Virus record (IMG/VR): IMGVR_UViG_3300034283_002112
Span: 1 to 57,072 of that record
Reading direction: 5' to 3' (one strand)
Length of the DNA stretch: 57,072 bases
Origin: a virus
This document shows, one piece after another, positions 1 through 57,072 of the stretch. Position numbers and translations under genes: made by a program. The notes under the pieces were generated by a model. That model was not told the origin of the DNA. It saw nothing but the letters and a program-made list of their open reading frames with translations, and did not search any database. Position 1 is the stretch's first letter. Each line of letters begins with the position of its first letter.

Positions 1-931
1 CCACTGATTCAAACTTGACTTCGCCGGGAGCCATATCTTCGTCTACTCCTGCTGACTTGTTGGGTATCAAGGCCATCTCTCTTAGATTGTACTGCTGAAT
101 AAAAGTTTCTTTGATGAAATTGGCTTCTTCATATGAAATTTCAATGTCTAAGTTAACTCTAACGTGCATCTTGGGTCGAAGAAGTGACGCAGCGTTGTCG
201 ATAAGGTTGGCAAGTCCGTAAACTCTATATGTAGGCTGATCAGGCCAGGCATGGTATTTGGGTTCTTGTCCCCACTCCAGTATTGTGAGTCCACGTTCGT
301 CGTCACCAGCGTCTGCATAATTGTGAGGAAACGCATTGCCAATGTAGGTAATGTTCTTTTTGGTCTGTCGTTTGTGGAAGTGCCCAGTGAACACATGACC
401 AAATCCCCCAAGCTGATCTCGTTGCAGTTCCCCATGATCCGGCATCTCCACCATTGCATTCATCAAATAACCAGGCAGTTCAAAGTGCCCAAACAAGTAC
501 TGACCACTCATTTTGGCCAGGCGTTTATGATCGTCGCCACATAGCCAAGGGGCAATAGTGACATTGCCATCGCTGAACCAATCATTGCAAATTTCCACAT
601 TAGGGAGATGCTTGGCCCACTCCACGCTTTGAATGTCACGTTTGTCGCGATAATATAAATCGTGGTTGCCGGGGATAAAGTAAACATGCTCAAAATTAGC
701 ATTCATATGTTCCAAGGCTCGTAGGCTGTAGTTTAGTGTAACGATGTTTAGGCTAGCTCTGTTGTTGTGCCAGTCGCCCAAGAACAAGCAGGTCTCGCAA
801 CCTTCATCTCGTGCTTTTTGGGTAGCCCATTTTACAAAAGTCAAACAGTCTTCGTTGTGAACGACACTGTTTGACTTGAGACCAAAATGAATGTCAGTAA
901 AGATCGCGGCTTTTTTAAATAGATTTGTCAT
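1..931 (-). CDS. 47: gp47-like metallophosphoesterase (Mre11/SbcD family), C-terminus beyond window
   Basis: Calcineurin-like phosphoesterase resembling T4 gp47, the nuclease subunit of the gp46/gp47 recombination complex that processes DNA ends. The frame is open from the ATG at 931 to the window edge (310 codons), so the C-terminus is missing. Metal-binding motifs appear in family order: FTDIH at residues 11-15, LGDWHNNR at 51-58, PGNHD at 87-91, then FGHF and TGHFH further on. In the family these bind two metal ions at the active site. It is the last gene seen of the minus-strand early group and lies 17 bases beyond the reading frame that ends at 948. A TATTATAAT-like stretch just upstream could serve as a -10 element, but no good -35 is evident. 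Whether it is exactly gp47 or another phage phosphoesterase would need its gp46 partner; the gp55 neighbour supports gp47. Confidence 0.85.
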   Translation of the reverse strand, partial: MTNLFKKAAIFTDIHFGLKSNSVVHNEDCLTFVKWATQKARDEGCETCLFLGDWHNNRASLNIVTLNYSLRALEHMNANFEHVYFIPGNHDLYYRDKRDIQSVEWAKHLPNVEICNDWFSDGNVTIAPWLCGDDHKRLAKMSGQYLFGHFELPGYLMNAMVEMPDHGELQRDQLGGFGHVFTGHFHKRQTKKNITYIGNAFPHNYADAGDDERGLTILEWGQEPKYHAWPDQPTYRVYGLANLIDNAASLLRPKMHVRVNLDIEISYEEANFIKETFIQQYNLREMALIPNKSAGVDEDMAPGEVKFESV

Positions 932-947
932 TATCTTATTATAATAT

Positions 948-1085
948 TCACACAAGGTGTTGGTCAACTAAATCGACAACGTTGGGCCAAAGGTCTTGAA
1001 ATTGAGTAGAGTTCCATTGGTTACACCACTCTACTCTTTCGTAGAACTTTTGTTTGGTACAAGTCTCCGACGATGGTAATTGAGA
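948..1085 (-). pseudogene. Possible out-of-frame 3' half of the small cysteine peptide gene
   Basis: In the frame offset from the 49-codon peptide, the stretch from a TAA at 1086-1088 to a TGA at 948-950 is open, has no ATG, and reads protein-like, with KFYERVEWCNQWN and FQDLWPNVVDLVDQHL. The composition is acidic and aromatic, unlike a random frame. The distance from the ATG at 1180 to this stop is 233 bases, one short of a whole number of codons. A single-base indel, whether a real mutation, a sequencing error or programmed frameshifting, would therefore fuse the two halves. I cannot tell which applies. Confidence 0.35.
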
Positions 1086-1180
1086 TTACCAATAACAACT
1101 CCAGCTACACAGCATGTCTTAACATCGCCGTTTTCTCTGACTGTGATGCCATTGAAAGGAGCTGTGCAATAAACTGTCAT
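1031..1180 (-). CDS. Small cysteine-containing peptide resembling the N-terminal domain of SPASM/twitch radical SAM proteins
   Basis: A 49-codon frame whose ATG shares an ATGA with the stop of the sigma-factor gene upstream, so it is probably translationally coupled. The peptide begins MTVYCTAPFNGITV, followed by GDVKTCC and GNLN. This cysteine, aromatic and CC spacing resembles the N-terminal cysteine-rich domain of the radical SAM proteins encoded at 40.8-45.6 kb (CxxPW ... CC). There is no CxxxCxxC radical SAM core. After residue about 35 the sequence looks unlike protein (YHRRRLVPNKSSTKE), while a different frame becomes protein-like. One single-base indel would join the two into a product of about 77 residues. 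It is therefore either a true mini-protein or a frameshifted gene. Function unknown. Confidence 0.45.
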   Translation of the reverse strand: MTVYCTAPFNGITVRENGDVKTCCVAGVVIGNLNYHRRRLVPNKSSTKE

Positions 1181-2085
1181 TCGTCGAGGCCCTCGTCGAG
1201 GCTAGATACAACCGGTCCGGACATTTCTGCTGCACTCTTGCCGCCGGCATTTTGACGAGTCCACGACGGATTTAGGCCGTTGATTTCTAAGATGTCATCT
1301 CGTATGTTTTGCATTTTCTTCTCAATGTTGAGAATACGAGTAAAACTGTTGGTGATTGCAGCGGTATAGTAAGCGAATGGGTTTTGGCTTTTTGATTCAT
1401 CAAACTGTAACCCAATTTGTGATAGTTGTAATAGAGCTTGTCCACGCATCTCCTCATTGTAAGTGTAACCGCGCCAGTTAGAACGTGTAGCATACCGTTC
1501 GCACAGCTTCATAAACATCATTGCAAGCTTGCGAGTCATGTTGCCGTGTTCTCTTGAAAACTCGCCAGTTTCTAAATCGCCCCGCCAATGACTACGTCCA
1601 ACCAGGTACGGGTTTTTATCCTCATCTATGCGATAGTGTTCAAACGGCGGAAAGTTCAATCTCACGTAGTTCATGTCCAGCACCGGAACCTCTACTAGGT
1701 CATCTAAGGGATCTGTTTCAACATCGTCTAGTTCAAAGATTTCATCCAGTTTCTTTTTCTTTTGCTCAGCTTTGGTAAGTTTTTTGGGTGCTTTGGGAAT
1801 GTGATCCCAACAAGTAATACGAAACACTAGGTCTGTGTTGGGTATTTTCTTTTGATCAACAACTTCACCTGTTTCGCGTTTGATACGGTCAGCACGGTTC
1901 TTACGTGCTTCGACCACAGTGCGTTGATTGATTTTGTCCACACTGGGCAGTATCAAGTCAAATTGATGATCGGTGACTCTGTCCCGATACCAACAATAGG
2001 TATTTTTGCTGTGATGAATTTCTTTGAGGATATCTCTGTTGTTGAGATAATTTACTTTGGCAGGGGGTTTAGGGATTAAGGACAT
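1177..2085 (-). CDS. 55: gp55-like late-transcription sigma factor with long N-terminal extension
   Basis: Predicted T4 gp55-type sigma factor, which directs host RNA polymerase to late promoters. The recognisable part is residues about 170-270: NMTRKLAMMFMKLCERY, a middle region ending QIGLQFDE, then SQNPFAYYTAAITNSFTR and LNIEKKMQNIRDDIL, as in gp55 homologues of T4-like phages. The protein has 302 residues, against 185 in T4. The extra N-terminal part (about 1-165) has no function I recognise; it includes a charged stretch near 104-120 (KKLTKAEQKKKKLDE). The start at 2085 is the only plausible ATG. A sigma70-like promoter sits so close to it that the message would be almost leaderless. The NTAAATA boxes in this window are its likely targets. 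Confidence 0.8.
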   Translation of the reverse strand: MSLIPKPPAKVNYLNNRDILKEIHHSKNTYCWYRDRVTDHQFDLILPSVDKINQRTVVEARKNRADRIKRETGEVVDQKKIPNTDLVFRITCWDHIPKAPKKLTKAEQKKKKLDEIFELDDVETDPLDDLVEVPVLDMNYVRLNFPPFEHYRIDEDKNPYLVGRSHWRGDLETGEFSREHGNMTRKLAMMFMKLCERYATRSNWRGYTYNEEMRGQALLQLSQIGLQFDESKSQNPFAYYTAAITNSFTRILNIEKKMQNIRDDILEINGLNPSWTRQNAGGKSAAEMSGPVVSSLDEGLDE

Positions 2086-2094
2086 ATAGTACTT

Positions 2095-2122
2095 ATTGTA
2101 GCATAAACGCCACAGTTGTCAA
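2095..2122 (-). promoter_or_regulatory. Sigma70-type promoter for the gp55-like gene
   Basis: On the minus strand a perfect -35 TTGACA (2122-2117) lies 16 bases from TACAAT (2100-2095), which is preceded by TGC and so resembles an extended -10. The expected transcription start is near 2088, only a few bases before the ATG at 2085. This would allow host polymerase to express the sigma factor before late transcription begins. Confidence 0.7.
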
Positions 2123-2132
2123 CCAGAATTTG

Positions 2133-2139
2133 CTAAATA
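2133..2139 (+). promoter_or_regulatory. Late promoter box (CTAAATA) upstream of the Gln/Ala-rich protein gene
   Basis: CTAAATA differs at one base from the T4-type late core ATAAATA and lies 21 bases before the ATG at 2161. A ribosome site AGGAG (2151-2155) fits between a start near 2146 and the ATG. It faces away from the sigma70-type promoter at 2095-2122, so this 75-base gap is a divergent early/late control region. Confidence 0.45.
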
Positions 2140-2160
2140 TGGTAAACAACAGGAGCCGCC

Positions 2161-3003
2161 ATGGATTATTCAGCTTACATTGCACAACAACAATATTATC
2201 AATACCAAGCACAACAGCAGGCGTATTATCAATACCAGCAACAGATTGCACAACAACAGGCTTATCAACAGTATCAGGCTCAACAACAACAGATTGCACA
2301 ACAACAGGCATACCAACAGTATCTGGCCCAACAACAACAACAAGCACAACAGGCAGCACAACAGGCAGCACAAGTTGCTGCACAACAGGCCGCCATTCAG
2401 GCTCAACTGGCCGCACAACAGGCCGCCGCACAACAAGCGGCTGCTGATGCTGCACAACAAGCTGCACTTCAGGCCCAACTGGCTGCACAATCTCAGGCTT
2501 CGCAACAGGCAGCATTTGAAGAGGCAGCTCGTCAAGCTGCACTTCAGGCCCAACTGGCTGCACAACAGGCCGCTGCTGCACAGGCTGCACAGCAGGCTGC
2601 AGAAATTCAACAACAGTTATATCTGCAACAACTGGCACAAGATGTACAGACAGTACAAATAATAACGCAAGCTGAGGCTCAAGCCCAGGCTCAAACAACT
2701 GCAACAGTGGCCGCGGCAGGCAGAACAAGAACCATAATTGACGCTGAAACGGCAGCAGCCGCTGCGGCAGCACCACCAGAATATTATTCTAGTCCTCAGT
2801 ACACAGCAACTCGTCCAGTCTCAGTAAGAATTGCTCCGACATCCACTCAATCAGATCCTACTGTGAGCACAACAGCCGCTGTGCCTACAGCAGTTACACC
2901 CAAAGTGAACTACACAGTGAGCCCGTCAGTAGATCTTCAACTGGCTGTGCAGCAGCTTGACAATCAGCCATTTGTTGGCATACCTGTACAACCTCCTGTG
3001 TAA
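2161..3003 (+). CDS. Gln/Ala-rich low-complexity protein
   Basis: A 280-residue protein with no family I recognise. Residues 1-75 consist of tyrosine-containing glutamine repeats (IAQQQAYQQY and variants). Residues 75-165 are Ala/Gln heptad-like runs (QAALQAQLAAQ repeated), likely a helical or coiled-coil segment. The last 110 residues are Thr/Pro/Val-rich and less repetitive (APTSTQSDPTVSTTAAV). The start is supported by AGGAG five bases before the ATG and by a late promoter-like box. It is first in the late structural block, 61 bases before the tube initiator-like gene, so a virion or assembly role is likely but inferred. CAA/GCA codon repetition leaves the other frames open too, producing false antisense ORFs. 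Confidence 0.75.
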   Translation: MDYSAYIAQQQYYQYQAQQQAYYQYQQQIAQQQAYQQYQAQQQQIAQQQAYQQYLAQQQQQAQQAAQQAAQVAAQQAAIQAQLAAQQAAAQQAAADAAQQAALQAQLAAQSQASQQAAFEEAARQAALQAQLAAQQAAAAQAAQQAAEIQQQLYLQQLAQDVQTVQIITQAEAQAQAQTTATVAAAGRTRTIIDAETAAAAAAAPPEYYSSPQYTATRPVSVRIAPTSTQSDPTVSTTAAVPTAVTPKVNYTVSPSVDLQLAVQQLDNQPFVGIPVQPPV

Positions 3004-3033
3004 CTGTTGTAAACTGCCCAGTTTTTGTTACCG

Positions 3034-3040
3034 GTAAATA
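3034..3040 (+). promoter_or_regulatory. Late promoter-like box (GTAAATA)
   Basis: GTAAATA, one mismatch from ATAAATA, lies 24 bases before the ATG at 3065 and overlaps the palindrome TTACCGGTAA (3028-3037). The same GGTAAATAAG string recurs at 30334-30343 before another late gene, which supports a shared regulatory role. Confidence 0.4.
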
Positions 3041-3064
3041 AGCCATAAGAAGGCAAGCAAACCA

Positions 3065-5641
3065 ATGGCATACATCACCGTAGATGCTGGAGAATTCACA
3101 TATCAGGTCTGGGTAGACGACCCTGTGCCTGCACGATCAGATCCTGAATTACCGCAACCGTCGCCCCCTCAACAAGTACAGTCTAATTCACCCCCGCCGT
3201 CAGTTCCTGTGGTTCCAGGCACACTGAATGCCAGTGGCAACCCTCAATTTGTACTAGGCACACCAGAATATGTACAAGCTGAACAACTTGCAAGACAACA
3301 AAGTCGTGAAGACCTGCGACGAGCTGCTAGAGATTATGGAGTTGATTTTATTATTGGGGACGGCACACTTGGACCAGGCAGCGCAACAATTACAGCGGTA
3401 GTAGGTGATCGAGTATTCCTTGACCTACCAAACGGCCAATCAGTGGATATCACTAGTTACTTTGAAGGCAATCCAAAACCGCCTGTGGCTATAGACATCA
3501 GTGTGCCCACATACGGCACTAGTACAGTAACTACACCATTTAGAAACGTAACAGTAACAGCTCTGCCTGAAGTAGCCAGAACTGTGAGCACTTCTGAAGG
3601 CAACATAGTAGTTGATGCCAATTCTGAAACAGCTAGACTTATTCAGTGGAAAGGTTCTCAGCCGGGTATTGATGGACGCCCACTTAGAGAAACATGGGCT
3701 CGAGCAGGTATATCCGATCCTTACAGCAATCCTGCGATTGTTGGTCAGGCGGTTGAACAAATTGAACGTGCAGATGCACGAAAAGCACTGTTTAATCAGA
3801 GTGGAGTGACACCGCCGGGCAGCACCATTGCACCTTGGAACGATCCAAACTGGCCAGCATATCAAGGCAGCAACAGAGAAGCTTACACACTAGCTTCGGC
3901 AGCACTAACTGATACCAATGTTAAAAATCAACTCAAAGCCGAAAACGGCTGGGACGAGGCCACTTTCCAAAGTTGGGCATTGAGAGCCACCAACCCTGAA
4001 GAAGCAGGAAGACAAGCTGCTGCTTTTGATGCAGCCAATGGCATTGTAGCAGGACCAAGTTCAGGAACAACAACAGGCCTGTCAGCCAACGGTGCCACAG
4101 CAGTGACCACAACTGGTGCTGTCAACGCACAAGGTTTCTCTGTTTCCAGTGCCTCAAGTGTAGCAACGAACCAGTCGCCACCAAGCATAGATACATTTGT
4201 TGCCAACTATTGGAAAGCTGGCCAAGCAGGTGATTCTGGACCGTTTGCTGGCGGCACACTTCAACGACTAAACGCTACTAATGCAGTGTTTATAAAGGGT
4301 AAAGATTACTACTACATTGACAATAGATCTACAGTAGATGAGCTTGCCAACATACCAGGCTTTATCGCAGCAATTGAAGCCAACATTGGAGCTGTTCCGC
4401 AAACTGGTGACACAGTTCTCACCAATGCTGCTGGGCAAGCAACTGGTGTACGCGACAACGCAACTGGAGTAGTTACCGGTGTTGTAGCAGCAGCTGGTGC
4501 AGTTGCAGTCAATGCGGCTGGTGCTGTTGACGCAGCAACCGGAGGATTGGTCACAACAGCAACAGGAGCTGTTAACACAGCAACAAATATAGTTAATACA
4601 GCAATCCCTGTGGCCACAGCAGCACTGGCAGGGTTTGCTAGTGCCGCAACCGCCGCTGATGCTGCACAGTCGCTGATCAGCGGAGCCGTTAAATCAGCAG
4701 TGGCATTGCCATCGTCGCTGAGTCCATTTGTGACTGCGGCTACTGATGCTTTTAGTGCCGCTGCCAGCACAGGATTGACCACAGTTGAAAACTTGTTCAG
4801 TGGTCAAGCAGCTACCTTGTTGTTGGCCAAAAATCAAGCTACTCTGCAGGCCAGAAACAACGAAGCGGCCACAGCCGACTGGCGAGTGCGATTGCAATTA
4901 GGAACACAAGCTGACTATCTGTACAAGGACGCTGAACCTGGAATTCTGGCACCATTGTACGACACTGACGGTGTGATATTTCCCTACATGCCAACAATTG
5001 AAACTTCCTATGCTGCCAACTATGACAAATTTGATCTCACGCATTCCAACTATCGCGGCTATTTTTACAAAGGCAGCAATGTCAATGACATCAATCTTCG
5101 TGCCACATTTACAGCACAAGACACACAGGAAGCTAACTACTTGTTGGCAGTGATACACTTTTTTAGATCAGTAACCAAGATGTTTTATGGCCAGGATGCG
5201 TATCGTGGCGCACCGCCGCCCTTGGTGTTTTTGAATGGACTGGGTAATTATCAGTTCAATGAACATCCTTGTTTTGTGTCTAATTTTAGTTACAGTTTGC
5301 CCAATGATGTTGATTACATTCGAGCTCAAGCTCCCAACAACTACGGCAATCTGTTCAGCAAACGCGAACGCACTGGCAGTACCAGCGGAGGCCTGCTGGG
5401 CAGCGTGGCCACTAGATTGCTAGGTGCAGGATTAAACACAGTGAACCCAACCATGCCCAACGTACCAACACCGGGCATGATACAAAGCAATGTCACCAAT
5501 ATCAATGACGCCACTTATGTGCCTACCAAAATGGAAATCAACATTACTCTACTGCCAACAAATACTCGAGCACAAGTCAGTCAACAGTTTAGCCTCAAAG
5601 CGTTTGCCAATGGTAACTTACTCAAAGGAGGATTCTGGTAA
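3065..5641 (+). CDS. Baseplate tail-tube initiator-like protein (gp48-like), with long Ala-rich insertion
   Basis: Predicted baseplate/tail-tube junction protein. Residues about 600-858 carry the recognisable part: PGILAPLYDTDGVIFPYMP, YKGSNVNDINLRATFTAQDT, ANYLLAVIHFFRSVTKMFYG, then NFSYSLPNDVDYIRA and METN-type beta strands, a pattern of tube/initiator folds such as T4 gp48 and gp54. Its position directly before gp53 agrees. The N-terminal region is Pro-rich near 20-50. Residues about 450-590 are an Ala/Val/Thr-rich run (AAAGAVAVNAAGAVDAATGG). At 858 residues it is more than twice the length of T4 gp48. The end overlaps the next start as TAATG. The family assignment rests on pattern and context, so other tube-related baseplate proteins remain possible. 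Confidence 0.6.
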   Translation: MAYITVDAGEFTYQVWVDDPVPARSDPELPQPSPPQQVQSNSPPPSVPVVPGTLNASGNPQFVLGTPEYVQAEQLARQQSREDLRRAARDYGVDFIIGDGTLGPGSATITAVVGDRVFLDLPNGQSVDITSYFEGNPKPPVAIDISVPTYGTSTVTTPFRNVTVTALPEVARTVSTSEGNIVVDANSETARLIQWKGSQPGIDGRPLRETWARAGISDPYSNPAIVGQAVEQIERADARKALFNQSGVTPPGSTIAPWNDPNWPAYQGSNREAYTLASAALTDTNVKNQLKAENGWDEATFQSWALRATNPEEAGRQAAAFDAANGIVAGPSSGTTTGLSANGATAVTTTGAVNAQGFSVSSASSVATNQSPPSIDTFVANYWKAGQAGDSGPFAGGTLQRLNATNAVFIKGKDYYYIDNRSTVDELANIPGFIAAIEANIGAVPQTGDTVLTNAAGQATGVRDNATGVVTGVVAAAGAVAVNAAGAVDAATGGLVTTATGAVNTATNIVNTAIPVATAALAGFASAATAADAAQSLISGAVKSAVALPSSLSPFVTAATDAFSAAASTGLTTVENLFSGQAATLLLAKNQATLQARNNEAATADWRVRLQLGTQADYLYKDAEPGILAPLYDTDGVIFPYMPTIETSYAANYDKFDLTHSNYRGYFYKGSNVNDINLRATFTAQDTQEANYLLAVIHFFRSVTKMFYGQDAYRGAPPPLVFLNGLGNYQFNEHPCFVSNFSYSLPNDVDYIRAQAPNNYGNLFSKRERTGSTSGGLLGSVATRLLGAGLNTVNPTMPNVPTPGMIQSNVTNINDATYVPTKMEINITLLPTNTRAQVSQQFSLKAFANGNLLKGGFW

Positions 5642-5943
5642 TGGCTGCTACGTATACCACCGCTAGTCCTTATTATTCTACTGGGTTTACACAGTTTTAT
5701 CTTGATGTCATGGTCGATCGACCTATCCCCAAGGAAACTGACGATCTAGAATTTGAAATAAATCAAACCTATCAATACAGACCAGATCTGTTGGCTTACG
5801 ATCTGTACGGTGACGGTTCGCTGTGGTGGGTGTTTTATCAACGCAATCCTAACTCTTTGACCGCACCAGTGATAGACTTTGTCATTGGCAAAAAAATATT
5901 TTTACCTAAAATTTCTGTGTTGCAACAAAGCCTTGGAATATAA
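5641..5943 (+). CDS. 53: Baseplate wedge protein gp53
   Basis: A 100-residue protein matching the gp53 baseplate wedge family, which helps join wedges around the hub. Typical features are YRPDLLAYDLYGDGSLWWVF (residues about 47-66), NPNSLTAPVIDF, and the LysM-like end GKKIFLPK. The length is short but usual for marine T4-like phages. The ATG shares bases with the preceding stop (TAATG), and an unusually strong ribosome site AAAGGAGG lies at 5624-5631 inside the upstream gene, nine bases before the ATG. The strong site suggests gp53 must be made at higher levels than coupling alone would give. Confidence 0.8.
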   Translation: MAATYTTASPYYSTGFTQFYLDVMVDRPIPKETDDLEFEINQTYQYRPDLLAYDLYGDGSLWWVFYQRNPNSLTAPVIDFVIGKKIFLPKISVLQQSLGI

Positions 5944-5946
5944 TCA

Positions 5947-8643
5947 ATGACCAATCCAGCAGCAGTTGCATCACAAATTAACTATTTAGAAAGTTTGATT
6001 GCTGGTTACGCATCAACTTTACGAGATCCTACATCTAGCCCGCAACAAAAATCTCAAGCACAGCGAGAAATTCCTCAGCTTGAATTGACTATAGCGTCTC
6101 TACGAACTCAGTTGACTCAACTGTCGTTGACTGTGGCTAGCGACGCCGGAGTTGTGCCACCACCGCCAAGAACTGCTGGACAAACAGTCAACGACGATGC
6201 AGTACCCAACCCAATTAAACCTCTGCCACTGGAAGCAGATCCAACCACTGGTAGGATACGTCCTATTAAAACAGTAACGGAACCCAGCAACGCTGATGTG
6301 CCGTCCACAGCTGAAACTGGTGATGTTGATCGCAATATTGATGGCCCTGTAAAAGCATTTTTTACCACACAGGCTATATTTTCTCAACCTGGAGTCCTTG
6401 CTGGCCGGCCACTCTTTGACCCATCTACTATCAACTATCCCAACACTGATGTTAGCTTTGGTATCAGGCAGCCTGGCAGCAACAGTGATTCAGGATTGCT
6501 CACAGGAGGCAGTGCTCCAATACGGCCAGGCATAGGGTCCGACGACGATTTTCCAACTCCTAGCCCACAAAAAACAGCCACAGAAGTCAACAACACCTAC
6601 AACAATGTGCTGCCTATTCAACCGCAGCCCAATGGCCTGGATCAATTTGGCAGTTATACATATTCTGTTAGTTTGTATTTGATGACCCCGCAACAATACT
6701 CAATTCTGGTACAGAGCAAAACCAAAACAGTAGTTGGCTATAATTTATTGATACAGAGCGCAGGTGCGCCCACAGAAGGTCGTAATCCTTATTTTAGCGA
6801 TGATTTTTATATTGAGAGTCTGGTAATAGAGAGCAACTTTCCCGGCGGCGGCACACGCATGGCACATTCGGTGTCCAGCATGAAAATAACTATCACAGAA
6901 CCTGCTGGTATTACTCTATTAGATAGACTGTATCAAGCAGTGCAGGAGTTTGTTCCCAAAGATGGTGCTGGTGCCATCAACTATACCTCAGTGCAATACC
7001 TGTGTGTGATACGTTGGTATGGCTGGGATCTTGACGGCAAATTGATAAAAAATCCTGGTGGTGGTACAACATTAACAGATTCCAATGCAGCCTTTGAAAA
7101 ATTTATTCCATTTAACATTCGAAAAATAAACTGGGGAGTCAGCAACAAGTTGGTGAGCTATGAATTAGATTGTGCACCTATTGGACAAACGCTGGGTGCA
7201 TCTACTGCTCGAGCAACTATCCCTTACGACATTGAACTCAGTGAGAGCACAGTCAAAGGCCTGCTGAGCGGCGACGCTGTAACGTCCACAACTTTTACAC
7301 CAACAAATAATTCCACCACAACGTCTACACCAGCGCCCGACAAGGCCAATGCTGCGCCCAGCACCAAAACAGTGATACGTCAAGGTCTCATGGGCGCCAT
7401 GAATGATTTTCAACAAAAATTAGTGTCAGACAATATCTATGAAGTGGCTGATCAGTATGAAATTGAATTTGTCAACGGAGCAGAAATTATTGCCAATGCC
7501 AGCGTGATCAAACCTGGTAACATAATAAAAAATCAAAGTGCCACCCCCATGGCTCCGCCAGTGACCAAAAGTCCTAGTGGCGCAGATCCCAAAAAAACCA
7601 GTGTGGATAACACCGTAAGGAATTTTGCCATCACCGCTGGACAGCAACTCATGCAGGTCATAGATCTAGTAATTCGCAACAGTACTTTTATCACAGACCA
7701 GGCCAGAGTAAACGAACAAGAAGAAACTGAAATTTTTGAAGATGAACTAGGCAACGTAGTAGAGATACCAAAAAACACCGCAACCAAGGCCACAATTTTA
7801 TGGCATAATGTAACCATGGATGCGGTGCCTATCAAATACGACAAAAAACGCAACGACTATGCTTACAAAATAACTTATGTTGTGAGTACCTATGTGGCGC
7901 CAAACTTTGACAGCAAGTACTTTCCAATACCAAATTTCAACGGCGTTCACAAAAGTTACAAGTACTGGTGGACAGGTGAAAACATTGGAATTTTAGATTA
8001 TCAAGTTTCCTTCAATGCTTTGTACAACATGACTATCTCTGGCAGTGAGCCAGGAAATTCAGCCACAGAACGCATACGTCAACAGCGTAGTTCCAGCATG
8101 AGAGACATTCCTAAATACACTTACCAAGCTCGCAGCACTGAAAGCTCATCTGGTGCCAAAGGCTCTGGCAATGAAGTATCGGCCAACGCAGCTGAATATT
8201 TGTACAGTCCCAATGACTTGAGTCAGGTAAAACTACGCATTGTTGGAGATCCGGCCTGGATCATGCAAGGCAGCCTGGCTGAAGGTATAAATGCAAAAAA
8301 TTTCAATCGTTCAGGATTTTTGCCTGACGGTACTATTAACTTTGACAGTCAACAGGTGTTGTTTGAAATAGCCTGGCAGCGTCCTCAAGACTACAATCTT
8401 GACACAGGCCTAGCAGATCCCTACGCATTGGTAAGTGGAGCGCGGGAGCCTATTCAAAGTAACATCTATCATGCAAGAAAATGTCTCAGCGAATTTCGCC
8501 AAGGCAAATTTGAACAAACTATTGAAGGTGCTTTATATTCCTGGCCAATACCTGCAGGACAGAACACACCGGCTACAACAGTGCGCAGTAATGCTGCGGT
8601 AAATCAAGCCAATAGTGGGCAGCCTGCAGGTGGCGGAGTGTGA
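5947..8643 (+). CDS. Baseplate hub-like structural protein
   Basis: An 898-residue late structural protein between gp53 and the gp5-like spike gene, a position consistent with a hub component. Residues 1-60 include a short helical coiled-coil-like start (QREIPQLELTIASLRTQL). Residues about 220-420 form a beta-rich module with YTYSVSLYLMTPQQYSILVQ, DDFYIESLVIESNFPGG and YLCVIRWYGWDLDGK. A later module near 560-720 includes QQLMQVIDLVIRNSTFI and the Trp/Tyr-rich HKSYKYWWTGENIGILDYQ. The C-terminus (PAWIMQGSLAEGINAKNF) is also conserved-looking. No catalytic motif is apparent. The assignment as hub rests on context; a T4 gp27 relationship is plausible but not demonstrated. Confidence 0.6.
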   Translation: MTNPAAVASQINYLESLIAGYASTLRDPTSSPQQKSQAQREIPQLELTIASLRTQLTQLSLTVASDAGVVPPPPRTAGQTVNDDAVPNPIKPLPLEADPTTGRIRPIKTVTEPSNADVPSTAETGDVDRNIDGPVKAFFTTQAIFSQPGVLAGRPLFDPSTINYPNTDVSFGIRQPGSNSDSGLLTGGSAPIRPGIGSDDDFPTPSPQKTATEVNNTYNNVLPIQPQPNGLDQFGSYTYSVSLYLMTPQQYSILVQSKTKTVVGYNLLIQSAGAPTEGRNPYFSDDFYIESLVIESNFPGGGTRMAHSVSSMKITITEPAGITLLDRLYQAVQEFVPKDGAGAINYTSVQYLCVIRWYGWDLDGKLIKNPGGGTTLTDSNAAFEKFIPFNIRKINWGVSNKLVSYELDCAPIGQTLGASTARATIPYDIELSESTVKGLLSGDAVTSTTFTPTNNSTTTSTPAPDKANAAPSTKTVIRQGLMGAMNDFQQKLVSDNIYEVADQYEIEFVNGAEIIANASVIKPGNIIKNQSATPMAPPVTKSPSGADPKKTSVDNTVRNFAITAGQQLMQVIDLVIRNSTFITDQARVNEQEETEIFEDELGNVVEIPKNTATKATILWHNVTMDAVPIKYDKKRNDYAYKITYVVSTYVAPNFDSKYFPIPNFNGVHKSYKYWWTGENIGILDYQVSFNALYNMTISGSEPGNSATERIRQQRSSSMRDIPKYTYQARSTESSSGAKGSGNEVSANAAEYLYSPNDLSQVKLRIVGDPAWIMQGSLAEGINAKNFNRSGFLPDGTINFDSQQVLFEIAWQRPQDYNLDTGLADPYALVSGAREPIQSNIYHARKCLSEFRQGKFEQTIEGALYSWPIPAGQNTPATTVRSNAAVNQANSGQPAGGGV

Positions 8644-8664
8644 TTATGAAAAGGAAATGTCGAA

Positions 8665-8937
8665 ATGCGTTCTAATCCTGTTGGCTCTCCATCACAACTC
8701 AAAATACCAGGATCAGGTCCAATGATTGATCCTCAATCGCCAATCTTGGTTCCACGACAATCTGCTCCTGGGCTGCTAGCAACACGTGATAACAATGCTC
8801 CAGCACGCCAAAAAAATAATCCCCCAACCAGCAATGGAGAATTGGTCGGTGTTAATGTGTCCCTGCCTCCTCCATTGTTGATAAATTCATCAACGCTGAC
8901 AACTGAACCATTGCAGTTAATCAGCAGTTCACCTTAA
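8665..8937 (+). CDS. Small Pro/Ser-rich protein of unknown function
   Basis: A 90-residue protein that I do not recognise. It is rich in Pro, Ser and Asn, starts MRSNPVGSPSQLKIPGSGP and has LPPPLLINSS near the end, with no predicted membrane span or signal peptide. A ribosome site AAGGA (8651-8655) lies nine bases before the ATG. The gene sits between the hub-like and spike genes, ten bases from the latter, so it is probably co-expressed and may be a minor baseplate or assembly factor. Confidence 0.6.
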   Translation: MRSNPVGSPSQLKIPGSGPMIDPQSPILVPRQSAPGLLATRDNNAPARQKNNPPTSNGELVGVNVSLPPPLLINSSTLTTEPLQLISSSP

Positions 8938-8947
8938 AGGATAAAGC

Positions 8948-10444
8948 ATGGCAGAAGACGTCCAAAGAACACGCGGTCGGCCGCAGAATTACAAGCAAGA
9001 TCGCGGCGGTGTGCCAGCAGAATACGGTCCATACCTAGGCAAGGTAATGAGCAATGTGGACCCTACTCGTGCTGGACGTTTGCGTGTGTTTATTGAAGCG
9101 TTTGCCGACGGACCCCAGGACGATGACAACAAGTGGATTACTGTGAGTTACCTGCCTAACTACTACGGCTCCACACCCAACGCAGGCACAGGCACAGGCA
9201 CAGGCACATACCCTGGCAATCGCAACAGCTATGGCATGTGGTTTACCCCGCCAGACGTGGGCATAACAGTGATATGTATTTTTGCCAATGGTGATCGCAA
9301 CCAAGGTTTTTATATTGGTGTGGTACCTGAACAAGCATCTACACACATGGTTCCGGCCATTGGAGCCAGCAAAAAATTCACAGTGGCCAACCAAACTCAA
9401 CAAAGATTTTTCTATGGTGCTACTCAACTGCCGGTGGCCGAAATCAACGTTAACGATCCAGACATTATTAACCAGCCTCGATATTTTGAAGAAGCCAAGC
9501 CTGTGCACAGTTTCCAGGCCGCAATTATGTTTCAGCAGGGCCTGATACGTGATGTTAATCGCGGTCCTATTTCTAGCACTAGTCAACGTGAAACTCCCAG
9601 TCAGGTGTTTGGTATCAGTACACCTGGACGTCCAATTTATCTAGGCGGAAAAACACAAGAAGAAGTTATACAAAATCTTGACAACATACAATCAGGAGAA
9701 CTAAAAGTAATTGGCCGACTGGGTGGTCATACGCTGGTCATGGATGATGGCGCTACGGATGGCAAAGATCAACTGGTAAGGATTCGTTCAGCCAAAGGTC
9801 ACCAGATAACCATGCACGACAGTGAAGAATTTTTCTATATCACGCATGCCAATGGAAAAACCTGGATTGAATTTGGCAAAGAAGGCACCGTAGATGTTTA
9901 CAGTACTAATTCTGTGAATGTTCGTACTGCAGGCACAATAAATCTGCACGCCGACCAAGACATCAACATGTTTGCTGGTAGAAAAATCAACATGAGAAGT
10001 TTAGATGACTTCAACGTTGAGTCAGTGAAAAATATCAACATCAGTTCTGAAGCTAACTTGACTGTGTATGGAAAAACTGCGGTGCGAGTCAAATCTGACG
10101 GCACATTGGCCATACAAAGTGCCAGCACCGGATCCTGGGGAGCCAGTGCATTGGTCTTCAAAGGAGACACTATTGACTTGAATGGTCCATGGGCGCCCAC
10201 GGTTACCAAACCTGCACCAATTGTGATATCTTCACTGGATGACACTGAATTCAACGCCAGCGAAGGATGGCAGGTCAAAGCAGCAGCAATTAAAACATCA
10301 GCCACACGAGCACCCACACACGAACCGTATCCGTATCACAATCAAGGTATATCTACTGCTAGTCCGGCTGCATCTTCGGCCAGTAACACACCTCCAGGAT
10401 CTCAGTCGGTGCCGGCTGGGGTCTCAGTGGGCAGAAATCCTTAA
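8948..10444 (+). CDS. 5: gp5/VgrG-like baseplate spike protein with OB-fold and beta-helix, no lysozyme domain
   Basis: Predicted central spike of the contractile tail. Residues about 25-130 form the gp5-type OB-fold: YGPYLGKVMSNVDPTRAGRL, RVFIEAFADG, then MWFTPPDVGITVICIFANGD and FYIGVVPEQ. Residues about 300-400 form the needle-like repeat (HADQDINMFAGRKINMRS, VESVKNINISSEANLTVYG), as in VgrG and T4 gp5 C. The muramidase domain that T4 gp5 carries between these parts is absent: the middle (135-300) lacks a lysozyme-like Glu/Asp/Thr arrangement. An in-frame CAGGCA repeat encodes Gly-Thr repeats near residue 80. A ribosome site AAAGGA precedes the ATG. Confidence 0.85.
   Translation: MAEDVQRTRGRPQNYKQDRGGVPAEYGPYLGKVMSNVDPTRAGRLRVFIEAFADGPQDDDNKWITVSYLPNYYGSTPNAGTGTGTGTYPGNRNSYGMWFTPPDVGITVICIFANGDRNQGFYIGVVPEQASTHMVPAIGASKKFTVANQTQQRFFYGATQLPVAEINVNDPDIINQPRYFEEAKPVHSFQAAIMFQQGLIRDVNRGPISSTSQRETPSQVFGISTPGRPIYLGGKTQEEVIQNLDNIQSGELKVIGRLGGHTLVMDDGATDGKDQLVRIRSAKGHQITMHDSEEFFYITHANGKTWIEFGKEGTVDVYSTNSVNVRTAGTINLHADQDINMFAGRKINMRSLDDFNVESVKNINISSEANLTVYGKTAVRVKSDGTLAIQSASTGSWGASALVFKGDTIDLNGPWAPTVTKPAPIVISSLDDTEFNASEGWQVKAAAIKTSATRAPTHEPYPYHNQGISTASPAASSASNTPPGSQSVPAGVSVGRNP
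9183..9208 (+). repeat. CAGGCA hexanucleotide microsatellite inside the spike gene
   Basis: Just over four tandem copies of CAGGCA encode alternating Gly and Thr. Slippage by whole units keeps the reading frame, so it could vary loop length in the OB-fold region without inactivating the protein. Confidence 0.8.
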
Positions 10445-10460
10445 CAAGGCATAGTCTACC

Positions 10461-11867
10461 ATGGCAACATATAATTTTCGTAATGTAGATAACGGTCTTT
10501 CTTATTTTGTAAGAGGGCCAGCCTCTCTAACCAAAGAACAAGCAGAAAGAATTTATAACCAGCAGCAATCAGCAGGAGCTTTGATAGCTATACAGCCTGG
10601 GCAAGCAATCACAGCAGAATTTCAATTGTCCAATGGCCTTACTACAGCTCAATCAGCAGTGACCAAAGACATTGCACAATTTTCAAGTGTTATTGCTGAC
10701 AAGTTAGGAGAACTGCCCAAGATTGGTGTGACCAATGGAATAACTATTGCAAACTATGCCAAGCAGGCTCCTGTTGTAGAAGGCATAAAAAACATATCTA
10801 GTGTCGAAGTCACAGGGGTGTTGGCGCAGTGCCAAAATCTCACGCAACAAAAAGCCACAGAAGCCACCAATCTGGGAGCCGGCAAGTATGCATTTACTGT
10901 TTCGCAATTGGAACGTGCAGGATACGTTAAGCCTGGCGCCACCGCCACTTTCATGACTTCGGGCACACGCAGTACTCTTACTGTGTTGAATATGACAGAA
11001 ATTTGGTCAGGTAAAGATGGCATATTTAATCTAAATCAGTTGTTGTCCAACTCATCGTTGCAAGATACAATTCAACAATTTTTAATGAGTTCAGGACTAG
11101 ATCAGCTGGCCGAAGTGGGCATTGATGTAGACCAGTTGCCCTCAAAAACTCAGGCCGGTCTAGCATGTCTCAGCGCCATTGATCCAGCACTGGCAGTGAA
11201 CTGGGTTAAAAATACGTCAGCAGCCACATCCATTGCAGTACTTGGACGAATTGGTCCAGCAACAGCAATCGCGGCAAGCTCTGGAGGTTTTAAAAATTGG
11301 CAAGCTCCAGATCGCATTGTCAGAGACGCAGCATTTGCTTGTGATTTTTCTGCTACAAAGACCAACAATGCCATGCGCAACGAAACAACTGAAGTTTTTG
11401 TAATCAACCCTGAAACTATTGTTGAGCAGCAGGTGATAAATTTTGCCTGTAATCAAATTGTGGGCAATGATAAAGTGGCAAAAATAGGCTACGGAGGCAC
11501 CCTACCTCCTGCTAACTTGGTCCAGACGCTGACAGAACTCACACAGGAGCTGACCAGTATCAGCAACCAAACCACAGCGGCACTAGAGCAAAAAATCACA
11601 GTGTTTAATGCATCAGTTCGCCGTACTCAGTTAGAAACGTATCGTAAAGAACTGGTGAATCTCAATGCCAATTTTTCTTTACTGACCAACAAGGCCTTGA
11701 CAGCTACACCGGTGTCTGCACAGTTTTTAGCTGATATCGAAGTGCAACGCTTGTCTATCCAAAGTTTAGTTTTAAGAATAGATCAAGTACTGCAAGTGAT
11801 AGCGCAGGTGTTAGGTCAACGCACAATTAGAACACTAGGCGATATAGTCAGTGGTGCTGGTGCATAA
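10461..11867 (+). CDS. Structural protein of unknown function between gp5 and gp25
   Basis: A 468-residue protein that I cannot assign to a family. It begins NFRNVDNGLSYFVRGPASLT, followed by a helical segment (TKEQAERIYNQQQSAGAL). Central regions alternate helix and beta patterns. The last 120 residues look mainly helical and coiled-coil-like (TALEQKITVFNASVRRTQLE, KELVNLNANFSLLTN). AAGG lies upstream of the ATG. Its place between the spike gene and gp25 suggests a baseplate component or assembly factor. No enzyme motif was seen. Confidence 0.65.
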   Translation: MATYNFRNVDNGLSYFVRGPASLTKEQAERIYNQQQSAGALIAIQPGQAITAEFQLSNGLTTAQSAVTKDIAQFSSVIADKLGELPKIGVTNGITIANYAKQAPVVEGIKNISSVEVTGVLAQCQNLTQQKATEATNLGAGKYAFTVSQLERAGYVKPGATATFMTSGTRSTLTVLNMTEIWSGKDGIFNLNQLLSNSSLQDTIQQFLMSSGLDQLAEVGIDVDQLPSKTQAGLACLSAIDPALAVNWVKNTSAATSIAVLGRIGPATAIAASSGGFKNWQAPDRIVRDAAFACDFSATKTNNAMRNETTEVFVINPETIVEQQVINFACNQIVGNDKVAKIGYGGTLPPANLVQTLTELTQELTSISNQTTAALEQKITVFNASVRRTQLETYRKELVNLNANFSLLTNKALTATPVSAQFLADIEVQRLSIQSLVLRIDQVLQVIAQVLGQRTIRTLGDIVSGAGA

Positions 11868-11870
11868 ATA
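11864..11870 (+). promoter_or_regulatory. Possible late promoter box (ATAAATA) directly before gp25
   Basis: An exact ATAAATA overlaps the stop of the upstream gene and ends five bases before the ATG at 11876. If used, transcription would start at about the ATG, giving a leaderless message. No Shine-Dalgarno sequence lies close to this ATG, which fits. It may equally be chance, because part of the motif is the upstream stop codon. Confidence 0.35.
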
Positions 11871-11875
11871 TTATC

Positions 11876-12250
11876 ATGACCGTATTTGTTGGATTCAATA
11901 CTATTAACCAGTTCAAAAAGTTTACACTGACAGACTTTGATCTAATCAAGCGTGACCTACTGAACGCATTTAATATTCGCCAAGGACAACTGCCTGGGCG
12001 TCCTGCATATGGCAGTTCGATCTATGATTTTTTATTCGAGCCACAGACTCAAAAAACACAGCAAGAAGTAATTCAAGAAATACAAAGAGTGGCGGGCGGC
12101 GATCCAAGAATTTATGTCAGCGACCTTCAGTGCTATCCACAAGAAAACGGCCTGTTGGTGGAATTACAAATACAGGTCATTCCATCTAAAAACGCCGAAC
12201 GCCTAAGCATCTTTTTTGATCAACAACAACGCAATGCCAGCTATGTATAA
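11876..12250 (+). CDS. 25: Baseplate wedge protein gp25 (GPW/gp25 family)
   Basis: A 124-residue member of the gp25-like baseplate wedge family, found in all contractile tails; it binds gp6-type proteins and helps trigger sheath contraction. Features are the N-terminal helix DLIKRDLLNAFNIRQGQLPG, RPAYGSSIYDFLFEP (family region around residues 40-55, corresponding to the conserved Glu-Pro motif), and the C-terminal beta strands GLLVELQIQVI. Its length matches the family (T4 gp25 is 132). It directly precedes gp6, the normal T4-like order. The ATG has no evident ribosome site, and an ATAAATA box lies immediately upstream. Confidence 0.9.
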   Translation: MTVFVGFNTINQFKKFTLTDFDLIKRDLLNAFNIRQGQLPGRPAYGSSIYDFLFEPQTQKTQQEVIQEIQRVAGGDPRIYVSDLQCYPQENGLLVELQIQVIPSKNAERLSIFFDQQQRNASYV

Positions 12251-12264
12251 CTGAGCCGTTTTTT

Positions 12265-12289
12265 GTCACCATAAATACTTCAAGGTGAC
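12265..12289 (+). promoter_or_regulatory. Late promoter (ATAAATA) framed by a GTCACC/GGTGAC inverted repeat, before gp6
   Basis: ATAAATA at 12271-12277 lies 27 bases before the gp6 ATG at 12305, with a ribosome-site-like AAGGT in between. The box is enclosed by GTCACC (12265-12270) and GGTGAC (12284-12289), so the transcript start would fall in or next to the right arm. The inverted repeat could be an operator or a weak hairpin; it has no T-run, so it is not an obvious terminator. Confidence 0.55.
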
Positions 12290-12304
12290 TTAAGGTTAAC
12301 AAGC

Positions 12305-15300
12305 ATGGCAAAAACCACTAGACAAACGGCAATATTTGGTGTAGAAGACTGGAAACAGATCTATCAAACCTATCGTGAAGCTGACTTCCAAAGCTACGAT
12401 TTTGAAACTCTGCGCAAGAGTTTCATAGACTATCTACGTTTGTATTATCCTGAAACGTTCAACGACTACATTGAAAGCAGTGAGTTTATTGCACTGTTGG
12501 ACGTGATTGCGTTTATGGGACAAAGCCTTGCATTCCGTACGGATCTTAACACTCGCGAAAACTACCTAGACACTGCTGAACGTAGAGATTCGGTGGTGCG
12601 ACTTGCCAACCTTGTTAGCTACAGTCCCAAACGTAATACCGCAGCGCAAGGACTGCTCAAAGTTTTTAGCATGAGCACCACTGAAAATGTTATAGACTAT
12701 AACGGTGTAAATCTTAGCAATGTCACGGTTAACTGGGCAGACCCAACCAACCCAGACTGGCAAGAGCAGTTCACAACCATTATCAATGCCAGCTTGGTAG
12801 ACAGTCAACGCATAGGTCGTCCGGGCAACCGCCAGACTATACTGGGTGTACGCACTGACGAATACGCTATTAACTTGCTGCCAGGATTTTTGCCTGTGAT
12901 TCCTTACACAGCCACGGTAGATGGAGTAAGCATGCCTTTTGAAGCTGTAACATCAACATCTATCAATCGTGACTACATCTACGAACCAAGCCCCCGGCCC
13001 AATTCTCCATTTAATATTTTGTTCCGTAATGATCAGCTGGGGTTTGACAGCGCCAACACAGGATACTTCTTTGCGTTCAAGCAAGGTACACTGACCAACA
13101 CTGACTTTAACCTAGCTGAACGTATCAGTAACCGTACAGTGAACATCAATGTAGAAGGCGTCAACGACGAAGATCGTTGGTTGTTTCAACTTGACAACAT
13201 TGGCAACATTGCTCGTGAGTGGGCCTACGTAGAAAGTGTGTACACTGCCGCCGCTGAACAACAGGTAGAACTACGCCCAATTTTTTCTACAACCAGTAGA
13301 ACCAATGATCAAATTACCCTGGTGTTTGGTGACGGTGTGTTTTCAGAAATTCCTGTGGGTATTTTCCGTTGTTATACCCGAGCCAGCAATGGTCTAGAAT
13401 ACATTGTCAACCCAGAAGAAATGCAGGCAGTGTCACTGCCTATCAGCTACACTGATCGTAATGGAAATTTGCAGACCGTAACATTCACTTGTGGCATTAC
13501 TCAGCCAGTGACCAATGCACAAGCACGTGAAACTATTGATGCTATCAAACAACGTGCTCCTGCTCGTTATTACACACAAAACCGCATGGTCAACGGCGAA
13601 GACTATAATATCTTTCCGTTCACGGCCTACAACTCAATTATCAAGAGCAAGGCTCTAAACCGTTCAAGTATTGGTACCAGCCGCTATCTTGATCTTGTGG
13701 ACAACACTGGCAAATATTCCAGCACTAACACATTCTCCAGTGACGGTGCACTGTGGGAACAAAACATATTACCCGCCATACTGTTCTCATCAATCAATCG
13801 CAATGATATTGCTGACTTTGTGACCAATCAGGTGCAACCGCAGCTGAGTGAAGCTACCATGAAGCAGTTTTACTATGCTAACTTTCAACCTAGACCACAG
13901 TTGAATACTGCACCTACTGCGCTGAGTACCTGGAGTCAGAGCACCACACTGGCCAACGAAACCACTGGTTACTTTAGGAATGCAACAGGTACACCGATCC
14001 CAGTGGGCACAAACACCACTACAAATTTCAAATATGTGCAGATAGGAAGCCTGATCAAGTTTACTGCGCCCACAATCAATGGGCAGCCCTACTACTTTGA
14101 TAAAAACAATCGACTGCAACCTGGTACACCTACCCGACCTGATGAGCGGTTGGACATTTGGGCTAGTCCCATAGCCATCATTGGCGACGGCTATAACAAT
14201 GGTCTAGGCAATTTGATCAACGGACAAGGCCCAGTTACACTCAACAATTTTGTGCCCACAGGTGCTATAGTCAGCGAAGTGATACCAGTATTTGTTACTG
14301 ATTTGTCAGTGACACTGGAACAAGAAATTGGAGATCAAATTGAACTGTTACGAAACTTTGGACTGGGCTACGATTGGCTAGGCACAATAACTGGTACTAT
14401 AGGATCCTGGTATTTGATTACACAGCAAAATCTAGATATTGATGCAGAGTTTAGTTTGACCAATGCTGGTTCTACTTCGGGTACTGGCCAAGATGCCAGC
14501 TGGTTAGTGCAATTTGACGTTGAAAATCAAAACTACACAGTGACGTTACGTGGCCTAGCCTACTATTTTGGTTCAGTGCTACAGACACGATTCTTCTTTT
14601 ATGACAATCAACTGATCTACGACAGCCGCACAGGAACAGTGATCAAGGACTTTGTGAATGTGCTGGCCATGAACACACAGCCTGACAGCTCCAGTCCTTT
14701 GCCAGGTGACATATACATGACTATCATTGGCCAACCTGTGGAATCAGATGGCTACGTTGACGACTTCCAAGTCCTGGTCAGCTATCGAGATTCAGACAAC
14801 GATGGCGTACCTGATAACCCAGATTTCTTTAATGAAATTGTTGCCCCCAGTGACAACCCCAATCAGAAACTGATATTTTTACAACAAACTGTGGACTTTG
14901 ACAATCTACAACGTTATCTTCTAGTAGAAGACGGTGTGGTCAACAGTGACTATGACACCTATGATGCAATAGAGTTGGCAAAAAACGAGTGGTCACCAGG
15001 ACAGGTATTCTATGCCTACAACGAAGGTACTTTCTGGCTGCTGAGTGTCAACGTAGCCGGGGTTCGTACATTAGTTCAGCAGTCAGGCTGGATTGCACGC
15101 AATGGCCGACAAGATCTCTACTTCCAGTATCGTCACAATTCTCCGTTGACAGCAAGAATAGATCCAGGTACTACCAACATCATTGATCTTTATGTGGTTA
15201 TACAGTCCTATTATACAGCCTATCAAAACTGGATCAGAGACACTACAAACACAGTGACTGAGCCCAGTGTGCCAACCATTGATGAATTGAGCACTGCCTA

Positions 15301-15748
15301 TCAAGGCCTGCAAGATTATAAAATGATCTCAGACAACGTGGTTCTAAATTCAGTGGTATTCAAACCACTGTTTGGTGCCAAGGCTGCACAACAGCTACGA
15401 GCCACTATCAAAGTGATTCGTGCACAAGGATCAACCGCCAGCACTAGCGAAATAAAAAGCTCTGTAGTAGCAGAACTCAACAAATATTTTAGTATTGATA
15501 AATGGAATTTTGGCGACACATTCTACTTCTCAGAACTGGCAGCATATTTGCACCGTCAGCTGGGCAGCATCATTAGTTCTGTTGTGTTGGTGCCATTGGA
15601 TCCACAAAAGAGTTTTGGTGACTTGTATGAGATTAGATCTGCTCCCAACGAAATCTTCGTCAACGCAGCAGATATAACTAATATAGATGTGATTGAGGCG
15701 TTGACTAGCACCAATCTCCGAACAGCTCCTGGTAGCGGGGTAATTTAA
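12305..15748 (+). CDS. 6: Baseplate wedge protein gp6 (baseplate J-like)
   Basis: An 1147-residue homologue of T4 gp6, the wedge subunit that forms the continuous inner ring of the baseplate. The N-terminus is typical: SYDFETLRKSFIDYLRLYYP, DYIESSEFIALLDVIAFMGQ, LAFRTDLNTRENYLDTAERR and ANLVSYSPKRNTAAQG (residues about 35-120). A later J-like region contains QITLVFGDGVFSEIPVG (about 335-350) and ARETIDAIKQRAPARYYTQN with VNGEDYNIFP (about 410-440), where a conserved Arg/Tyr segment is usual in the family. It is much longer than T4 gp6 (660), with added beta-rich modules in the second half. The end overlaps the giant gene start as TAATG. Confidence 0.9.
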   Translation: MAKTTRQTAIFGVEDWKQIYQTYREADFQSYDFETLRKSFIDYLRLYYPETFNDYIESSEFIALLDVIAFMGQSLAFRTDLNTRENYLDTAERRDSVVRLANLVSYSPKRNTAAQGLLKVFSMSTTENVIDYNGVNLSNVTVNWADPTNPDWQEQFTTIINASLVDSQRIGRPGNRQTILGVRTDEYAINLLPGFLPVIPYTATVDGVSMPFEAVTSTSINRDYIYEPSPRPNSPFNILFRNDQLGFDSANTGYFFAFKQGTLTNTDFNLAERISNRTVNINVEGVNDEDRWLFQLDNIGNIAREWAYVESVYTAAAEQQVELRPIFSTTSRTNDQITLVFGDGVFSEIPVGIFRCYTRASNGLEYIVNPEEMQAVSLPISYTDRNGNLQTVTFTCGITQPVTNAQARETIDAIKQRAPARYYTQNRMVNGEDYNIFPFTAYNSIIKSKALNRSSIGTSRYLDLVDNTGKYSSTNTFSSDGALWEQNILPAILFSSINRNDIADFVTNQVQPQLSEATMKQFYYANFQPRPQLNTAPTALSTWSQSTTLANETTGYFRNATGTPIPVGTNTTTNFKYVQIGSLIKFTAPTINGQPYYFDKNNRLQPGTPTRPDERLDIWASPIAIIGDGYNNGLGNLINGQGPVTLNNFVPTGAIVSEVIPVFVTDLSVTLEQEIGDQIELLRNFGLGYDWLGTITGTIGSWYLITQQNLDIDAEFSLTNAGSTSGTGQDASWLVQFDVENQNYTVTLRGLAYYFGSVLQTRFFFYDNQLIYDSRTGTVIKDFVNVLAMNTQPDSSSPLPGDIYMTIIGQPVESDGYVDDFQVLVSYRDSDNDGVPDNPDFFNEIVAPSDNPNQKLIFLQQTVDFDNLQRYLLVEDGVVNSDYDTYDAIELAKNEWSPGQVFYAYNEGTFWLLSVNVAGVRTLVQQSGWIARNGRQDLYFQYRHNSPLTARIDPGTTNIIDLYVVIQSYYTAYQNWIRDTTNTVTEPSVPTIDELSTAYQGLQDYKMISDNVVLNSVVFKPLFGAKAAQQLRATIKVIRAQGSTASTSEIKSSVVAELNKYFSIDKWNFGDTFYFSELAAYLHRQLGSIISSVVLVPLDPQKSFGDLYEIRSAPNEIFVNAADITNIDVIEALTSTNLRTAPGSGVI

Positions 15749-18700
15749 TGTCAAGAATTAGAAGTGTAGAGTTTTTACCTGAGATTTTTCAAACTGATAT
15801 CAACAAGCAGTTTTTTGCTGCTACCTTGGATCAGTTGATACAAGAACCTCAATTTAAGAAGACCCAAGGCTTTATTGGCCGTACAGTGGGACCTGGAGTC
15901 AATCCCAATGATCGTTACGTAATTGAGCCCAACCGTGTTCGCGCTGACTATCAGTTAGAAGCTGGAGTGATTAGCCTTGAACCCGGTACAGGTAAAATTC
16001 AAGATGCTATCACTTATCCTGGCCTGCTGGACAGCATAGCCTATCAGATTGGTAGTCCTGGACTAACCAGTGGTCTTATCTCCACCGAAGGCGGCGACAG
16101 TATTCGTCCAGACCGACTGTTCGAAAGCCAATACTATACCTGGGACCCGTTCATTAACTGGGACACCTTTACCAACTTCAGTCAGTATTTCTGGTTGCCC
16201 AATGGGCCAGATGCTGTAACTGTGGCTGCTTCTACTGTACCAGCTACCAACAACTTCACAGTTACTCGTTCTAACGATTATTATAACTTTTCTGGAGTGC
16301 AGGGCAACGATCCTACCATTGATCTTGTGCGCGGCGGCAGCTACACTTTCCAAGTAGCTCAAAATCAAAAGCAAACCATAAACTACGGAGTAGGAAACAG
16401 CGGCACCAGTGCTTATATAATAAATCTGGCTGCAAATCCCACTGTGTCTCTGGTACGGGGAAACACCTATACCTTTACATTGAGTCTAACTGGTGACTAT
16501 CCGTTTTACATCAAAACAGCACCTACCACTGGACTGACCAATATCTACAGCAATGGCGTGACCAACAATGGTGCTGTCACGGGTGTGATCACTTTTGTTG
16601 TACCACAAAATGCTCCAGACGTATTGTACTATGCTGCTGCAAACCAAAGCAACATGCGTGGACAATTCAATGTTATTGACGCATCATCGGGCACTGGTTC
16701 TGGCTTCTGGATCCAAACAGCACCGGGAGTGAACGGGCGAATCCCAGCTACACCAAACATCAGCAGTCGTGATGTACTGGGTGTGACCAACAACGGCGAA
16801 GACCTTGGCACAATCACTTTCAACGTGCCTATCAAAACAGCACAACAATTTTATTACGGCCTACCTAACGTAGGTGGCGGTACTAGTCCTTACAATGTTG
16901 ACCTGATTACAGATCTTAAATTCAATCAAATTGATGGAATAAAAGTTACTGATTTCTTGGCTACCTATGGTGGCATCGATGGCATCACTGAACTCAATGG
17001 TCGCACATTAGTTTTTGATCAACCCATTGTGGATGTTGACCAAGGTGGCTGGTACAGCACCTCAACGTTTGATCCATTGAGTGCAGGCAGCGCCAACAAT
17101 GGTCTGCCTGGCAGCTTTGACAGCTTGCCTTATGCTCTGCAAACTACAGTACCAGTGAATGAACGATATGGTGTATGGCAAATCAACTATGTAGACAACG
17201 ATGGTTATGTGAGTATTCAGCTTGTTAGTACTCAGTTGATTGACAATTTAGAAAAATTTAATATTCTTTACGGCACTACATACGCCAGCACCAGTTGGTA
17301 TAAAAACGATGCTGGTTTCCTGCGACAAATACCGTTGCTCAGTGCCATTCAAGATACTCTGTACTATCAAGACGGCACCAATCCAGAAATTTTTGGACGT
17401 ATTCGACTAATTGAACAACCGCTGGCATCAACACTGTTTATAGAAGAAATACTAGGCAAAAAAACTTATACCAGCCCTAATGGAATTACATTTACTAACG
17501 GACTAAAAATTATTTTACGTGGTGAAGTAGAACCAGTCAGTTATGCTGAAAAAGAATACTATGTGTCAGGAGTAGGAACGGCCATTGAACTGTTGTTAGT
17601 ATCAAACTTTGTTGTACCTGAAACTTATGTAGTTGACGCCAACGACAGTACTGCTGTGGTAGAACCGTCTGAGCTTGACTATCTAACTATAAATCGTGCC
17701 AGCAAAGATCTCAATGCTTGGACACGCAGTAATCGATGGTTTCACATTGACGTTATCAATGCCACAGCTGAATACAACGGCACCACAGCTGATATTGACA
17801 ACAGCTACAGAGCCAAACGACCAATTATTGAGTTTCGTCCAGGACTGCGCTTGTTTGACATGGGCACCGAAGGCAAGCAACCGGTTGACATTATAGATTT
17901 TGAAGAAACTGATGCTTTTTCTAATATTCAAGGCGCCACTGGCTACAGCGTTGATGGTTACAATTTAATCAACGGCAGTCGAGTTATTTTTGCTGCCGAC
18001 GAAGATGCAGATGTGCGAAACAAAATTTGGGTGGTAAACTTTGTTGAGCCAACCATACCTGGACCAGACATTATTAACCTGACCTTGGCCACCGACGGCA
18101 TAGTGTTGTTTAATCAATGTACAGTTTGCACAGAAGGTGCCACACTCAAAGGTTTGACTTTCTGGTATGACGGTGTTGAATGGATCCGAGCACAACAAAA
18201 ACAAGGTGTTCAACAAGCTCCGTTGTACGATGTTTATGATTCCAATAGCATCAGTTTTGGCAACAAAGCCGTATACCCATCGTCTACATTTGTAGGCAGC
18301 AAGTTGTTCAGCTATGCTGTGGGCAACACAGGAATATTAGATCCTATATTGCAGTTCCCTTTGCAGTACCTCAACCTCAACAACGTTGGCGATATTGTAT
18401 TTGAAAACAACTTGTACAAAGATACATTCTTGTATGTTCGGGACAACGTGTCTGTTACTGAACCCATTAGTGCAGGTTTTGTTCAAGAATTTTTAACTAG
18501 AACAACAAGTGCTCGAGGCATTGGATGGAAAGTAGCAGCCACTGACACTCAAATTCGACAACAGTTTAAATTTACCTACACCGGTGATCCATTAAAGTTA
18601 GATATCAAAGTTGAGTCAACGGTGGCACCTTTACAAAATCCTGTGCCTCCAGTCAAAGTATATGTTGCTTCAGAATTCAAAGATCCAGACACATATACTG

Positions 18701-21700
18701 TTGTTACCACAGACAACACTACCACTATTACACTAGACAAAACTTATTTCGTCGGTGATACAATTGAAGTTTTAGCATTGAGTAATCAAAGCAGTGCCGT
18801 GGCTTTCTATCAGGTGCCTATCAACCTTGAAAAAAACCCACTCAATGGAAACAGTGAAAGTTTTACACTGGGCACAATTCGCACACACTACGAAAGTATC
18901 TGCGAGAATTTGTTAGATTTAACTGGTTCAATCAACGGTGCCAACAACACTAGAGATCTTGGCGATATTGGCCCGTATGGTCTGATAATTCTTCAACAAA
19001 GCGCCCCGTTGACTTTGGCCGGTTACTTTAATCGCAGCAAAGAATACAATATCTTTGCCAGCCTTCAATACAACAGTCGTGAGTATACCAAGTTTAAAAA
19101 CTTATTGATGAAAGAAGTTACTCAATTAGAGATCAACTTTCAGACCACGGCTGAACTGCTCACAGAAGCCATTGCAAATATCACCGCTGGCAGAGTAGAA
19201 ACCAATCCATTCTATTGGAGCGACATGTTGCCCAGTAGTTCAGTGTTTACTCAAACAGTGTACACAGTGAACTTGATAACAACCAACGTATTTGACACAG
19301 TACAGGTGTACAATTACACTTCTGCTAACTATCTTGGCCTGTTGGTTTACAAAAACAATCAGTTGTTGATTCGTGGCATTGATTATGTTGTTGCCACAGA
19401 TGGTCCACGAATCACAATCACAACAACTCTAGCAGTGGGAGATCAAATTACTGTTCAAGAGTTTCCAGCCACCTACGGCAATTTTGTACCAAACACACCA
19501 ACCAAATTGGGACTATACCCAGCATGGAAACCCAGTATATCCACAGTAAGCACCACTACTGGAACTGCTCAGGTAATTGTGGGACACGATGGCAGTCAAA
19601 CACCTGTGTTTGGTGACGTGCGCGATGATGTGTTGTTGGAATTTGAAAAACGTATCTACAACAATCTTAAGGTAGATGGAAACCCAATGCCACTTAGTGT
19701 GTACGATGTGTTGCCTGGACAATTTAGAGACACTGGTTATAGTTTTTCAGAAATCAATCAGATTCTAGCACAAGATTTTTTGAGTTATATTGGCTGGAAC
19801 AAACTAGACTACAACAATCAAAACTACATTGCCAACAATGAATTTAGTTGGAACTATTCAAATGCTACCAACAAGCTCAACGGAGAAAACCTCCTAGGTG
19901 CCTGGCGCGGAATCTATCGTTATTTTTATGACACTCAAAATCCTTCTCGAACACCGTGGGAAATGCTGGGCTTTACCATTGAACCTACATGGTGGATCTC
20001 TACCTATGGTCCAGCGCCGTACACCAATACTAACTTGGTACTGTGGGACGATTTAGAAGCTGGACTAATCCGCGATCCTGCTGGATCATATTTCTTGCCG
20101 CAATATGTAAGGCCTGGCCTTACTGATGTAATTCCAGTAGACTCAGAAGGCAACCTACTGAGCCCATTTAATTGTGTTGTTCAAGACTACAATGATCAAC
20201 AATGGCAGCGAAGCTGGGTAGTAGGTGACGGTGGCCCAGTAGAAGCATCTTGGTGGAATTCTAGTTCTTATCCTTTTGCTGTAATGCGACTACTGGCACT
20301 GACTCGTCCGGCTAAATTTTACAGTCTGTTTGCTGACCGAGATCTTTACAAGTTTAACGATGACTTTGGTCAGTATCTTTATGATCAACGTTACCGCTTG
20401 AATGCCAATGGCATTGAAGTCTACGGCGACGGTGTCAGCAAAGCCAGTTACATCAACTGGATTGTAGACTACAATCAGCAGTTGGGTCTAAATTCTACAA
20501 AACGATTACAAGACGATCTGGCCAATTTAGATGTGCGTCTGTGTTATCGCATGGCCAGTTTCAGCGACAAGCAGTATATTAAACTGTACACAGAAAAATC
20601 TAGTCCCAACAGTCTCAACAGCACGTTGCTGATTCCAGACGAAAGCTATGATTTAGTGTTGTACAAAAATCAACCTGTTGAGCGATTGATTTACAGTTCT
20701 GTAGTAGTCCAATTGGTCGAAGGCGGGTACGCAGTTTATGGTTATTCAACGTCTCAGCCGTATTTTAACATTGCAGTAAGCCAGGGTATTGGTAGATTGC
20801 GTCCTATCACAGTTGGCGATGTCACTGTCAGGGTTCCTACACAGTACACAAACTCAGTGGTCCAGGTTCCCTATGGATTTGTGTTTACTAATCCCACTAG
20901 TGTGTGTGATTTCTTGTTGAGTTATGGCAAACTGTTGAAAGATCAAGGTCTGACCTTTGATAATCGAGCCAACGGATTCATACTGGACTGGGAGCAAATG
21001 GCTCAGGAATTTTTGTATTGGACACAACAAGGATGGGAGATTGATAGTCTTATCAATCTTAACCCATTGGCTGGGAAGTTGATTATTACTAAACCAGGTT
21101 TGGTTGCTGACAGTATTGTAACTCAGACCAGCGAAAACATTTTGTTAAATCAAAACAAACGTGAACTGAATACTCGAAACTTGAACATTGTACGCCTGGG
21201 CAATACATTGAGCCTTGAGCCTCTAACAGATGAAAGTTTAAGTTTTGCTGATTTTAGATTTACTAATTTTGAACACATGATTGTGTTAAACAATCGCAGT
21301 GTGTTTGGAGACTTGATCTACGAACCAGTAACAGGAGCTAGACAAAGCCGTCTTGATCTAATTGCATTTAACTCAACACAGTGGAATGGTGTTGTCGATG
21401 CACAGGGCTTTATTCTCAATCAAGACAACGTCGAAGAATGGACTGGATTTAAGAAATATACCAAAGGCCAAATTGTCAAATACAAAGATCAGTTTTGGAG
21501 TGCGCAAACCATAGTAAACCCAAAACCAAACTTTGATTTTAACAATTGGGTCAAGAGCGATTATGAACAAATTGAACAAGGTTTGTTGCCTAACATTGCC
21601 AACAAATCCAATCAGTTGCAACAGACCTATAGTGTTAATTCTGTTAACTTGGAACAAGATCAGGACTTGTTGAGTTATGGTCTAATTGGGTTCCGACCAA

Positions 21701-24700
21701 GGCAGTACATGGCTGCACTCAATCTAGATGATGTCAGTCAGGTTAACATATATCAACAGTTCCTTAAGACCAAAGGAACTATACTGTCTGCTGAATTGTT
21801 GAGTCAAGCAAACCTAGGCAAAGAAGCAGCCGACTACAATATCTATGAAAATTGGGCAGTCCAGCGTGCTGTGTACGGTGCCAACGCCAACCGTAGTTTT
21901 GTTGAACTACGCCTTAACCGAGCACTGTTGAGCAGTAATCCAAGCCTAGTACAAGTGATTGAACCACAGCAGGTGAGTCAAGCTGATCAGCAAATTTTGT
22001 TAAGTGATGTTTGGAAACAAAGTTACAAACTTACCAGTCCGAACTTTTTACCCACAACTGAAGAAACCATCACTGACACTGCTTTGCCCAGTGCTGGTTA
22101 TGTAAATCTCAATGATGTAGACCTTACTGCATTTTCACTAATCGATGATAAGTCTGCCATTGAAGCAGCTCTTGGTGCAGTCAAGGTTGGATCAGATCTG
22201 TGGGTGGCCAAGGTCAACACCTATGATTGGGATGTATTCCGTTGTGTACAAGTTCCTGGCTATATTGATCACATCTGTGACAACCTTGACGGAACCAGTA
22301 TTGCAAGATTTACCAAGGTACACGGATTGATTCCAAGTGACCAACTGATTATCAGAGAATTTGCTCCGTCAGTAGACGGTGTCTACACAGTGTTAGAAAC
22401 ACCTGATGTCAACAGTGTTGTTATTGCGTACACTTTTGTTGGATCACAGAGTGTGATTGACGGTGTAGGTATTGGTTTTAGCTTGCAATCAGAACGAGTA
22501 GCACAGGCCAGTGATATAATCAATCTTCCCTACGCCAATGATATTACCACAGGCAACAAAGTATGGGTAGACAACAACGGCAACGGACGTTGGGCAGTGC
22601 TAGAAAAACAAAACCCGTTCTCAGACATCACTGAACTTGCACCGCAGCTTTTGGATGCCACAGAACAGTACGGAGTGGCTGTGGCTCAGGCCAAAAATAG
22701 ATTGGCAGCATTAGTGGGCAGTCCACGATACGGATTCAATGTTGGTGCTGAAAAAGGCGGAGTATATGTTTACGTTAAAAACTACGGTGATCAATACATT
22801 CCTGTCAGCCCGTTAGGCCAAGGAGATGCTGTACTCACACTTGATGTTACTGGTGCGCTAGGCTACGGTAATGCAGTGGACTTTGGTAATCAAACCTGGG
22901 CCATAGCTGGTGCCAGCAAGAGTCTAGGACCAGCAGGACAAGCAGATGTAGGTTATGCTGCAATCATTTATCGTGATCCTACACTGGGAGAACCAGGAGT
23001 AAATCCATATGCACAATGGCAACTCATTGTGCCTGAAGATTTAGATACCCTAGGAGAGTTTGGTCACAGTGTTGCCATGAGCACAGATGAGCGCTGGGCC
23101 TATGTTGGAGCACCGGGAGCCAACAAAGTCTATGCCTATGGGCGTGTGGATTGGGAAGATCAATTTGTACAAACACTAAGCAACGGAACAACCAAGACTT
23201 ATCAAATTGGCAATGTTATTCAAATCAATGCCAATGCACAACTGTTAGTAACTCTTAACGATACCCCTCAGACTTTGGCTACTGACTATACTGTGGCGGC
23301 TGACTTTAGCTCTGTTACATTTGTAACTGCCCCAGCAGCAGGTGTGGTGGTCAAAATACAAAGAATCAATCGTCTTAATATGGATGGCGGAACATATTAT
23401 GATGTTACTGGAACAAGTGGTACTGGATCAGGTGCTGAGTTTACTATCACACGCCTACGAAACACATTGACATTGGTTGGATTAACCAATAGTGGATCAG
23501 GGTATCCTGCTAGTTCTACGGCTGTTATCACAATTAACCAAGCAAATTTTGGGGGGAGTGGCGCAGGATCGTCGTCTCTAGTAGTAACTGTCAATACAAA
23601 TGCCGCTGGACAAGCTGAGAATATTGCAAGTTACACATGGACGCCACCAACTGCATTAACTAATACTTTCTCATTGAATGAGTATTTCTTCACAGCAACA
23701 AATATCTATTCATTCTCAGTCTATGTGGAAGGTGTGTTGCAACGACCAAATATTGATTATGAGTTTGGCACAGACTCTAGCTATGACCTTATATTCATCA
23801 ATTCACCTTCTGCAGGTGAATTGATCGAAGTCCAAGCACAAAGCTACTTTGAATATGTTCACACATTGCAACCACCTGGCTTGGCCAGTGATGCACGTTT
23901 TGGTCACAGTGTAGTCACGTCTACCGACGGTCGTCAAGTACTAATCGGAACACCTGATAGAACTGTTAGCGGTAAAGTAGAAGCCGGTAGTGTTTATGTG
24001 TTTGACCGTAACGTGCAAAGATTTATCTACGGAACTGATCCAAGTTCAGTTGCATTCACAGTGCTTGGAACAGTAACAGAACCAGTGAGCGTGATTGTAA
24101 ACAATCAATTTTTGGTCAACGAAGTTGATAATATTCTCAATGGTACCAATACCTTTACTGTGGCAGGAAATCTTGTGACAGTAAACACTGATTTAGCAGT
24201 TGGTGACACAGTTGAAATAGAAACTAATCAATTTAGATTGGTGCAGACCATCACACAAAACACTGTTGCAGAATTTTCTAATTTTGGACAAGCAGTAGAC
24301 CTTTGTGCTTATAATTGCAGTTTGTATGTTGGAACACCACAAGATAGTACCGCCACCTGGAAAGCAGGTTCGGTGCAACGCAGTGTAAATCAAAGCCGCA
24401 GTTATGGTACAATCACAGCCACGGTGGCCAACCCAAGTCTCACAGTTGGCAACACACTGAGAGTCAACAACATTGACGTTGCAGTGCCATCCGCTGGTAC
24501 ACTGATCAGTTTTGCTTTGGCTATCAATGCTGATGTTCCCAATGTGATTGCAACTGTCAACAACGGTTTGTTGACGTTGAAAGTAAAAAATGCTGCCGCT
24601 GCTTCTCCTACAGACCTACTACAAGTTGCACCGGGCTCAGTTGGCACTGCATTTGATGCGTTTGGATTCCAGACGTTCACATACTCTCAGACTCTGTACA

Positions 24701-27700
24701 GTCCATATCCAACAGAATTTGCTCAGTTTGGTTACAGCGTGTCTGTAGATGAAACTGCGGTAAATCTAGTAGTAGGATCGCCACAGGGAACCTTGTGGGT
24801 ACTAACAATATGGGACGACGGACTAGTAGACTGGGATAGTAACAGTACTATATTCTTCAGCACTGTAGAACAGAGTGGTAGCGTATACACTTACGATTAT
24901 CTGCCTGCTGCCAATGAAAACGCAGCCAACACAGGAAAATTTGTATTTGGCATTCAAATAGTTGATTCCAATGTAAGACCTCTTGACGGCTATGGTACTT
25001 CAGTAAGCTATGTAGATGGAGTGCTGATGCTTGGTGCTCCGGGCAGTGATGCTGTAGCCGGTGACAGTACCGCAGCGGATTCCGGCCGAGTTTTTGTATC
25101 ACAAAATCCAAATAGAGTTCCTGCATGGACCACATTAAGACAACAGCAACCAGTGGTTGACGTTGGACTAATCAATGGAGTATTCACATACGATCGAATT
25201 ACCAGTGCTCGCACTGAACAGTTTGATTTCTTTGATCCTTTGCAAGGCAAAATACTTGGAGCAGCAAGACAAAACATTGACTACATTGGAGCAGTTGACC
25301 CAGCACAGTACGACAACGGCCCAACCAACAACAATGGCACAACATGGTTTGCAGAACATGTGGGAGAAATTTGGTGGGATATTGGCACAGTAAGATTCAT
25401 TGATCCCAACCAAGATGATATTGTGTATGCCAGTCGACGTTGGGGGCAATTGTTCCCTGGATCTACCATTGACATCTATCAATGGGTTGAGAGTTCACAA
25501 CCACCAGCGTCTTACACAGGACCTGGAATACCTCTCAACATAAATTCGTTTAGTTTCAGTGCTCGTCTCAGTGCAGATGGGGTTGTGAATACATATTATT
25601 ATTTCTGGGTGCGAGGTATATCTACTGTGGCCTCTAACAAAGGTAAAACTTTGAGTGCTACAACTGTAAGTCGCTACATTGAAAACCCAAAAAGCAGCGG
25701 TATTCCGTATATTGCTCCTATCAATGCCAGTACAATTGCCTTGTATAATGCCTCAAACATCATCGAAGCTCAGGATACCATAATCAACATTGAGTATGAT
25801 CGTGAGTATACCACCAACAATGTTCACGTAGAGTACGAGCTGATTGCACAAGACAAGTCTGACGGTTTTTTGAGTGACGGACTATATCGTAAATTACAAG
25901 ACAGTTTCTGCGGAGTTGACACATCAGGCAATCTTGTACCAGACCCTAATTTGAATGCTGCAGAAAGATACGGAGTCCAATTCCGTCCACGCCAATCAAT
26001 GTTTGTGGATCGCTTTGAAGCTTTGAAAAATTATTTACAACGTGCCAATGCAGTGTTGGCCATGTATACTATTTCTGAAAGTAGAAGTTTTAATCTGCTG
26101 AATTCCAGCGATCCTGAGCCAGATTCTACCACACCTGGACAAGTTGAGCCAAACTGGAACATGCGTGTGGCCAACTTGGAAATTTTGAGTTTCCAAAATA
26201 TATACGCTGTGCCAGTCGCCACGCCTACCACTCAAGGTTATCGTTATCTAGTGGCCAGCGACAGTAGTAACAACGGTCTGTGGACAATTTATCAAGTGCA
26301 ATATGTACAAAACGGATTGTTTAATGCTCGAGAGTTGGTACTGATCAAAGTACAGAACTATGACACCAAACGTTACTGGAGTTATGTTAACTGGTACCTG
26401 CCAGGATACAACCCATCTACCAAAGTGACCGCAGAAGTTCCTAACTTCAGCACACTAGACACCTTGTCTGTTCCTGAGGGAACCAGTGTGCGAGTGACTG
26501 CTAACGCACAAGGTAAATTTGAAATTTATCTCAGGTCGTTGACTGGTTGGGATCGTGTGGCTCTAGAAGACGGTACCATTGCATTCTCAGCTGAATTGTG
26601 GGATTACGCACTGGGACGTTTTGGATTTGACGTTGAAGTGTTTGATGCTCAGTACTTTGACCAAGAGCCAGTAATTGAAACTCGCAAAATTATTCAAGCC
26701 ATCAACCAAGAACTGTTCATTGACGATCTGCTGTTAGAACGCAACCGTAGCTTGACTCTAATGTTTAACTATGTGCTCAGTGAGTTTGCGGCCCCTGAGT
26801 GGTTGGTCAAAACTTCCCTGATAGATGTTGATCACCGAATTCGAAATCTAGAACCTTTCCAGAACTATCGTCAAGATAATCAGGAATTTGTGCTTGACTA
26901 TATTCAAGAAGTCAAGCCCTATCACGTACAAATTCGTGAATTTAATCTGTTGTACAATGGTCAAGACCAGTACGGCGGCGACGTCACTGACTTCGATGTA
27001 CCAGCATACTACAACACTAGTTTGCCAATACCGCAGTACACAAGTCCAATATTAAACATCAGCGACACAACTGATCCACGTTACCAATCGCCATACTTGC
27101 TCAGTACTCCTGAACCAGACAATGTTCTTAGCGATGTTGATCCAGGTGCGTTAATTTGGCAAGCCTGGCCGTACACACAATGGTACGGAAACTATTTGTT
27201 AAACTTACAAAGAATTGAGATAGTAGATGCAGGCTCGGGCTATACAGATGTTCCGACTGTGATTATCACTGGCGATGCTGATGTTCCTGCTACTGCTGAA
27301 GCTTTCTTGACCAGCTTTGGATCTATTGCTTTTATTACTATAACTGATCCTGGGTCAGGATATTTTGCCACTCCGGTAATTACATTTGACGGGGGTAACG
27401 GCACAGGCGCAAGAGCTTATCCTATAATGGGCAATGACCTTGTTCGTAGCTTTAAGACCGTGATCAAGTATGACCGTTGTTCGTATCAAACACAAGTTCT
27501 TACCTGGGATCCTAGTGGCACGTACGAAGACGGCACACTAGTCCGATTCATTGATCGGGTATGGAGAGCGTCTAGTCCAGATTCGACTGCTGTAGTAGGA
27601 CCAACATTTAATCTTGATGATTGGACTCTAGTACCTGCCAGCGAGCTTGGCGGCATAGACCGAACAACTGGTTATTATGTTCCAGGGGTCAATGAGCCTG

Positions 27701-30330
27701 GTATAGATTTGCCGTTGTTGATTGATGGCATAGACTATCCTGGTGTACAAGTTTATGGTAAAGAGTTTGTGTCTGGCGAGACTCTAGATGTTGAGTACAG
27801 CAGCAGTTTTACTGACGTATATCTTGGCACACGAGTTACAGACATCAATGTTGATGGTGGCGAGTTCATTGGACTGTACGAAGGCCATGCTCCTGAAGAA
27901 CTAGTAAATGGCAGTGAGTTTGACACTGTTGATATCAAGGTGTTCACACGCCCAGGCAGTGACTGGTCTTTGTTTGATGGTGTTGCAGGAAATGACGGTC
28001 ATGGATTTCAAATAGCCAGCCGTCGCTACACAGTGTCTGATGTGGGCAATGCTGTGTTTAATTGGGACGGTATTGAAGAACATCCTGTTTATCTTGATGT
28101 TGCAAACATTACCACAGGCGTAAACTTGGATCTTGGCACCGATTACACTGTTGATTGGATAGCAAAAACTGTCACAGTTACTAATAGCATCAGTGTTAAC
28201 GATTCTATATCAATCACAGCCTATGAAATTGGAGGCGGTAGTCAGCTATATCGGGCCAATGTCATAGGTGATAACGAAGACTTCTTGATAGTACCAGTAG
28301 CAGCCAGCGAAATTTACGATGTTGTACTGTTTGTCAACGGCGTGCTAACTCAGGTCAACACGTGGGAAGCTTACTATCCAGCTGACGTCTGGAATCAACT
28401 CACAGCCTACAACAGATTAGATGTGGTTTACACCGCAGGTCCCGGCTATTATCGTGCTATTCAAAATGTTCCTGCTGGCATTGCAATTACCAACACTGAC
28501 TATTGGCAGTCTTTTGTGCCCAGTCAGTTGAGCAAGGTCAACTTGTCTGCTGCTTACACCGCCAGCGACTACTTGACTTTTGTTGTACTGGGCATTACTA
28601 CTCCAATTCAATATTCTTGGAGCACTCCACAAACTGAATATTTCACCGTTGATGCAGCAATCAATGCGGCTCGCACAGTAAATCTTTCCAACGACACTGG
28701 CGGCACCAATCCTTGCAACGCCATTGTTGAGATCAATGGCTTACGCCTGCGTCCTTCAGAAGGCGCAGAATACATTGGAGACAACACAACCACAGGATTT
28801 GCTTTGCCAACCCGAGGCGGATATTCCCAAGGTATTGTTGATGCACTGACTGATGTCACAGTGTATGTTAACAATGTGCTACAACAGCAAAACACCGGTG
28901 CAGGAGGAGCTTATGTGGTAACTTCTTGGAACAGCGTCAGTAATGACCGTGAAGTAGTGTTTGCAGTACCTCCATCAGTTGGTGATCGTATATTGATTGC
29001 TGTGAGTACAGTAGCTGAATACCTTATTGTGAACTCACAACTACAACTAGTTACTGCACCCACAATTGGCGCAACTATTGCAGTGACCACTTATAACGAC
29101 ACAAGTCAACAAAATATTCTTACCTTGGTATTCCAGGGTCCATTGAATACTGGTATCACTGTAACTGAAAGCTATGACAGCACTACTTTTGATGCTGGCA
29201 GCACAACCGGTGCTCCAGGATCTTATGATTATTCTGCTGGTGCAATAATTCCAGACAACAATCTTGATCTTCAGCGATTGGGAGTACAAGCTGGTCGTTT
29301 GTGGGTCACACTCAACGGCTATAGACTGTTTGACGGTGTAGATTACACTGTACAGGGCCAGTATCTCATACTGGCATCTGGACCAATGGCCAGTTCTGAT
29401 ATTGTTGTGATAACTGAGTTCACAGAAAGCGTGGTGCCTGAGGCATTGGCTTTCCGTATTTTCCAAGACATGCGCGGAGTGCAGGCAACCTATCGCATGA
29501 CTACTGCAACAACCACATTCTTAACAGCCAATGTCACTGCCAGTGCTGATATCATTTATGTTAATAATGCCAGTGCGCTGACCGAACCAGATTTGCCCAA
29601 CGGAATTTTTGGTGTGTGCATGATAGAAGGCGAACGTATTATGTATCGCAACAGAAATACAGCATTGAACACCATCAGTGGACTCATGCGTGGCACAGCA
29701 GGAACTGCTACAACTGGCCACAGTGCTGGTACTGTGGTCTATAACATGGGACGCGGCAATTTGATGTATGAAGAATACCAAGATCGTATTGTAAAAGATA
29801 CATCGTTGGGCGACGGTTCTACTACTATTTTCTATGCACCCAACATCAATGCTGTGCCAGAATACCCACGTGACAGTAGTACTGCTTATATCGATCACAG
29901 CATTGAAGTGTATGTAGGCGGAATTAGACAGTATCCTATCACTGACCTTGAAACTCCAAGCCAGTACAGATACACTGTATCTATAATAGAACCATTAAGC
30001 ATTGAATTCATTACCGACAATGATCCAGTTAGTCCGCTGCTGGCACCGGCTGTTGGCGAAGAAGTTTCAATAACTCAACGAGTAAGCAAGAGCTGGTACG
30101 ATCTTGGAACTATTTCTCCAGTTACCAGTATTGTGGTTGGAGACAGTTACTTTATCTGGGCGTTGGGAAATACCAACTGGATTGCACTGGGCGCCGAAGA
30201 CGCTAGAGAAGGTGCGTTGTTTACAGCTACCGCAGCAGGAACAGGAACAGGACAAGTGCGTACGGCTAGCGATGGTATAGCTCTGCAAGAAACTGACACT
30301 CAGGCTGCAAGGTTCCTGCGTGGTTTATAA
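15748..30330 (+). CDS. Giant 4860-residue structural protein with FG-GAP propeller-like and repeated beta-sandwich modules
   Basis: An uninterrupted frame directly after gp6, the position of gp7 in T4-like phages. The N-terminus (VEFLPEIFQTDINKQFFAAT, FESQYYTWDPFINWDTFTNF) looks like a baseplate-attachment domain. Residues about 2300-3120 hold at least six FG-GAP-like blades, including LGEFGHSVAMSTDERWAYVG, FGHSVVTSTDGRQVLIGTP, FGYSVSVDETAVNLVVGSP and GYGTSVSYVDGVLMLGAPG, which suggests a beta-propeller. Another unit recurs from about 1170 onward: a vnGvlq...DYtv...v.f..pp.vGD.I.I beta-sandwich (for example VYKNNQLLIRGIDYVV and VNNVLQQQNTG). GSGY-x3-P units occur near 2560 and 3830. A CTVC pair lies near 790. 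It is probably a peripheral wedge or long adhesin; gp7 homology itself was not recognised. No frameshift is seen. Confidence 0.75.
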   Translation: MSRIRSVEFLPEIFQTDINKQFFAATLDQLIQEPQFKKTQGFIGRTVGPGVNPNDRYVIEPNRVRADYQLEAGVISLEPGTGKIQDAITYPGLLDSIAYQIGSPGLTSGLISTEGGDSIRPDRLFESQYYTWDPFINWDTFTNFSQYFWLPNGPDAVTVAASTVPATNNFTVTRSNDYYNFSGVQGNDPTIDLVRGGSYTFQVAQNQKQTINYGVGNSGTSAYIINLAANPTVSLVRGNTYTFTLSLTGDYPFYIKTAPTTGLTNIYSNGVTNNGAVTGVITFVVPQNAPDVLYYAAANQSNMRGQFNVIDASSGTGSGFWIQTAPGVNGRIPATPNISSRDVLGVTNNGEDLGTITFNVPIKTAQQFYYGLPNVGGGTSPYNVDLITDLKFNQIDGIKVTDFLATYGGIDGITELNGRTLVFDQPIVDVDQGGWYSTSTFDPLSAGSANNGLPGSFDSLPYALQTTVPVNERYGVWQINYVDNDGYVSIQLVSTQLIDNLEKFNILYGTTYASTSWYKNDAGFLRQIPLLSAIQDTLYYQDGTNPEIFGRIRLIEQPLASTLFIEEILGKKTYTSPNGITFTNGLKIILRGEVEPVSYAEKEYYVSGVGTAIELLLVSNFVVPETYVVDANDSTAVVEPSELDYLTINRASKDLNAWTRSNRWFHIDVINATAEYNGTTADIDNSYRAKRPIIEFRPGLRLFDMGTEGKQPVDIIDFEETDAFSNIQGATGYSVDGYNLINGSRVIFAADEDADVRNKIWVVNFVEPTIPGPDIINLTLATDGIVLFNQCTVCTEGATLKGLTFWYDGVEWIRAQQKQGVQQAPLYDVYDSNSISFGNKAVYPSSTFVGSKLFSYAVGNTGILDPILQFPLQYLNLNNVGDIVFENNLYKDTFLYVRDNVSVTEPISAGFVQEFLTRTTSARGIGWKVAATDTQIRQQFKFTYTGDPLKLDIKVESTVAPLQNPVPPVKVYVASEFKDPDTYTVVTTDNTTTITLDKTYFVGDTIEVLALSNQSSAVAFYQVPINLEKNPLNGNSESFTLGTIRTHYESICENLLDLTGSINGANNTRDLGDIGPYGLIILQQSAPLTLAGYFNRSKEYNIFASLQYNSREYTKFKNLLMKEVTQLEINFQTTAELLTEAIANITAGRVETNPFYWSDMLPSSSVFTQTVYTVNLITTNVFDTVQVYNYTSANYLGLLVYKNNQLLIRGIDYVVATDGPRITITTTLAVGDQITVQEFPATYGNFVPNTPTKLGLYPAWKPSISTVSTTTGTAQVIVGHDGSQTPVFGDVRDDVLLEFEKRIYNNLKVDGNPMPLSVYDVLPGQFRDTGYSFSEINQILAQDFLSYIGWNKLDYNNQNYIANNEFSWNYSNATNKLNGENLLGAWRGIYRYFYDTQNPSRTPWEMLGFTIEPTWWISTYGPAPYTNTNLVLWDDLEAGLIRDPAGSYFLPQYVRPGLTDVIPVDSEGNLLSPFNCVVQDYNDQQWQRSWVVGDGGPVEASWWNSSSYPFAVMRLLALTRPAKFYSLFADRDLYKFNDDFGQYLYDQRYRLNANGIEVYGDGVSKASYINWIVDYNQQLGLNSTKRLQDDLANLDVRLCYRMASFSDKQYIKLYTEKSSPNSLNSTLLIPDESYDLVLYKNQPVERLIYSSVVVQLVEGGYAVYGYSTSQPYFNIAVSQGIGRLRPITVGDVTVRVPTQYTNSVVQVPYGFVFTNPTSVCDFLLSYGKLLKDQGLTFDNRANGFILDWEQMAQEFLYWTQQGWEIDSLINLNPLAGKLIITKPGLVADSIVTQTSENILLNQNKRELNTRNLNIVRLGNTLSLEPLTDESLSFADFRFTNFEHMIVLNNRSVFGDLIYEPVTGARQSRLDLIAFNSTQWNGVVDAQGFILNQDNVEEWTGFKKYTKGQIVKYKDQFWSAQTIVNPKPNFDFNNWVKSDYEQIEQGLLPNIANKSNQLQQTYSVNSVNLEQDQDLLSYGLIGFRPRQYMAALNLDDVSQVNIYQQFLKTKGTILSAELLSQANLGKEAADYNIYENWAVQRAVYGANANRSFVELRLNRALLSSNPSLVQVIEPQQVSQADQQILLSDVWKQSYKLTSPNFLPTTEETITDTALPSAGYVNLNDVDLTAFSLIDDKSAIEAALGAVKVGSDLWVAKVNTYDWDVFRCVQVPGYIDHICDNLDGTSIARFTKVHGLIPSDQLIIREFAPSVDGVYTVLETPDVNSVVIAYTFVGSQSVIDGVGIGFSLQSERVAQASDIINLPYANDITTGNKVWVDNNGNGRWAVLEKQNPFSDITELAPQLLDATEQYGVAVAQAKNRLAALVGSPRYGFNVGAEKGGVYVYVKNYGDQYIPVSPLGQGDAVLTLDVTGALGYGNAVDFGNQTWAIAGASKSLGPAGQADVGYAAIIYRDPTLGEPGVNPYAQWQLIVPEDLDTLGEFGHSVAMSTDERWAYVGAPGANKVYAYGRVDWEDQFVQTLSNGTTKTYQIGNVIQINANAQLLVTLNDTPQTLATDYTVAADFSSVTFVTAPAAGVVVKIQRINRLNMDGGTYYDVTGTSGTGSGAEFTITRLRNTLTLVGLTNSGSGYPASSTAVITINQANFGGSGAGSSSLVVTVNTNAAGQAENIASYTWTPPTALTNTFSLNEYFFTATNIYSFSVYVEGVLQRPNIDYEFGTDSSYDLIFINSPSAGELIEVQAQSYFEYVHTLQPPGLASDARFGHSVVTSTDGRQVLIGTPDRTVSGKVEAGSVYVFDRNVQRFIYGTDPSSVAFTVLGTVTEPVSVIVNNQFLVNEVDNILNGTNTFTVAGNLVTVNTDLAVGDTVEIETNQFRLVQTITQNTVAEFSNFGQAVDLCAYNCSLYVGTPQDSTATWKAGSVQRSVNQSRSYGTITATVANPSLTVGNTLRVNNIDVAVPSAGTLISFALAINADVPNVIATVNNGLLTLKVKNAAAASPTDLLQVAPGSVGTAFDAFGFQTFTYSQTLYSPYPTEFAQFGYSVSVDETAVNLVVGSPQGTLWVLTIWDDGLVDWDSNSTIFFSTVEQSGSVYTYDYLPAANENAANTGKFVFGIQIVDSNVRPLDGYGTSVSYVDGVLMLGAPGSDAVAGDSTAADSGRVFVSQNPNRVPAWTTLRQQQPVVDVGLINGVFTYDRITSARTEQFDFFDPLQGKILGAARQNIDYIGAVDPAQYDNGPTNNNGTTWFAEHVGEIWWDIGTVRFIDPNQDDIVYASRRWGQLFPGSTIDIYQWVESSQPPASYTGPGIPLNINSFSFSARLSADGVVNTYYYFWVRGISTVASNKGKTLSATTVSRYIENPKSSGIPYIAPINASTIALYNASNIIEAQDTIINIEYDREYTTNNVHVEYELIAQDKSDGFLSDGLYRKLQDSFCGVDTSGNLVPDPNLNAAERYGVQFRPRQSMFVDRFEALKNYLQRANAVLAMYTISESRSFNLLNSSDPEPDSTTPGQVEPNWNMRVANLEILSFQNIYAVPVATPTTQGYRYLVASDSSNNGLWTIYQVQYVQNGLFNARELVLIKVQNYDTKRYWSYVNWYLPGYNPSTKVTAEVPNFSTLDTLSVPEGTSVRVTANAQGKFEIYLRSLTGWDRVALEDGTIAFSAELWDYALGRFGFDVEVFDAQYFDQEPVIETRKIIQAINQELFIDDLLLERNRSLTLMFNYVLSEFAAPEWLVKTSLIDVDHRIRNLEPFQNYRQDNQEFVLDYIQEVKPYHVQIREFNLLYNGQDQYGGDVTDFDVPAYYNTSLPIPQYTSPILNISDTTDPRYQSPYLLSTPEPDNVLSDVDPGALIWQAWPYTQWYGNYLLNLQRIEIVDAGSGYTDVPTVIITGDADVPATAEAFLTSFGSIAFITITDPGSGYFATPVITFDGGNGTGARAYPIMGNDLVRSFKTVIKYDRCSYQTQVLTWDPSGTYEDGTLVRFIDRVWRASSPDSTAVVGPTFNLDDWTLVPASELGGIDRTTGYYVPGVNEPGIDLPLLIDGIDYPGVQVYGKEFVSGETLDVEYSSSFTDVYLGTRVTDINVDGGEFIGLYEGHAPEELVNGSEFDTVDIKVFTRPGSDWSLFDGVAGNDGHGFQIASRRYTVSDVGNAVFNWDGIEEHPVYLDVANITTGVNLDLGTDYTVDWIAKTVTVTNSISVNDSISITAYEIGGGSQLYRANVIGDNEDFLIVPVAASEIYDVVLFVNGVLTQVNTWEAYYPADVWNQLTAYNRLDVVYTAGPGYYRAIQNVPAGIAITNTDYWQSFVPSQLSKVNLSAAYTASDYLTFVVLGITTPIQYSWSTPQTEYFTVDAAINAARTVNLSNDTGGTNPCNAIVEINGLRLRPSEGAEYIGDNTTTGFALPTRGGYSQGIVDALTDVTVYVNNVLQQQNTGAGGAYVVTSWNSVSNDREVVFAVPPSVGDRILIAVSTVAEYLIVNSQLQLVTAPTIGATIAVTTYNDTSQQNILTLVFQGPLNTGITVTESYDSTTFDAGSTTGAPGSYDYSAGAIIPDNNLDLQRLGVQAGRLWVTLNGYRLFDGVDYTVQGQYLILASGPMASSDIVVITEFTESVVPEALAFRIFQDMRGVQATYRMTTATTTFLTANVTASADIIYVNNASALTEPDLPNGIFGVCMIEGERIMYRNRNTALNTISGLMRGTAGTATTGHSAGTVVYNMGRGNLMYEEYQDRIVKDTSLGDGSTTIFYAPNINAVPEYPRDSSTAYIDHSIEVYVGGIRQYPITDLETPSQYRYTVSIIEPLSIEFITDNDPVSPLLAPAVGEEVSITQRVSKSWYDLGTISPVTSIVVGDSYFIWALGNTNWIALGAEDAREGALFTATAAGTGTGQVRTASDGIALQETDTQAARFLRGL

Positions 30331-30334
30331 CAAG

Positions 30335-30341
30335 GTAAATA
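30335..30341 (+). promoter_or_regulatory. Late promoter-like box (GTAAATA)
   Basis: The string GGTAAATAAG is the same as that at 3033-3042. It ends seven bases before the ATG at 30349 and could give a nearly leaderless start for the small gene, or serve the 30495 gene through a longer leader. Confidence 0.4.
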
Positions 30342-30348
30342 AGTGATC

Positions 30349-30498
30349 ATGTCAAATACAGTACCAAACAAGCAACAAACCCCAACAATGCCGGCCGCAC
30401 CGCGCCGGCCCAACGAGCACGGTACAATTAGCGTACAGGGTTATTTTAGAGTGTTTGATCCAAAAACACAAAAAACCATTGTGGAGGGTCGCTCATGA
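30349..30498 (+). CDS. Small protein resembling the N-terminal motif of the next gene product
   Basis: A 49-residue frame between the giant gene and the 201-residue protein gene, with its stop sharing ATGA with the next ATG. After a Pro-rich start (TPTMPAAPRRPNEHG) it reads ISVQGYFRVFDPKTQKTIVE. The following protein begins LAKIEGFVKIHNPETGEVFV, which has the same layout: a small hydrophobic start, G-[YF]-x-[RK]-[VI]-[FH]-[DN]-P-[KE]-T-x(3)-[IF]-V. It is thus probably a short paralogue of that N-terminal domain. No nearby ribosome site is seen, but a GTAAATA box lies just upstream. The role is unknown; a minor baseplate or fibre-attachment piece is a guess. Confidence 0.6.
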   Translation: MSNTVPNKQQTPTMPAAPRRPNEHGTISVQGYFRVFDPKTQKTIVEGRS

Positions 30499-31100
30499 TA
30501 GTTCCAGGATTGGCCAAAATTGAAGGTTTTGTAAAAATTCACAACCCAGAAACTGGCGAAGTTTTTGTCGACAAGAAAAATGCTATTCACTACGAAAATA
30601 TCAGTATCAGCATGGCCCAAACGCTGAGTGATCGCAATACCGGCTACATCTACGCCATGGCGTTTGGCAACGGTGGCAGCTCAGTAGACCCCACAGGAGT
30701 TATCACATATTTGCCGCCTAATACAACTGGCCAAAACGCAGACTTGTATAATCAAACTTATATTAAAGTTGTCAACGATAATTCAGCAGCCGACACTGAC
30801 CCTGAAAACAACAAAATGACCCCAATTCACACTTCGGGCACAGTGTACACAGACATTCTTGTTACTTGTTTGTTGGACTACGGGGAACCTCCTGAACAAC
30901 AGGCATTTGACAATTCAACCAATTTCAATGGTGAATATGTGTTTGACGAACTTGGGCTCAAAGCCTGGAATGGTAGCGCAGACAATTTAAGATTGATCAC
31001 TCATGTGATTTTTCACCCTGTGCAAAAGAGCTTGAACCGTCAAATTCAAATTGACTATACCTTGCGTATTCAAACGCTCAGCAACATAAATGCTGTATAA
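30495..31100 (+). CDS. Tail or baseplate-associated structural protein
   Basis: A 201-residue protein with the N-terminal domain LAKIEGFVKIHNPETGEVFV shared with the small gene before it. It continues with AIHYENISISMAQTLSDR and IYAMAFGNGGSSVDPTG, then VYTDILVTCLLDYGEPPEQQ and YVFDELGLKAWNG. This FDELGL-type pattern is common in phage tail-collar and fibre-adaptor proteins. A good ribosome site GGAGGG (30483-30488) precedes the ATG, which overlaps the upstream stop as ATGA. It is followed by a late promoter for the fibre gene, so it probably belongs to the distal tail. Confidence 0.65.
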   Translation: MIVPGLAKIEGFVKIHNPETGEVFVDKKNAIHYENISISMAQTLSDRNTGYIYAMAFGNGGSSVDPTGVITYLPPNTTGQNADLYNQTYIKVVNDNSAADTDPENNKMTPIHTSGTVYTDILVTCLLDYGEPPEQQAFDNSTNFNGEYVFDELGLKAWNGSADNLRLITHVIFHPVQKSLNRQIQIDYTLRIQTLSNINAV

Positions 31101-31103
31101 ATA
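31096..31103 (+). promoter_or_regulatory. T4-type late promoter (TATAAATA) for the tail-fibre gene
   Basis: An exact match to the T4 late consensus TATAAATA lies 27 bases before the ATG at 31131, with AGGAACAGG as the ribosome site. This is the best late promoter in the window and supports the assignment of the 1177-2085 gene as gp55-like. Confidence 0.75.
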
Positions 31104-31130
31104 TGATATAATTAGGAACAGGTAACTGAC

Positions 31131-32867
31131 ATGGCTTATGTAATCAACCTTACCGATGGTGCTACTTTTGCTACCATCTCAGACGGTACTATCAATACTT
31201 CTAGCTCAATGACGCTGGTAGGTAAAAACTACGCCGGCTACGGTGAGTTCTTAGACGAAAACTTTATTCACTTGTTGGAAAACAATGCTAACACTACAGC
31301 ACCCCCGGCACCGTTGACCGGCCAGTTGTGGTGGGACAAAACCAACAATTTGCTCAAAGTTTACAACGGCACAACATTCAAAACTATTTCAGCAGCTACA
31401 GCCAGTGCTAGTGCACCTGCATCTAATGTCACAGGAGATTTGTGGTACGACACAGTTAACCAGCAACTTAAGGTGTGGACTAGTTCTGCTTTCTTAGTGG
31501 TTGGTCCAGCCTTCTCCAGTGCTACAGGCACAGCTGGTGCTATTCCTGAAACTATTAACGATTCAGGCGGCGGTCCGCACCTGGTTACCACTTTGTACGT
31601 AAACAACAGTCGTCAAGCCATTGTCAGTCTAGACTCAGCTTTTACACCTGCGTCGCCAATTAACACCGACTTCCCAACTATCTATCCAGGTATAACTGTG
31701 ACCAAGGGCGCCAGCAGTGTTCTCAGCGGAAACGTGATCAACACTGGTAACCTTACTTTGGGTGCAGGCGGCGCAACCACAGTAACAATAACCAGTACTG
31801 GTGCAAATATTTCTGGATATAACAACAGCACCGGCAACGTTACAGGTGGCAATTTAATCACAGCTGGCCTGGCCACAGTGTCTGGCAACGTTACAGGTGG
31901 CAATTTCTTAACCAGTGGCATTATCAGTGCCACTGGCAACATCACCAGCGGCAACATTGCAGCAACCAACCATACAGGTACCGCAGTTAGCGTGACTGGC
32001 AACGTTACAGGCGGTAATGTACTAACAGGTGGAATTTTGAGTGCTAGTGGTAATATCACTGGTGGCAATATTGCTGCTACACTGCACACTGGTACCGCAG
32101 TTAGTGTTACAGGAAATGTCACTGGTGGTAATTTGATTACTAGTGGTCTAGTGACTGTGACTGGTAATATCAATAGTTCAGCTAATATTGCAGGTAGTTT
32201 CTTCTTGGGCAACGGCGCATTGCTAACTGGTATCAGTGCAGCGGTTACTGTTCAAAAGATTTCTTCTGGCACAACCGAAGTTAACATTCCTAGTTCAGGC
32301 GGATCAATTTTTGCTAACGTTGCAGGAACTTCCAACGTCATGGTTGTTTCTAGTTCGGGTGCCACATTCAGCGGTATCACTGTGCCCAGTATTGGTAAAA
32401 GCGGGTCAAATGCTGTGGGCAACATTGGATCAAGTGCTAACTATTTCAACCAGGTGTTTGCCACAGCTACCACAGCATTATACGCTGACGTTGCAGAACG
32501 ATTTGAAGCAGACGAAATCCTGGATCCAGGAACTGTGGTTGAACTTGGCGGTGCCAAAGAAATCACCAGATCTCGTGTAGAACTCAGCGACTTAGTGTTT
32601 GGTGTGATAAGTACAAGACCAGCCTTTACCATGAACGGTGGAGCCGGCGAAAACGATACACACCCGCCAGTTGCAATGACCGGTCGCGTTCCAGTCAAAG
32701 TTTCGGGTATAATACACAAAGGCGATCGATTAGTTTCAGCAGGAGATGGGTTGGCTCGTGCAGCTGGTCCAGGCGAAGCAACATCATTTAATGTGATCGG
32801 ACGTGCGTTAACATCCAAGCTGAGCACAGATATTGGTACCGTTGAAGCAATTGTAAGTATCAAATAA
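31131..32867 (+). CDS. Tail-fibre-like protein with GNVTGGN repeats and C-terminal self-processing-type chaperone domain
   Basis: A 578-residue fibre candidate. The N-terminus (YVINLTDGATFATISDGTIN, NYAGYGEFLDENFIHLLEN) and two W-W-x-lattice units (GQLWWDKTNNLLKVYNG, GDLWYDTVNQQLKVW) are typical of marine phage fibres. Residues about 235-365 are imperfect repeats of S-G-N-V-T-G-G-N-x-(L/I)-T, likely a trimeric beta-helix. The C-terminus (YADVAERFEADEILDPGTVV, then FGVISTRPAFTMN and VPVKVSG) matches peptidase G2/intramolecular chaperone-type ends that drive trimerisation and may be cleaved off. An exact TATAAATA promoter lies upstream. It probably contacts the host surface. Confidence 0.75.
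   Translation: MAYVINLTDGATFATISDGTINTSSSMTLVGKNYAGYGEFLDENFIHLLENNANTTAPPAPLTGQLWWDKTNNLLKVYNGTTFKTISAATASASAPASNVTGDLWYDTVNQQLKVWTSSAFLVVGPAFSSATGTAGAIPETINDSGGGPHLVTTLYVNNSRQAIVSLDSAFTPASPINTDFPTIYPGITVTKGASSVLSGNVINTGNLTLGAGGATTVTITSTGANISGYNNSTGNVTGGNLITAGLATVSGNVTGGNFLTSGIISATGNITSGNIAATNHTGTAVSVTGNVTGGNVLTGGILSASGNITGGNIAATLHTGTAVSVTGNVTGGNLITSGLVTVTGNINSSANIAGSFFLGNGALLTGISAAVTVQKISSGTTEVNIPSSGGSIFANVAGTSNVMVVSSSGATFSGITVPSIGKSGSNAVGNIGSSANYFNQVFATATTALYADVAERFEADEILDPGTVVELGGAKEITRSRVELSDLVFGVISTRPAFTMNGGAGENDTHPPVAMTGRVPVKVSGIIHKGDRLVSAGDGLARAAGPGEATSFNVIGRALTSKLSTDIGTVEAIVSIK
31830..32200 (+). repeat. Tandem GNVTGGN-coding repeats in the fibre gene
   Basis: Near-identical segments of the type GGCAACGTTACAGGTGGCAA recur about every 54-108 bases, encoding roughly 18-residue and double units. 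Such repeats can recombine to lengthen or shorten the shaft in frame. Confidence 0.7.
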
Positions 32868-32880
32868 TTAGGACAAAAGC

Positions 32881-33846
32881 ATGACATACGTAAGCGGTGG
32901 TTTAATACAGGCCACAGACTATAATGGATTCGTAAGTACCACGGCCAATGCCAACGTCAACGACGTTTGGGGCACTGGATCGGGAGACAAAGGCTGGGGG
33001 CAAAGTGCGCTGGCCACTGTGAGCGCTACCAATACAATCACTGCTACTCAATGGGGTAGTTTGGTTAACACCCTTGCCAGCATGGGAAGCCAGACCAACA
33101 CCGCAATCACTGCAAGATCGGCACCCACTACTGGTCAAACCATTAACATACTATCAGCTCTCAACACTGATCTAACTAACATAACCACTAACCGCGCATT
33201 TGCAGCAGCCAACGGTAGTCAATTTACAGGCTGGACTGGAACCAACTCTAAAACAGCAGCAACATCTGGCAGCCCTTGGACTATTACTTTTACTAATACA
33301 GTGACTTTTGCATCTGCCAACGCTGCTCGTTGGTTTTTCAATGCTGGCGGACGAATCAAACTAGATGTGAGCAAAACATCAACTACTGCCACAGGCGATC
33401 CTGAATGGAACGATCTAGCCAATACCTTGTGCGGAGACATATTTTTTACCGGCATTGCTGCCAGCAAAACTATTGCTGGTGCTGCATACACTGGAACTAC
33501 CAAAGTTGGCGGTTCAGGTACGCCCAACACACTGAGCACTGCTACTGGTTTTTATGCTTTGACCCCTGGTGCAGCAGCCACTATCATCTATAAACAGTTT
33601 GCCGATACTGCTCCGTACACCGCAAACTTTATTCAACACAGTGTGGCGCTGAACGCCGCTTCGACTGTTTTAACATTTACTACACTTTGGTCAGCATCAG
33701 ACGGCGACCCAATTTCGGGCGGTACTGCAAGTTCGGGAGCTACTCCCGGAACTGCACCTACTACTATTTGTACATATTTCCCGCCCTCAACAACATATTT
33801 GAGCAACAGTTGGGGAACACCAGCTGTAGCTGCCACAACAGTTTAA
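32881..33846 (+). CDS. Structural protein, Thr/Ala/Ser-rich, tail-associated
   Basis: A 321-residue protein starting 13 bases after the fibre gene, with AGGA before the ATG. It opens YVSGGLIQATDYNGFVSTTA and GTGSGDKGWGQSALATVSA, a pattern often found in phage distal-tail or virion proteins. The middle contains ANAARWFFNAGGRIKLDVSK, which resembles virion proteins with a beta-sandwich fold, and the rest is Thr/Ser/Ala-rich. I cannot assign a precise function. It is the last gene of the late block, followed within five bases by an intrinsic terminator. Confidence 0.65.
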   Translation: MTYVSGGLIQATDYNGFVSTTANANVNDVWGTGSGDKGWGQSALATVSATNTITATQWGSLVNTLASMGSQTNTAITARSAPTTGQTINILSALNTDLTNITTNRAFAAANGSQFTGWTGTNSKTAATSGSPWTITFTNTVTFASANAARWFFNAGGRIKLDVSKTSTTATGDPEWNDLANTLCGDIFFTGIAASKTIAGAAYTGTTKVGGSGTPNTLSTATGFYALTPGAAATIIYKQFADTAPYTANFIQHSVALNAASTVLTFTTLWSASDGDPISGGTASSGATPGTAPTTICTYFPPSTTYLSNSWGTPAVAATTV

Positions 33847-33849
33847 TCA

Positions 33850-33888
33850 AAAGGGCCGCAAGGCCCTTTACTTTTCTCTTTTTTTCCT
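33850..33888 (+). terminator. Intrinsic terminator closing the late structural block
   Basis: An 8-bp stem (AAAGGGCC / GGCCCTTT) with a GCAA tetraloop is followed by a T-rich tract. It separates the structural block from the modification operon that starts at 33902. Confidence 0.9.
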
Positions 33889-33895
33889 GTATACT
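33867..33895 (+). promoter_or_regulatory. Candidate promoter for the 33.9-49.5 kb operon
   Basis: A TATACT -10 (33890-33895) lies 17 bases from a weak -35-like TTTACT (33867-33872) inside the terminator tail. Transcription would begin at about 33902, the A of the first ATG, and no Shine-Dalgarno sequence is present, so the message may be leaderless. The weak -35 makes this tentative. Confidence 0.4.
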
Positions 33896-33901
33896 AACAT
33901 C

Positions 33902-34210
33902 ATGGATACTGATGCCCTTGTTGCTCATGCACGAGCAAGATTTAATCATGCTGTTGCAAAACGGCTACTAAAAGAAAAATACCTGGCCAAAATGACCTTT
34001 GCTTATCGCGGTGGCATGTGGCGTGCTGGGCCTGAACTGCTGGCCGTGTTACAAACTGTGCCAGTAGAAGATGAAGTGGTTATTGTTGACTTATACGAAA
34101 ACCCTGTCAAAGTTGATCCATTAGAACTACAGCATTTGGCATTTGATCGTTGGCAAGAACAAATGAATGCCTGGCACGTGGAGTTTGAAGAAATGAGCAA
34201 ACGTCGATGA
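33902..34210 (+). CDS. Small conserved-looking phage protein of unknown function
   Basis: A 102-residue protein, likely mostly helical: MDTDALVAHARARFNHAVAK, KEKYLAKMTFAYRGGMWRAG, then VVIVDLYENPVKVDPLELQ and a C-terminal helix with QEQMNAWHVEFEEM. The compact sequence with charged helices looks like a genuine phage protein, but I know no function. It is first in the operon after the terminator, with no ribosome site, and its stop overlaps the next ATG as ATGA. Confidence 0.7.
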   Translation: MDTDALVAHARARFNHAVAKRLLKEKYLAKMTFAYRGGMWRAGPELLAVLQTVPVEDEVVIVDLYENPVKVDPLELQHLAFDRWQEQMNAWHVEFEEMSKRR

Positions 34211-35010
34211 CCACCGGCGCACTGATATTTGCATTTAACAATGAACAAACCGACTACCTTGCTATGGCTCGATGGAATGCTCGAAACATTCGTAGGCACC
34301 TTAACATTCCAGTGGCCGTGGTCACAGACCAAACAGGATCTGATATTGTGGAAGGATTTGATCACGTCATTTATGCAGACCCCAAAGCGGGAGGAACCCG
34401 TTATTTCCAGGATTATGATGCCACTGTTACGTGGCATAACGCAGGCCGAGTTGATGCTTATAGTTTGTCCCCCTGGGACCGCACACTAGTATTAGATGCT
34501 GATTATGTTGTGGCCAGTGCTGCACTGCGCAATGTAATCAACACTGATCGTGACTTTATGTGCTATCGTTGGGCCACAGACATGACCACCGGACGGGAGT
34601 TAGCAGCTCTCAACACATTTGGACGCTATCAAATGCCCATGCGTTGGGCCACAGTAATGATGTTCCGTAGATCAAACACAGCACAATACATCTTTGACTG
34701 TATGCAAATGATCCAAGACAACTGGCAACATTATCGTGATTTGTATGCTATAGACAAAAGCACATATCGCAATGATTTTGCATTGAGTATTGCCCTGGGC
34801 ATTGTAAGTGGTCACACCAACCATGTAAGTGATATTCCATGGCCCATGATGAGTGTCATGCCTGAACATACTTTAAAGCAAGTAGACGCCGACAGTTACG
34901 AGATTACATTTGTAGATGCTGACCAAAAGCCTCAAACAGTAGACTGGATTGGTTTTGATTTCCATGCCATGGGCAAACGTCATTTGGAGAATATCATTGC
35001 GTCCCGTTGA
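34207..35010 (+). CDS. GT-A-type glycosyltransferase-like protein
   Basis: A 267-residue protein that looks like a nucleotide-sugar glycosyltransferase of the GT-A fold. The N-terminus GALIFAFNNEQTDYLAMARW is a Rossmann-like first strand and helix, RRHLNIPVAVVTDQ is the second, and RTLVLDADYVV supplies a DxD (D97-D99) for metal and nucleotide binding. Downstream, FMCYRWATDMTTGRE and the acceptor side (YRNDFALSIALGIVSGH) follow, as in GT8-like proteins. The acceptor is unknown. Start and stop are coupled to both neighbours, and the following gene encodes a similar protein, so the two may act in succession. Confidence 0.65.
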   Translation: MTTGALIFAFNNEQTDYLAMARWNARNIRRHLNIPVAVVTDQTGSDIVEGFDHVIYADPKAGGTRYFQDYDATVTWHNAGRVDAYSLSPWDRTLVLDADYVVASAALRNVINTDRDFMCYRWATDMTTGRELAALNTFGRYQMPMRWATVMMFRRSNTAQYIFDCMQMIQDNWQHYRDLYAIDKSTYRNDFALSIALGIVSGHTNHVSDIPWPMMSVMPEHTLKQVDADSYEITFVDADQKPQTVDWIGFDFHAMGKRHLENIIASR

Positions 35011-35761
35011 AGAACAAGGTTACATTATTCCTGCGTTCAATGTAGACAAGATAGACTACGTTGACTGTGCTCGTACATTGGCAAAAACTTTACTGGCACA
35101 GCATCCCAAGGCACGTATTTGTTTGCTAACCAACGAACCCTATGCAGCGGACTATAGTTTGTTTGCCTACACACACGTTGTAGACATCAATCGAGAAAAT
35201 CCCTATGCCAACGACCCTTTGGTATTTGCTCAAACACCATTCCGCGAAACTATCAAGTTAGAAGCAGACATGCTGATTGCCAGTCCGATAGATCACTGGT
35301 GGACCATGTTTAGGCATCGTGATGTGGTGTTGTCTACTGGCTGCCGTAACTGGCGCGACGAAATCAGCACAGCTCGAGACTACCGAACAGTTTTTGATCA
35401 AAACAATTTGCCAGATGTGTACAATGCCATTACCTATTGGCGTCGCAGCGAAATGGCCAAAGAGTTCTTTGACACTGTGCGCAATATATTTGATCATTGG
35501 ACAGAATATCGTCGGCTCATCAAATACTCACCTGATGTACCAGATACAGATTTGGTCTACGCCATGGCTGCACAGGTCATAGGGCTCGAACTGGTTACAA
35601 TTCCGGACTCGCCCTCAATTGTACACATGAAACAAGCACATGCAGGCACAGCCACAAAAGACTGGACACAAGAATTAGTTTGGGAAATGAATCCATTGAG
35701 AATCAATACCATTGCTCAATGGGGTGCGTTTCACTATAATGTCAAAAGGTGGCAACCATGA
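34997..35761 (+). CDS. Second GT-A-type glycosyltransferase-like protein (TTG start)
   Basis: A 254-residue protein related in layout to the preceding one: GYIIPAFNVDKIDYVDCART, KARICLLTNEP, and RETIKLEADMLIASPIDHWW in the place of the DxD strand (here EAD). RRSEMAKEFFDTV and DTDLVYAMAAQVIGLELVTI follow. I chose the TTG at 34997 because GGAGA lies six bases before it and the protein-like sequence begins there; an ATG at 34949 would add 16 residues of poor quality deep inside the upstream gene. The overlap with the upstream gene is 14 bases. With Asp replaced by Glu in the metal motif, activity is uncertain. Confidence 0.6.
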   Translation: MRPVEEQGYIIPAFNVDKIDYVDCARTLAKTLLAQHPKARICLLTNEPYAADYSLFAYTHVVDINRENPYANDPLVFAQTPFRETIKLEADMLIASPIDHWWTMFRHRDVVLSTGCRNWRDEISTARDYRTVFDQNNLPDVYNAITYWRRSEMAKEFFDTVRNIFDHWTEYRRLIKYSPDVPDTDLVYAMAAQVIGLELVTIPDSPSIVHMKQAHAGTATKDWTQELVWEMNPLRINTIAQWGAFHYNVKRWQP

Positions 35762-36084
35762 TAACCCCAGATGAATTCTTTGGTGCATTGGAAAGTATGC
35801 CACAACCTCAGTCTGTGTTTTATAGACTGTATTATGAAGGCGAACGTCCACTATTCTACAGCATGGAAGACTTGCCCGGTACATACATTGAAGTTACCCC
35901 TGAACAGCATGCTCGAAGCCAAATGAAAGTGCGTATTCGCGACGGAAAGATAATTCCTATCACTTGGCAAACAGCACAAAAACTCGCACCCAGCAACGCA
36001 GGCACACTGTGCCACGCACAAGATGTTGCTATTGTTGTAAAAGAAAACGGAACCTATTGGAGCAAGAGGACTTATGAAAGTTGA
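35758..36084 (+). CDS. Small protein of unknown function
   Basis: A 108-residue protein beginning MITPDEFFGALESMPQPQSV, with FYRLYYEGERPLFYSMEDLP, GTYIEVTPEQHAR and VRIRDGKIIPITWQTAQKLA. The mix of strand and helix with several aromatic residues suggests a small folded domain. The ATG at 35758 overlaps the upstream stop (ATGA) and has AGGTGG six bases before it; a GTG three codons earlier is less likely. It ends 11 bases inside the next gene. It lies among glycosyltransferase-like genes, so an accessory role is possible. Confidence 0.6.
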   Translation: MITPDEFFGALESMPQPQSVFYRLYYEGERPLFYSMEDLPGTYIEVTPEQHARSQMKVRIRDGKIIPITWQTAQKLAPSNAGTLCHAQDVAIVVKENGTYWSKRTYES

Positions 36085-36994
36085 TATCGCAGATTTAGAT
36101 TGTATCTACCTAAGCTATGACGAACCACAAAAAGAAGAGTTTTGGATCAAGATTAAGAACATGGTGCCTTGGGCAAAACGGGTGGATGGCGTTAAGGGCA
36201 GCGATGCTGCTCACAAAGCGGCAGCACAGGCCAGTGACAGTGATAGATTCATTCTCATTGATGGTGACAATCTCCCCAACCCGACGTTTTTTAATCAGAC
36301 GCTTGTTCTTCCTAATGAAGAATACAAGAACGCTGTGTTCCGGTGGCGGGCACGTAATCATGTCAATGGACTCATGTACGGCAACGGAGGCCTAAGTTCA
36401 TGGACCCGGGAGTTTGTGATGAACATGCAAACTCACGAAGCCACAGACGGACGAGATGAAACCCAGGTAGAGTTTTGTTTTGATCCCTTGTATTGGCCCA
36501 TGCATGATTGTTATTCCACAACTTACCCTAATGGTGATGCTTTCCATGCGTGGCGTGCAGGTTTTCGAGAAGGCGTTAAGATGTGCCTGCAACGCGGTCG
36601 CAAACCCACAGTAGAAGAATTTAAAAATCAAGTGCTACGAAACTTAGACAATCTCACAATCTGGCACAACGTAGGCACAGATGTAGAATATGGTGAGTGG
36701 GCCATTGCTGGTGCACGTCAAGGCACCTATATGACCATGCTTACTAATTGGGATTATACCTTGGTGCAAAACTTTGATGCCCTGGCTGAACTATGGCTTA
36801 CAGTGAAAGACAGCCAACCAAGATTGCTCAGTAATCGCTTGGCTGAGGATTTGCACACACAATTGGATCTGCCAATGGCCATCCTAGAATGTGAACAAAG
36901 CGCATTTTTTAAACATCACTATCGTTTGAACTGGCACAATCAAGGTGTGATGATTCGAGAAATCGATGTTATTCGCAAAATAGAAGGTTGGTAA
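36074..36994 (+). CDS. Glycosyltransferase-like protein with DGD motif
   Basis: A 306-residue protein of a phage GT-A-like family. CIYLSYDEPQKEEFWIKIKN is the first Rossmann unit, then RVDGVKGSDAAHKAAAQAS and RFILIDGDNLPNP with D63-G64-D65 as the DxD equivalent. RARNHVNGLMYGNGGLSSW follows, and FHAWRAGFREGVKMCLQRGR with the C-terminal GTYMTMLTNWD completes it. A related domain ends the sequence of the repeat protein at 53758-57072, where the DGD is missing. Here the motif is intact, so catalysis is plausible. The gene overlaps both neighbours (11 bases upstream, TAATG downstream). Confidence 0.65.
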   Translation: MKVDIADLDCIYLSYDEPQKEEFWIKIKNMVPWAKRVDGVKGSDAAHKAAAQASDSDRFILIDGDNLPNPTFFNQTLVLPNEEYKNAVFRWRARNHVNGLMYGNGGLSSWTREFVMNMQTHEATDGRDETQVEFCFDPLYWPMHDCYSTTYPNGDAFHAWRAGFREGVKMCLQRGRKPTVEEFKNQVLRNLDNLTIWHNVGTDVEYGEWAIAGARQGTYMTMLTNWDYTLVQNFDALAELWLTVKDSQPRLLSNRLAEDLHTQLDLPMAILECEQSAFFKHHYRLNWHNQGVMIREIDVIRKIEGW

Positions 36995-38379
36995 TGAGCA
37001 AAGGCGATCAAAGTCGCTTCATGCGATCAGCTGAGCAAATGAAAACGGATCTCGGTCCTGCACTGTGTCTAGCCAAATGGAAGCAAGTGAGCTTTCACTT
37101 GCCCACTGGTCTCAACAACTCATGTTATCATCCGCCCTTGCACAAGATTACTGAAGCTGATCTTGCTCGTCCTGGCGGCCTGCACAACACTGATCACAAA
37201 AAGGCTCAGCGTGTGATGATGCTGAAAAATGAAAAGCCTACAGAGTGTCAGTACTGTTGGAACATGGAAGCCAACGACAAACTCAGTGACCGCCACTATC
37301 GTTCAGGAGAACCCTGGGCCGCTGTGGACTTTGAACGGATTCGCAACTCAACAGGAACCGAAGATGACGTCATACCCAGCTATGTTGAAGTTAATTTTAA
37401 CAACGCTTGTAACCTTAAGTGCAGTTATTGCTCTCCCCAGTTTAGCTCTAGCTGGGCAGACGAAGCTAACCGTTATGGCGCTTATGCTACTTCCACACCA
37501 CATAATGCTCCTGAACACTTTACAGGGTCTAGACGTGTTATACCCGCTAGGGAACACAATCCCTATGTTGAAGCGTTTTGGGATTGGTGGCCCACGCTGT
37601 ATCCTGAGCTAGAACACTTTCGCATGACCGGCGGCGAGCCCTTGATGGACAAGAATACCTATCGAGTATTTGACTATGTGTTGGATAATCCCAGTCCCAA
37701 GTTGCATCTAAACGTAACATCAAACTTCAGTGTGGAAGATGCACTGTTTGAAAAGTATCTGGGTTATACCAAACAACTATGCACACCCAACATCGAACAC
37801 TTCATGCAGTATGTGAGTCTGGATTCAGGTTCGGGTCCACAAGCCGAATACGTCAGACACGGCATGAGTGCAGAACGTGTGGTACGCAATGTCAATCGTT
37901 TCTTGACAGAAGTGCCCACTCGCAACAGTTTGACCTTTATCATTACCATGAACAATCTGGCAGTGACTGGATTTCAAGACTACATGGAATGGATCCTGCA
38001 ACTTAGACGCATACACAGCACCACCTATCAGCGTGTGTGGTTTGATACACCTGTGCTGCGAGAACCAGCTTGGCAGAGCTTGCAACTGCTGCCTGAAAGT
38101 TATGCAGTACAGCTAGAAAAGTCACGTGACTTCATGCTGGCCAACATGACCACAGAAGACAATCCCTTACACGGATTCAAAGACTACGAAGTGCAACGTC
38201 TGGAACGTGACATTGCCTGGATGCGCTCGGGGCAAAAGCAAGATCACAGTCAGGCCAAAGCAGACTTCTATCGTTTCTTTAGTGAACACGATCGTCGCAG
38301 AGGCACAGACTTTAAGAAAACGTTTCCCGAAATGGCCACCTGGTGGCACGAATGTGAATACTATGCTAGGAACACATAA
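36994..38379 (+). CDS. Radical SAM protein 1 (N-terminal Cys-rich, 'SCxHPP' type)
   Basis: A 461-residue radical SAM enzyme. Such proteins bind a 4Fe-4S cluster and S-adenosylmethionine to make a 5'-deoxyadenosyl radical. The cluster motif is CNLKCSYC (C139, C143, C146), and the SAM-binding GGE (MTGGEPLM) lies near 213. Before the core is a cysteine-rich domain with NSCYHPPLH and ECQYCWNME, probably an auxiliary-cluster or substrate-binding part. The end, SEHDRRRGTDFKKTFPEM, is shared with the proteins at 39465 and 48208, so the three form one subfamily. The ATG at 36994 has AAGG six bases upstream and shares TAATG. The substrate is unknown. Confidence 0.85.
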   Translation: MSKGDQSRFMRSAEQMKTDLGPALCLAKWKQVSFHLPTGLNNSCYHPPLHKITEADLARPGGLHNTDHKKAQRVMMLKNEKPTECQYCWNMEANDKLSDRHYRSGEPWAAVDFERIRNSTGTEDDVIPSYVEVNFNNACNLKCSYCSPQFSSSWADEANRYGAYATSTPHNAPEHFTGSRRVIPAREHNPYVEAFWDWWPTLYPELEHFRMTGGEPLMDKNTYRVFDYVLDNPSPKLHLNVTSNFSVEDALFEKYLGYTKQLCTPNIEHFMQYVSLDSGSGPQAEYVRHGMSAERVVRNVNRFLTEVPTRNSLTFIITMNNLAVTGFQDYMEWILQLRRIHSTTYQRVWFDTPVLREPAWQSLQLLPESYAVQLEKSRDFMLANMTTEDNPLHGFKDYEVQRLERDIAWMRSGQKQDHSQAKADFYRFFSEHDRRRGTDFKKTFPEMATWWHECEYYARNT

Positions 38380-39478
38380 ACTCGTTGTAGATGAATGGGC
38401 TGAAACCTGGGACCTACTGAAGCTGTATGCTGACAGCAGTTTTTGGCGCTGGTCAGATGTGGACTTTGATCCTGCATGTCGATACATTGTGGGACGAACT
38501 GTGCTCAAAGACAACTGGGCTAGTATCACTGCTCTGGCCACACAATGGCCTGGCCGCATTGTGTTTTCAAACCCTGCTGAGGGATCGGAAACAATAAAAT
38601 TACAGTTACAGCGGCTACGTATCACAGACTATGTGAGTGACGGGCGTATAGGACTGCTGACATCTGGCGACTTAGAACCTGGCATCAACTACTGCAAGAC
38701 TGATTGTTATTTCACAAACATTGTGGAATACACAGAAAACAAAGCAGCACAGTTACAAGCGGCTCTAGACTATAAGTCACACAGGCCCTATGAATTTCTT
38801 TTTTTAAATGGCCGACTGCGCCCGCATCGCAAGTATCTAATAGATCATATGAGAGTACAGGGCCTGCTGACTCATGCACTGTGGACCAATCTCAGCAGTC
38901 GTGTGGAAATGGCGTTTACTTCTCGGTTAGACACAGGCAAAACAGAACGCATTAGACTGCTGCCCCCAGAATACGAAATAGAACGTGCTAGGGAAAGATT
39001 AACTCCTGATCTTTACACTGACAGCGGATTCATCAAACACAAGCTGTTCAACAACACCTGGGGCGATGCCATTGTAAATCCACGCTGCTACACAGATACC
39101 TGGTTCAGTCTAGTGACAGAAACCATTTATGATTACCCGCATACTTTTAGAACAGAAAAGATCTGGAAACCCATTTTAATGGCACACCCATTTGTGGTAG
39201 CTGCCAATCGGGGCTACTTGCGAGACTTACGCAACGCAGGATTTAAAACGTTTGGTACACTGATAGACGAAGGGTATGATCAAATTGATTGCCCAAGCAC
39301 ACGAATAGAGTGTATAATAGATACAGTGTGTGGCATAAGCGAATCGGGCGCTGCTGAATTCTGGGAAGCCTCACGCGACATTTGTAAATACAATCAGCAA
39401 CGTCTCGTAGAGTACAACCGTGAACAACGTGCTCTATTGCCACAACATCTACTAACTTATCTCAATGAACGATCTTGA
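38363..39478 (+). CDS. Glycosyltransferase-like protein with TEKIWKP motif
   Basis: A 371-residue protein of the same broad family as the two encoded at 51485-53759. Hallmarks are the C-terminal segment SLVTETIYDYPHTFRTEKIW, KPILMAHPFVVAAN, and YLRDLRNAGFKTFGTLIDEG with a final YDQI; the Glu-Lys and Pro-Phe-Val features resemble the sugar-nucleotide side of GT-B or exostosin-like transferases. YEFLFLNGRLRPHRKYLID lies upstream of this. The ATG at 38363 overlaps the radical SAM gene by 17 bases; an earlier in-frame ATG at 38207 would extend it into a low-quality region. The glycosyltransferase label is an inference from layout, not proof of activity. Confidence 0.6.
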   Translation: MLGTHKLVVDEWAETWDLLKLYADSSFWRWSDVDFDPACRYIVGRTVLKDNWASITALATQWPGRIVFSNPAEGSETIKLQLQRLRITDYVSDGRIGLLTSGDLEPGINYCKTDCYFTNIVEYTENKAAQLQAALDYKSHRPYEFLFLNGRLRPHRKYLIDHMRVQGLLTHALWTNLSSRVEMAFTSRLDTGKTERIRLLPPEYEIERARERLTPDLYTDSGFIKHKLFNNTWGDAIVNPRCYTDTWFSLVTETIYDYPHTFRTEKIWKPILMAHPFVVAANRGYLRDLRNAGFKTFGTLIDEGYDQIDCPSTRIECIIDTVCGISESGAAEFWEASRDICKYNQQRLVEYNREQRALLPQHLLTYLNERS

Positions 39479-40796
39479 ATTTCGCCAGCAAGTGCTGGAC
39501 ACAATCAGTCCCAGTTTTTGTGGCGCAAAGTGGTTTAATGCTACCATTTGGCTTGGTAGCGGCATGAGCACCAGCTGCCACCATCCGCCAGCTCATTTGG
39601 TGGACATTGATAAAGTCACTACCAACCCTAAGCTGCTGCACAATACACCGCAAAAGAAAGACGACCGTGCACGAATGATTGCAGGTGAACGTCCTGCAGG
39701 CTGTGAATACTGCTGGAAGATAGAAGACATGGGTCGTGACGCTGTGAGCGATCGTGTTTACAAAAGCAAAATATATCCCATAGAGGCCTTGCATGAAGCT
39801 AGAAATACACCCGCAGATCGGGACGTTAACCTCCGTACTCTGGAAATTGCTTTCGATCGTACTTGCCAGTTTGCTTGTAGTTATTGCAATCCTGCTTTTA
39901 GTAGCACATGGGTTAAAGATATTAGGAATAACGGACCCTACAGCAGTCTTGTTAGTGACGGTCGTAATCACTTTACACACGAGCACTCAAGCGCTCAACT
40001 GTATCGTTTCGGGGAGACCAATCCGTATGTTGAAGCGTTTTTTGCATGGTGGGAGTCGGATCTACATCTTACACTACAGGAGCTCAGAATCACCGGAGGG
40101 GAGCCCCTCATGTCCGGACACACCTGGAAGCTGATTGACTGGTTCCGCAACAATCCAGGACGCAGCCGCACACGCCTAGCCATTAACTCAAACCTAGGTG
40201 CTGATGTAGACGTAGATCGTTTACTAGATTCAATACAGGGACTAGATGTAGATATCTATACCAGCCAGGAAGCTGTGGGTACTCAAGCTGAATACATACG
40301 TGATGGCCTGGACTATGCCGCCTGGCAAGCCAACGTAGAAAAGATCTTGACCAGCGGTCGTGTACGCACCTTGCACTTTATGGGCACAATCTCAGCACTG
40401 TGCTTGCCTAGCTTGACTGATCATTTGCGTTATCTACTAAAATTAAAGCAACGCCACGGACGTGACGCAGTAAGTTACACACTGAACATCTTGAGATTCC
40501 CCAGCTTTCAAAGTGCCTTGGTCATGCCACATAGCCTACGTGCCCGCTTTGTTGCAGAACTAAAAGAACTGCACTACCGCAATCAGCACAATCCTTTGTT
40601 TCATGAGCATGAGCTGGATCATGTACAAAGACTGATTGACTATTTGGACGTGGTCGAAACTCCTCATTCGGAAGCATTTGACATGCCTCGCTTGCTAAAC
40701 GACTTTTGTGAGTTTTTCTCACAGTATGACCAACGCCGGGACAAAGATTTTGCCACAACGTTTCCTAAATTAAAAGAATGGTACCAATCACTATGA
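39465..40796 (+). CDS. Radical SAM protein 2 ('SCxHPP' type)
   Basis: A 443-residue radical SAM protein of the same subfamily as the one at 36994. The cluster motif is CQFACSYC (C134, C138, C141), with ITGGEPLM as the GGE. The N-terminal Cys-rich domain has FCGAKWF, SCHHPPAHL and GCEYCWKIED. The C-terminus reads FCEFFSQYDQRRDKDFATTF, then PKLKEWY, matching the shared end motif. The start at 39465 overlaps the upstream gene by 14 bases and the stop forms ATGA with the next. The residue after the first cluster cysteine is Gln rather than the Asn common in its relatives. Its substrate is unknown. Confidence 0.85.
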   Translation: MNDLEFRQQVLDTISPSFCGAKWFNATIWLGSGMSTSCHHPPAHLVDIDKVTTNPKLLHNTPQKKDDRARMIAGERPAGCEYCWKIEDMGRDAVSDRVYKSKIYPIEALHEARNTPADRDVNLRTLEIAFDRTCQFACSYCNPAFSSTWVKDIRNNGPYSSLVSDGRNHFTHEHSSAQLYRFGETNPYVEAFFAWWESDLHLTLQELRITGGEPLMSGHTWKLIDWFRNNPGRSRTRLAINSNLGADVDVDRLLDSIQGLDVDIYTSQEAVGTQAEYIRDGLDYAAWQANVEKILTSGRVRTLHFMGTISALCLPSLTDHLRYLLKLKQRHGRDAVSYTLNILRFPSFQSALVMPHSLRARFVAELKELHYRNQHNPLFHEHELDHVQRLIDYLDVVETPHSEAFDMPRLLNDFCEFFSQYDQRRDKDFATTFPKLKEWYQSL

Positions 40797-42490
40797 ATCT
40801 AGAGCAACAACTACAACAATTACGATCTGAATATTCTGTACTGGCAGAAATAGATTTGTCCAGCTGGTCCGACAACTATGAACAATCAACTAGATGGTTG
40901 ATTCGAACACTACAACAGTTGTATCAGGCTGAATATGCTGCTAATCAACGTATTGTGTTTGTGCACCAACATGACTATTATGTGTCTGACAGTCAAATTG
41001 GATTGATTTTAAAAAATATTCAAATTCAATTGAATGAAATTGATATCAGCAACTTTTTTGTGATAGTAGTGAGCACAGCACCAGACATTGACAGTCAAAT
41101 GACAGCACTGGCGTCAATCAGTGCCGACAGTGTGCCAGTGAGTTACTTTTCAGTAGATGGCGAATTTCAAAGAAATCAATTTGATCGACATCCTTACAGT
41201 AGAAAAGAAGAGTATCAGTACGGGTCGTCTAATCCTCTCAAAATTGACATTAACTCTGTAACAGACAAAGAACGTCACTTGCTGACTGAGAGCAAAACAT
41301 TTTGCATCTATCCCTGGATACACATGCACGCCTGGCCCACAGGCGAAGCATATCCATGCTGTCATGCCAAGCCCTATCCTAAATTTGGCGATACTAGAAC
41401 ACAAACTCTGACTGAAATTTGGAATGGCACTGAATATAAACAAATACGTCAGTCCATGATGAACGATCAAGCACACCCCAGTTGTTCAAAGTGTTATGAG
41501 CAAGAAGATTCAGGATTCTTCAGCGGTAGACAAAGTGCCAACAAACATCACGGACACCATATTGGACGGGTGCATGAAACACAACATAATGGATATCTAG
41601 AAAAGTTTCAAATGACTTATTGGGATATTCGTTTCAGTAATTTGTGCAATTTGCGCTGCCGCAGTTGCGGCCACATATTCAGTAGCCAGTGGTATCAGGA
41701 TCAAGCCAAATTGGCCGGAGGCGACTGGGGTAAGAAACACAAGCCTTTAGTGTATGCAGGCCGCACAGAAACTGACATGTGGGAACAACTGGAACCGCAT
41801 CTGGATTACGTGGAGCAGATTTATTTTGCTGGCGGCGAACCCTTACTGATGGAAGAGCACTACCATATTCTAGATGAATTGGTAAAACGCAAACGTTTTG
41901 ATGTGCGACTGATCTACAACACCAACTTCACGCATACAGACCTAAAAGGCCGAAGTGTGTTTGAATATTGGAAACAGTTTGATTCAGTAGCAGTGGGTGC
42001 CAGCTTGGATGATTCTGGAGCACGTGGCGAATACATACGCAAGGGCACAGACTGGGTAGTGGTAGAACAAAACCGCAGAGACATGCTGGCAATTTGTCCC
42101 GGGGTAGACTTTTATATCAGCCCCACGCTCAGCATCATGAACGCCATGCACTTGCCAGACTTTCATAGAGACTGGGTGGAAAAAGGACTGTTGCAAGCAC
42201 AGGATCTAAATGTGAACATTCTTCAAGACCCTGTGCACTACAGAATTGACATTGCCACGCCAGAGTACAAACAGCAGATCAAGCAAAAGTTTGAACAACA
42301 CCTGGAATGGCTGCGTCCCCTGGACCACTTGAGACGAGCCACTGTGGGTTTTGAATCAGCTGTCAATTACATGATGAGCACAGACAACACTCATTTAATA
42401 CCACAATTTTGGGCCAAGACTCAACAATTAGATGATATCAGAAAAGAAAACATCTTGGACATTATTCCTGAATTAGCTGCATTAAAATGA
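40793..42490 (+). CDS. Radical SAM protein 3 with long N-terminal extension ('CxxPW...CC' type)
   Basis: A 565-residue radical SAM protein. Residues 1-165 form an extra domain of alternating helix and strand (RWLIRTLQQLYQAEYAANQR, IDISNFFVIVVSTAPDIDSQ) absent in the other six. Then comes the Cys-rich domain FCIYPWIHMHAWPTGEAYPC-CH with SCSKCYEQED, and the core CNLRCRSC (C285, C289, C292) with FAGGEPLLMEE. ATLSIMNAMHLPDFHRDW-type sequence follows. CxxPW and CC put it with the proteins at 43106 and 44304. The ATG at 40793 forms ATGA with the upstream stop; an ATG at 40778 would add five residues. The extension could bind a partner or a substrate. Confidence 0.85.
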   Translation: MNLEQQLQQLRSEYSVLAEIDLSSWSDNYEQSTRWLIRTLQQLYQAEYAANQRIVFVHQHDYYVSDSQIGLILKNIQIQLNEIDISNFFVIVVSTAPDIDSQMTALASISADSVPVSYFSVDGEFQRNQFDRHPYSRKEEYQYGSSNPLKIDINSVTDKERHLLTESKTFCIYPWIHMHAWPTGEAYPCCHAKPYPKFGDTRTQTLTEIWNGTEYKQIRQSMMNDQAHPSCSKCYEQEDSGFFSGRQSANKHHGHHIGRVHETQHNGYLEKFQMTYWDIRFSNLCNLRCRSCGHIFSSQWYQDQAKLAGGDWGKKHKPLVYAGRTETDMWEQLEPHLDYVEQIYFAGGEPLLMEEHYHILDELVKRKRFDVRLIYNTNFTHTDLKGRSVFEYWKQFDSVAVGASLDDSGARGEYIRKGTDWVVVEQNRRDMLAICPGVDFYISPTLSIMNAMHLPDFHRDWVEKGLLQAQDLNVNILQDPVHYRIDIATPEYKQQIKQKFEQHLEWLRPLDHLRRATVGFESAVNYMMSTDNTHLIPQFWAKTQQLDDIRKENILDIIPELAALK

Positions 42491-43125
42491 GTTTGAATTT
42501 TGACAGTTTTTTTGGTGCACCTACTTCCTATGTGCCGGGACCGTATTTTTTAGCTGCGGGTTGTAGTCATACTTCAGCGGTGGGAGTGGACGCTGATCAA
42601 TGCTGGGCAGGCCAACTGGCTCAACGCACTCGAATCAAGACTTGTAATCTAGCCGAAGCCGGGGGCAATGCCTGGATTGCCAGTGTACGTATAGCACAGT
42701 GGATCCTGGTCACCGGTCGTCCAGAGTTTGTTGTAGCACAATGGCCTCACCCCATACGCACAGTGATATGGAAAAATGGCCAAGGTAATTCTGTTAACGT
42801 ACACGACACTGAAGATCATTTATTTCACACTCGCTTGCGCTACGGCGACTCTAATTACTGGGCTGAGTGGATGCAGGCAATAATTACTACAAATGCCATT
42901 TGCGTCGCGGCCAAAATTCCCATTATAAATTGGAGTCTTGACAACGTTGATCCGCACTATCTTGCACTGTTAAAGGCCAATGGCATTGTTGTGCATGATC
43001 AAACAGATCAACCACGCTGGGAAATAGACCGGCTAGGCTCAGATCAACGACATGCCGGACCCTTGTCACATGCGCAATGGGCACAACAATTACAGGAAAT
43101 GTTAAATGCAATTACCACACGATAA
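42487..43125 (+). CDS. SGNH/GDSL-type hydrolase-like protein
   Basis: A 212-residue protein with SGNH hydrolase landmarks: the nucleophile block YFLAAGCSHTSAVG (Ser27), GGNAWIASVRIAQWIL as block II (Gly/Asn), and the C-terminal DQRHAGPLSHAQW, in which D186 and H189 would complete the triad. Members of this fold remove or add acyl groups on sugars and other substrates. It sits between two radical SAM genes, overlapping by ATGA upstream and 20 bases downstream, so it is probably part of the same pathway, for example deacylating or trimming a glycan intermediate. The fold assignment is fairly sure; the reaction is not. Confidence 0.7.
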   Translation: MSLNFDSFFGAPTSYVPGPYFLAAGCSHTSAVGVDADQCWAGQLAQRTRIKTCNLAEAGGNAWIASVRIAQWILVTGRPEFVVAQWPHPIRTVIWKNGQGNSVNVHDTEDHLFHTRLRYGDSNYWAEWMQAIITTNAICVAAKIPIINWSLDNVDPHYLALLKANGIVVHDQTDQPRWEIDRLGSDQRHAGPLSHAQWAQQLQEMLNAITTR

Positions 43126-44323
43126 ATTCTGCGTATTACCTTGGATCAGTTTGGAGGCCAGTCCCATAGGTACAGTACGTCCTTGCTGCCTAGCCGACGA
43201 CGAAATTGTAGACAACGCTGGCAACAAATTTGAATTAAGTACAGCAAACTTTAAAGCCATTCAAAACTCGAATCACATGCGCGATCTGCGTCAAGAGTTC
43301 CTGGATGGAAAAAAACCTCAAACCTGCCGTAAGTGCTGGAACGAAGAACGATCGGGACGTACATCAAAACGCATGCACACCTTGAACAAACTCAAGCATA
43401 CACTTGACGAACAGACCTGGACCACTGATGCTAAAGATTTGATTTATCTAGATCTTAAACTGGGCAACATCTGCAACCTAAAATGTCGTATCTGTGGCAG
43501 TTGGAGCTCGAGTCAGTTTGCCACTGAAGAATTAAATCAACTGCTGCCCGCAGAAAAGAAAAACAGCTTTCATTATCAGATGTTGCGAGCCGGGGCATGG
43601 CCACAAGAAAATGCGAATTTTTGGGATCAAATTGATGCCTGCTTAACTGACATTCGCTATATAGAATTCACCGGCGGTGAACCTTTCATGATTGATCAGC
43701 ATTTTGACATGCTGCAAGGCATTGTAGACCGTGGTATTGCACACCAAGTGGAAATACACTACAACACCAATGGCACACAATATCCTGAACGTGGTGCTGA
43801 TATTTGGCGCCATTTTAAAAGAGTAGAAGTGGCCCTTAGTATTGATGATACTGGACCGCGCTTTGAATATCAACGCACCAATGCCAAATGGTTTGAGGTA
43901 GAAGACAATGTTCAAAAATTCGCTGAATTGAAAAAAATAGTGCCTTGCTTGACCTTGCAAGTGTGTTGCACTGTGAATATTTTCAACATTTTGAATCTGC
44001 ATGAAACCTCAGACTGGATATACCGGAAGGAATTTGATTTTGTGTATTGGAATATGATGCACGAAGCTTGGTATTTTTCAATTGCCAATTTGCCCAAAGC
44101 AGCCAAAGAAAAAATTGATGCAATATTTGCCAGCCGTCCAACACATCCTGAATGCCAGGCTGAGTTTATTCGAGTAATTGATTTTATGAATCGTGGCGCT
44201 GATTCAGATGGATCCATGATGCGAATGAAAATACGTGATTTAGATCGCAAACGCCAACAAAATCTAGCTGAAGTAGATCCTAGCCTGGCTGCTATATTAG
44301 AATATGACTACAACCAAGCCTAA
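43106..44323 (+). CDS. Radical SAM protein 4 ('CxxPW...CC' type)
   Basis: A 405-residue radical SAM protein. The Cys-rich N-terminal domain has FCVLPWISLEASPIGTVRPC-C and TCRKCWNEERSGRTSKRM; the core has CNLKCRIC (C123, C127, C130) and FTGGEPFM. TNGTQYPERG and VEVALSIDDTGPRFEYQR follow as in a TIM-barrel radical SAM. A ribosome site AGGAAA lies before the ATG, which is 20 bases inside the SGNH gene. It is shorter than the 40793 product, lacking its N-terminal extension. Pairing with the next gene is likely, as they overlap by 20 bases. Confidence 0.85.
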   Translation: MQLPHDKFCVLPWISLEASPIGTVRPCCLADDEIVDNAGNKFELSTANFKAIQNSNHMRDLRQEFLDGKKPQTCRKCWNEERSGRTSKRMHTLNKLKHTLDEQTWTTDAKDLIYLDLKLGNICNLKCRICGSWSSSQFATEELNQLLPAEKKNSFHYQMLRAGAWPQENANFWDQIDACLTDIRYIEFTGGEPFMIDQHFDMLQGIVDRGIAHQVEIHYNTNGTQYPERGADIWRHFKRVEVALSIDDTGPRFEYQRTNAKWFEVEDNVQKFAELKKIVPCLTLQVCCTVNIFNILNLHETSDWIYRKEFDFVYWNMMHEAWYFSIANLPKAAKEKIDAIFASRPTHPECQAEFIRVIDFMNRGADSDGSMMRMKIRDLDRKRQQNLAEVDPSLAAILEYDYNQA

Positions 44324-45608
44324 CACTTTGTGTATGGCACCTTGGACGCACACATATCTAAGCCCGCAAACAGAGCGTAGAATGTGCTGTGCGTCGCGAG
44401 AACCTGCACAGAACTTTGAACAGTACATAGACACCTCAGCAGGCACAGGTCGATATATTCCTGTAACGCTGGAACAGCACTGGAATAGTGATCACATGAA
44501 AAGTGTTCGTCGTAGAATGATGGCAGGAGAAACATTGCCTGAGTGCGATGTGTGCAATTCAAAACTGCTTAATACCAGCGTTTACCGCACCTACTTTGAT
44601 CATTTGTTTGGGCACAAACTAGAGGAAATATATGCAAGTACCGATGCTTCGGGACACACAAGCATGGCTCCTGTTTCGTGGGATTACCGCTTTAGTAACC
44701 TTTGCAACTTCAAATGCAGAACCTGCGGTGACATGTTATCAAGTGCATGGGAGACCGAACAAAAGACTCACAGCATGGTTGACTGGCACAATCCAAAAAA
44801 CAACTGGATGCGAACTGATGTTCGTGCTGACATCTCAAGGTTTCAGGACACGCAGATTGAAGCGGAATTTGCTGCCGCCGTTGAAAGACATGCTGTCGAA
44901 GAGATCTACTGGGTAGGTGGTGAGCCCTTGATGTATGAACAGCACTGGCGTTACATGCAACGCATTGTTGAACTAGGAGATGGGCCCAGATTATATGCAC
45001 GATACAACACTAACCTTAGCCGAATTCATTATCGGGGGCGTGACCTTTATAGCGATATTCTGGATCATGTACGAGATTGGCAAATTTGTGCAAGCATTGA
45101 CGGCACTAGAGCAATCGGTGAATACATTAGAACAGGCCTTGACTACGCAACGTTCTGCAGAAACTTCGAAGCAGGACTGCAACACCAACGAAACCGACGT
45201 CAAATGAGATTGGACTTTACACTGACATTACCAGGCATGTTTGAAGTTGATGCAATGCAGCAACTGGCCGCCAGCTACGACGTAGAACTGTTGGCCAAGG
45301 TAATATTCAGCTTTACTCCAGATATCATTATGAGTCCATTGGCATTGCCCCGACACCTGTTGGATGCCTGGATAGATCAACTGGTGCCCAATTGCACATC
45401 CAGCGCCATGCGCGATGTACTGTTACAGTTAAAGAATCGCCCCACATTCGAACAACAATGGCCTGAAGAATATCGTACAGGTCTTGCTCGAGGCAAGGCT
45501 CGTGTGTTAAAATTAGAAAGCATAAGAACACAGTCGGTAACAATGACAGATATATTGGGCTCACGCCCTGAAATACTAAAATGGTGGAACGAAATTGGAA
45601 TCAATTGA
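44304..45608 (+). CDS. Radical SAM protein 5 ('CxxPW...CC' type)
   Basis: A 434-residue radical SAM protein. The N-terminal domain has LCMAPWTHTYLSPQTERRMC-C and ECDVCNSKLLNTSVYR; the core has CNFKCRTC (C134, C138, C141) and YWVGGEPLMYEQHWRYMQ. ICASIDGTRAIGEYIRTGLD and YATFCRNFEAGLQ follow. The gene overlaps the upstream radical SAM gene by 20 bases and the following TTG-start gene by 14 bases. Like the other 'CxxPW' proteins here it lacks a long C-terminal cysteine-rich SPASM domain; the cysteine-rich part is in front of the core instead. Its substrate is unknown. Confidence 0.85.
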   Translation: MTTTKPNTLCMAPWTHTYLSPQTERRMCCASREPAQNFEQYIDTSAGTGRYIPVTLEQHWNSDHMKSVRRRMMAGETLPECDVCNSKLLNTSVYRTYFDHLFGHKLEEIYASTDASGHTSMAPVSWDYRFSNLCNFKCRTCGDMLSSAWETEQKTHSMVDWHNPKNNWMRTDVRADISRFQDTQIEAEFAAAVERHAVEEIYWVGGEPLMYEQHWRYMQRIVELGDGPRLYARYNTNLSRIHYRGRDLYSDILDHVRDWQICASIDGTRAIGEYIRTGLDYATFCRNFEAGLQHQRNRRQMRLDFTLTLPGMFEVDAMQQLAASYDVELLAKVIFSFTPDIIMSPLALPRHLLDAWIDQLVPNCTSSAMRDVLLQLKNRPTFEQQWPEEYRTGLARGKARVLKLESIRTQSVTMTDILGSRPEILKWWNEIGIN

Positions 45609-46629
45609 AATAGATCTCCGCGGCAACAACGGAGATTGTCTAACTGTGTATATCAATGTGCATGACAACAGTTTGAGTCGTAAATGGTTGGCGGCTCTCA
45701 ATGATATTATTCGTAACCAACTGCATCTAGAAAAGAACTATTGTTGGATGGGCTGGACTGAGCATGATCGCAACTTAGAATATCTTTGCACACAAGTCAA
45801 TCGCAGTATTCATGCAATCAACAGCAGCGATTTAGATTATCGTATACAAGATTTTTTCAGTCCTGCCAACGTAGTACAAAAAAATCTCGATGTCAATCAT
45901 GATAAAATGAATCATCTACATCGTTATTTTGAAGACCTGCAAGGAACTTCGGGTGCAATGAGCAGGTACTACACAGCCGCAGACGATCACACACGTTGGC
46001 ACATACGCCAATTAAATTTACTGTGTCATGAAATAGAAAGTCTTGTGCTCAGCATGCGTAAAGATGTACAAGCACCCGAATGGAAGCGCCCCAGTCAGTT
46101 GATGTGCTGGCTCAATGCCCCGCGTTTTGTGCTAGAACAACAAGACTATGAGTTGTTTGGAGTTGACACTATTAACCGTAGGCTTGGCGGTGTGTATGTG
46201 GGTGTGAACAAAGCAGTGGGCAAGCATCATTGGGAAGTGTTCAACGACGAAGGCCGCGACAGTCGCATCGGCGAACTTGTCACAACATCACTAAAAGCAC
46301 AGACCGAAGCTGCGGGAGATTTTGATATTGAGTGGGCACGTGATCCCGGCGCTTACTCTTGGCAAATTGCAAAGATAACAGAATTCCGTGAGTGGCTTGT
46401 TGCCAACGGGTTTGATCCCGAAGACAAGAGTCTTACCATTGGTCATCCGCAGGTTGGGCAAATTGATCTTGTTAGGTCGTTTGGCACTGATGATTATCAA
46501 GAAATATGGCGCCAGCTGTCCACCAAATTGGATGTGTATAAAATACGCACATCCGTTGTCGAAGCTACATACAGCTACCGCTGGAGCAATCCAGACTATG
46601 CAGAACAACAGATAAGGGCATTAAAATGA
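45595..46629 (+). CDS. Protein of unknown function in the radical SAM operon (TTG start)
   Basis: A 344-residue protein that I do not recognise. Its N-terminal part has IDLRGNNGDCLTVYINVHDN and KWLAALNDIIRNQLHLEKN, then WMGWTEHDRNLEYLCTQVN. A second region has AADDHTRWHIRQLNLLCHEI, and later RFVLEQQDYELFGVDTINRR and GVYVGVNKAVGKHHWEVFND; His/Glu/Asp-rich stretches could bind metal, but no known motif is complete. I chose the TTG at 45595 because GGTGGA (45583-45588) lies six bases before it and no ATG is suitable. It lies between radical SAM protein 5 and the 33-residue gene, so it may be a partner. Confidence 0.65.
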   Translation: MESIEIDLRGNNGDCLTVYINVHDNSLSRKWLAALNDIIRNQLHLEKNYCWMGWTEHDRNLEYLCTQVNRSIHAINSSDLDYRIQDFFSPANVVQKNLDVNHDKMNHLHRYFEDLQGTSGAMSRYYTAADDHTRWHIRQLNLLCHEIESLVLSMRKDVQAPEWKRPSQLMCWLNAPRFVLEQQDYELFGVDTINRRLGGVYVGVNKAVGKHHWEVFNDEGRDSRIGELVTTSLKAQTEAAGDFDIEWARDPGAYSWQIAKITEFREWLVANGFDPEDKSLTIGHPQVGQIDLVRSFGTDDYQEIWRQLSTKLDVYKIRTSVVEATYSYRWSNPDYAEQQIRALK

Positions 46630-46727
46630 AATGGATTAAACGTATTTGGGATCGTATTCAAATGGAAATTCGCTATCGTAAAAAGCTAAAAGAACTGCGC
46701 AAACGAGACCCGTTTATCTACAAATGA
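46626..46727 (+). CDS. 33-residue basic protein
   Basis: A short frame coupled at both ends by ATGA. The product is MKWIKRIWDRIQMEIRYRKK followed by LKELRKRDPFIYK, a strongly basic amphipathic helix with a Trp-rich start and an aromatic end. Its exact fit between two genes, with no spare bases on either side, supports expression. It could bind nucleic acid, a membrane or a partner enzyme; I know of no demonstrated function. It is too short to assign to a family by eye. Confidence 0.6.
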   Translation: MKWIKRIWDRIQMEIRYRKKLKELRKRDPFIYK

Positions 46728-48211
46728 ACATACTAGGAATTTCAGCAGGATTTCACGACGCTGCTGCCACTGTGATTAACCGTGAAGGCAATATTCTTTT
46801 TGCTGGACATAGTGAACGCTACAGCAAGAAAAAGAATGACTCAGAATTATGTTCTTCTTTAATAAGTGAACTGGAACAGTACAATCCCATTGACACAGTG
46901 GCCTACTATGAGCGTCCTTGGACCAAACAACTGCGACAATGGTATGCCGGGCAGGGTATAGAGTGGAACAAACTTACTGTACGTGGCGTAGTGCATGATC
47001 AAATTGGCCATGCACACTGGCAGGACCTACAACATTATCACAACTACAACCATCATCTATGTCATGCAGCAGCAGGTTTTCAAACATCGCCTTATGATCG
47101 TGCCACAGTGGTGGTAATAGATGCTGTGGGCGAATTTGAAACAATAACAATATGGGGAGCAGAATATGATCGAAATGGTGTGGCAAAGTATAAAAGACTT
47201 TGGTCTCGGCGTTATCCACATTCAATTGGACTGTTCTACAGTGCAGCTACTAGCAGCGTTGGCCTGCGGCCACTAGACGAAGAATACATCTTAATGGGTA
47301 TGGCTGCTTACGGCAGCTCAGAACATAATCTAACACTGCAAAAAAAGCTAGTAAGTGATACAGTGAATATTAAATTCCGTGAAAATCTACACACAGGCAT
47401 AGACAGTAAACACCTAGCTGACATGACAGACTATGACATTGCTGCCAGCGCACAATACATTGCAGAAAATCTAATCAACAATGTCATGTGCAGAGCACGT
47501 GATTTTAAGTGGTCCAACAATTTGGTATACATGGGCGGTGTTGCTCTTAACTGTAGTGCCAATCGTAACCTAGGGAAGTTTTTTGATAACATATGGATTA
47601 TGCCTTGCCCTGGCGATGCTGGTTCTAGCCTGGGCGCTGCTGCCCTGGCTTGGGGTAAAAGAGTTAAATGGACTGATGCTTATCTCGGACATGATATCGC
47701 TGGTGACTATCCTGTTGATGATATTCTCAATCATCTGGTATCTGACCTCATTGTTGGTGTTGCTAGCGGCCGCGCTGAGTTTGGCCCTCGTGCACTAGGA
47801 AATCGTAGCTTGCTGGCCGATCCACGGGGCGAGCGTATCAAGGACCAAGTAAATGCAATCAAACGACGACAAAAATTTAGACCTTTTGCCCCTGTTATTT
47901 TGGAGGAACATGCTGATATGTACTTTGATATGCCTAGGGGTTTCAGTAACAGTAGGTATATGCAAGTCATCGCTCGTTGCAGGCATCCTCACATATTTCC
48001 TGCTATTGTTCATGCTGACGGCACTAGTCGTGTACAGACTGTGCCGCGAGATGCAAGCGGAATTAGGCAACTGCTGGAAAAGTGGTACGTAATGACTGGG
48101 TGTCCCATGCTGCTGAATACCAGCTTGAACATTCGCGGTGAACCCATGGTCAACGATCGCAAGGACGCAGACAGATTTGAAACACTGTATGGTGTCAAGG
48201 TTTGTTCATGA
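46724..48211 (+). CDS. Carbamoyltransferase (NodU/CmcH/TobZ family)
   Basis: A 495-residue O-carbamoyltransferase candidate that would transfer carbamoyl from carbamoyl phosphate, through an adenylate, to a hydroxyl on a sugar or natural product. The ASKHA N-terminal part starts MNILGISAGFHDAAATVINR; the metal-binding HHLCH is at residues about 110-114, DAVGEFETITIWG follows, and MGGVALNCSANRNL lies near 270. The C-terminal family signature ARAEFGPRALGNRSLLADPR-like (here beginning GRAEFGPRALGNRS, residue about 349) and FRPFAPVILEEH are complete. TobZ-type enzymes are around 570 residues, so this one is compact. It has ATGA overlaps on both sides. In NodU-like pathways the acceptor is a sugar, which fits the many glycosyltransferase-like genes here. 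Confidence 0.85.
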   Translation: MNILGISAGFHDAAATVINREGNILFAGHSERYSKKKNDSELCSSLISELEQYNPIDTVAYYERPWTKQLRQWYAGQGIEWNKLTVRGVVHDQIGHAHWQDLQHYHNYNHHLCHAAAGFQTSPYDRATVVVIDAVGEFETITIWGAEYDRNGVAKYKRLWSRRYPHSIGLFYSAATSSVGLRPLDEEYILMGMAAYGSSEHNLTLQKKLVSDTVNIKFRENLHTGIDSKHLADMTDYDIAASAQYIAENLINNVMCRARDFKWSNNLVYMGGVALNCSANRNLGKFFDNIWIMPCPGDAGSSLGAAALAWGKRVKWTDAYLGHDIAGDYPVDDILNHLVSDLIVGVASGRAEFGPRALGNRSLLADPRGERIKDQVNAIKRRQKFRPFAPVILEEHADMYFDMPRGFSNSRYMQVIARCRHPHIFPAIVHADGTSRVQTVPRDASGIRQLLEKWYVMTGCPMLLNTSLNIRGEPMVNDRKDADRFETLYGVKVCS

Positions 48212-49473
48212 CTGATAGAGTGTTTCCCATCAAGAGTGACACTGCTTGTTTGTTGAAGTGGGCCTGGTCAACAGTATACCTAGGTCAAGGCACAAGTTCC
48301 AGCTGTCATCGTACTGATCAAGCGCCTATACCTCCGGACAACTTTGCAAGTTTTCACAACTTGCCCAACAAAGTAGCAGCACGAAAGCAAATGCTGGAAG
48401 GCACATGGCCACAAGGCGGATGTCAATACTGCGAAAAGATCGAGCAAGCAGGTGGTATGAGCGATCGACAATATCAACTCCGAGCCGGACACGAAGCTGA
48501 TCGTACTCCTGAAGAGTTGTTGACAGATCCCACTGCTACAGAAGTTGTACCCACTATCTTGGAAGTCTATTTCAACAACACCTGTAACATGGCCTGCTTG
48601 TATTGCGGATCACACTTCAGTACCAAATGGGAAGAAGAAAACAAACGGTTTGGTGTGTTTGAACAAGGGCGTGTTAAGTTTGGCTATAATCAACCAAGCA
48701 ATCCCAACTACAATCAAATGCTGGCAGACTTCTGGCAGTATCTTCGAGACAAAGATCGTTATCGCCACATACGCTACTATCAGATCCTAGGTGGTGAACC
48801 TTTCTTTCAACCAGAATTTGACACCAGCTTGGATTTTTGGGAAAGTCATCCTAACCCTGAACTCACATTCAATATCATTACCAACTTGAAAGTGCCCACA
48901 AAGAAGTTCCGTGCGTACATAGATCGCTTTGGGGCAATGGTCGAGTCAGGTGCTCTCAAACGTCTGCAAATAACTGGCAGTTTGGATGCCTGGGGTCCGC
49001 AAGAAGAATATGTACGCTGGGGACTTGACCTAGCTGAATGGCAAGAGAACTGGGAATACTTGTTGGATAAAGACTGGGTGGTCATGTGTATGAATACTGC
49101 TATATCTGCACTGACAATTAAAACATTGCCTGACTTGGTGGAACGTATCAACGGGTGGAACGCACGCCGTAACCCTTGGAACCCTATCAGCTTCAGTTTC
49201 ATGAGTGTGATGACACCGCCTGAAATGGTTCCAGACATATTTGGTGCAGGTGTGTTTGACGCAGACTTTGAACGTGTGTTAGCAGCCATGCCTACAGACA
49301 AACCTGGGTCTCTAGACGCACGTGAACACATGGCAGGTATTATGCAACAGATACAAGCAGGGCCACGCGATCAGAGTCGCATAGAAGATCTAAAGGTTTA
49401 CCTAACTGAAATAGATCGACGCCGAGGAACCGATTGGAAACAGTTATTTCCGTGGCTTGCAGAGCTCAACTAA
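48208..49473 (+). CDS. Radical SAM protein 6 ('SCxR' variant of the HPP type)
   Basis: A 421-residue radical SAM protein. The N-terminal domain has CLLKWAWSTVYLGQGTSSSC followed by HRTDQAP, and GCQYCEKIEQAGGMSDRQYQ; the core has CNMACLYC (C126, C130, C133) and ILGGEPFF. It ends with EIDRRRGTDWKQLFPWLAEL, the motif shared with proteins 1 and 2. The ATG at 48208 overlaps the carbamoyltransferase stop as ATGA with AAGG seven bases before it. Its last 30 bases overlap the last 30 of the minus-strand gene at 49444, tail to tail. It closes the plus-strand operon. Its substrate is unknown. Confidence 0.85.
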   Translation: MTDRVFPIKSDTACLLKWAWSTVYLGQGTSSSCHRTDQAPIPPDNFASFHNLPNKVAARKQMLEGTWPQGGCQYCEKIEQAGGMSDRQYQLRAGHEADRTPEELLTDPTATEVVPTILEVYFNNTCNMACLYCGSHFSTKWEEENKRFGVFEQGRVKFGYNQPSNPNYNQMLADFWQYLRDKDRYRHIRYYQILGGEPFFQPEFDTSLDFWESHPNPELTFNIITNLKVPTKKFRAYIDRFGAMVESGALKRLQITGSLDAWGPQEEYVRWGLDLAEWQENWEYLLDKDWVVMCMNTAISALTIKTLPDLVERINGWNARRNPWNPISFSFMSVMTPPEMVPDIFGAGVFDADFERVLAAMPTDKPGSLDAREHMAGIMQQIQAGPRDQSRIEDLKVYLTEIDRRRGTDWKQLFPWLAELN

Positions 49474-50472
49474 ACTGGCGTTGAACTGTATGCGATCTGC
49501 GTAGAGCACATGACTCGTACGCAGATTTTCTATTGCCGCCGAGTGTTTAGAATGTGCAGGGTTGACAACGTCTTGTACAGCAAAGTTAGACCATGTGCCC
49601 CAATCTTCGAGTCTGTTGACTACCCCGTCAAACCCAAAGTCAACACACAGCTTGCAGAAGTTTTGCACGTCATGATGGTTGGCTTGTTGAAATACAAACT
49701 TCAACAGCACTTCTGACTTGGTACGTTGTTGTACCAACTTCAGCCACTCTAAGTTACGCATCAGCACATCCCAGCGTCCAGGTCTGCGTACATTGTGATA
49801 CACTTCTGTAGAGCCTGCGTCTATGCTGATAAAGTATTGTGTAATGTTGTCTAGTATAGGACTGTTGCTTAATTGCTTTTCCATCAGCAAACCATTGGTA
49901 AACAGTCGTATGGTTTGTTGCGGAGTAGGCTGGAACTCACGGATCAGCGGACGCATAATAGAGCTTGCTAGTGGATCGCCGTTGCCCGACATAACAATGT
50001 GACACGGCTCTTCAAACTGCTCCAGCAATCTGCGCATGTGTTGCACCTGTGCTAGCTTGCGTTCATAGTCTGGGCCTTGTGAAACCATGATAGCATCGCT
50101 GCGGCAACTAGGGCAAGCTAGATTGCAACTTTCGTCTATGTTGATGCTGACAACATAGCGAGTATCAAATAAGTCTTGGTTTCTAACACCACAACGATCT
50201 ACAGCACAGTGTGTGAAACGGCCATCTACAATGTCTTGTTGTAAGGCTTGTGCTGTAGGATGTGCCCATACATCCGCTAGGCGATCAAAATCAGTGATCT
50301 GACCAGGACTAACAGGCAACCATGCCTCACAGCCGCATACAAAACAATCCCCTTTCCAGTCTACTACCAATTGACGACTAGGTGCATTGCAGCGGTAGTC
50401 TATGGTGTAGCCCAGTTGCGCATTGCGCGGGATTGAATTGTAGGCATGCTGATTGGCAATCGGGATGATCAT
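49444..50472 (-). CDS. Radical SAM protein 7 (minus strand, variant SAM-binding motif)
   Basis: A 342-residue radical SAM protein encoded opposite the other six. The N-terminal domain has YRCNAPSRQLVVDWKGDCFV and a CGCEAW pair, then HCAVDRCG; the core has CNLACPSC (C116, C120, C123). In place of GGEP it has MSGNGDPLASS, a form seen in some other radical SAM families. SIDAGSTEVYHNVRRPGRWD and LKFVFQQANHHDVQNFCKL follow, close to SPASM-type peptide or sugar enzymes. Its ATG shares ATGA with the amidinotransferase stop upstream. It is more divergent than the others, so a different substrate is likely. Confidence 0.8.
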   Translation of the reverse strand: MIIPIANQHAYNSIPRNAQLGYTIDYRCNAPSRQLVVDWKGDCFVCGCEAWLPVSPGQITDFDRLADVWAHPTAQALQQDIVDGRFTHCAVDRCGVRNQDLFDTRYVVSINIDESCNLACPSCRSDAIMVSQGPDYERKLAQVQHMRRLLEQFEEPCHIVMSGNGDPLASSIMRPLIREFQPTPQQTIRLFTNGLLMEKQLSNSPILDNITQYFISIDAGSTEVYHNVRRPGRWDVLMRNLEWLKLVQQRTKSEVLLKFVFQQANHHDVQNFCKLCVDFGFDGVVNRLEDWGTWSNFAVQDVVNPAHSKHSAAIENLRTSHVLYADRIQFNASLVELCKPRK

Positions 50473-51488
50473 AGATATGACTCTAGACTACCACGACGAC
50501 GTAGATCCTGGGTACAGCAGCTGATGCCGCCGTCCCAGAAGTAGCTGTGACGCAACTCACTTATAATCGGATTGATCCGATGCTTCTTACAATAATCAAA
50601 CACCTGCTTGTTATAAGCACTGAAGATTACGTTCTCTTCGTCCAACACAAGACAGTTAACGTCAAAAACTGTCTCTGCTACGAATCCAGTCCATTTGTTT
50701 AGATAAGTGTCCACAAAGTCTGTGAACTCAGGCGTAGGGGTTTGTCCTTGCACGTACCAAGCACCAGGGTTAGATTCGTACTTGAACTTGCCAACTTCCA
50801 TGGCGGCCCAGATACTTGGGTCCCAAATCTTGCACACATCCCAACCAGGGAAATCACGTGCTAGATCCAAGTTAACATCGTGCTTGGAACTCAACAGCAC
50901 ACCAGGCTTGAGAATAGCAAACACAGCATCGCCGTGTCCGTCTGTGATGGCTTCGTGAATACGATATTCAGGACCCAGTACGTTATCCACTATCCAACGG
51001 GTTTGTTCGGGCTTTAAGAAGTCTGAGTTGTCAAAGAATACATCGCGGCCCACACGCACAATACAGCTGGCACTTGCACCATTTAGAATGCAGTCTTTGT
51101 CCCACTCGCTCTTGTGTGGGTTGATTATTTGATCTTTGTACTCAGCACAGATGGTATCTAACTCTTTCATGTTGAGCACACGCAACAGTTTGTTGCCCAG
51201 TGTGATTTGCCAATCTCTCGGAGTCAGTGGTGGCAGCGGAGCACCACCACCTTCAGTTTGAAACCATACAAACTCGTCCTTGGGTCGAACATCGGGTCTG
51301 CGTACTCGGGCACCGTATTGCTCAATGGTCCGTTGTAGGTTGTCAAGATCCTCTTCTGTTTCATGCAAGATCTGTTGCATTTGATTGCGAACTTGAGGAT
51401 TGTCAATGAAGTCAAAGTAATCTGCTGGGTAGGCACTGCCCACAATAACTTCTTCTAAAGGTTGCCAAGATGTGTAACTGTTGATCAT
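50469..51488 (-). CDS. Amidinotransferase (arginine:glycine/inosamine amidinotransferase-like)
   Basis: A 339-residue enzyme of the GATM/StrB1 family, which moves an amidino group from arginine to an amine, forming a guanidino compound. It begins INSYTSWQPLEEVIVGSAYP, has GASASCIVRVGRDVFFDNSD, then the catalytic His in TDGHGDAVF (H185) and the nucleophile in GGISCCTQDLRR (C324; the usual GGIHC has Ser for His here). YFWDGG precedes it. The length is close to the usual 340-390. The ATG at 51488 overlaps the upstream stop as ATGA, so I rejected a longer frame starting at 51641. The acceptor amine cannot be deduced; glycine, an aminocyclitol or a lysine-like group are the known types. Confidence 0.85.
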   Translation of the reverse strand: MINSYTSWQPLEEVIVGSAYPADYFDFIDNPQVRNQMQQILHETEEDLDNLQRTIEQYGARVRRPDVRPKDEFVWFQTEGGGAPLPPLTPRDWQITLGNKLLRVLNMKELDTICAEYKDQIINPHKSEWDKDCILNGASASCIVRVGRDVFFDNSDFLKPEQTRWIVDNVLGPEYRIHEAITDGHGDAVFAILKPGVLLSSKHDVNLDLARDFPGWDVCKIWDPSIWAAMEVGKFKYESNPGAWYVQGQTPTPEFTDFVDTYLNKWTGFVAETVFDVNCLVLDEENVIFSAYNKQVFDYCKKHRINPIISELRHSYFWDGGISCCTQDLRRRGSLESYL

Positions 51489-52654
51489 ATGTTTAATTGT
51501 GCGAATAAAGTATTTAGGCGTTGAGTCTTGCTGGCGGCAAATAAACGCTGGTTGTGTACAATATCGTTCCAGCAACTGGCATACCAGGCTTGCATGTCTT
51601 GCGACTGTATTTGCTGTATAGCACGTCGAGCAGCTTGCCAACGTTGTGTGTTGTTGGGTATGACATCGTAGAAATTGTCTATGGCATGATCAAACGTTCT
51701 ATAACCCAGGTTGCGCAGAGTGCTTAAACTTCCCTGTGGTCCTATGATCACAAACGGATGTCCGTTTTTCAGTGCTTTGAATGTTTTTTCAGTAAGGAAT
51801 GTGCCGCCGCTGCCGTCTGCGTCAAAGTGTGTTTCTAGTATGATGCTGCAATAGCTGCTGACATAATGTTGCGATACTGTAAGGCTGTGGTCATTGTGCT
51901 GGTCCGCAGTCAAGTCATCACAGACCTTAGGTCTGTGGCTCATAAACTTCCCAACATCCACTCCTGGTTGATGTTCTATAGGGTTGTCTTGGGGATCATC
52001 ACCTAGCGGCAGTTCTGTATTGTAGCTCCACAAGCTGTGATCCAACACACCTATTTGCTGTAGTTCTGCCATTGCACTGGCACGCCACCATTTGTGTGTG
52101 CGACTCAATGCCAAGAACTCATGTTGCCTTGCTGTTTGATGTTGTATTACTAGTCCTTGGCTACGGTTTCTACGCCAGTACAGCAATTCATGGTCGGGAA
52201 AATACACAAAGCCAGGAACGCCATGTGCTGCGGTATTGCCTGAAACAAAGCGATAGCAATTGCTAGACAAGCAATGGCGGTCGCACAGTTTGTCCAGTCG
52301 GTATTTGATGGTATGTGGATTATCGCCTTCATGATAGTAGAACACGATAGTAACTGTGCCTTGACGCACATCATGCATGATGTTGTTGTCGATCAAGGCA
52401 AAGTAATCTATAGTGAAATCAAAGAATCCCAGTCCTATCACATACATGCCTCTGCCTTTGGTCACTAGTTCATATTCAACACCGTGGTCATCCATGTGCC
52501 CAAACAATTCAGCGGGAGTAGTATGAGGCCAATGTTGACCAAATTCTCTCCAGGCCTGAGTGTAAGGTCTTGCTTGGTGTTGGGCCAATGCTGGGTAAGG
52601 TCTGCCCTTGATTGTGCGGTCAACCCTGAATTTCAATGCTGTTAAGCATGTCAT
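51485..52654 (-). CDS. Glycosyltransferase-like protein (TEKTFKALKNGHPF type)
   Basis: A 389-residue protein of the same family as those at 38363 and 52620. The C-terminal part shows SSYCSIILETHFDADG, TFLTEKTFKALKNGHPFVII, then GPQGSLSTLRNLGYRTFDHA and a YDVI. The middle has YFPDHELLYWRRNRSQG and EFLALSRTHKWWRASAMAEL. The start at 52654 gives a 35-base overlap with the upstream gene; a TTG at 52636 would shorten it by six residues, and neither has a clear ribosome site. The glycosyltransferase role is inferred from GT-B-like layout. It precedes the amidinotransferase, with an ATGA overlap, so the pair may act on the same glycan. Confidence 0.6.
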   Translation of the reverse strand: MTCLTALKFRVDRTIKGRPYPALAQHQARPYTQAWREFGQHWPHTTPAELFGHMDDHGVEYELVTKGRGMYVIGLGFFDFTIDYFALIDNNIMHDVRQGTVTIVFYYHEGDNPHTIKYRLDKLCDRHCLSSNCYRFVSGNTAAHGVPGFVYFPDHELLYWRRNRSQGLVIQHQTARQHEFLALSRTHKWWRASAMAELQQIGVLDHSLWSYNTELPLGDDPQDNPIEHQPGVDVGKFMSHRPKVCDDLTADQHNDHSLTVSQHYVSSYCSIILETHFDADGSGGTFLTEKTFKALKNGHPFVIIGPQGSLSTLRNLGYRTFDHAIDNFYDVIPNNTQRWQAARRAIQQIQSQDMQAWYASCWNDIVHNQRLFAASKTQRLNTLFAQLNI

Positions 52655-53759
52655 TTAGTTCGTCCCAAAGTATCTTTTCAAATGCACCGCCGTAGAAATG
52701 ATTATAATTGTGTTCTACGATTTCTCTGGCTTGGTGATGTAAATCTTGGCGTTGTTGTATGGTCATGCTGTCTAGAGATTTCAAAACGGTAGCAATTTTT
52801 TCTATCCTGATTTGATCATTGGACTCGTTGTCATAGCTTTCGTCCCAGAGCTTGCTGAAAGTTTTGAATCCATATCTTTGTAGATAAGCAAGGCTGCCTT
52901 TTGTGCCAACAATCACAAAAGGCATTTGTAGACAAATGGGTTTGAAAGTTTTTTCAGTGATATGTAAACGTTGGCCTGAAGCAACAGTTTCTGTCACAAG
53001 ATACAACAGACTGTCTGCTGATTGATCAAACAAGCTGAGCCAGCATGAGTGCATGGGAAAACCAGTTTCTCCAGCAAACTCAATTGGTAAATCAACTTGA
53101 TTGAACACATCCTCAATATCAGGGTACGCAGTTTTTAGCGGCTGGGCTGCATCACCAATAGAGATACCTTCAGCAGGACACACCGCAGGGCAACTAATAT
53201 GATTGTCAGTCATACCTAGTTTAAAAATCCAGTACAGCATTTCTAGTCTATGATGTCTCATGCCTGCTACAATGCGATTTGGTGCAATAAATGTCTTGGT
53301 CGGCGTTCTATCTTTGGGATCAGCTATTAAAAACGTTTTGTCGTATCCTCTATACCAATCTAGTGCTGCCCATCCGTGAAAGAAATAGTATAGAGGTTTC
53401 CATCCGTAAAATTGACACATATGATCTACAGACTCACTTTCGAACTCACTGGTAATTAGATATCCAGTTTTGGTCAACCTTCTGTTTTTATTGGTCGGAA
53501 TACCATCTTCATCGAAATTTAGATCAGCGTTTGATTGATCCACATGCGCAAATGTTTGCATGTGTATGTTCAAATGTATTGGCTCTTGGTCAAATAAGAA
53601 TATATAATTGTGTTCGTGCACTTCGTCACTGCCATAGTTAGCTACGCTGTCAGGATCGCTTCGCCCAAACGGATCGCAGAAAAACACCCTAAAGCCAGGA
53701 CGATTTTTTTGTATCCAAGGCCAGAAGGTATTGTTGTAAATTTCGTCTATTCTAATCAT
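52620..53759 (-). CDS. Glycosyltransferase-like protein (TEKTFKPICLQMPFVI type)
   Basis: A 379-residue protein, first of the minus-strand operon. It starts MIRIDEIYNNTFWPWIQKNR, with YIFLFDQEPIHLN and TSEFESESVDHMCQFYGWKP. The C-terminal domain has YLVTETVASGQRLHITEKTF, KPICLQMPFVIVGTKGSL, AYLQRYGFKTFSKLWDESYD. This is the third copy of the TEKxxKP family in the window. Its ATG at 53759 overlaps the ATG of the divergent repeat-protein gene by two bases (CATG), so the promoter must lie inside that gene's coding sequence or far upstream. The reaction is inferred, not proven. Confidence 0.65.
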   Translation of the reverse strand: MIRIDEIYNNTFWPWIQKNRPGFRVFFCDPFGRSDPDSVANYGSDEVHEHNYIFLFDQEPIHLNIHMQTFAHVDQSNADLNFDEDGIPTNKNRRLTKTGYLITSEFESESVDHMCQFYGWKPLYYFFHGWAALDWYRGYDKTFLIADPKDRTPTKTFIAPNRIVAGMRHHRLEMLYWIFKLGMTDNHISCPAVCPAEGISIGDAAQPLKTAYPDIEDVFNQVDLPIEFAGETGFPMHSCWLSLFDQSADSLLYLVTETVASGQRLHITEKTFKPICLQMPFVIVGTKGSLAYLQRYGFKTFSKLWDESYDNESNDQIRIEKIATVLKSLDSMTIQQRQDLHHQAREIVEHNYNHFYGGAFEKILWDELNDMLNSIEIQG

Positions 53760-56700
53760 GTTTGATATTTTTTATTCAGGGAAGAAACCCAATTTGTTTG
53801 CTCATGAGCAGCAGGCAGATAGTATTGAGCATGCACAAAGTTTGAGTCGTACAAGATTCTTTTGGTGGGTGTCATACTTATGTGACTACACAGACTGGGA
53901 CTGGCTTTATGAGCCGCCGCCTTGGCAAGCTGACCAGAATCATGTGTGGCCTAGTCAATGGCATCAGTATTCGGGCACATATCTCGCACCCAAGACGCCA
54001 ACAGACCAGTGGAACTTCCATGAACAAGAAATAATAACAAAACATGTGCAAGAAAACTGGCGTGTGTTGTATCCTATCAATCATGCACAGTTTGATTTTT
54101 CATGGCACCCGCATCCCTTAGATCCACCGTACATTTACATATGGGGCAATCAACACTGGCCAGGGGAAAAAATGCCCACAGTAGAATATCGTGTTGAAGG
54201 TGCTACTGAACGCAAGTACATGGACTGGCCAGCCTCATTGTTGCCAACCGCTACTAACTGGACAACTCCTGCAGAGATTGATCCTGCCAGTGTTGATTAT
54301 TCATGGCGACCAGACCCACAAGATCCGCCGTACATCTACGAGTTTGCCACACAATGGCAGCCAAACGGTGGTGCTGTGTACACAGTGCCTGGTGCTACAG
54401 AACGCAAGTATATGGGCATTCAGCATCGCAGACTCAGTGATCCTGTTAACTGGACTGTTCCTGATCTAGTAGATGTCAACAGTGTAGACACATCATGGCA
54501 TCCAAGCAACACAGAACAGCCTTACATCTACGAGTTTGCCACACAATGGCAACCCAATGGTGGTGCTGTGTACACGGTGCCTGGTGCTACAGAACACAAG
54601 TATGTGGGCATTCAGCATCGCAGACTGCCCAATAAAGCTGCCTGGAAATTTTTAAACGCCATTGCTAGTTTTGATTACTCGTGGCATCCTGACAACACTG
54701 AGCCAGCCTACAACTATGTGTTTGGTAATCAACATTGGCCGGCTACAGAAATGCCCACTATTGTTTACGAAATGCCAGACGCTGTATCAGACAAGTTTGT
54801 GGATGTACTAGTTGCACGCCTGTGGGGTTGCATGGGCAACTGGGAGTTGTGCGAAGACATTGATGATGCTGCCTGGGATTGGTCATGGGTGCCTAATCCC
54901 AATGATCCTCCTTATAACTATGTGTGGGGCAATCAATGGAATTCTCCTGAGCTCAAAGCCAGCTTGCGGTATCATGTCAAGGGTGCAACAGAATTCAAAT
55001 ACATGGATCAGCGCACATGCAGACTACCACAACCGGAATTGTTTACAAATCATTTGTCTGTGGCTGAGTTTGACTACAGCTGGGAACCTGATCCCACAGA
55101 TCCGCCAATGACTTATGTGTTTGGCAACCAGTGGAACACAGGCGTGCTCGAACCCACAGTGACTTATACCACAGGTGGAACAGAAACCAAGTATGTAGAC
55201 AACATTGTTGCCAAGATTGCGCCAGACAAAACTAAATGGGAATTATTAGATGACATTGAAGAATTTGATTACAGTTGGAGGCCTGATCCTACTGATCCTC
55301 CTTATATCTATGTGTTTGGTAACCAGTGGCTTGCTCCTGAACAGCGACCTGCTGTCCAATATCATGTACCTGCCGCTGATGAAATAAAATACATGAATTA
55401 TCCTCGTGCAAAACGCCGAGGAGATCCTGAACGTTTTGAACAATTATATCCTTGCGAGTTTGATTGGTCATGGGAACCTGAACCAGGGAGCCCTCCTTAC
55501 ATTTATGTGTTTGGCAATCAATACTACTCAGCAGAAGTCATGCCCACATTGACACTGACTGTGCCTGGTGCAACAGAACGCAAGTACATGGACATAGCCG
55601 CAAAATTGCTGCCGCGACATGACAATCATTGGCACACGTTGGTAGACTGTGAATGGGATTATACCTGGAGGCCAGAACCAGGCAGCCCGCCTTACATCTA
55701 TGTGTTTGGCAACCAATGGTGGTCAGCTGAAAAGATGCCCACGGTAGAGTATCACATGCCTGGTGCAACAGAACGCAAGTACATGGATATCAATGCAGAG
55801 TTGTTGGTAGACATGACATATTGGCACATTCCTGAATATGTAGACGTCACGGACATGAACTTCAGTTGGGTTCCTGATCCTGGCGAACCCTCTTACATCT
55901 ATCAGTTTGCCACACAACATCAAAAGACAGGTGGCCCACAATATCGCATGCCCGGAGCAACAGAGTTTAAGTATGTGGACATGATGCGAGCAGAAGTTAA
56001 ACGAGAGGCCGCACCCATATTTGAAATTGACCACCTGGACGGTGCTGCAGGACAGATTCCTGACACAGTCAAGAAGGTGCGTTATTTTGACAACTATCGC
56101 GACACACTGATCCGACTGGCCAAGAGTCTAGTAGGTGAATATGAACATGTATGGGTATGCTCAAGTATCTGTGACTACACTGGCTTTGACTTTTCGTGGC
56201 ATCCAGAAACTTGGCAAAGCACAATGTTGCATGTATTCCCCAGCAATGATCAAAAATTTGGAGACACATTCTACATGCATGTGCCTACCTTTGCAGAACG
56301 TGCAGAAAAGAAACAGTTGTTGGAATGGTATTCAGTAAACTATGTGTCACGTCGAAGTGTGCCCCGCAGACCTATGCCTGTGATTGAACACACCAATGAC
56401 ACACATGTTGACACAGTAAAAACCGCAGACTGGGCTGGACCCTTGGCACTATTCTCTACAAATGGTGTGCCCATCACCTTGCCCACTGTTCCACTTTGGC
56501 GCCAAGAACTCAAGACTATTGTGCCGCTGAGTGCAGGTGCCAGTGTTGTAATTGTGCCTCGAGTTGCTCGAGGCGATATCAAGACACAGATGTATGACTA
56601 TCCACACATTGATAAGACACAGAAAAAACGTCATGGCGATAAATCACTGGACATTGTGTTTATTAGCAACGGAGAATACAGCGCCGAACAGAACTACGAT

Positions 56701-57072
56701 CATTTGCTAGACAGCACCTATAATAGAAACAATTGTGTTCGTAGAATTGATGGCGTTAATGGTCGCGTGGCAGCGTATCATGCCGCTGCCCGAGCATCAA
56801 CTACACCTTGGTTCTTTGCAGTATTTGCTAAACTACATGTTAACATGAACTTTGATTGGACCTGGCAACCTGACCGCATGCAGCAGCCCAAACACTACAT
56901 CTTCCATGCAGAAAATCCAGTGAATGGATTGGTATATGGTCACCAGGCTATGATTGCCTACAACCGAGACTTGGTGCTGTCTAACACAGGGCACGGGTTA
57001 GATTTTACATTGGATTCGGCGCACGAAGTAGTTCCTTTGCACTCAGGTATCGCATATTATGCTGACACACCG
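53758..57072 (+). CDS. Large tandem-repeat protein with glycosyltransferase-like domain, 3' end beyond window
   Basis: The frame is open from the ATG to the window edge (1105 codons, no stop). The N-terminus MFDIFYSGKKPNLFAHEQQA with TRFFWWVSYLCDYTDWDW is followed by about ten units of 62-68 residues starting at 54091, 54292, 54484, 54670, 54874, 55069, 55264, 55459, 55654 and 55855. Each unit contains FDYSW-x-P, PPYIYVFGNQW and a PGATERKYMD-like end. Two looser copies lie at 56187 and 56851. The last 150 residues (VFISNGEYSAEQNYDHLLDS, CVRRIDGVNGRVAAYHAAAR, WFFAVFAKLHVNMNFDW, NPVNGLVYGHQAMIAYN) match the domain of the 36074 gene, but AVFAKL replaces the DGD metal motif. Function unknown; a glycan-binding or scaffold role is possible. 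Confidence 0.7.
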   Translation, partial: MFDIFYSGKKPNLFAHEQQADSIEHAQSLSRTRFFWWVSYLCDYTDWDWLYEPPPWQADQNHVWPSQWHQYSGTYLAPKTPTDQWNFHEQEIITKHVQENWRVLYPINHAQFDFSWHPHPLDPPYIYIWGNQHWPGEKMPTVEYRVEGATERKYMDWPASLLPTATNWTTPAEIDPASVDYSWRPDPQDPPYIYEFATQWQPNGGAVYTVPGATERKYMGIQHRRLSDPVNWTVPDLVDVNSVDTSWHPSNTEQPYIYEFATQWQPNGGAVYTVPGATEHKYVGIQHRRLPNKAAWKFLNAIASFDYSWHPDNTEPAYNYVFGNQHWPATEMPTIVYEMPDAVSDKFVDVLVARLWGCMGNWELCEDIDDAAWDWSWVPNPNDPPYNYVWGNQWNSPELKASLRYHVKGATEFKYMDQRTCRLPQPELFTNHLSVAEFDYSWEPDPTDPPMTYVFGNQWNTGVLEPTVTYTTGGTETKYVDNIVAKIAPDKTKWELLDDIEEFDYSWRPDPTDPPYIYVFGNQWLAPEQRPAVQYHVPAADEIKYMNYPRAKRRGDPERFEQLYPCEFDWSWEPEPGSPPYIYVFGNQYYSAEVMPTLTLTVPGATERKYMDIAAKLLPRHDNHWHTLVDCEWDYTWRPEPGSPPYIYVFGNQWWSAEKMPTVEYHMPGATERKYMDINAELLVDMTYWHIPEYVDVTDMNFSWVPDPGEPSYIYQFATQHQKTGGPQYRMPGATEFKYVDMMRAEVKREAAPIFEIDHLDGAAGQIPDTVKKVRYFDNYRDTLIRLAKSLVGEYEHVWVCSSICDYTGFDFSWHPETWQSTMLHVFPSNDQKFGDTFYMHVPTFAERAEKKQLLEWYSVNYVSRRSVPRRPMPVIEHTNDTHVDTVKTADWAGPLALFSTNGVPITLPTVPLWRQELKTIVPLSAGASVVIVPRVARGDIKTQMYDYPHIDKTQKKRHGDKSLDIVFISNGEYSAEQNYDHLLDSTYNRNNCVRRIDGVNGRVAAYHAAARASTTPWFFAVFAKLHVNMNFDWTWQPDRMQQPKHYIFHAENPVNGLVYGHQAMIAYNRDLVLSNTGHGLDFTLDSAHEVVPLHSGIAYYADTP
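54091..56050 (+). repeat. About ten tandem 186-204-base repeats (mostly 195) in the large repeat-protein gene
   Basis: The units start at the positions given for the coding region, with spacings of 201, 192, 186, 204, 195, 195, 195, 195 and 201 bases. All are multiples of three. They are diverged at the DNA level but keep the FDYSW, PPYIY and ERKYMD landmarks, which suggests old duplication under selection. Confidence 0.85.

What the first reader, a model, noticed from the sequence alone, without database searches (positions are those of the whole stretch)
33902..53759. Dense phage-encoded modification locus: seven radical SAM enzymes with amidinotransferase, carbamoyltransferase, SGNH hydrolase and glycosyltransferase-like proteins
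About 20 kb contains seven radical SAM genes (six on plus, one on minus), a NodU/TobZ-type carbamoyltransferase, an arginine amidinotransferase with its catalytic His and Cys, an SGNH hydrolase and six glycosyltransferase-like genes. Nearly all overlap by 1-35 bases, which indicates co-translation. Amidino and carbamoyl groups on sugars occur together in aminoglycoside and nodulation-type pathways. The set could therefore build a decorated glycan or small molecule on the virion, host surface or nucleic acid. I cannot say that the combination is undescribed.
Basis: partly seen in the sequence, partly recalled or inferred. Interest (0 to 1): 0.85.

Follow-up and report, generated by a model that had tools for sequence, protein, structure and literature searches.

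The report
Phage amino-sugar tailoring cassette with microprotein
A lineage of giant bacterial viruses carries a conserved assembly line of radical enzymes, sugar transferases and group-adding enzymes, with a previously unannotated 33-residue protein almost always upstream of the carbamoyl-adding enzyme, which most likely builds an unusual decorated sugar for the virus particle or the host surface.

Summary
All seven radical SAM genes have intact CxxxCxxC motifs; six are N-terminal-twitch radical SAM proteins (NF033640). The NodU/TobZ-like carbamoyltransferase is real. The amidinotransferase keeps its Cys and His but lacks the residue aligned with one catalytic Asp of AGAT. One glycosyltransferase-like protein models as GT-B.

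It is not a chance pile-up. In uncultivated viral contigs of up to 364 kb, 51 of 54 spanning loci carry the same eight core genes in the same order. Beyond the window edge, 63 of 65 relatives carry a DegT/StrS aminotransferase plus an NDP-sugar epimerase next to the cassette. Ten 317-364 kb relatives have 2-5 epimerases each and no thymidylate-synthase-type enzyme. I therefore favour an amino-sugar glycan tailoring pathway; whether it decorates virion or host surface is not shown.

It marks one clade of viral carbamoyltransferases, including marine phages that keep it in a replication operon.

Prior art: pelagimyophage and Aeromonas 332-Vera radical-SAM islands. Rating: new variant of a known kind.

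The parts
33850..33869 (+). intrinsic terminator hairpin closing the baseplate operon
   Evidence: scan; hairpin kept with paired changes in 16 of 21 relatives' intergenic stretches
33867..33895 (+). sigma-70-like promoter TTTACT-17-TATACT, -10 a few bases from the ATG (probably leaderless mRNA)
   Evidence: same arrangement in about 12 of 21 relatives
33902..34210 (+). small conserved first gene (102 aa), unknown
34207..35010 (+). glycosyltransferase-like (DxD-type motif)
   Evidence: motif only; conserved in 42 relatives
34949..35761 (+). glycosyltransferase-like, phrog_1903
35749..36084 (+). unknown 111 aa
36074..36994 (+). glycosyltransferase-like (LIDGDN motif), unusually conserved (76% mean column identity)
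36988..38379 (+). radical SAM R1 (N_Twi_rSAM), core
38207..39478 (+). glycosyltransferase-like G1, core (likely start 38363)
   Evidence: shares motif with the GT-B-modelled 52620 family
39465..40796 (+). radical SAM R2 (N_Twi_rSAM), core
40778..42490 (+). radical SAM R3 (N_Twi_rSAM with about 170-aa N-terminal extension), core
42487..43125 (+). SGNH-hydrolase-like, accessory slot
   Evidence: motifs only; 14 relatives, other GDSL proteins occupy similar slots
43106..44323 (+). radical SAM R4 (N_Twi_rSAM), core
44304..45608 (+). radical SAM R5 (N_Twi_rSAM), core
45595..46629 (+). core protein U45 of unknown function; confident model with cyclophilin-like part and inserted helical bundle
46626..46727 (+). 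33-aa microprotein MKWIKRIWDRIQMEIRYRKKLKELRKRDPFIYK, unannotated, core
   Evidence: 133 of 138 relatives; third-codon-position excess; one copy per genome
46724..48211 (+). Nol/NodU/TobZ-like O-carbamoyltransferase, core
48202..49473 (+). radical SAM R6 (N_Twi_rSAM), accessory
49444..50472 (-). radical SAM R7 (N-terminal SPASM + radical SAM core, not N_Twi), accessory
50469..51641 (-). AGAT/StrB1-like amidinotransferase, core (likely start 51488)
51485..52654 (-). glycosyltransferase-like G2, core
52620..53759 (-). glycosyltransferase G3, GT-B fold by model, core
53758..57072 (+). 'big' conserved protein of unknown function, cut by the window end; in relatives followed by a DegT aminotransferase and an epimerase

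Best explanation
The locus is a phage-encoded glycan tailoring pathway of a jumbo myophage lineage. Inferred order: an NDP-sugar is converted by an epimerase/dehydratase and a DegT/StrS-type aminotransferase (both next to the cassette in relatives) into an amino sugar. The amidinotransferase would turn the amine into a guanidine; five core N-twitch radical SAM enzymes, each a separate conserved orthologue, would oxidise, deoxygenate, epimerise or rearrange the sugar. The carbamoyltransferase, together with the 33-aa microprotein, would add an O-carbamoyl group, and GT-B/GT-A enzymes would transfer the units onto an acceptor. Accessory slots add methyl, acyl or further groups and vary between phages, as expected for a surface glycan under diversifying pressure. 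The most likely acceptor is a virion (tail or capsid) protein, next a host surface glycan. Shown: gene content, conservation, order, catalytic motifs, one GT-B model and the microprotein's coding conservation. Inferred: every reaction, their order, and the acceptor.
For: 51/54 spanning loci have all eight core genes and all 51 keep the order; 78/80 amidinotransferase-anchored loci carry the carbamoyltransferase within 10 kb. DegT aminotransferase (Pfam E 7.6e-65) plus epimerase flank 63/65 loci. All ten 317-364 kb relatives have 2-5 epimerases and exactly one carbamoyltransferase. Accessory slots hold an FkbM methyltransferase, GDSL hydrolase, hexapeptide acyltransferase and epimerase. G3 matches glycosyltransferases only, best T4 BGT Z 11.6, rmsd 5.8, 288 aligned. 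The radical SAM auxiliary domain matches the twitch domain of BtrN, an aminocyclitol dehydrogenase, E 1.6e-4. Independent loci repeat the association: L303 has N_Twi-like rSAM, microprotein, SGNH-like protein, carbamoyltransferase, sulfotransferase, epimerase and dTDP-sugar isomerase; Pelagibacter phage Mosig has DegT aminotransferase, MoaA-like protein, carbamoyltransferase and methyltransferase in a row; in S-SCSM2R the amidinotransferase follows KdsA/KdsB; in G009 a second amidinotransferase lies beside a cytidylyltransferase/PfkB pair resembling split HldE. The cassette sits directly after baseplate genes.
Against: No substrate, product or acceptor is known. The amidinotransferase lacks the residue aligned with AGAT Asp254, so its chemistry may differ. 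The DegT/epimerase pair lies outside this window; in the window's own genome its presence is inferred from relatives. Twitch/SPASM radical SAM enzymes more often modify peptides than sugars (family knowledge), and the BtrN match covers only the auxiliary domain. The operon has its own sigma-70-like promoter, so coupling to late virion genes is not shown. In many marine phages the same microprotein-carbamoyltransferase pair appears to sit between primase and replicative helicase genes.
Confidence: 0.6

Rival explanations
1. Host envelope remodelling: the glycan is placed on host LPS/O-antigen or capsule during infection, to block other phages or release progeny, rather than on the virion. (This differs from the best explanation only in the acceptor.)
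For: The same kind of island in pelagimyophages was interpreted this way (PMC7029224). Accessory acyl/methyl/epimerase functions are typical of O-antigens. The operon has its own sigma-70-like promoter separate from virion genes. The microprotein's N-terminus looks like a membrane-surface helix (sequence inspection). Vibrio phage K566 has a PagP-like gene close to its radical SAM cluster.
Against: No flippase, polymerase or ligase was found in the window's locus; location next to baseplate genes is equally expected for virion glycosylation.
Confidence: 0.25
2. DNA hypermodification: the cassette makes and attaches a modified sugar to a modified base of the phage genome (possibly a 7-deazaguanine).
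For: G3's best structural match is T4 beta-glucosyltransferase, a DNA glucosyltransferase. Relatives G009 and G003 have ORFs that read as QueE and QueD (by sequence inspection). In marine phages the microprotein-carbamoyltransferase pair lies between primase and DnaB-type helicase.
Against: No thymidylate synthase/dNMP hydroxymethylase in ten 317-364 kb relatives. The cassette lies after baseplate genes, with amino-sugar genes and variable acyl/methyl slots. GT-B similarity is general: the 50 listed matches are glycosyltransferases of many kinds.
Confidence: 0.1
3. Peptide or protein modification: the radical SAM enzymes modify virion proteins or the 33-aa microprotein (RiPP-like or scaffold peptide), and the glycosyl-, carbamoyl- and amidinotransferases act on that peptide.
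For: SPASM/twitch radical SAM enzymes commonly act on peptides (family knowledge). A small conserved peptide with an invariant C-terminus is encoded in the operon. Amidino and carbamoyl groups could equally sit on amino acids.
Against: The microprotein is conserved in phages that keep it with a carbamoyltransferase and no radical SAM gene related to the window's nearby, and its C-terminal half is nearly invariant whereas RiPP cores usually vary. No peptidase or transporter was found in the window's locus. DegT/epimerase co-conservation points to sugars.
Confidence: 0.1
4. Small-molecule pathway: the phage makes a diffusible aminoglycoside-like compound during infection.
For: DegT/StrS aminotransferase, StrB1/AGAT-like amidinotransferase, TobZ-like carbamoyltransferase and a twitch domain related to BtrN resemble aminoglycoside pathways.
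Against: No resistance or export gene was seen in the window's locus; a lytic phage gains little from a diffusible antibiotic; tests for cyclitol synthase were not made.
Confidence: 0.05

Closest known systems
Pelagimyophage/cyanomyophage hypervariable island in the structural region (PMC7029224; LPS gene clusters in PMC3037559)
   Same: Island inside the virion-gene region with many glycosyltransferases, sugar enzymes and radical SAM cassettes
   Different: There the island is described as non-syntenic and variable; here eight core genes keep strict order (51/51), with an amidinotransferase and a microprotein
Aeromonas phage 332-Vera (Chimallinviridae; PMC12390700)
   Same: Eight radical SAM genes inside a large structural gene cluster of a jumbo phage, called highly unusual by its authors
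   Different: Different phage family; the paper's text has no mention of carbamoyl- or glycosyltransferases; whether its proteins are N_Twi_rSAM was not tested here
Pelagibacter phage Mosig EXVC030M sugar block
   Same: DegT-type aminotransferase, MoaA-like protein, carbamoyltransferase and methyltransferase in a row
   Different: Its carbamoyltransferase lies in another clade, without the microprotein
Vibrio phages K566/K567
   Same: Cluster of N_Twi-like radical SAM genes in isolated 255-kb phages
   Different: 22-26% identity, no carbamoyl- or amidinotransferase found in the 25 kb of K566 examined
Aminoglycoside pathways (StrB1 amidinotransferase, TobZ carbamoyltransferase, StrS-family aminotransferases, BtrN)
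   Same: Same enzyme families, found together
   Different: Phage-borne, many more radical SAM enzymes, no cyclitol synthase shown
Mycobacteriophage virion glycosylation (Freeman et al. 2023, cited in PMC12619734)
   Same: Phage-encoded glycans decorating capsid and tail tube
   Different: No radical SAM, carbamoyl or amidino chemistry is mentioned in the passage read

Membership tests
N_Twi_rSAM (NF033640) | score above curated cut-off of 170 bits over nearly the full profile | tested here: met
   six genes, 228-408 bits
N_Twi_rSAM (NF033640) | seventh gene 49444 also a member | tested here: not met
   27.9-33.8 bits; better match to other SPASM families
Radical SAM enzymes | CxxxCxxC cluster motif and GGE-type SAM motif | tested here: met
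   all seven have CxxxCxxC; six GGEP, one NGDP; invariant in 30 relatives
NodU/TobZ-type O-carbamoyltransferase | both Carbam_trans_N and Carbam_trans_C domains, Kae1-like HHxxHA metal motif | tested here: met
   HHLCHA present; decarbamoylnovobiocin carbamoyltransferase, GdmN and TobZ structures match
NodU equivalog (NF041651) | score above 1000 bits | tested here: not met
   135 bits: same superfamily, not NodU itself
AGAT/StrB1 amidinotransferases | catalytic Cys, His (HxD) and PRD-type Asp | tested here: met
   C375, H236, D238, R142-D143 conserved in 131 sequences
AGAT/StrB1 amidinotransferases | second active-site Asp (human AGAT Asp254) | tested here: not met
   aligned position is not Asp in the window's protein and relatives; the alignment there is uncertain
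GT-B glycosyltransferases | two-domain Rossmann-like GT-B fold | tested here: met
   G3 model (pLDDT 76.5): the 50 listed matches are glycosyltransferases or close kin, best Z 11.6
GT-B glycosyltransferases | donor and acceptor specificity | not testable with these tools
   needs biochemistry
Aminoglycoside/amino-sugar pathway | StrS/DegT aminotransferase in the same gene block as the amidinotransferase | tested here: met
   63/65 relatives, outside the window
Aminoglycoside/amino-sugar pathway | cyclitol (scyllo-inosose or inositol-phosphate) synthase | not tested
   not searched
DNA base hypermodification (hmU/hmC route) | thymidylate-synthase-like dNMP hydroxymethylase | tested here: not met
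   PF00303 absent from ten 317-364 kb relatives; other routes not excluded
RiPP cluster | precursor peptide with variable core plus leader recognition and peptidase | tested here: inconclusive
   a peptide is present but its C-terminus is invariant and no peptidase was seen in the locus

The most novel reading that the evidence does not exclude
The 33-aa microprotein is an obligate partner, carrier or scaffold of a whole clade of viral carbamoyltransferases, binding the enzyme (or its fellow tailoring enzymes) through its invariant RDPFIYK tail and a membrane or protein surface through its N-terminal helix. Around it jumbo phages run a multi-step radical SAM amino-sugar assembly line whose guanidino- and carbamoyl-bearing product is new to biology.
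Probability: 0.25. Interest if true: 0.85.

Novelty: new variant of a known kind. Interest (0 to 1): 0.62.

Why it matters
Phage genomes are full of unexplained sugar and radical SAM genes. Here a fixed set recurs in strict order in dozens of giant-phage contigs, with 7-21 N-twitch radical SAM matches each in the fourteen long records examined. It predicts a specific, testable chemistry (guanidine and carbamate on an amino sugar). The microprotein gives a simple handle on how viral carbamoyltransferases work, and it is easily missed by annotation with minimum-length cut-offs. If the glycan coats virions or hosts it bears on how phages evade defence and competitors.

Tried and rejected
T4-like late promoters: TATAAATA matches in the window are at chance level (45 found, 46 expected). 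Leaderless -10 motifs window-wide are also at chance; only conservation across relatives supports the one at 33890. General promoter/terminator scans inside the locus are at or below chance.

Chance pile-up of independent acquisitions: rejected by synteny.

U45 function: confident model (pLDDT 88.1) but no Foldseek PDB hit at E <= 0.001; a cyclophilin-like part at Z 8.5 (rmsd 3.5, 143 aligned) is borderline. Related viral models are all uncharacterised, one from Agrobacterium phage Atu_ph07. A 768-aa viral model containing U45 suggested a fusion, but none of my fetched loci holds one.

'big' protein: no PDB or isolate-phage match.

The microprotein was not found by tblastn in isolate phages, probably because low-complexity filtering hides it; a diverged copy (SDPYIYEE) was found by pattern in marine virus AG-345-D19. 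No copy was seen near the carbamoyltransferases of C48C1, HTVC008M, S-CAM1, P-SSM2 or S-CAM8, Mosig, S-SSM7, P-RSM4 and SynMITS9220M01.

Bacterial origin: the microprotein pattern hits only four MAG contigs among genome contigs; the two Marinimicrobia ones carry primase and helicase genes like those next to it in viral contigs.

Literature: no paper found on this cassette or on N_Twi_rSAM in phages.
Full report
WHAT IS THERE. The window is a 57-kb viral fragment (IMG/VR record). Left of the locus are baseplate genes (gp53-, gpV- and gp25-like); the 1147-aa protein at 12305 is about 34% identical to baseplate wedge proteins of jumbo phages such as 121Q, PBECO4, CBB, Munch and Phosso. A hairpin terminator (33850-33869) ends that operon, and a TTTACT-17-TATACT promoter lies directly before the ATG at 33902. 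Such a hairpin, with paired base changes, is kept in 16 of 21 relatives and a TATAnT -10 in about 12. The cassette thus appears to be its own transcription unit.

RADICAL SAM GENES. Six plus-strand genes belong to NCBIfam N_Twi_rSAM, well above the cut-off; the seventh, on the minus strand, is a different SPASM-type protein. All carry CxxxCxxC. Four N-terminal cysteines and the three cluster cysteines are invariant in 30 diverse members. The N-terminal domain matches the twitch domain of the aminocyclitol dehydrogenase BtrN (E 1.6e-4), where it is C-terminal. R1-R5 are separate orthologues: 67-73% median identity between phages but only 19-28% to R4 within the window, so each probably has its own job. 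Two relatives fuse two radical SAM units into one chain.

OTHER ENZYMES. The carbamoyltransferase has both family domains and resembles decarbamoylnovobiocin carbamoyltransferase, GdmN and TobZ. The amidinotransferase, missed by Pfam, matches AGAT, StrB1-type, SxtG and HsvA structures; it retains Cys, His-x-Asp and Arg-Asp motifs in 131 sequences but not the Asp that I align with AGAT Asp254 (naming of catalytic residues from family knowledge). G3 models as a GT-B glycosyltransferase: the listed PDB matches are glycosyltransferases, best T4 BGT Z 11.6, rmsd 5.8, 288 aligned. U45 (45595) is a core protein with a confident model (pLDDT 88) and no informative match.

CONSERVATION. From 80 amidinotransferase-anchored and 80 R4-anchored viral loci, 51 of 54 loci that span the plus-strand block have R1, G1, R2, R3, R4, R5, U45 and the carbamoyltransferase, all 51 in the same order. 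The minus-strand trio amidinotransferase-G2-G3 and the divergent 'big' gene follow. Some contigs are near-duplicates, so these are not all independent. Fourteen long contigs (159-364 kb) hold 7-21 N_Twi_rSAM matches each. Between core genes lie variable slots with GDSL hydrolases, FkbM methyltransferase, hexapeptide acyltransferase, epimerase and further radical SAM genes. SGNH 42487, R6 and R7 are such accessory genes.

AMINO-SUGAR NEIGHBOURS. Just beyond 'big', outside this window, 63 of 65 relatives carry an epimerase and a DegT/DnrJ/EryC1/StrS aminotransferase. Ten relatives of 317-364 kb have 2-5 epimerases and none has a thymidylate-synthase-type enzyme. G009 has a second amidinotransferase beside a cytidylyltransferase/PfkB-kinase pair, and G003 a sugar C-methyltransferase, UDP-sugar dehydrogenase-like protein and cupin. 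In other phages the same partners recur. I therefore place the amidinotransferase and carbamoyltransferase on an amino sugar. This is inference from gene company, not a demonstrated reaction.

THE MICROPROTEIN. Between U45 and the carbamoyltransferase lies a 33-codon ORF (46626-46727) overlapping both by ATGA. It is present in 133 of 138 U45 loci; residues W3, Y17, L21, E23, D28, P29, I31, Y32 and K33 are invariant or nearly so in 71 distinct peptides, and differences concentrate at third codon positions (14.6 against 6.7 and 4.0). Each of eleven records tested has exactly one. Of 53 with at least 1.7 kb downstream, 48 have a carbamoyltransferase within 1.7 kb and 34 within 15 nt. The carbamoyltransferases next to it form one well-supported clade (100/99), apart from seven cyanophage/pelagiphage enzymes without it; isolate C48C1 lies inside on a long branch without a visible copy (long branches make exact placement unsure). 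In a marine MAG contig the pair lies between primase and DnaB-type helicase genes, and many viral contigs show the same gene lengths around it; part of them have a shorter carbamoyltransferase (about 310-336 aa). The simplest reading is a small subunit or adaptor; a carrier or substrate role is possible.

MECHANISM. See Best explanation. Acceptor ranking: virion protein first (adjacency to baseplate genes), host surface second, DNA third. The DNA rival keeps some weight because relatives encode QueD/QueE-like ORFs and because of the replication-operon context in marine phages.

RELATION TO KNOWN THINGS. Pelagimyophage islands with glycosyltransferases and radical SAM cassettes (PMC7029224) and the eight radical SAM genes of Aeromonas phage 332-Vera (PMC12390700) are the nearest reports found. 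The fixed core with amidino- and carbamoyltransferase, its amino-sugar neighbours and the microprotein were not found described, though only open-licence papers were searchable. The habitat of the contigs was not given to me; an aquatic origin is only my guess from data-set numbers.

Noticed in passing
46626-46727 (+): Unannotated 33-aa microprotein ending RKRDPFIYK, signature partner of one clade of viral carbamoyltransferases.
   Followed up: yes
L300/L301 (Marinimicrobia MAG contigs) and L178, L191, L195 and others: Marine phages keep the microprotein and a carbamoyltransferase, often a short one, between primase and DnaB-type helicase genes; the MAG contigs look like misbinned phage DNA.
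   Followed up: partly
L310:10760-11314 and 13664-14518; L313:12729-13235 and 18002-18877: QueD-like and QueE-like ORFs (7-deazaguanine pathway) in relatives G009 and G003, by sequence inspection; possible separate DNA modification.
   Followed up: no
L311:2460-3515 with 4011-5106: Second amidinotransferase paralogue (34% identity) beside a cytidylyltransferase and PfkB kinase pair resembling split HldE.
   Followed up: partly
L018:18382-20820 (-), L098:13357-15813 (+): Single ORFs that fuse two radical SAM units, the second of R5 type.
   Followed up: partly
33850-33904: Conserved terminator overlapping a sigma-70-like promoter with the -10 only a few bases from the ATG, suggesting a leaderless mRNA.
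   Followed up: yes
15748-30330 (+): A 4860-aa ORF in the baseplate region, not examined.
   Followed up: no
L304 (Vibrio phage K566) 12007-18749: Cluster of N_Twi-like radical SAM genes (three annotated plus one weakly matching ORF) in an isolated phage, with a PagP-like gene nearby.
   Followed up: partly
L303 (Gammaproteobacteria MAG contig) 52-7999: GT7 glycosyltransferase with lectin-like domain, radical SAM, microprotein, SGNH-like protein, carbamoyltransferase, sulfotransferase and nucleotide-sugar genes in one row.
   Followed up: partly
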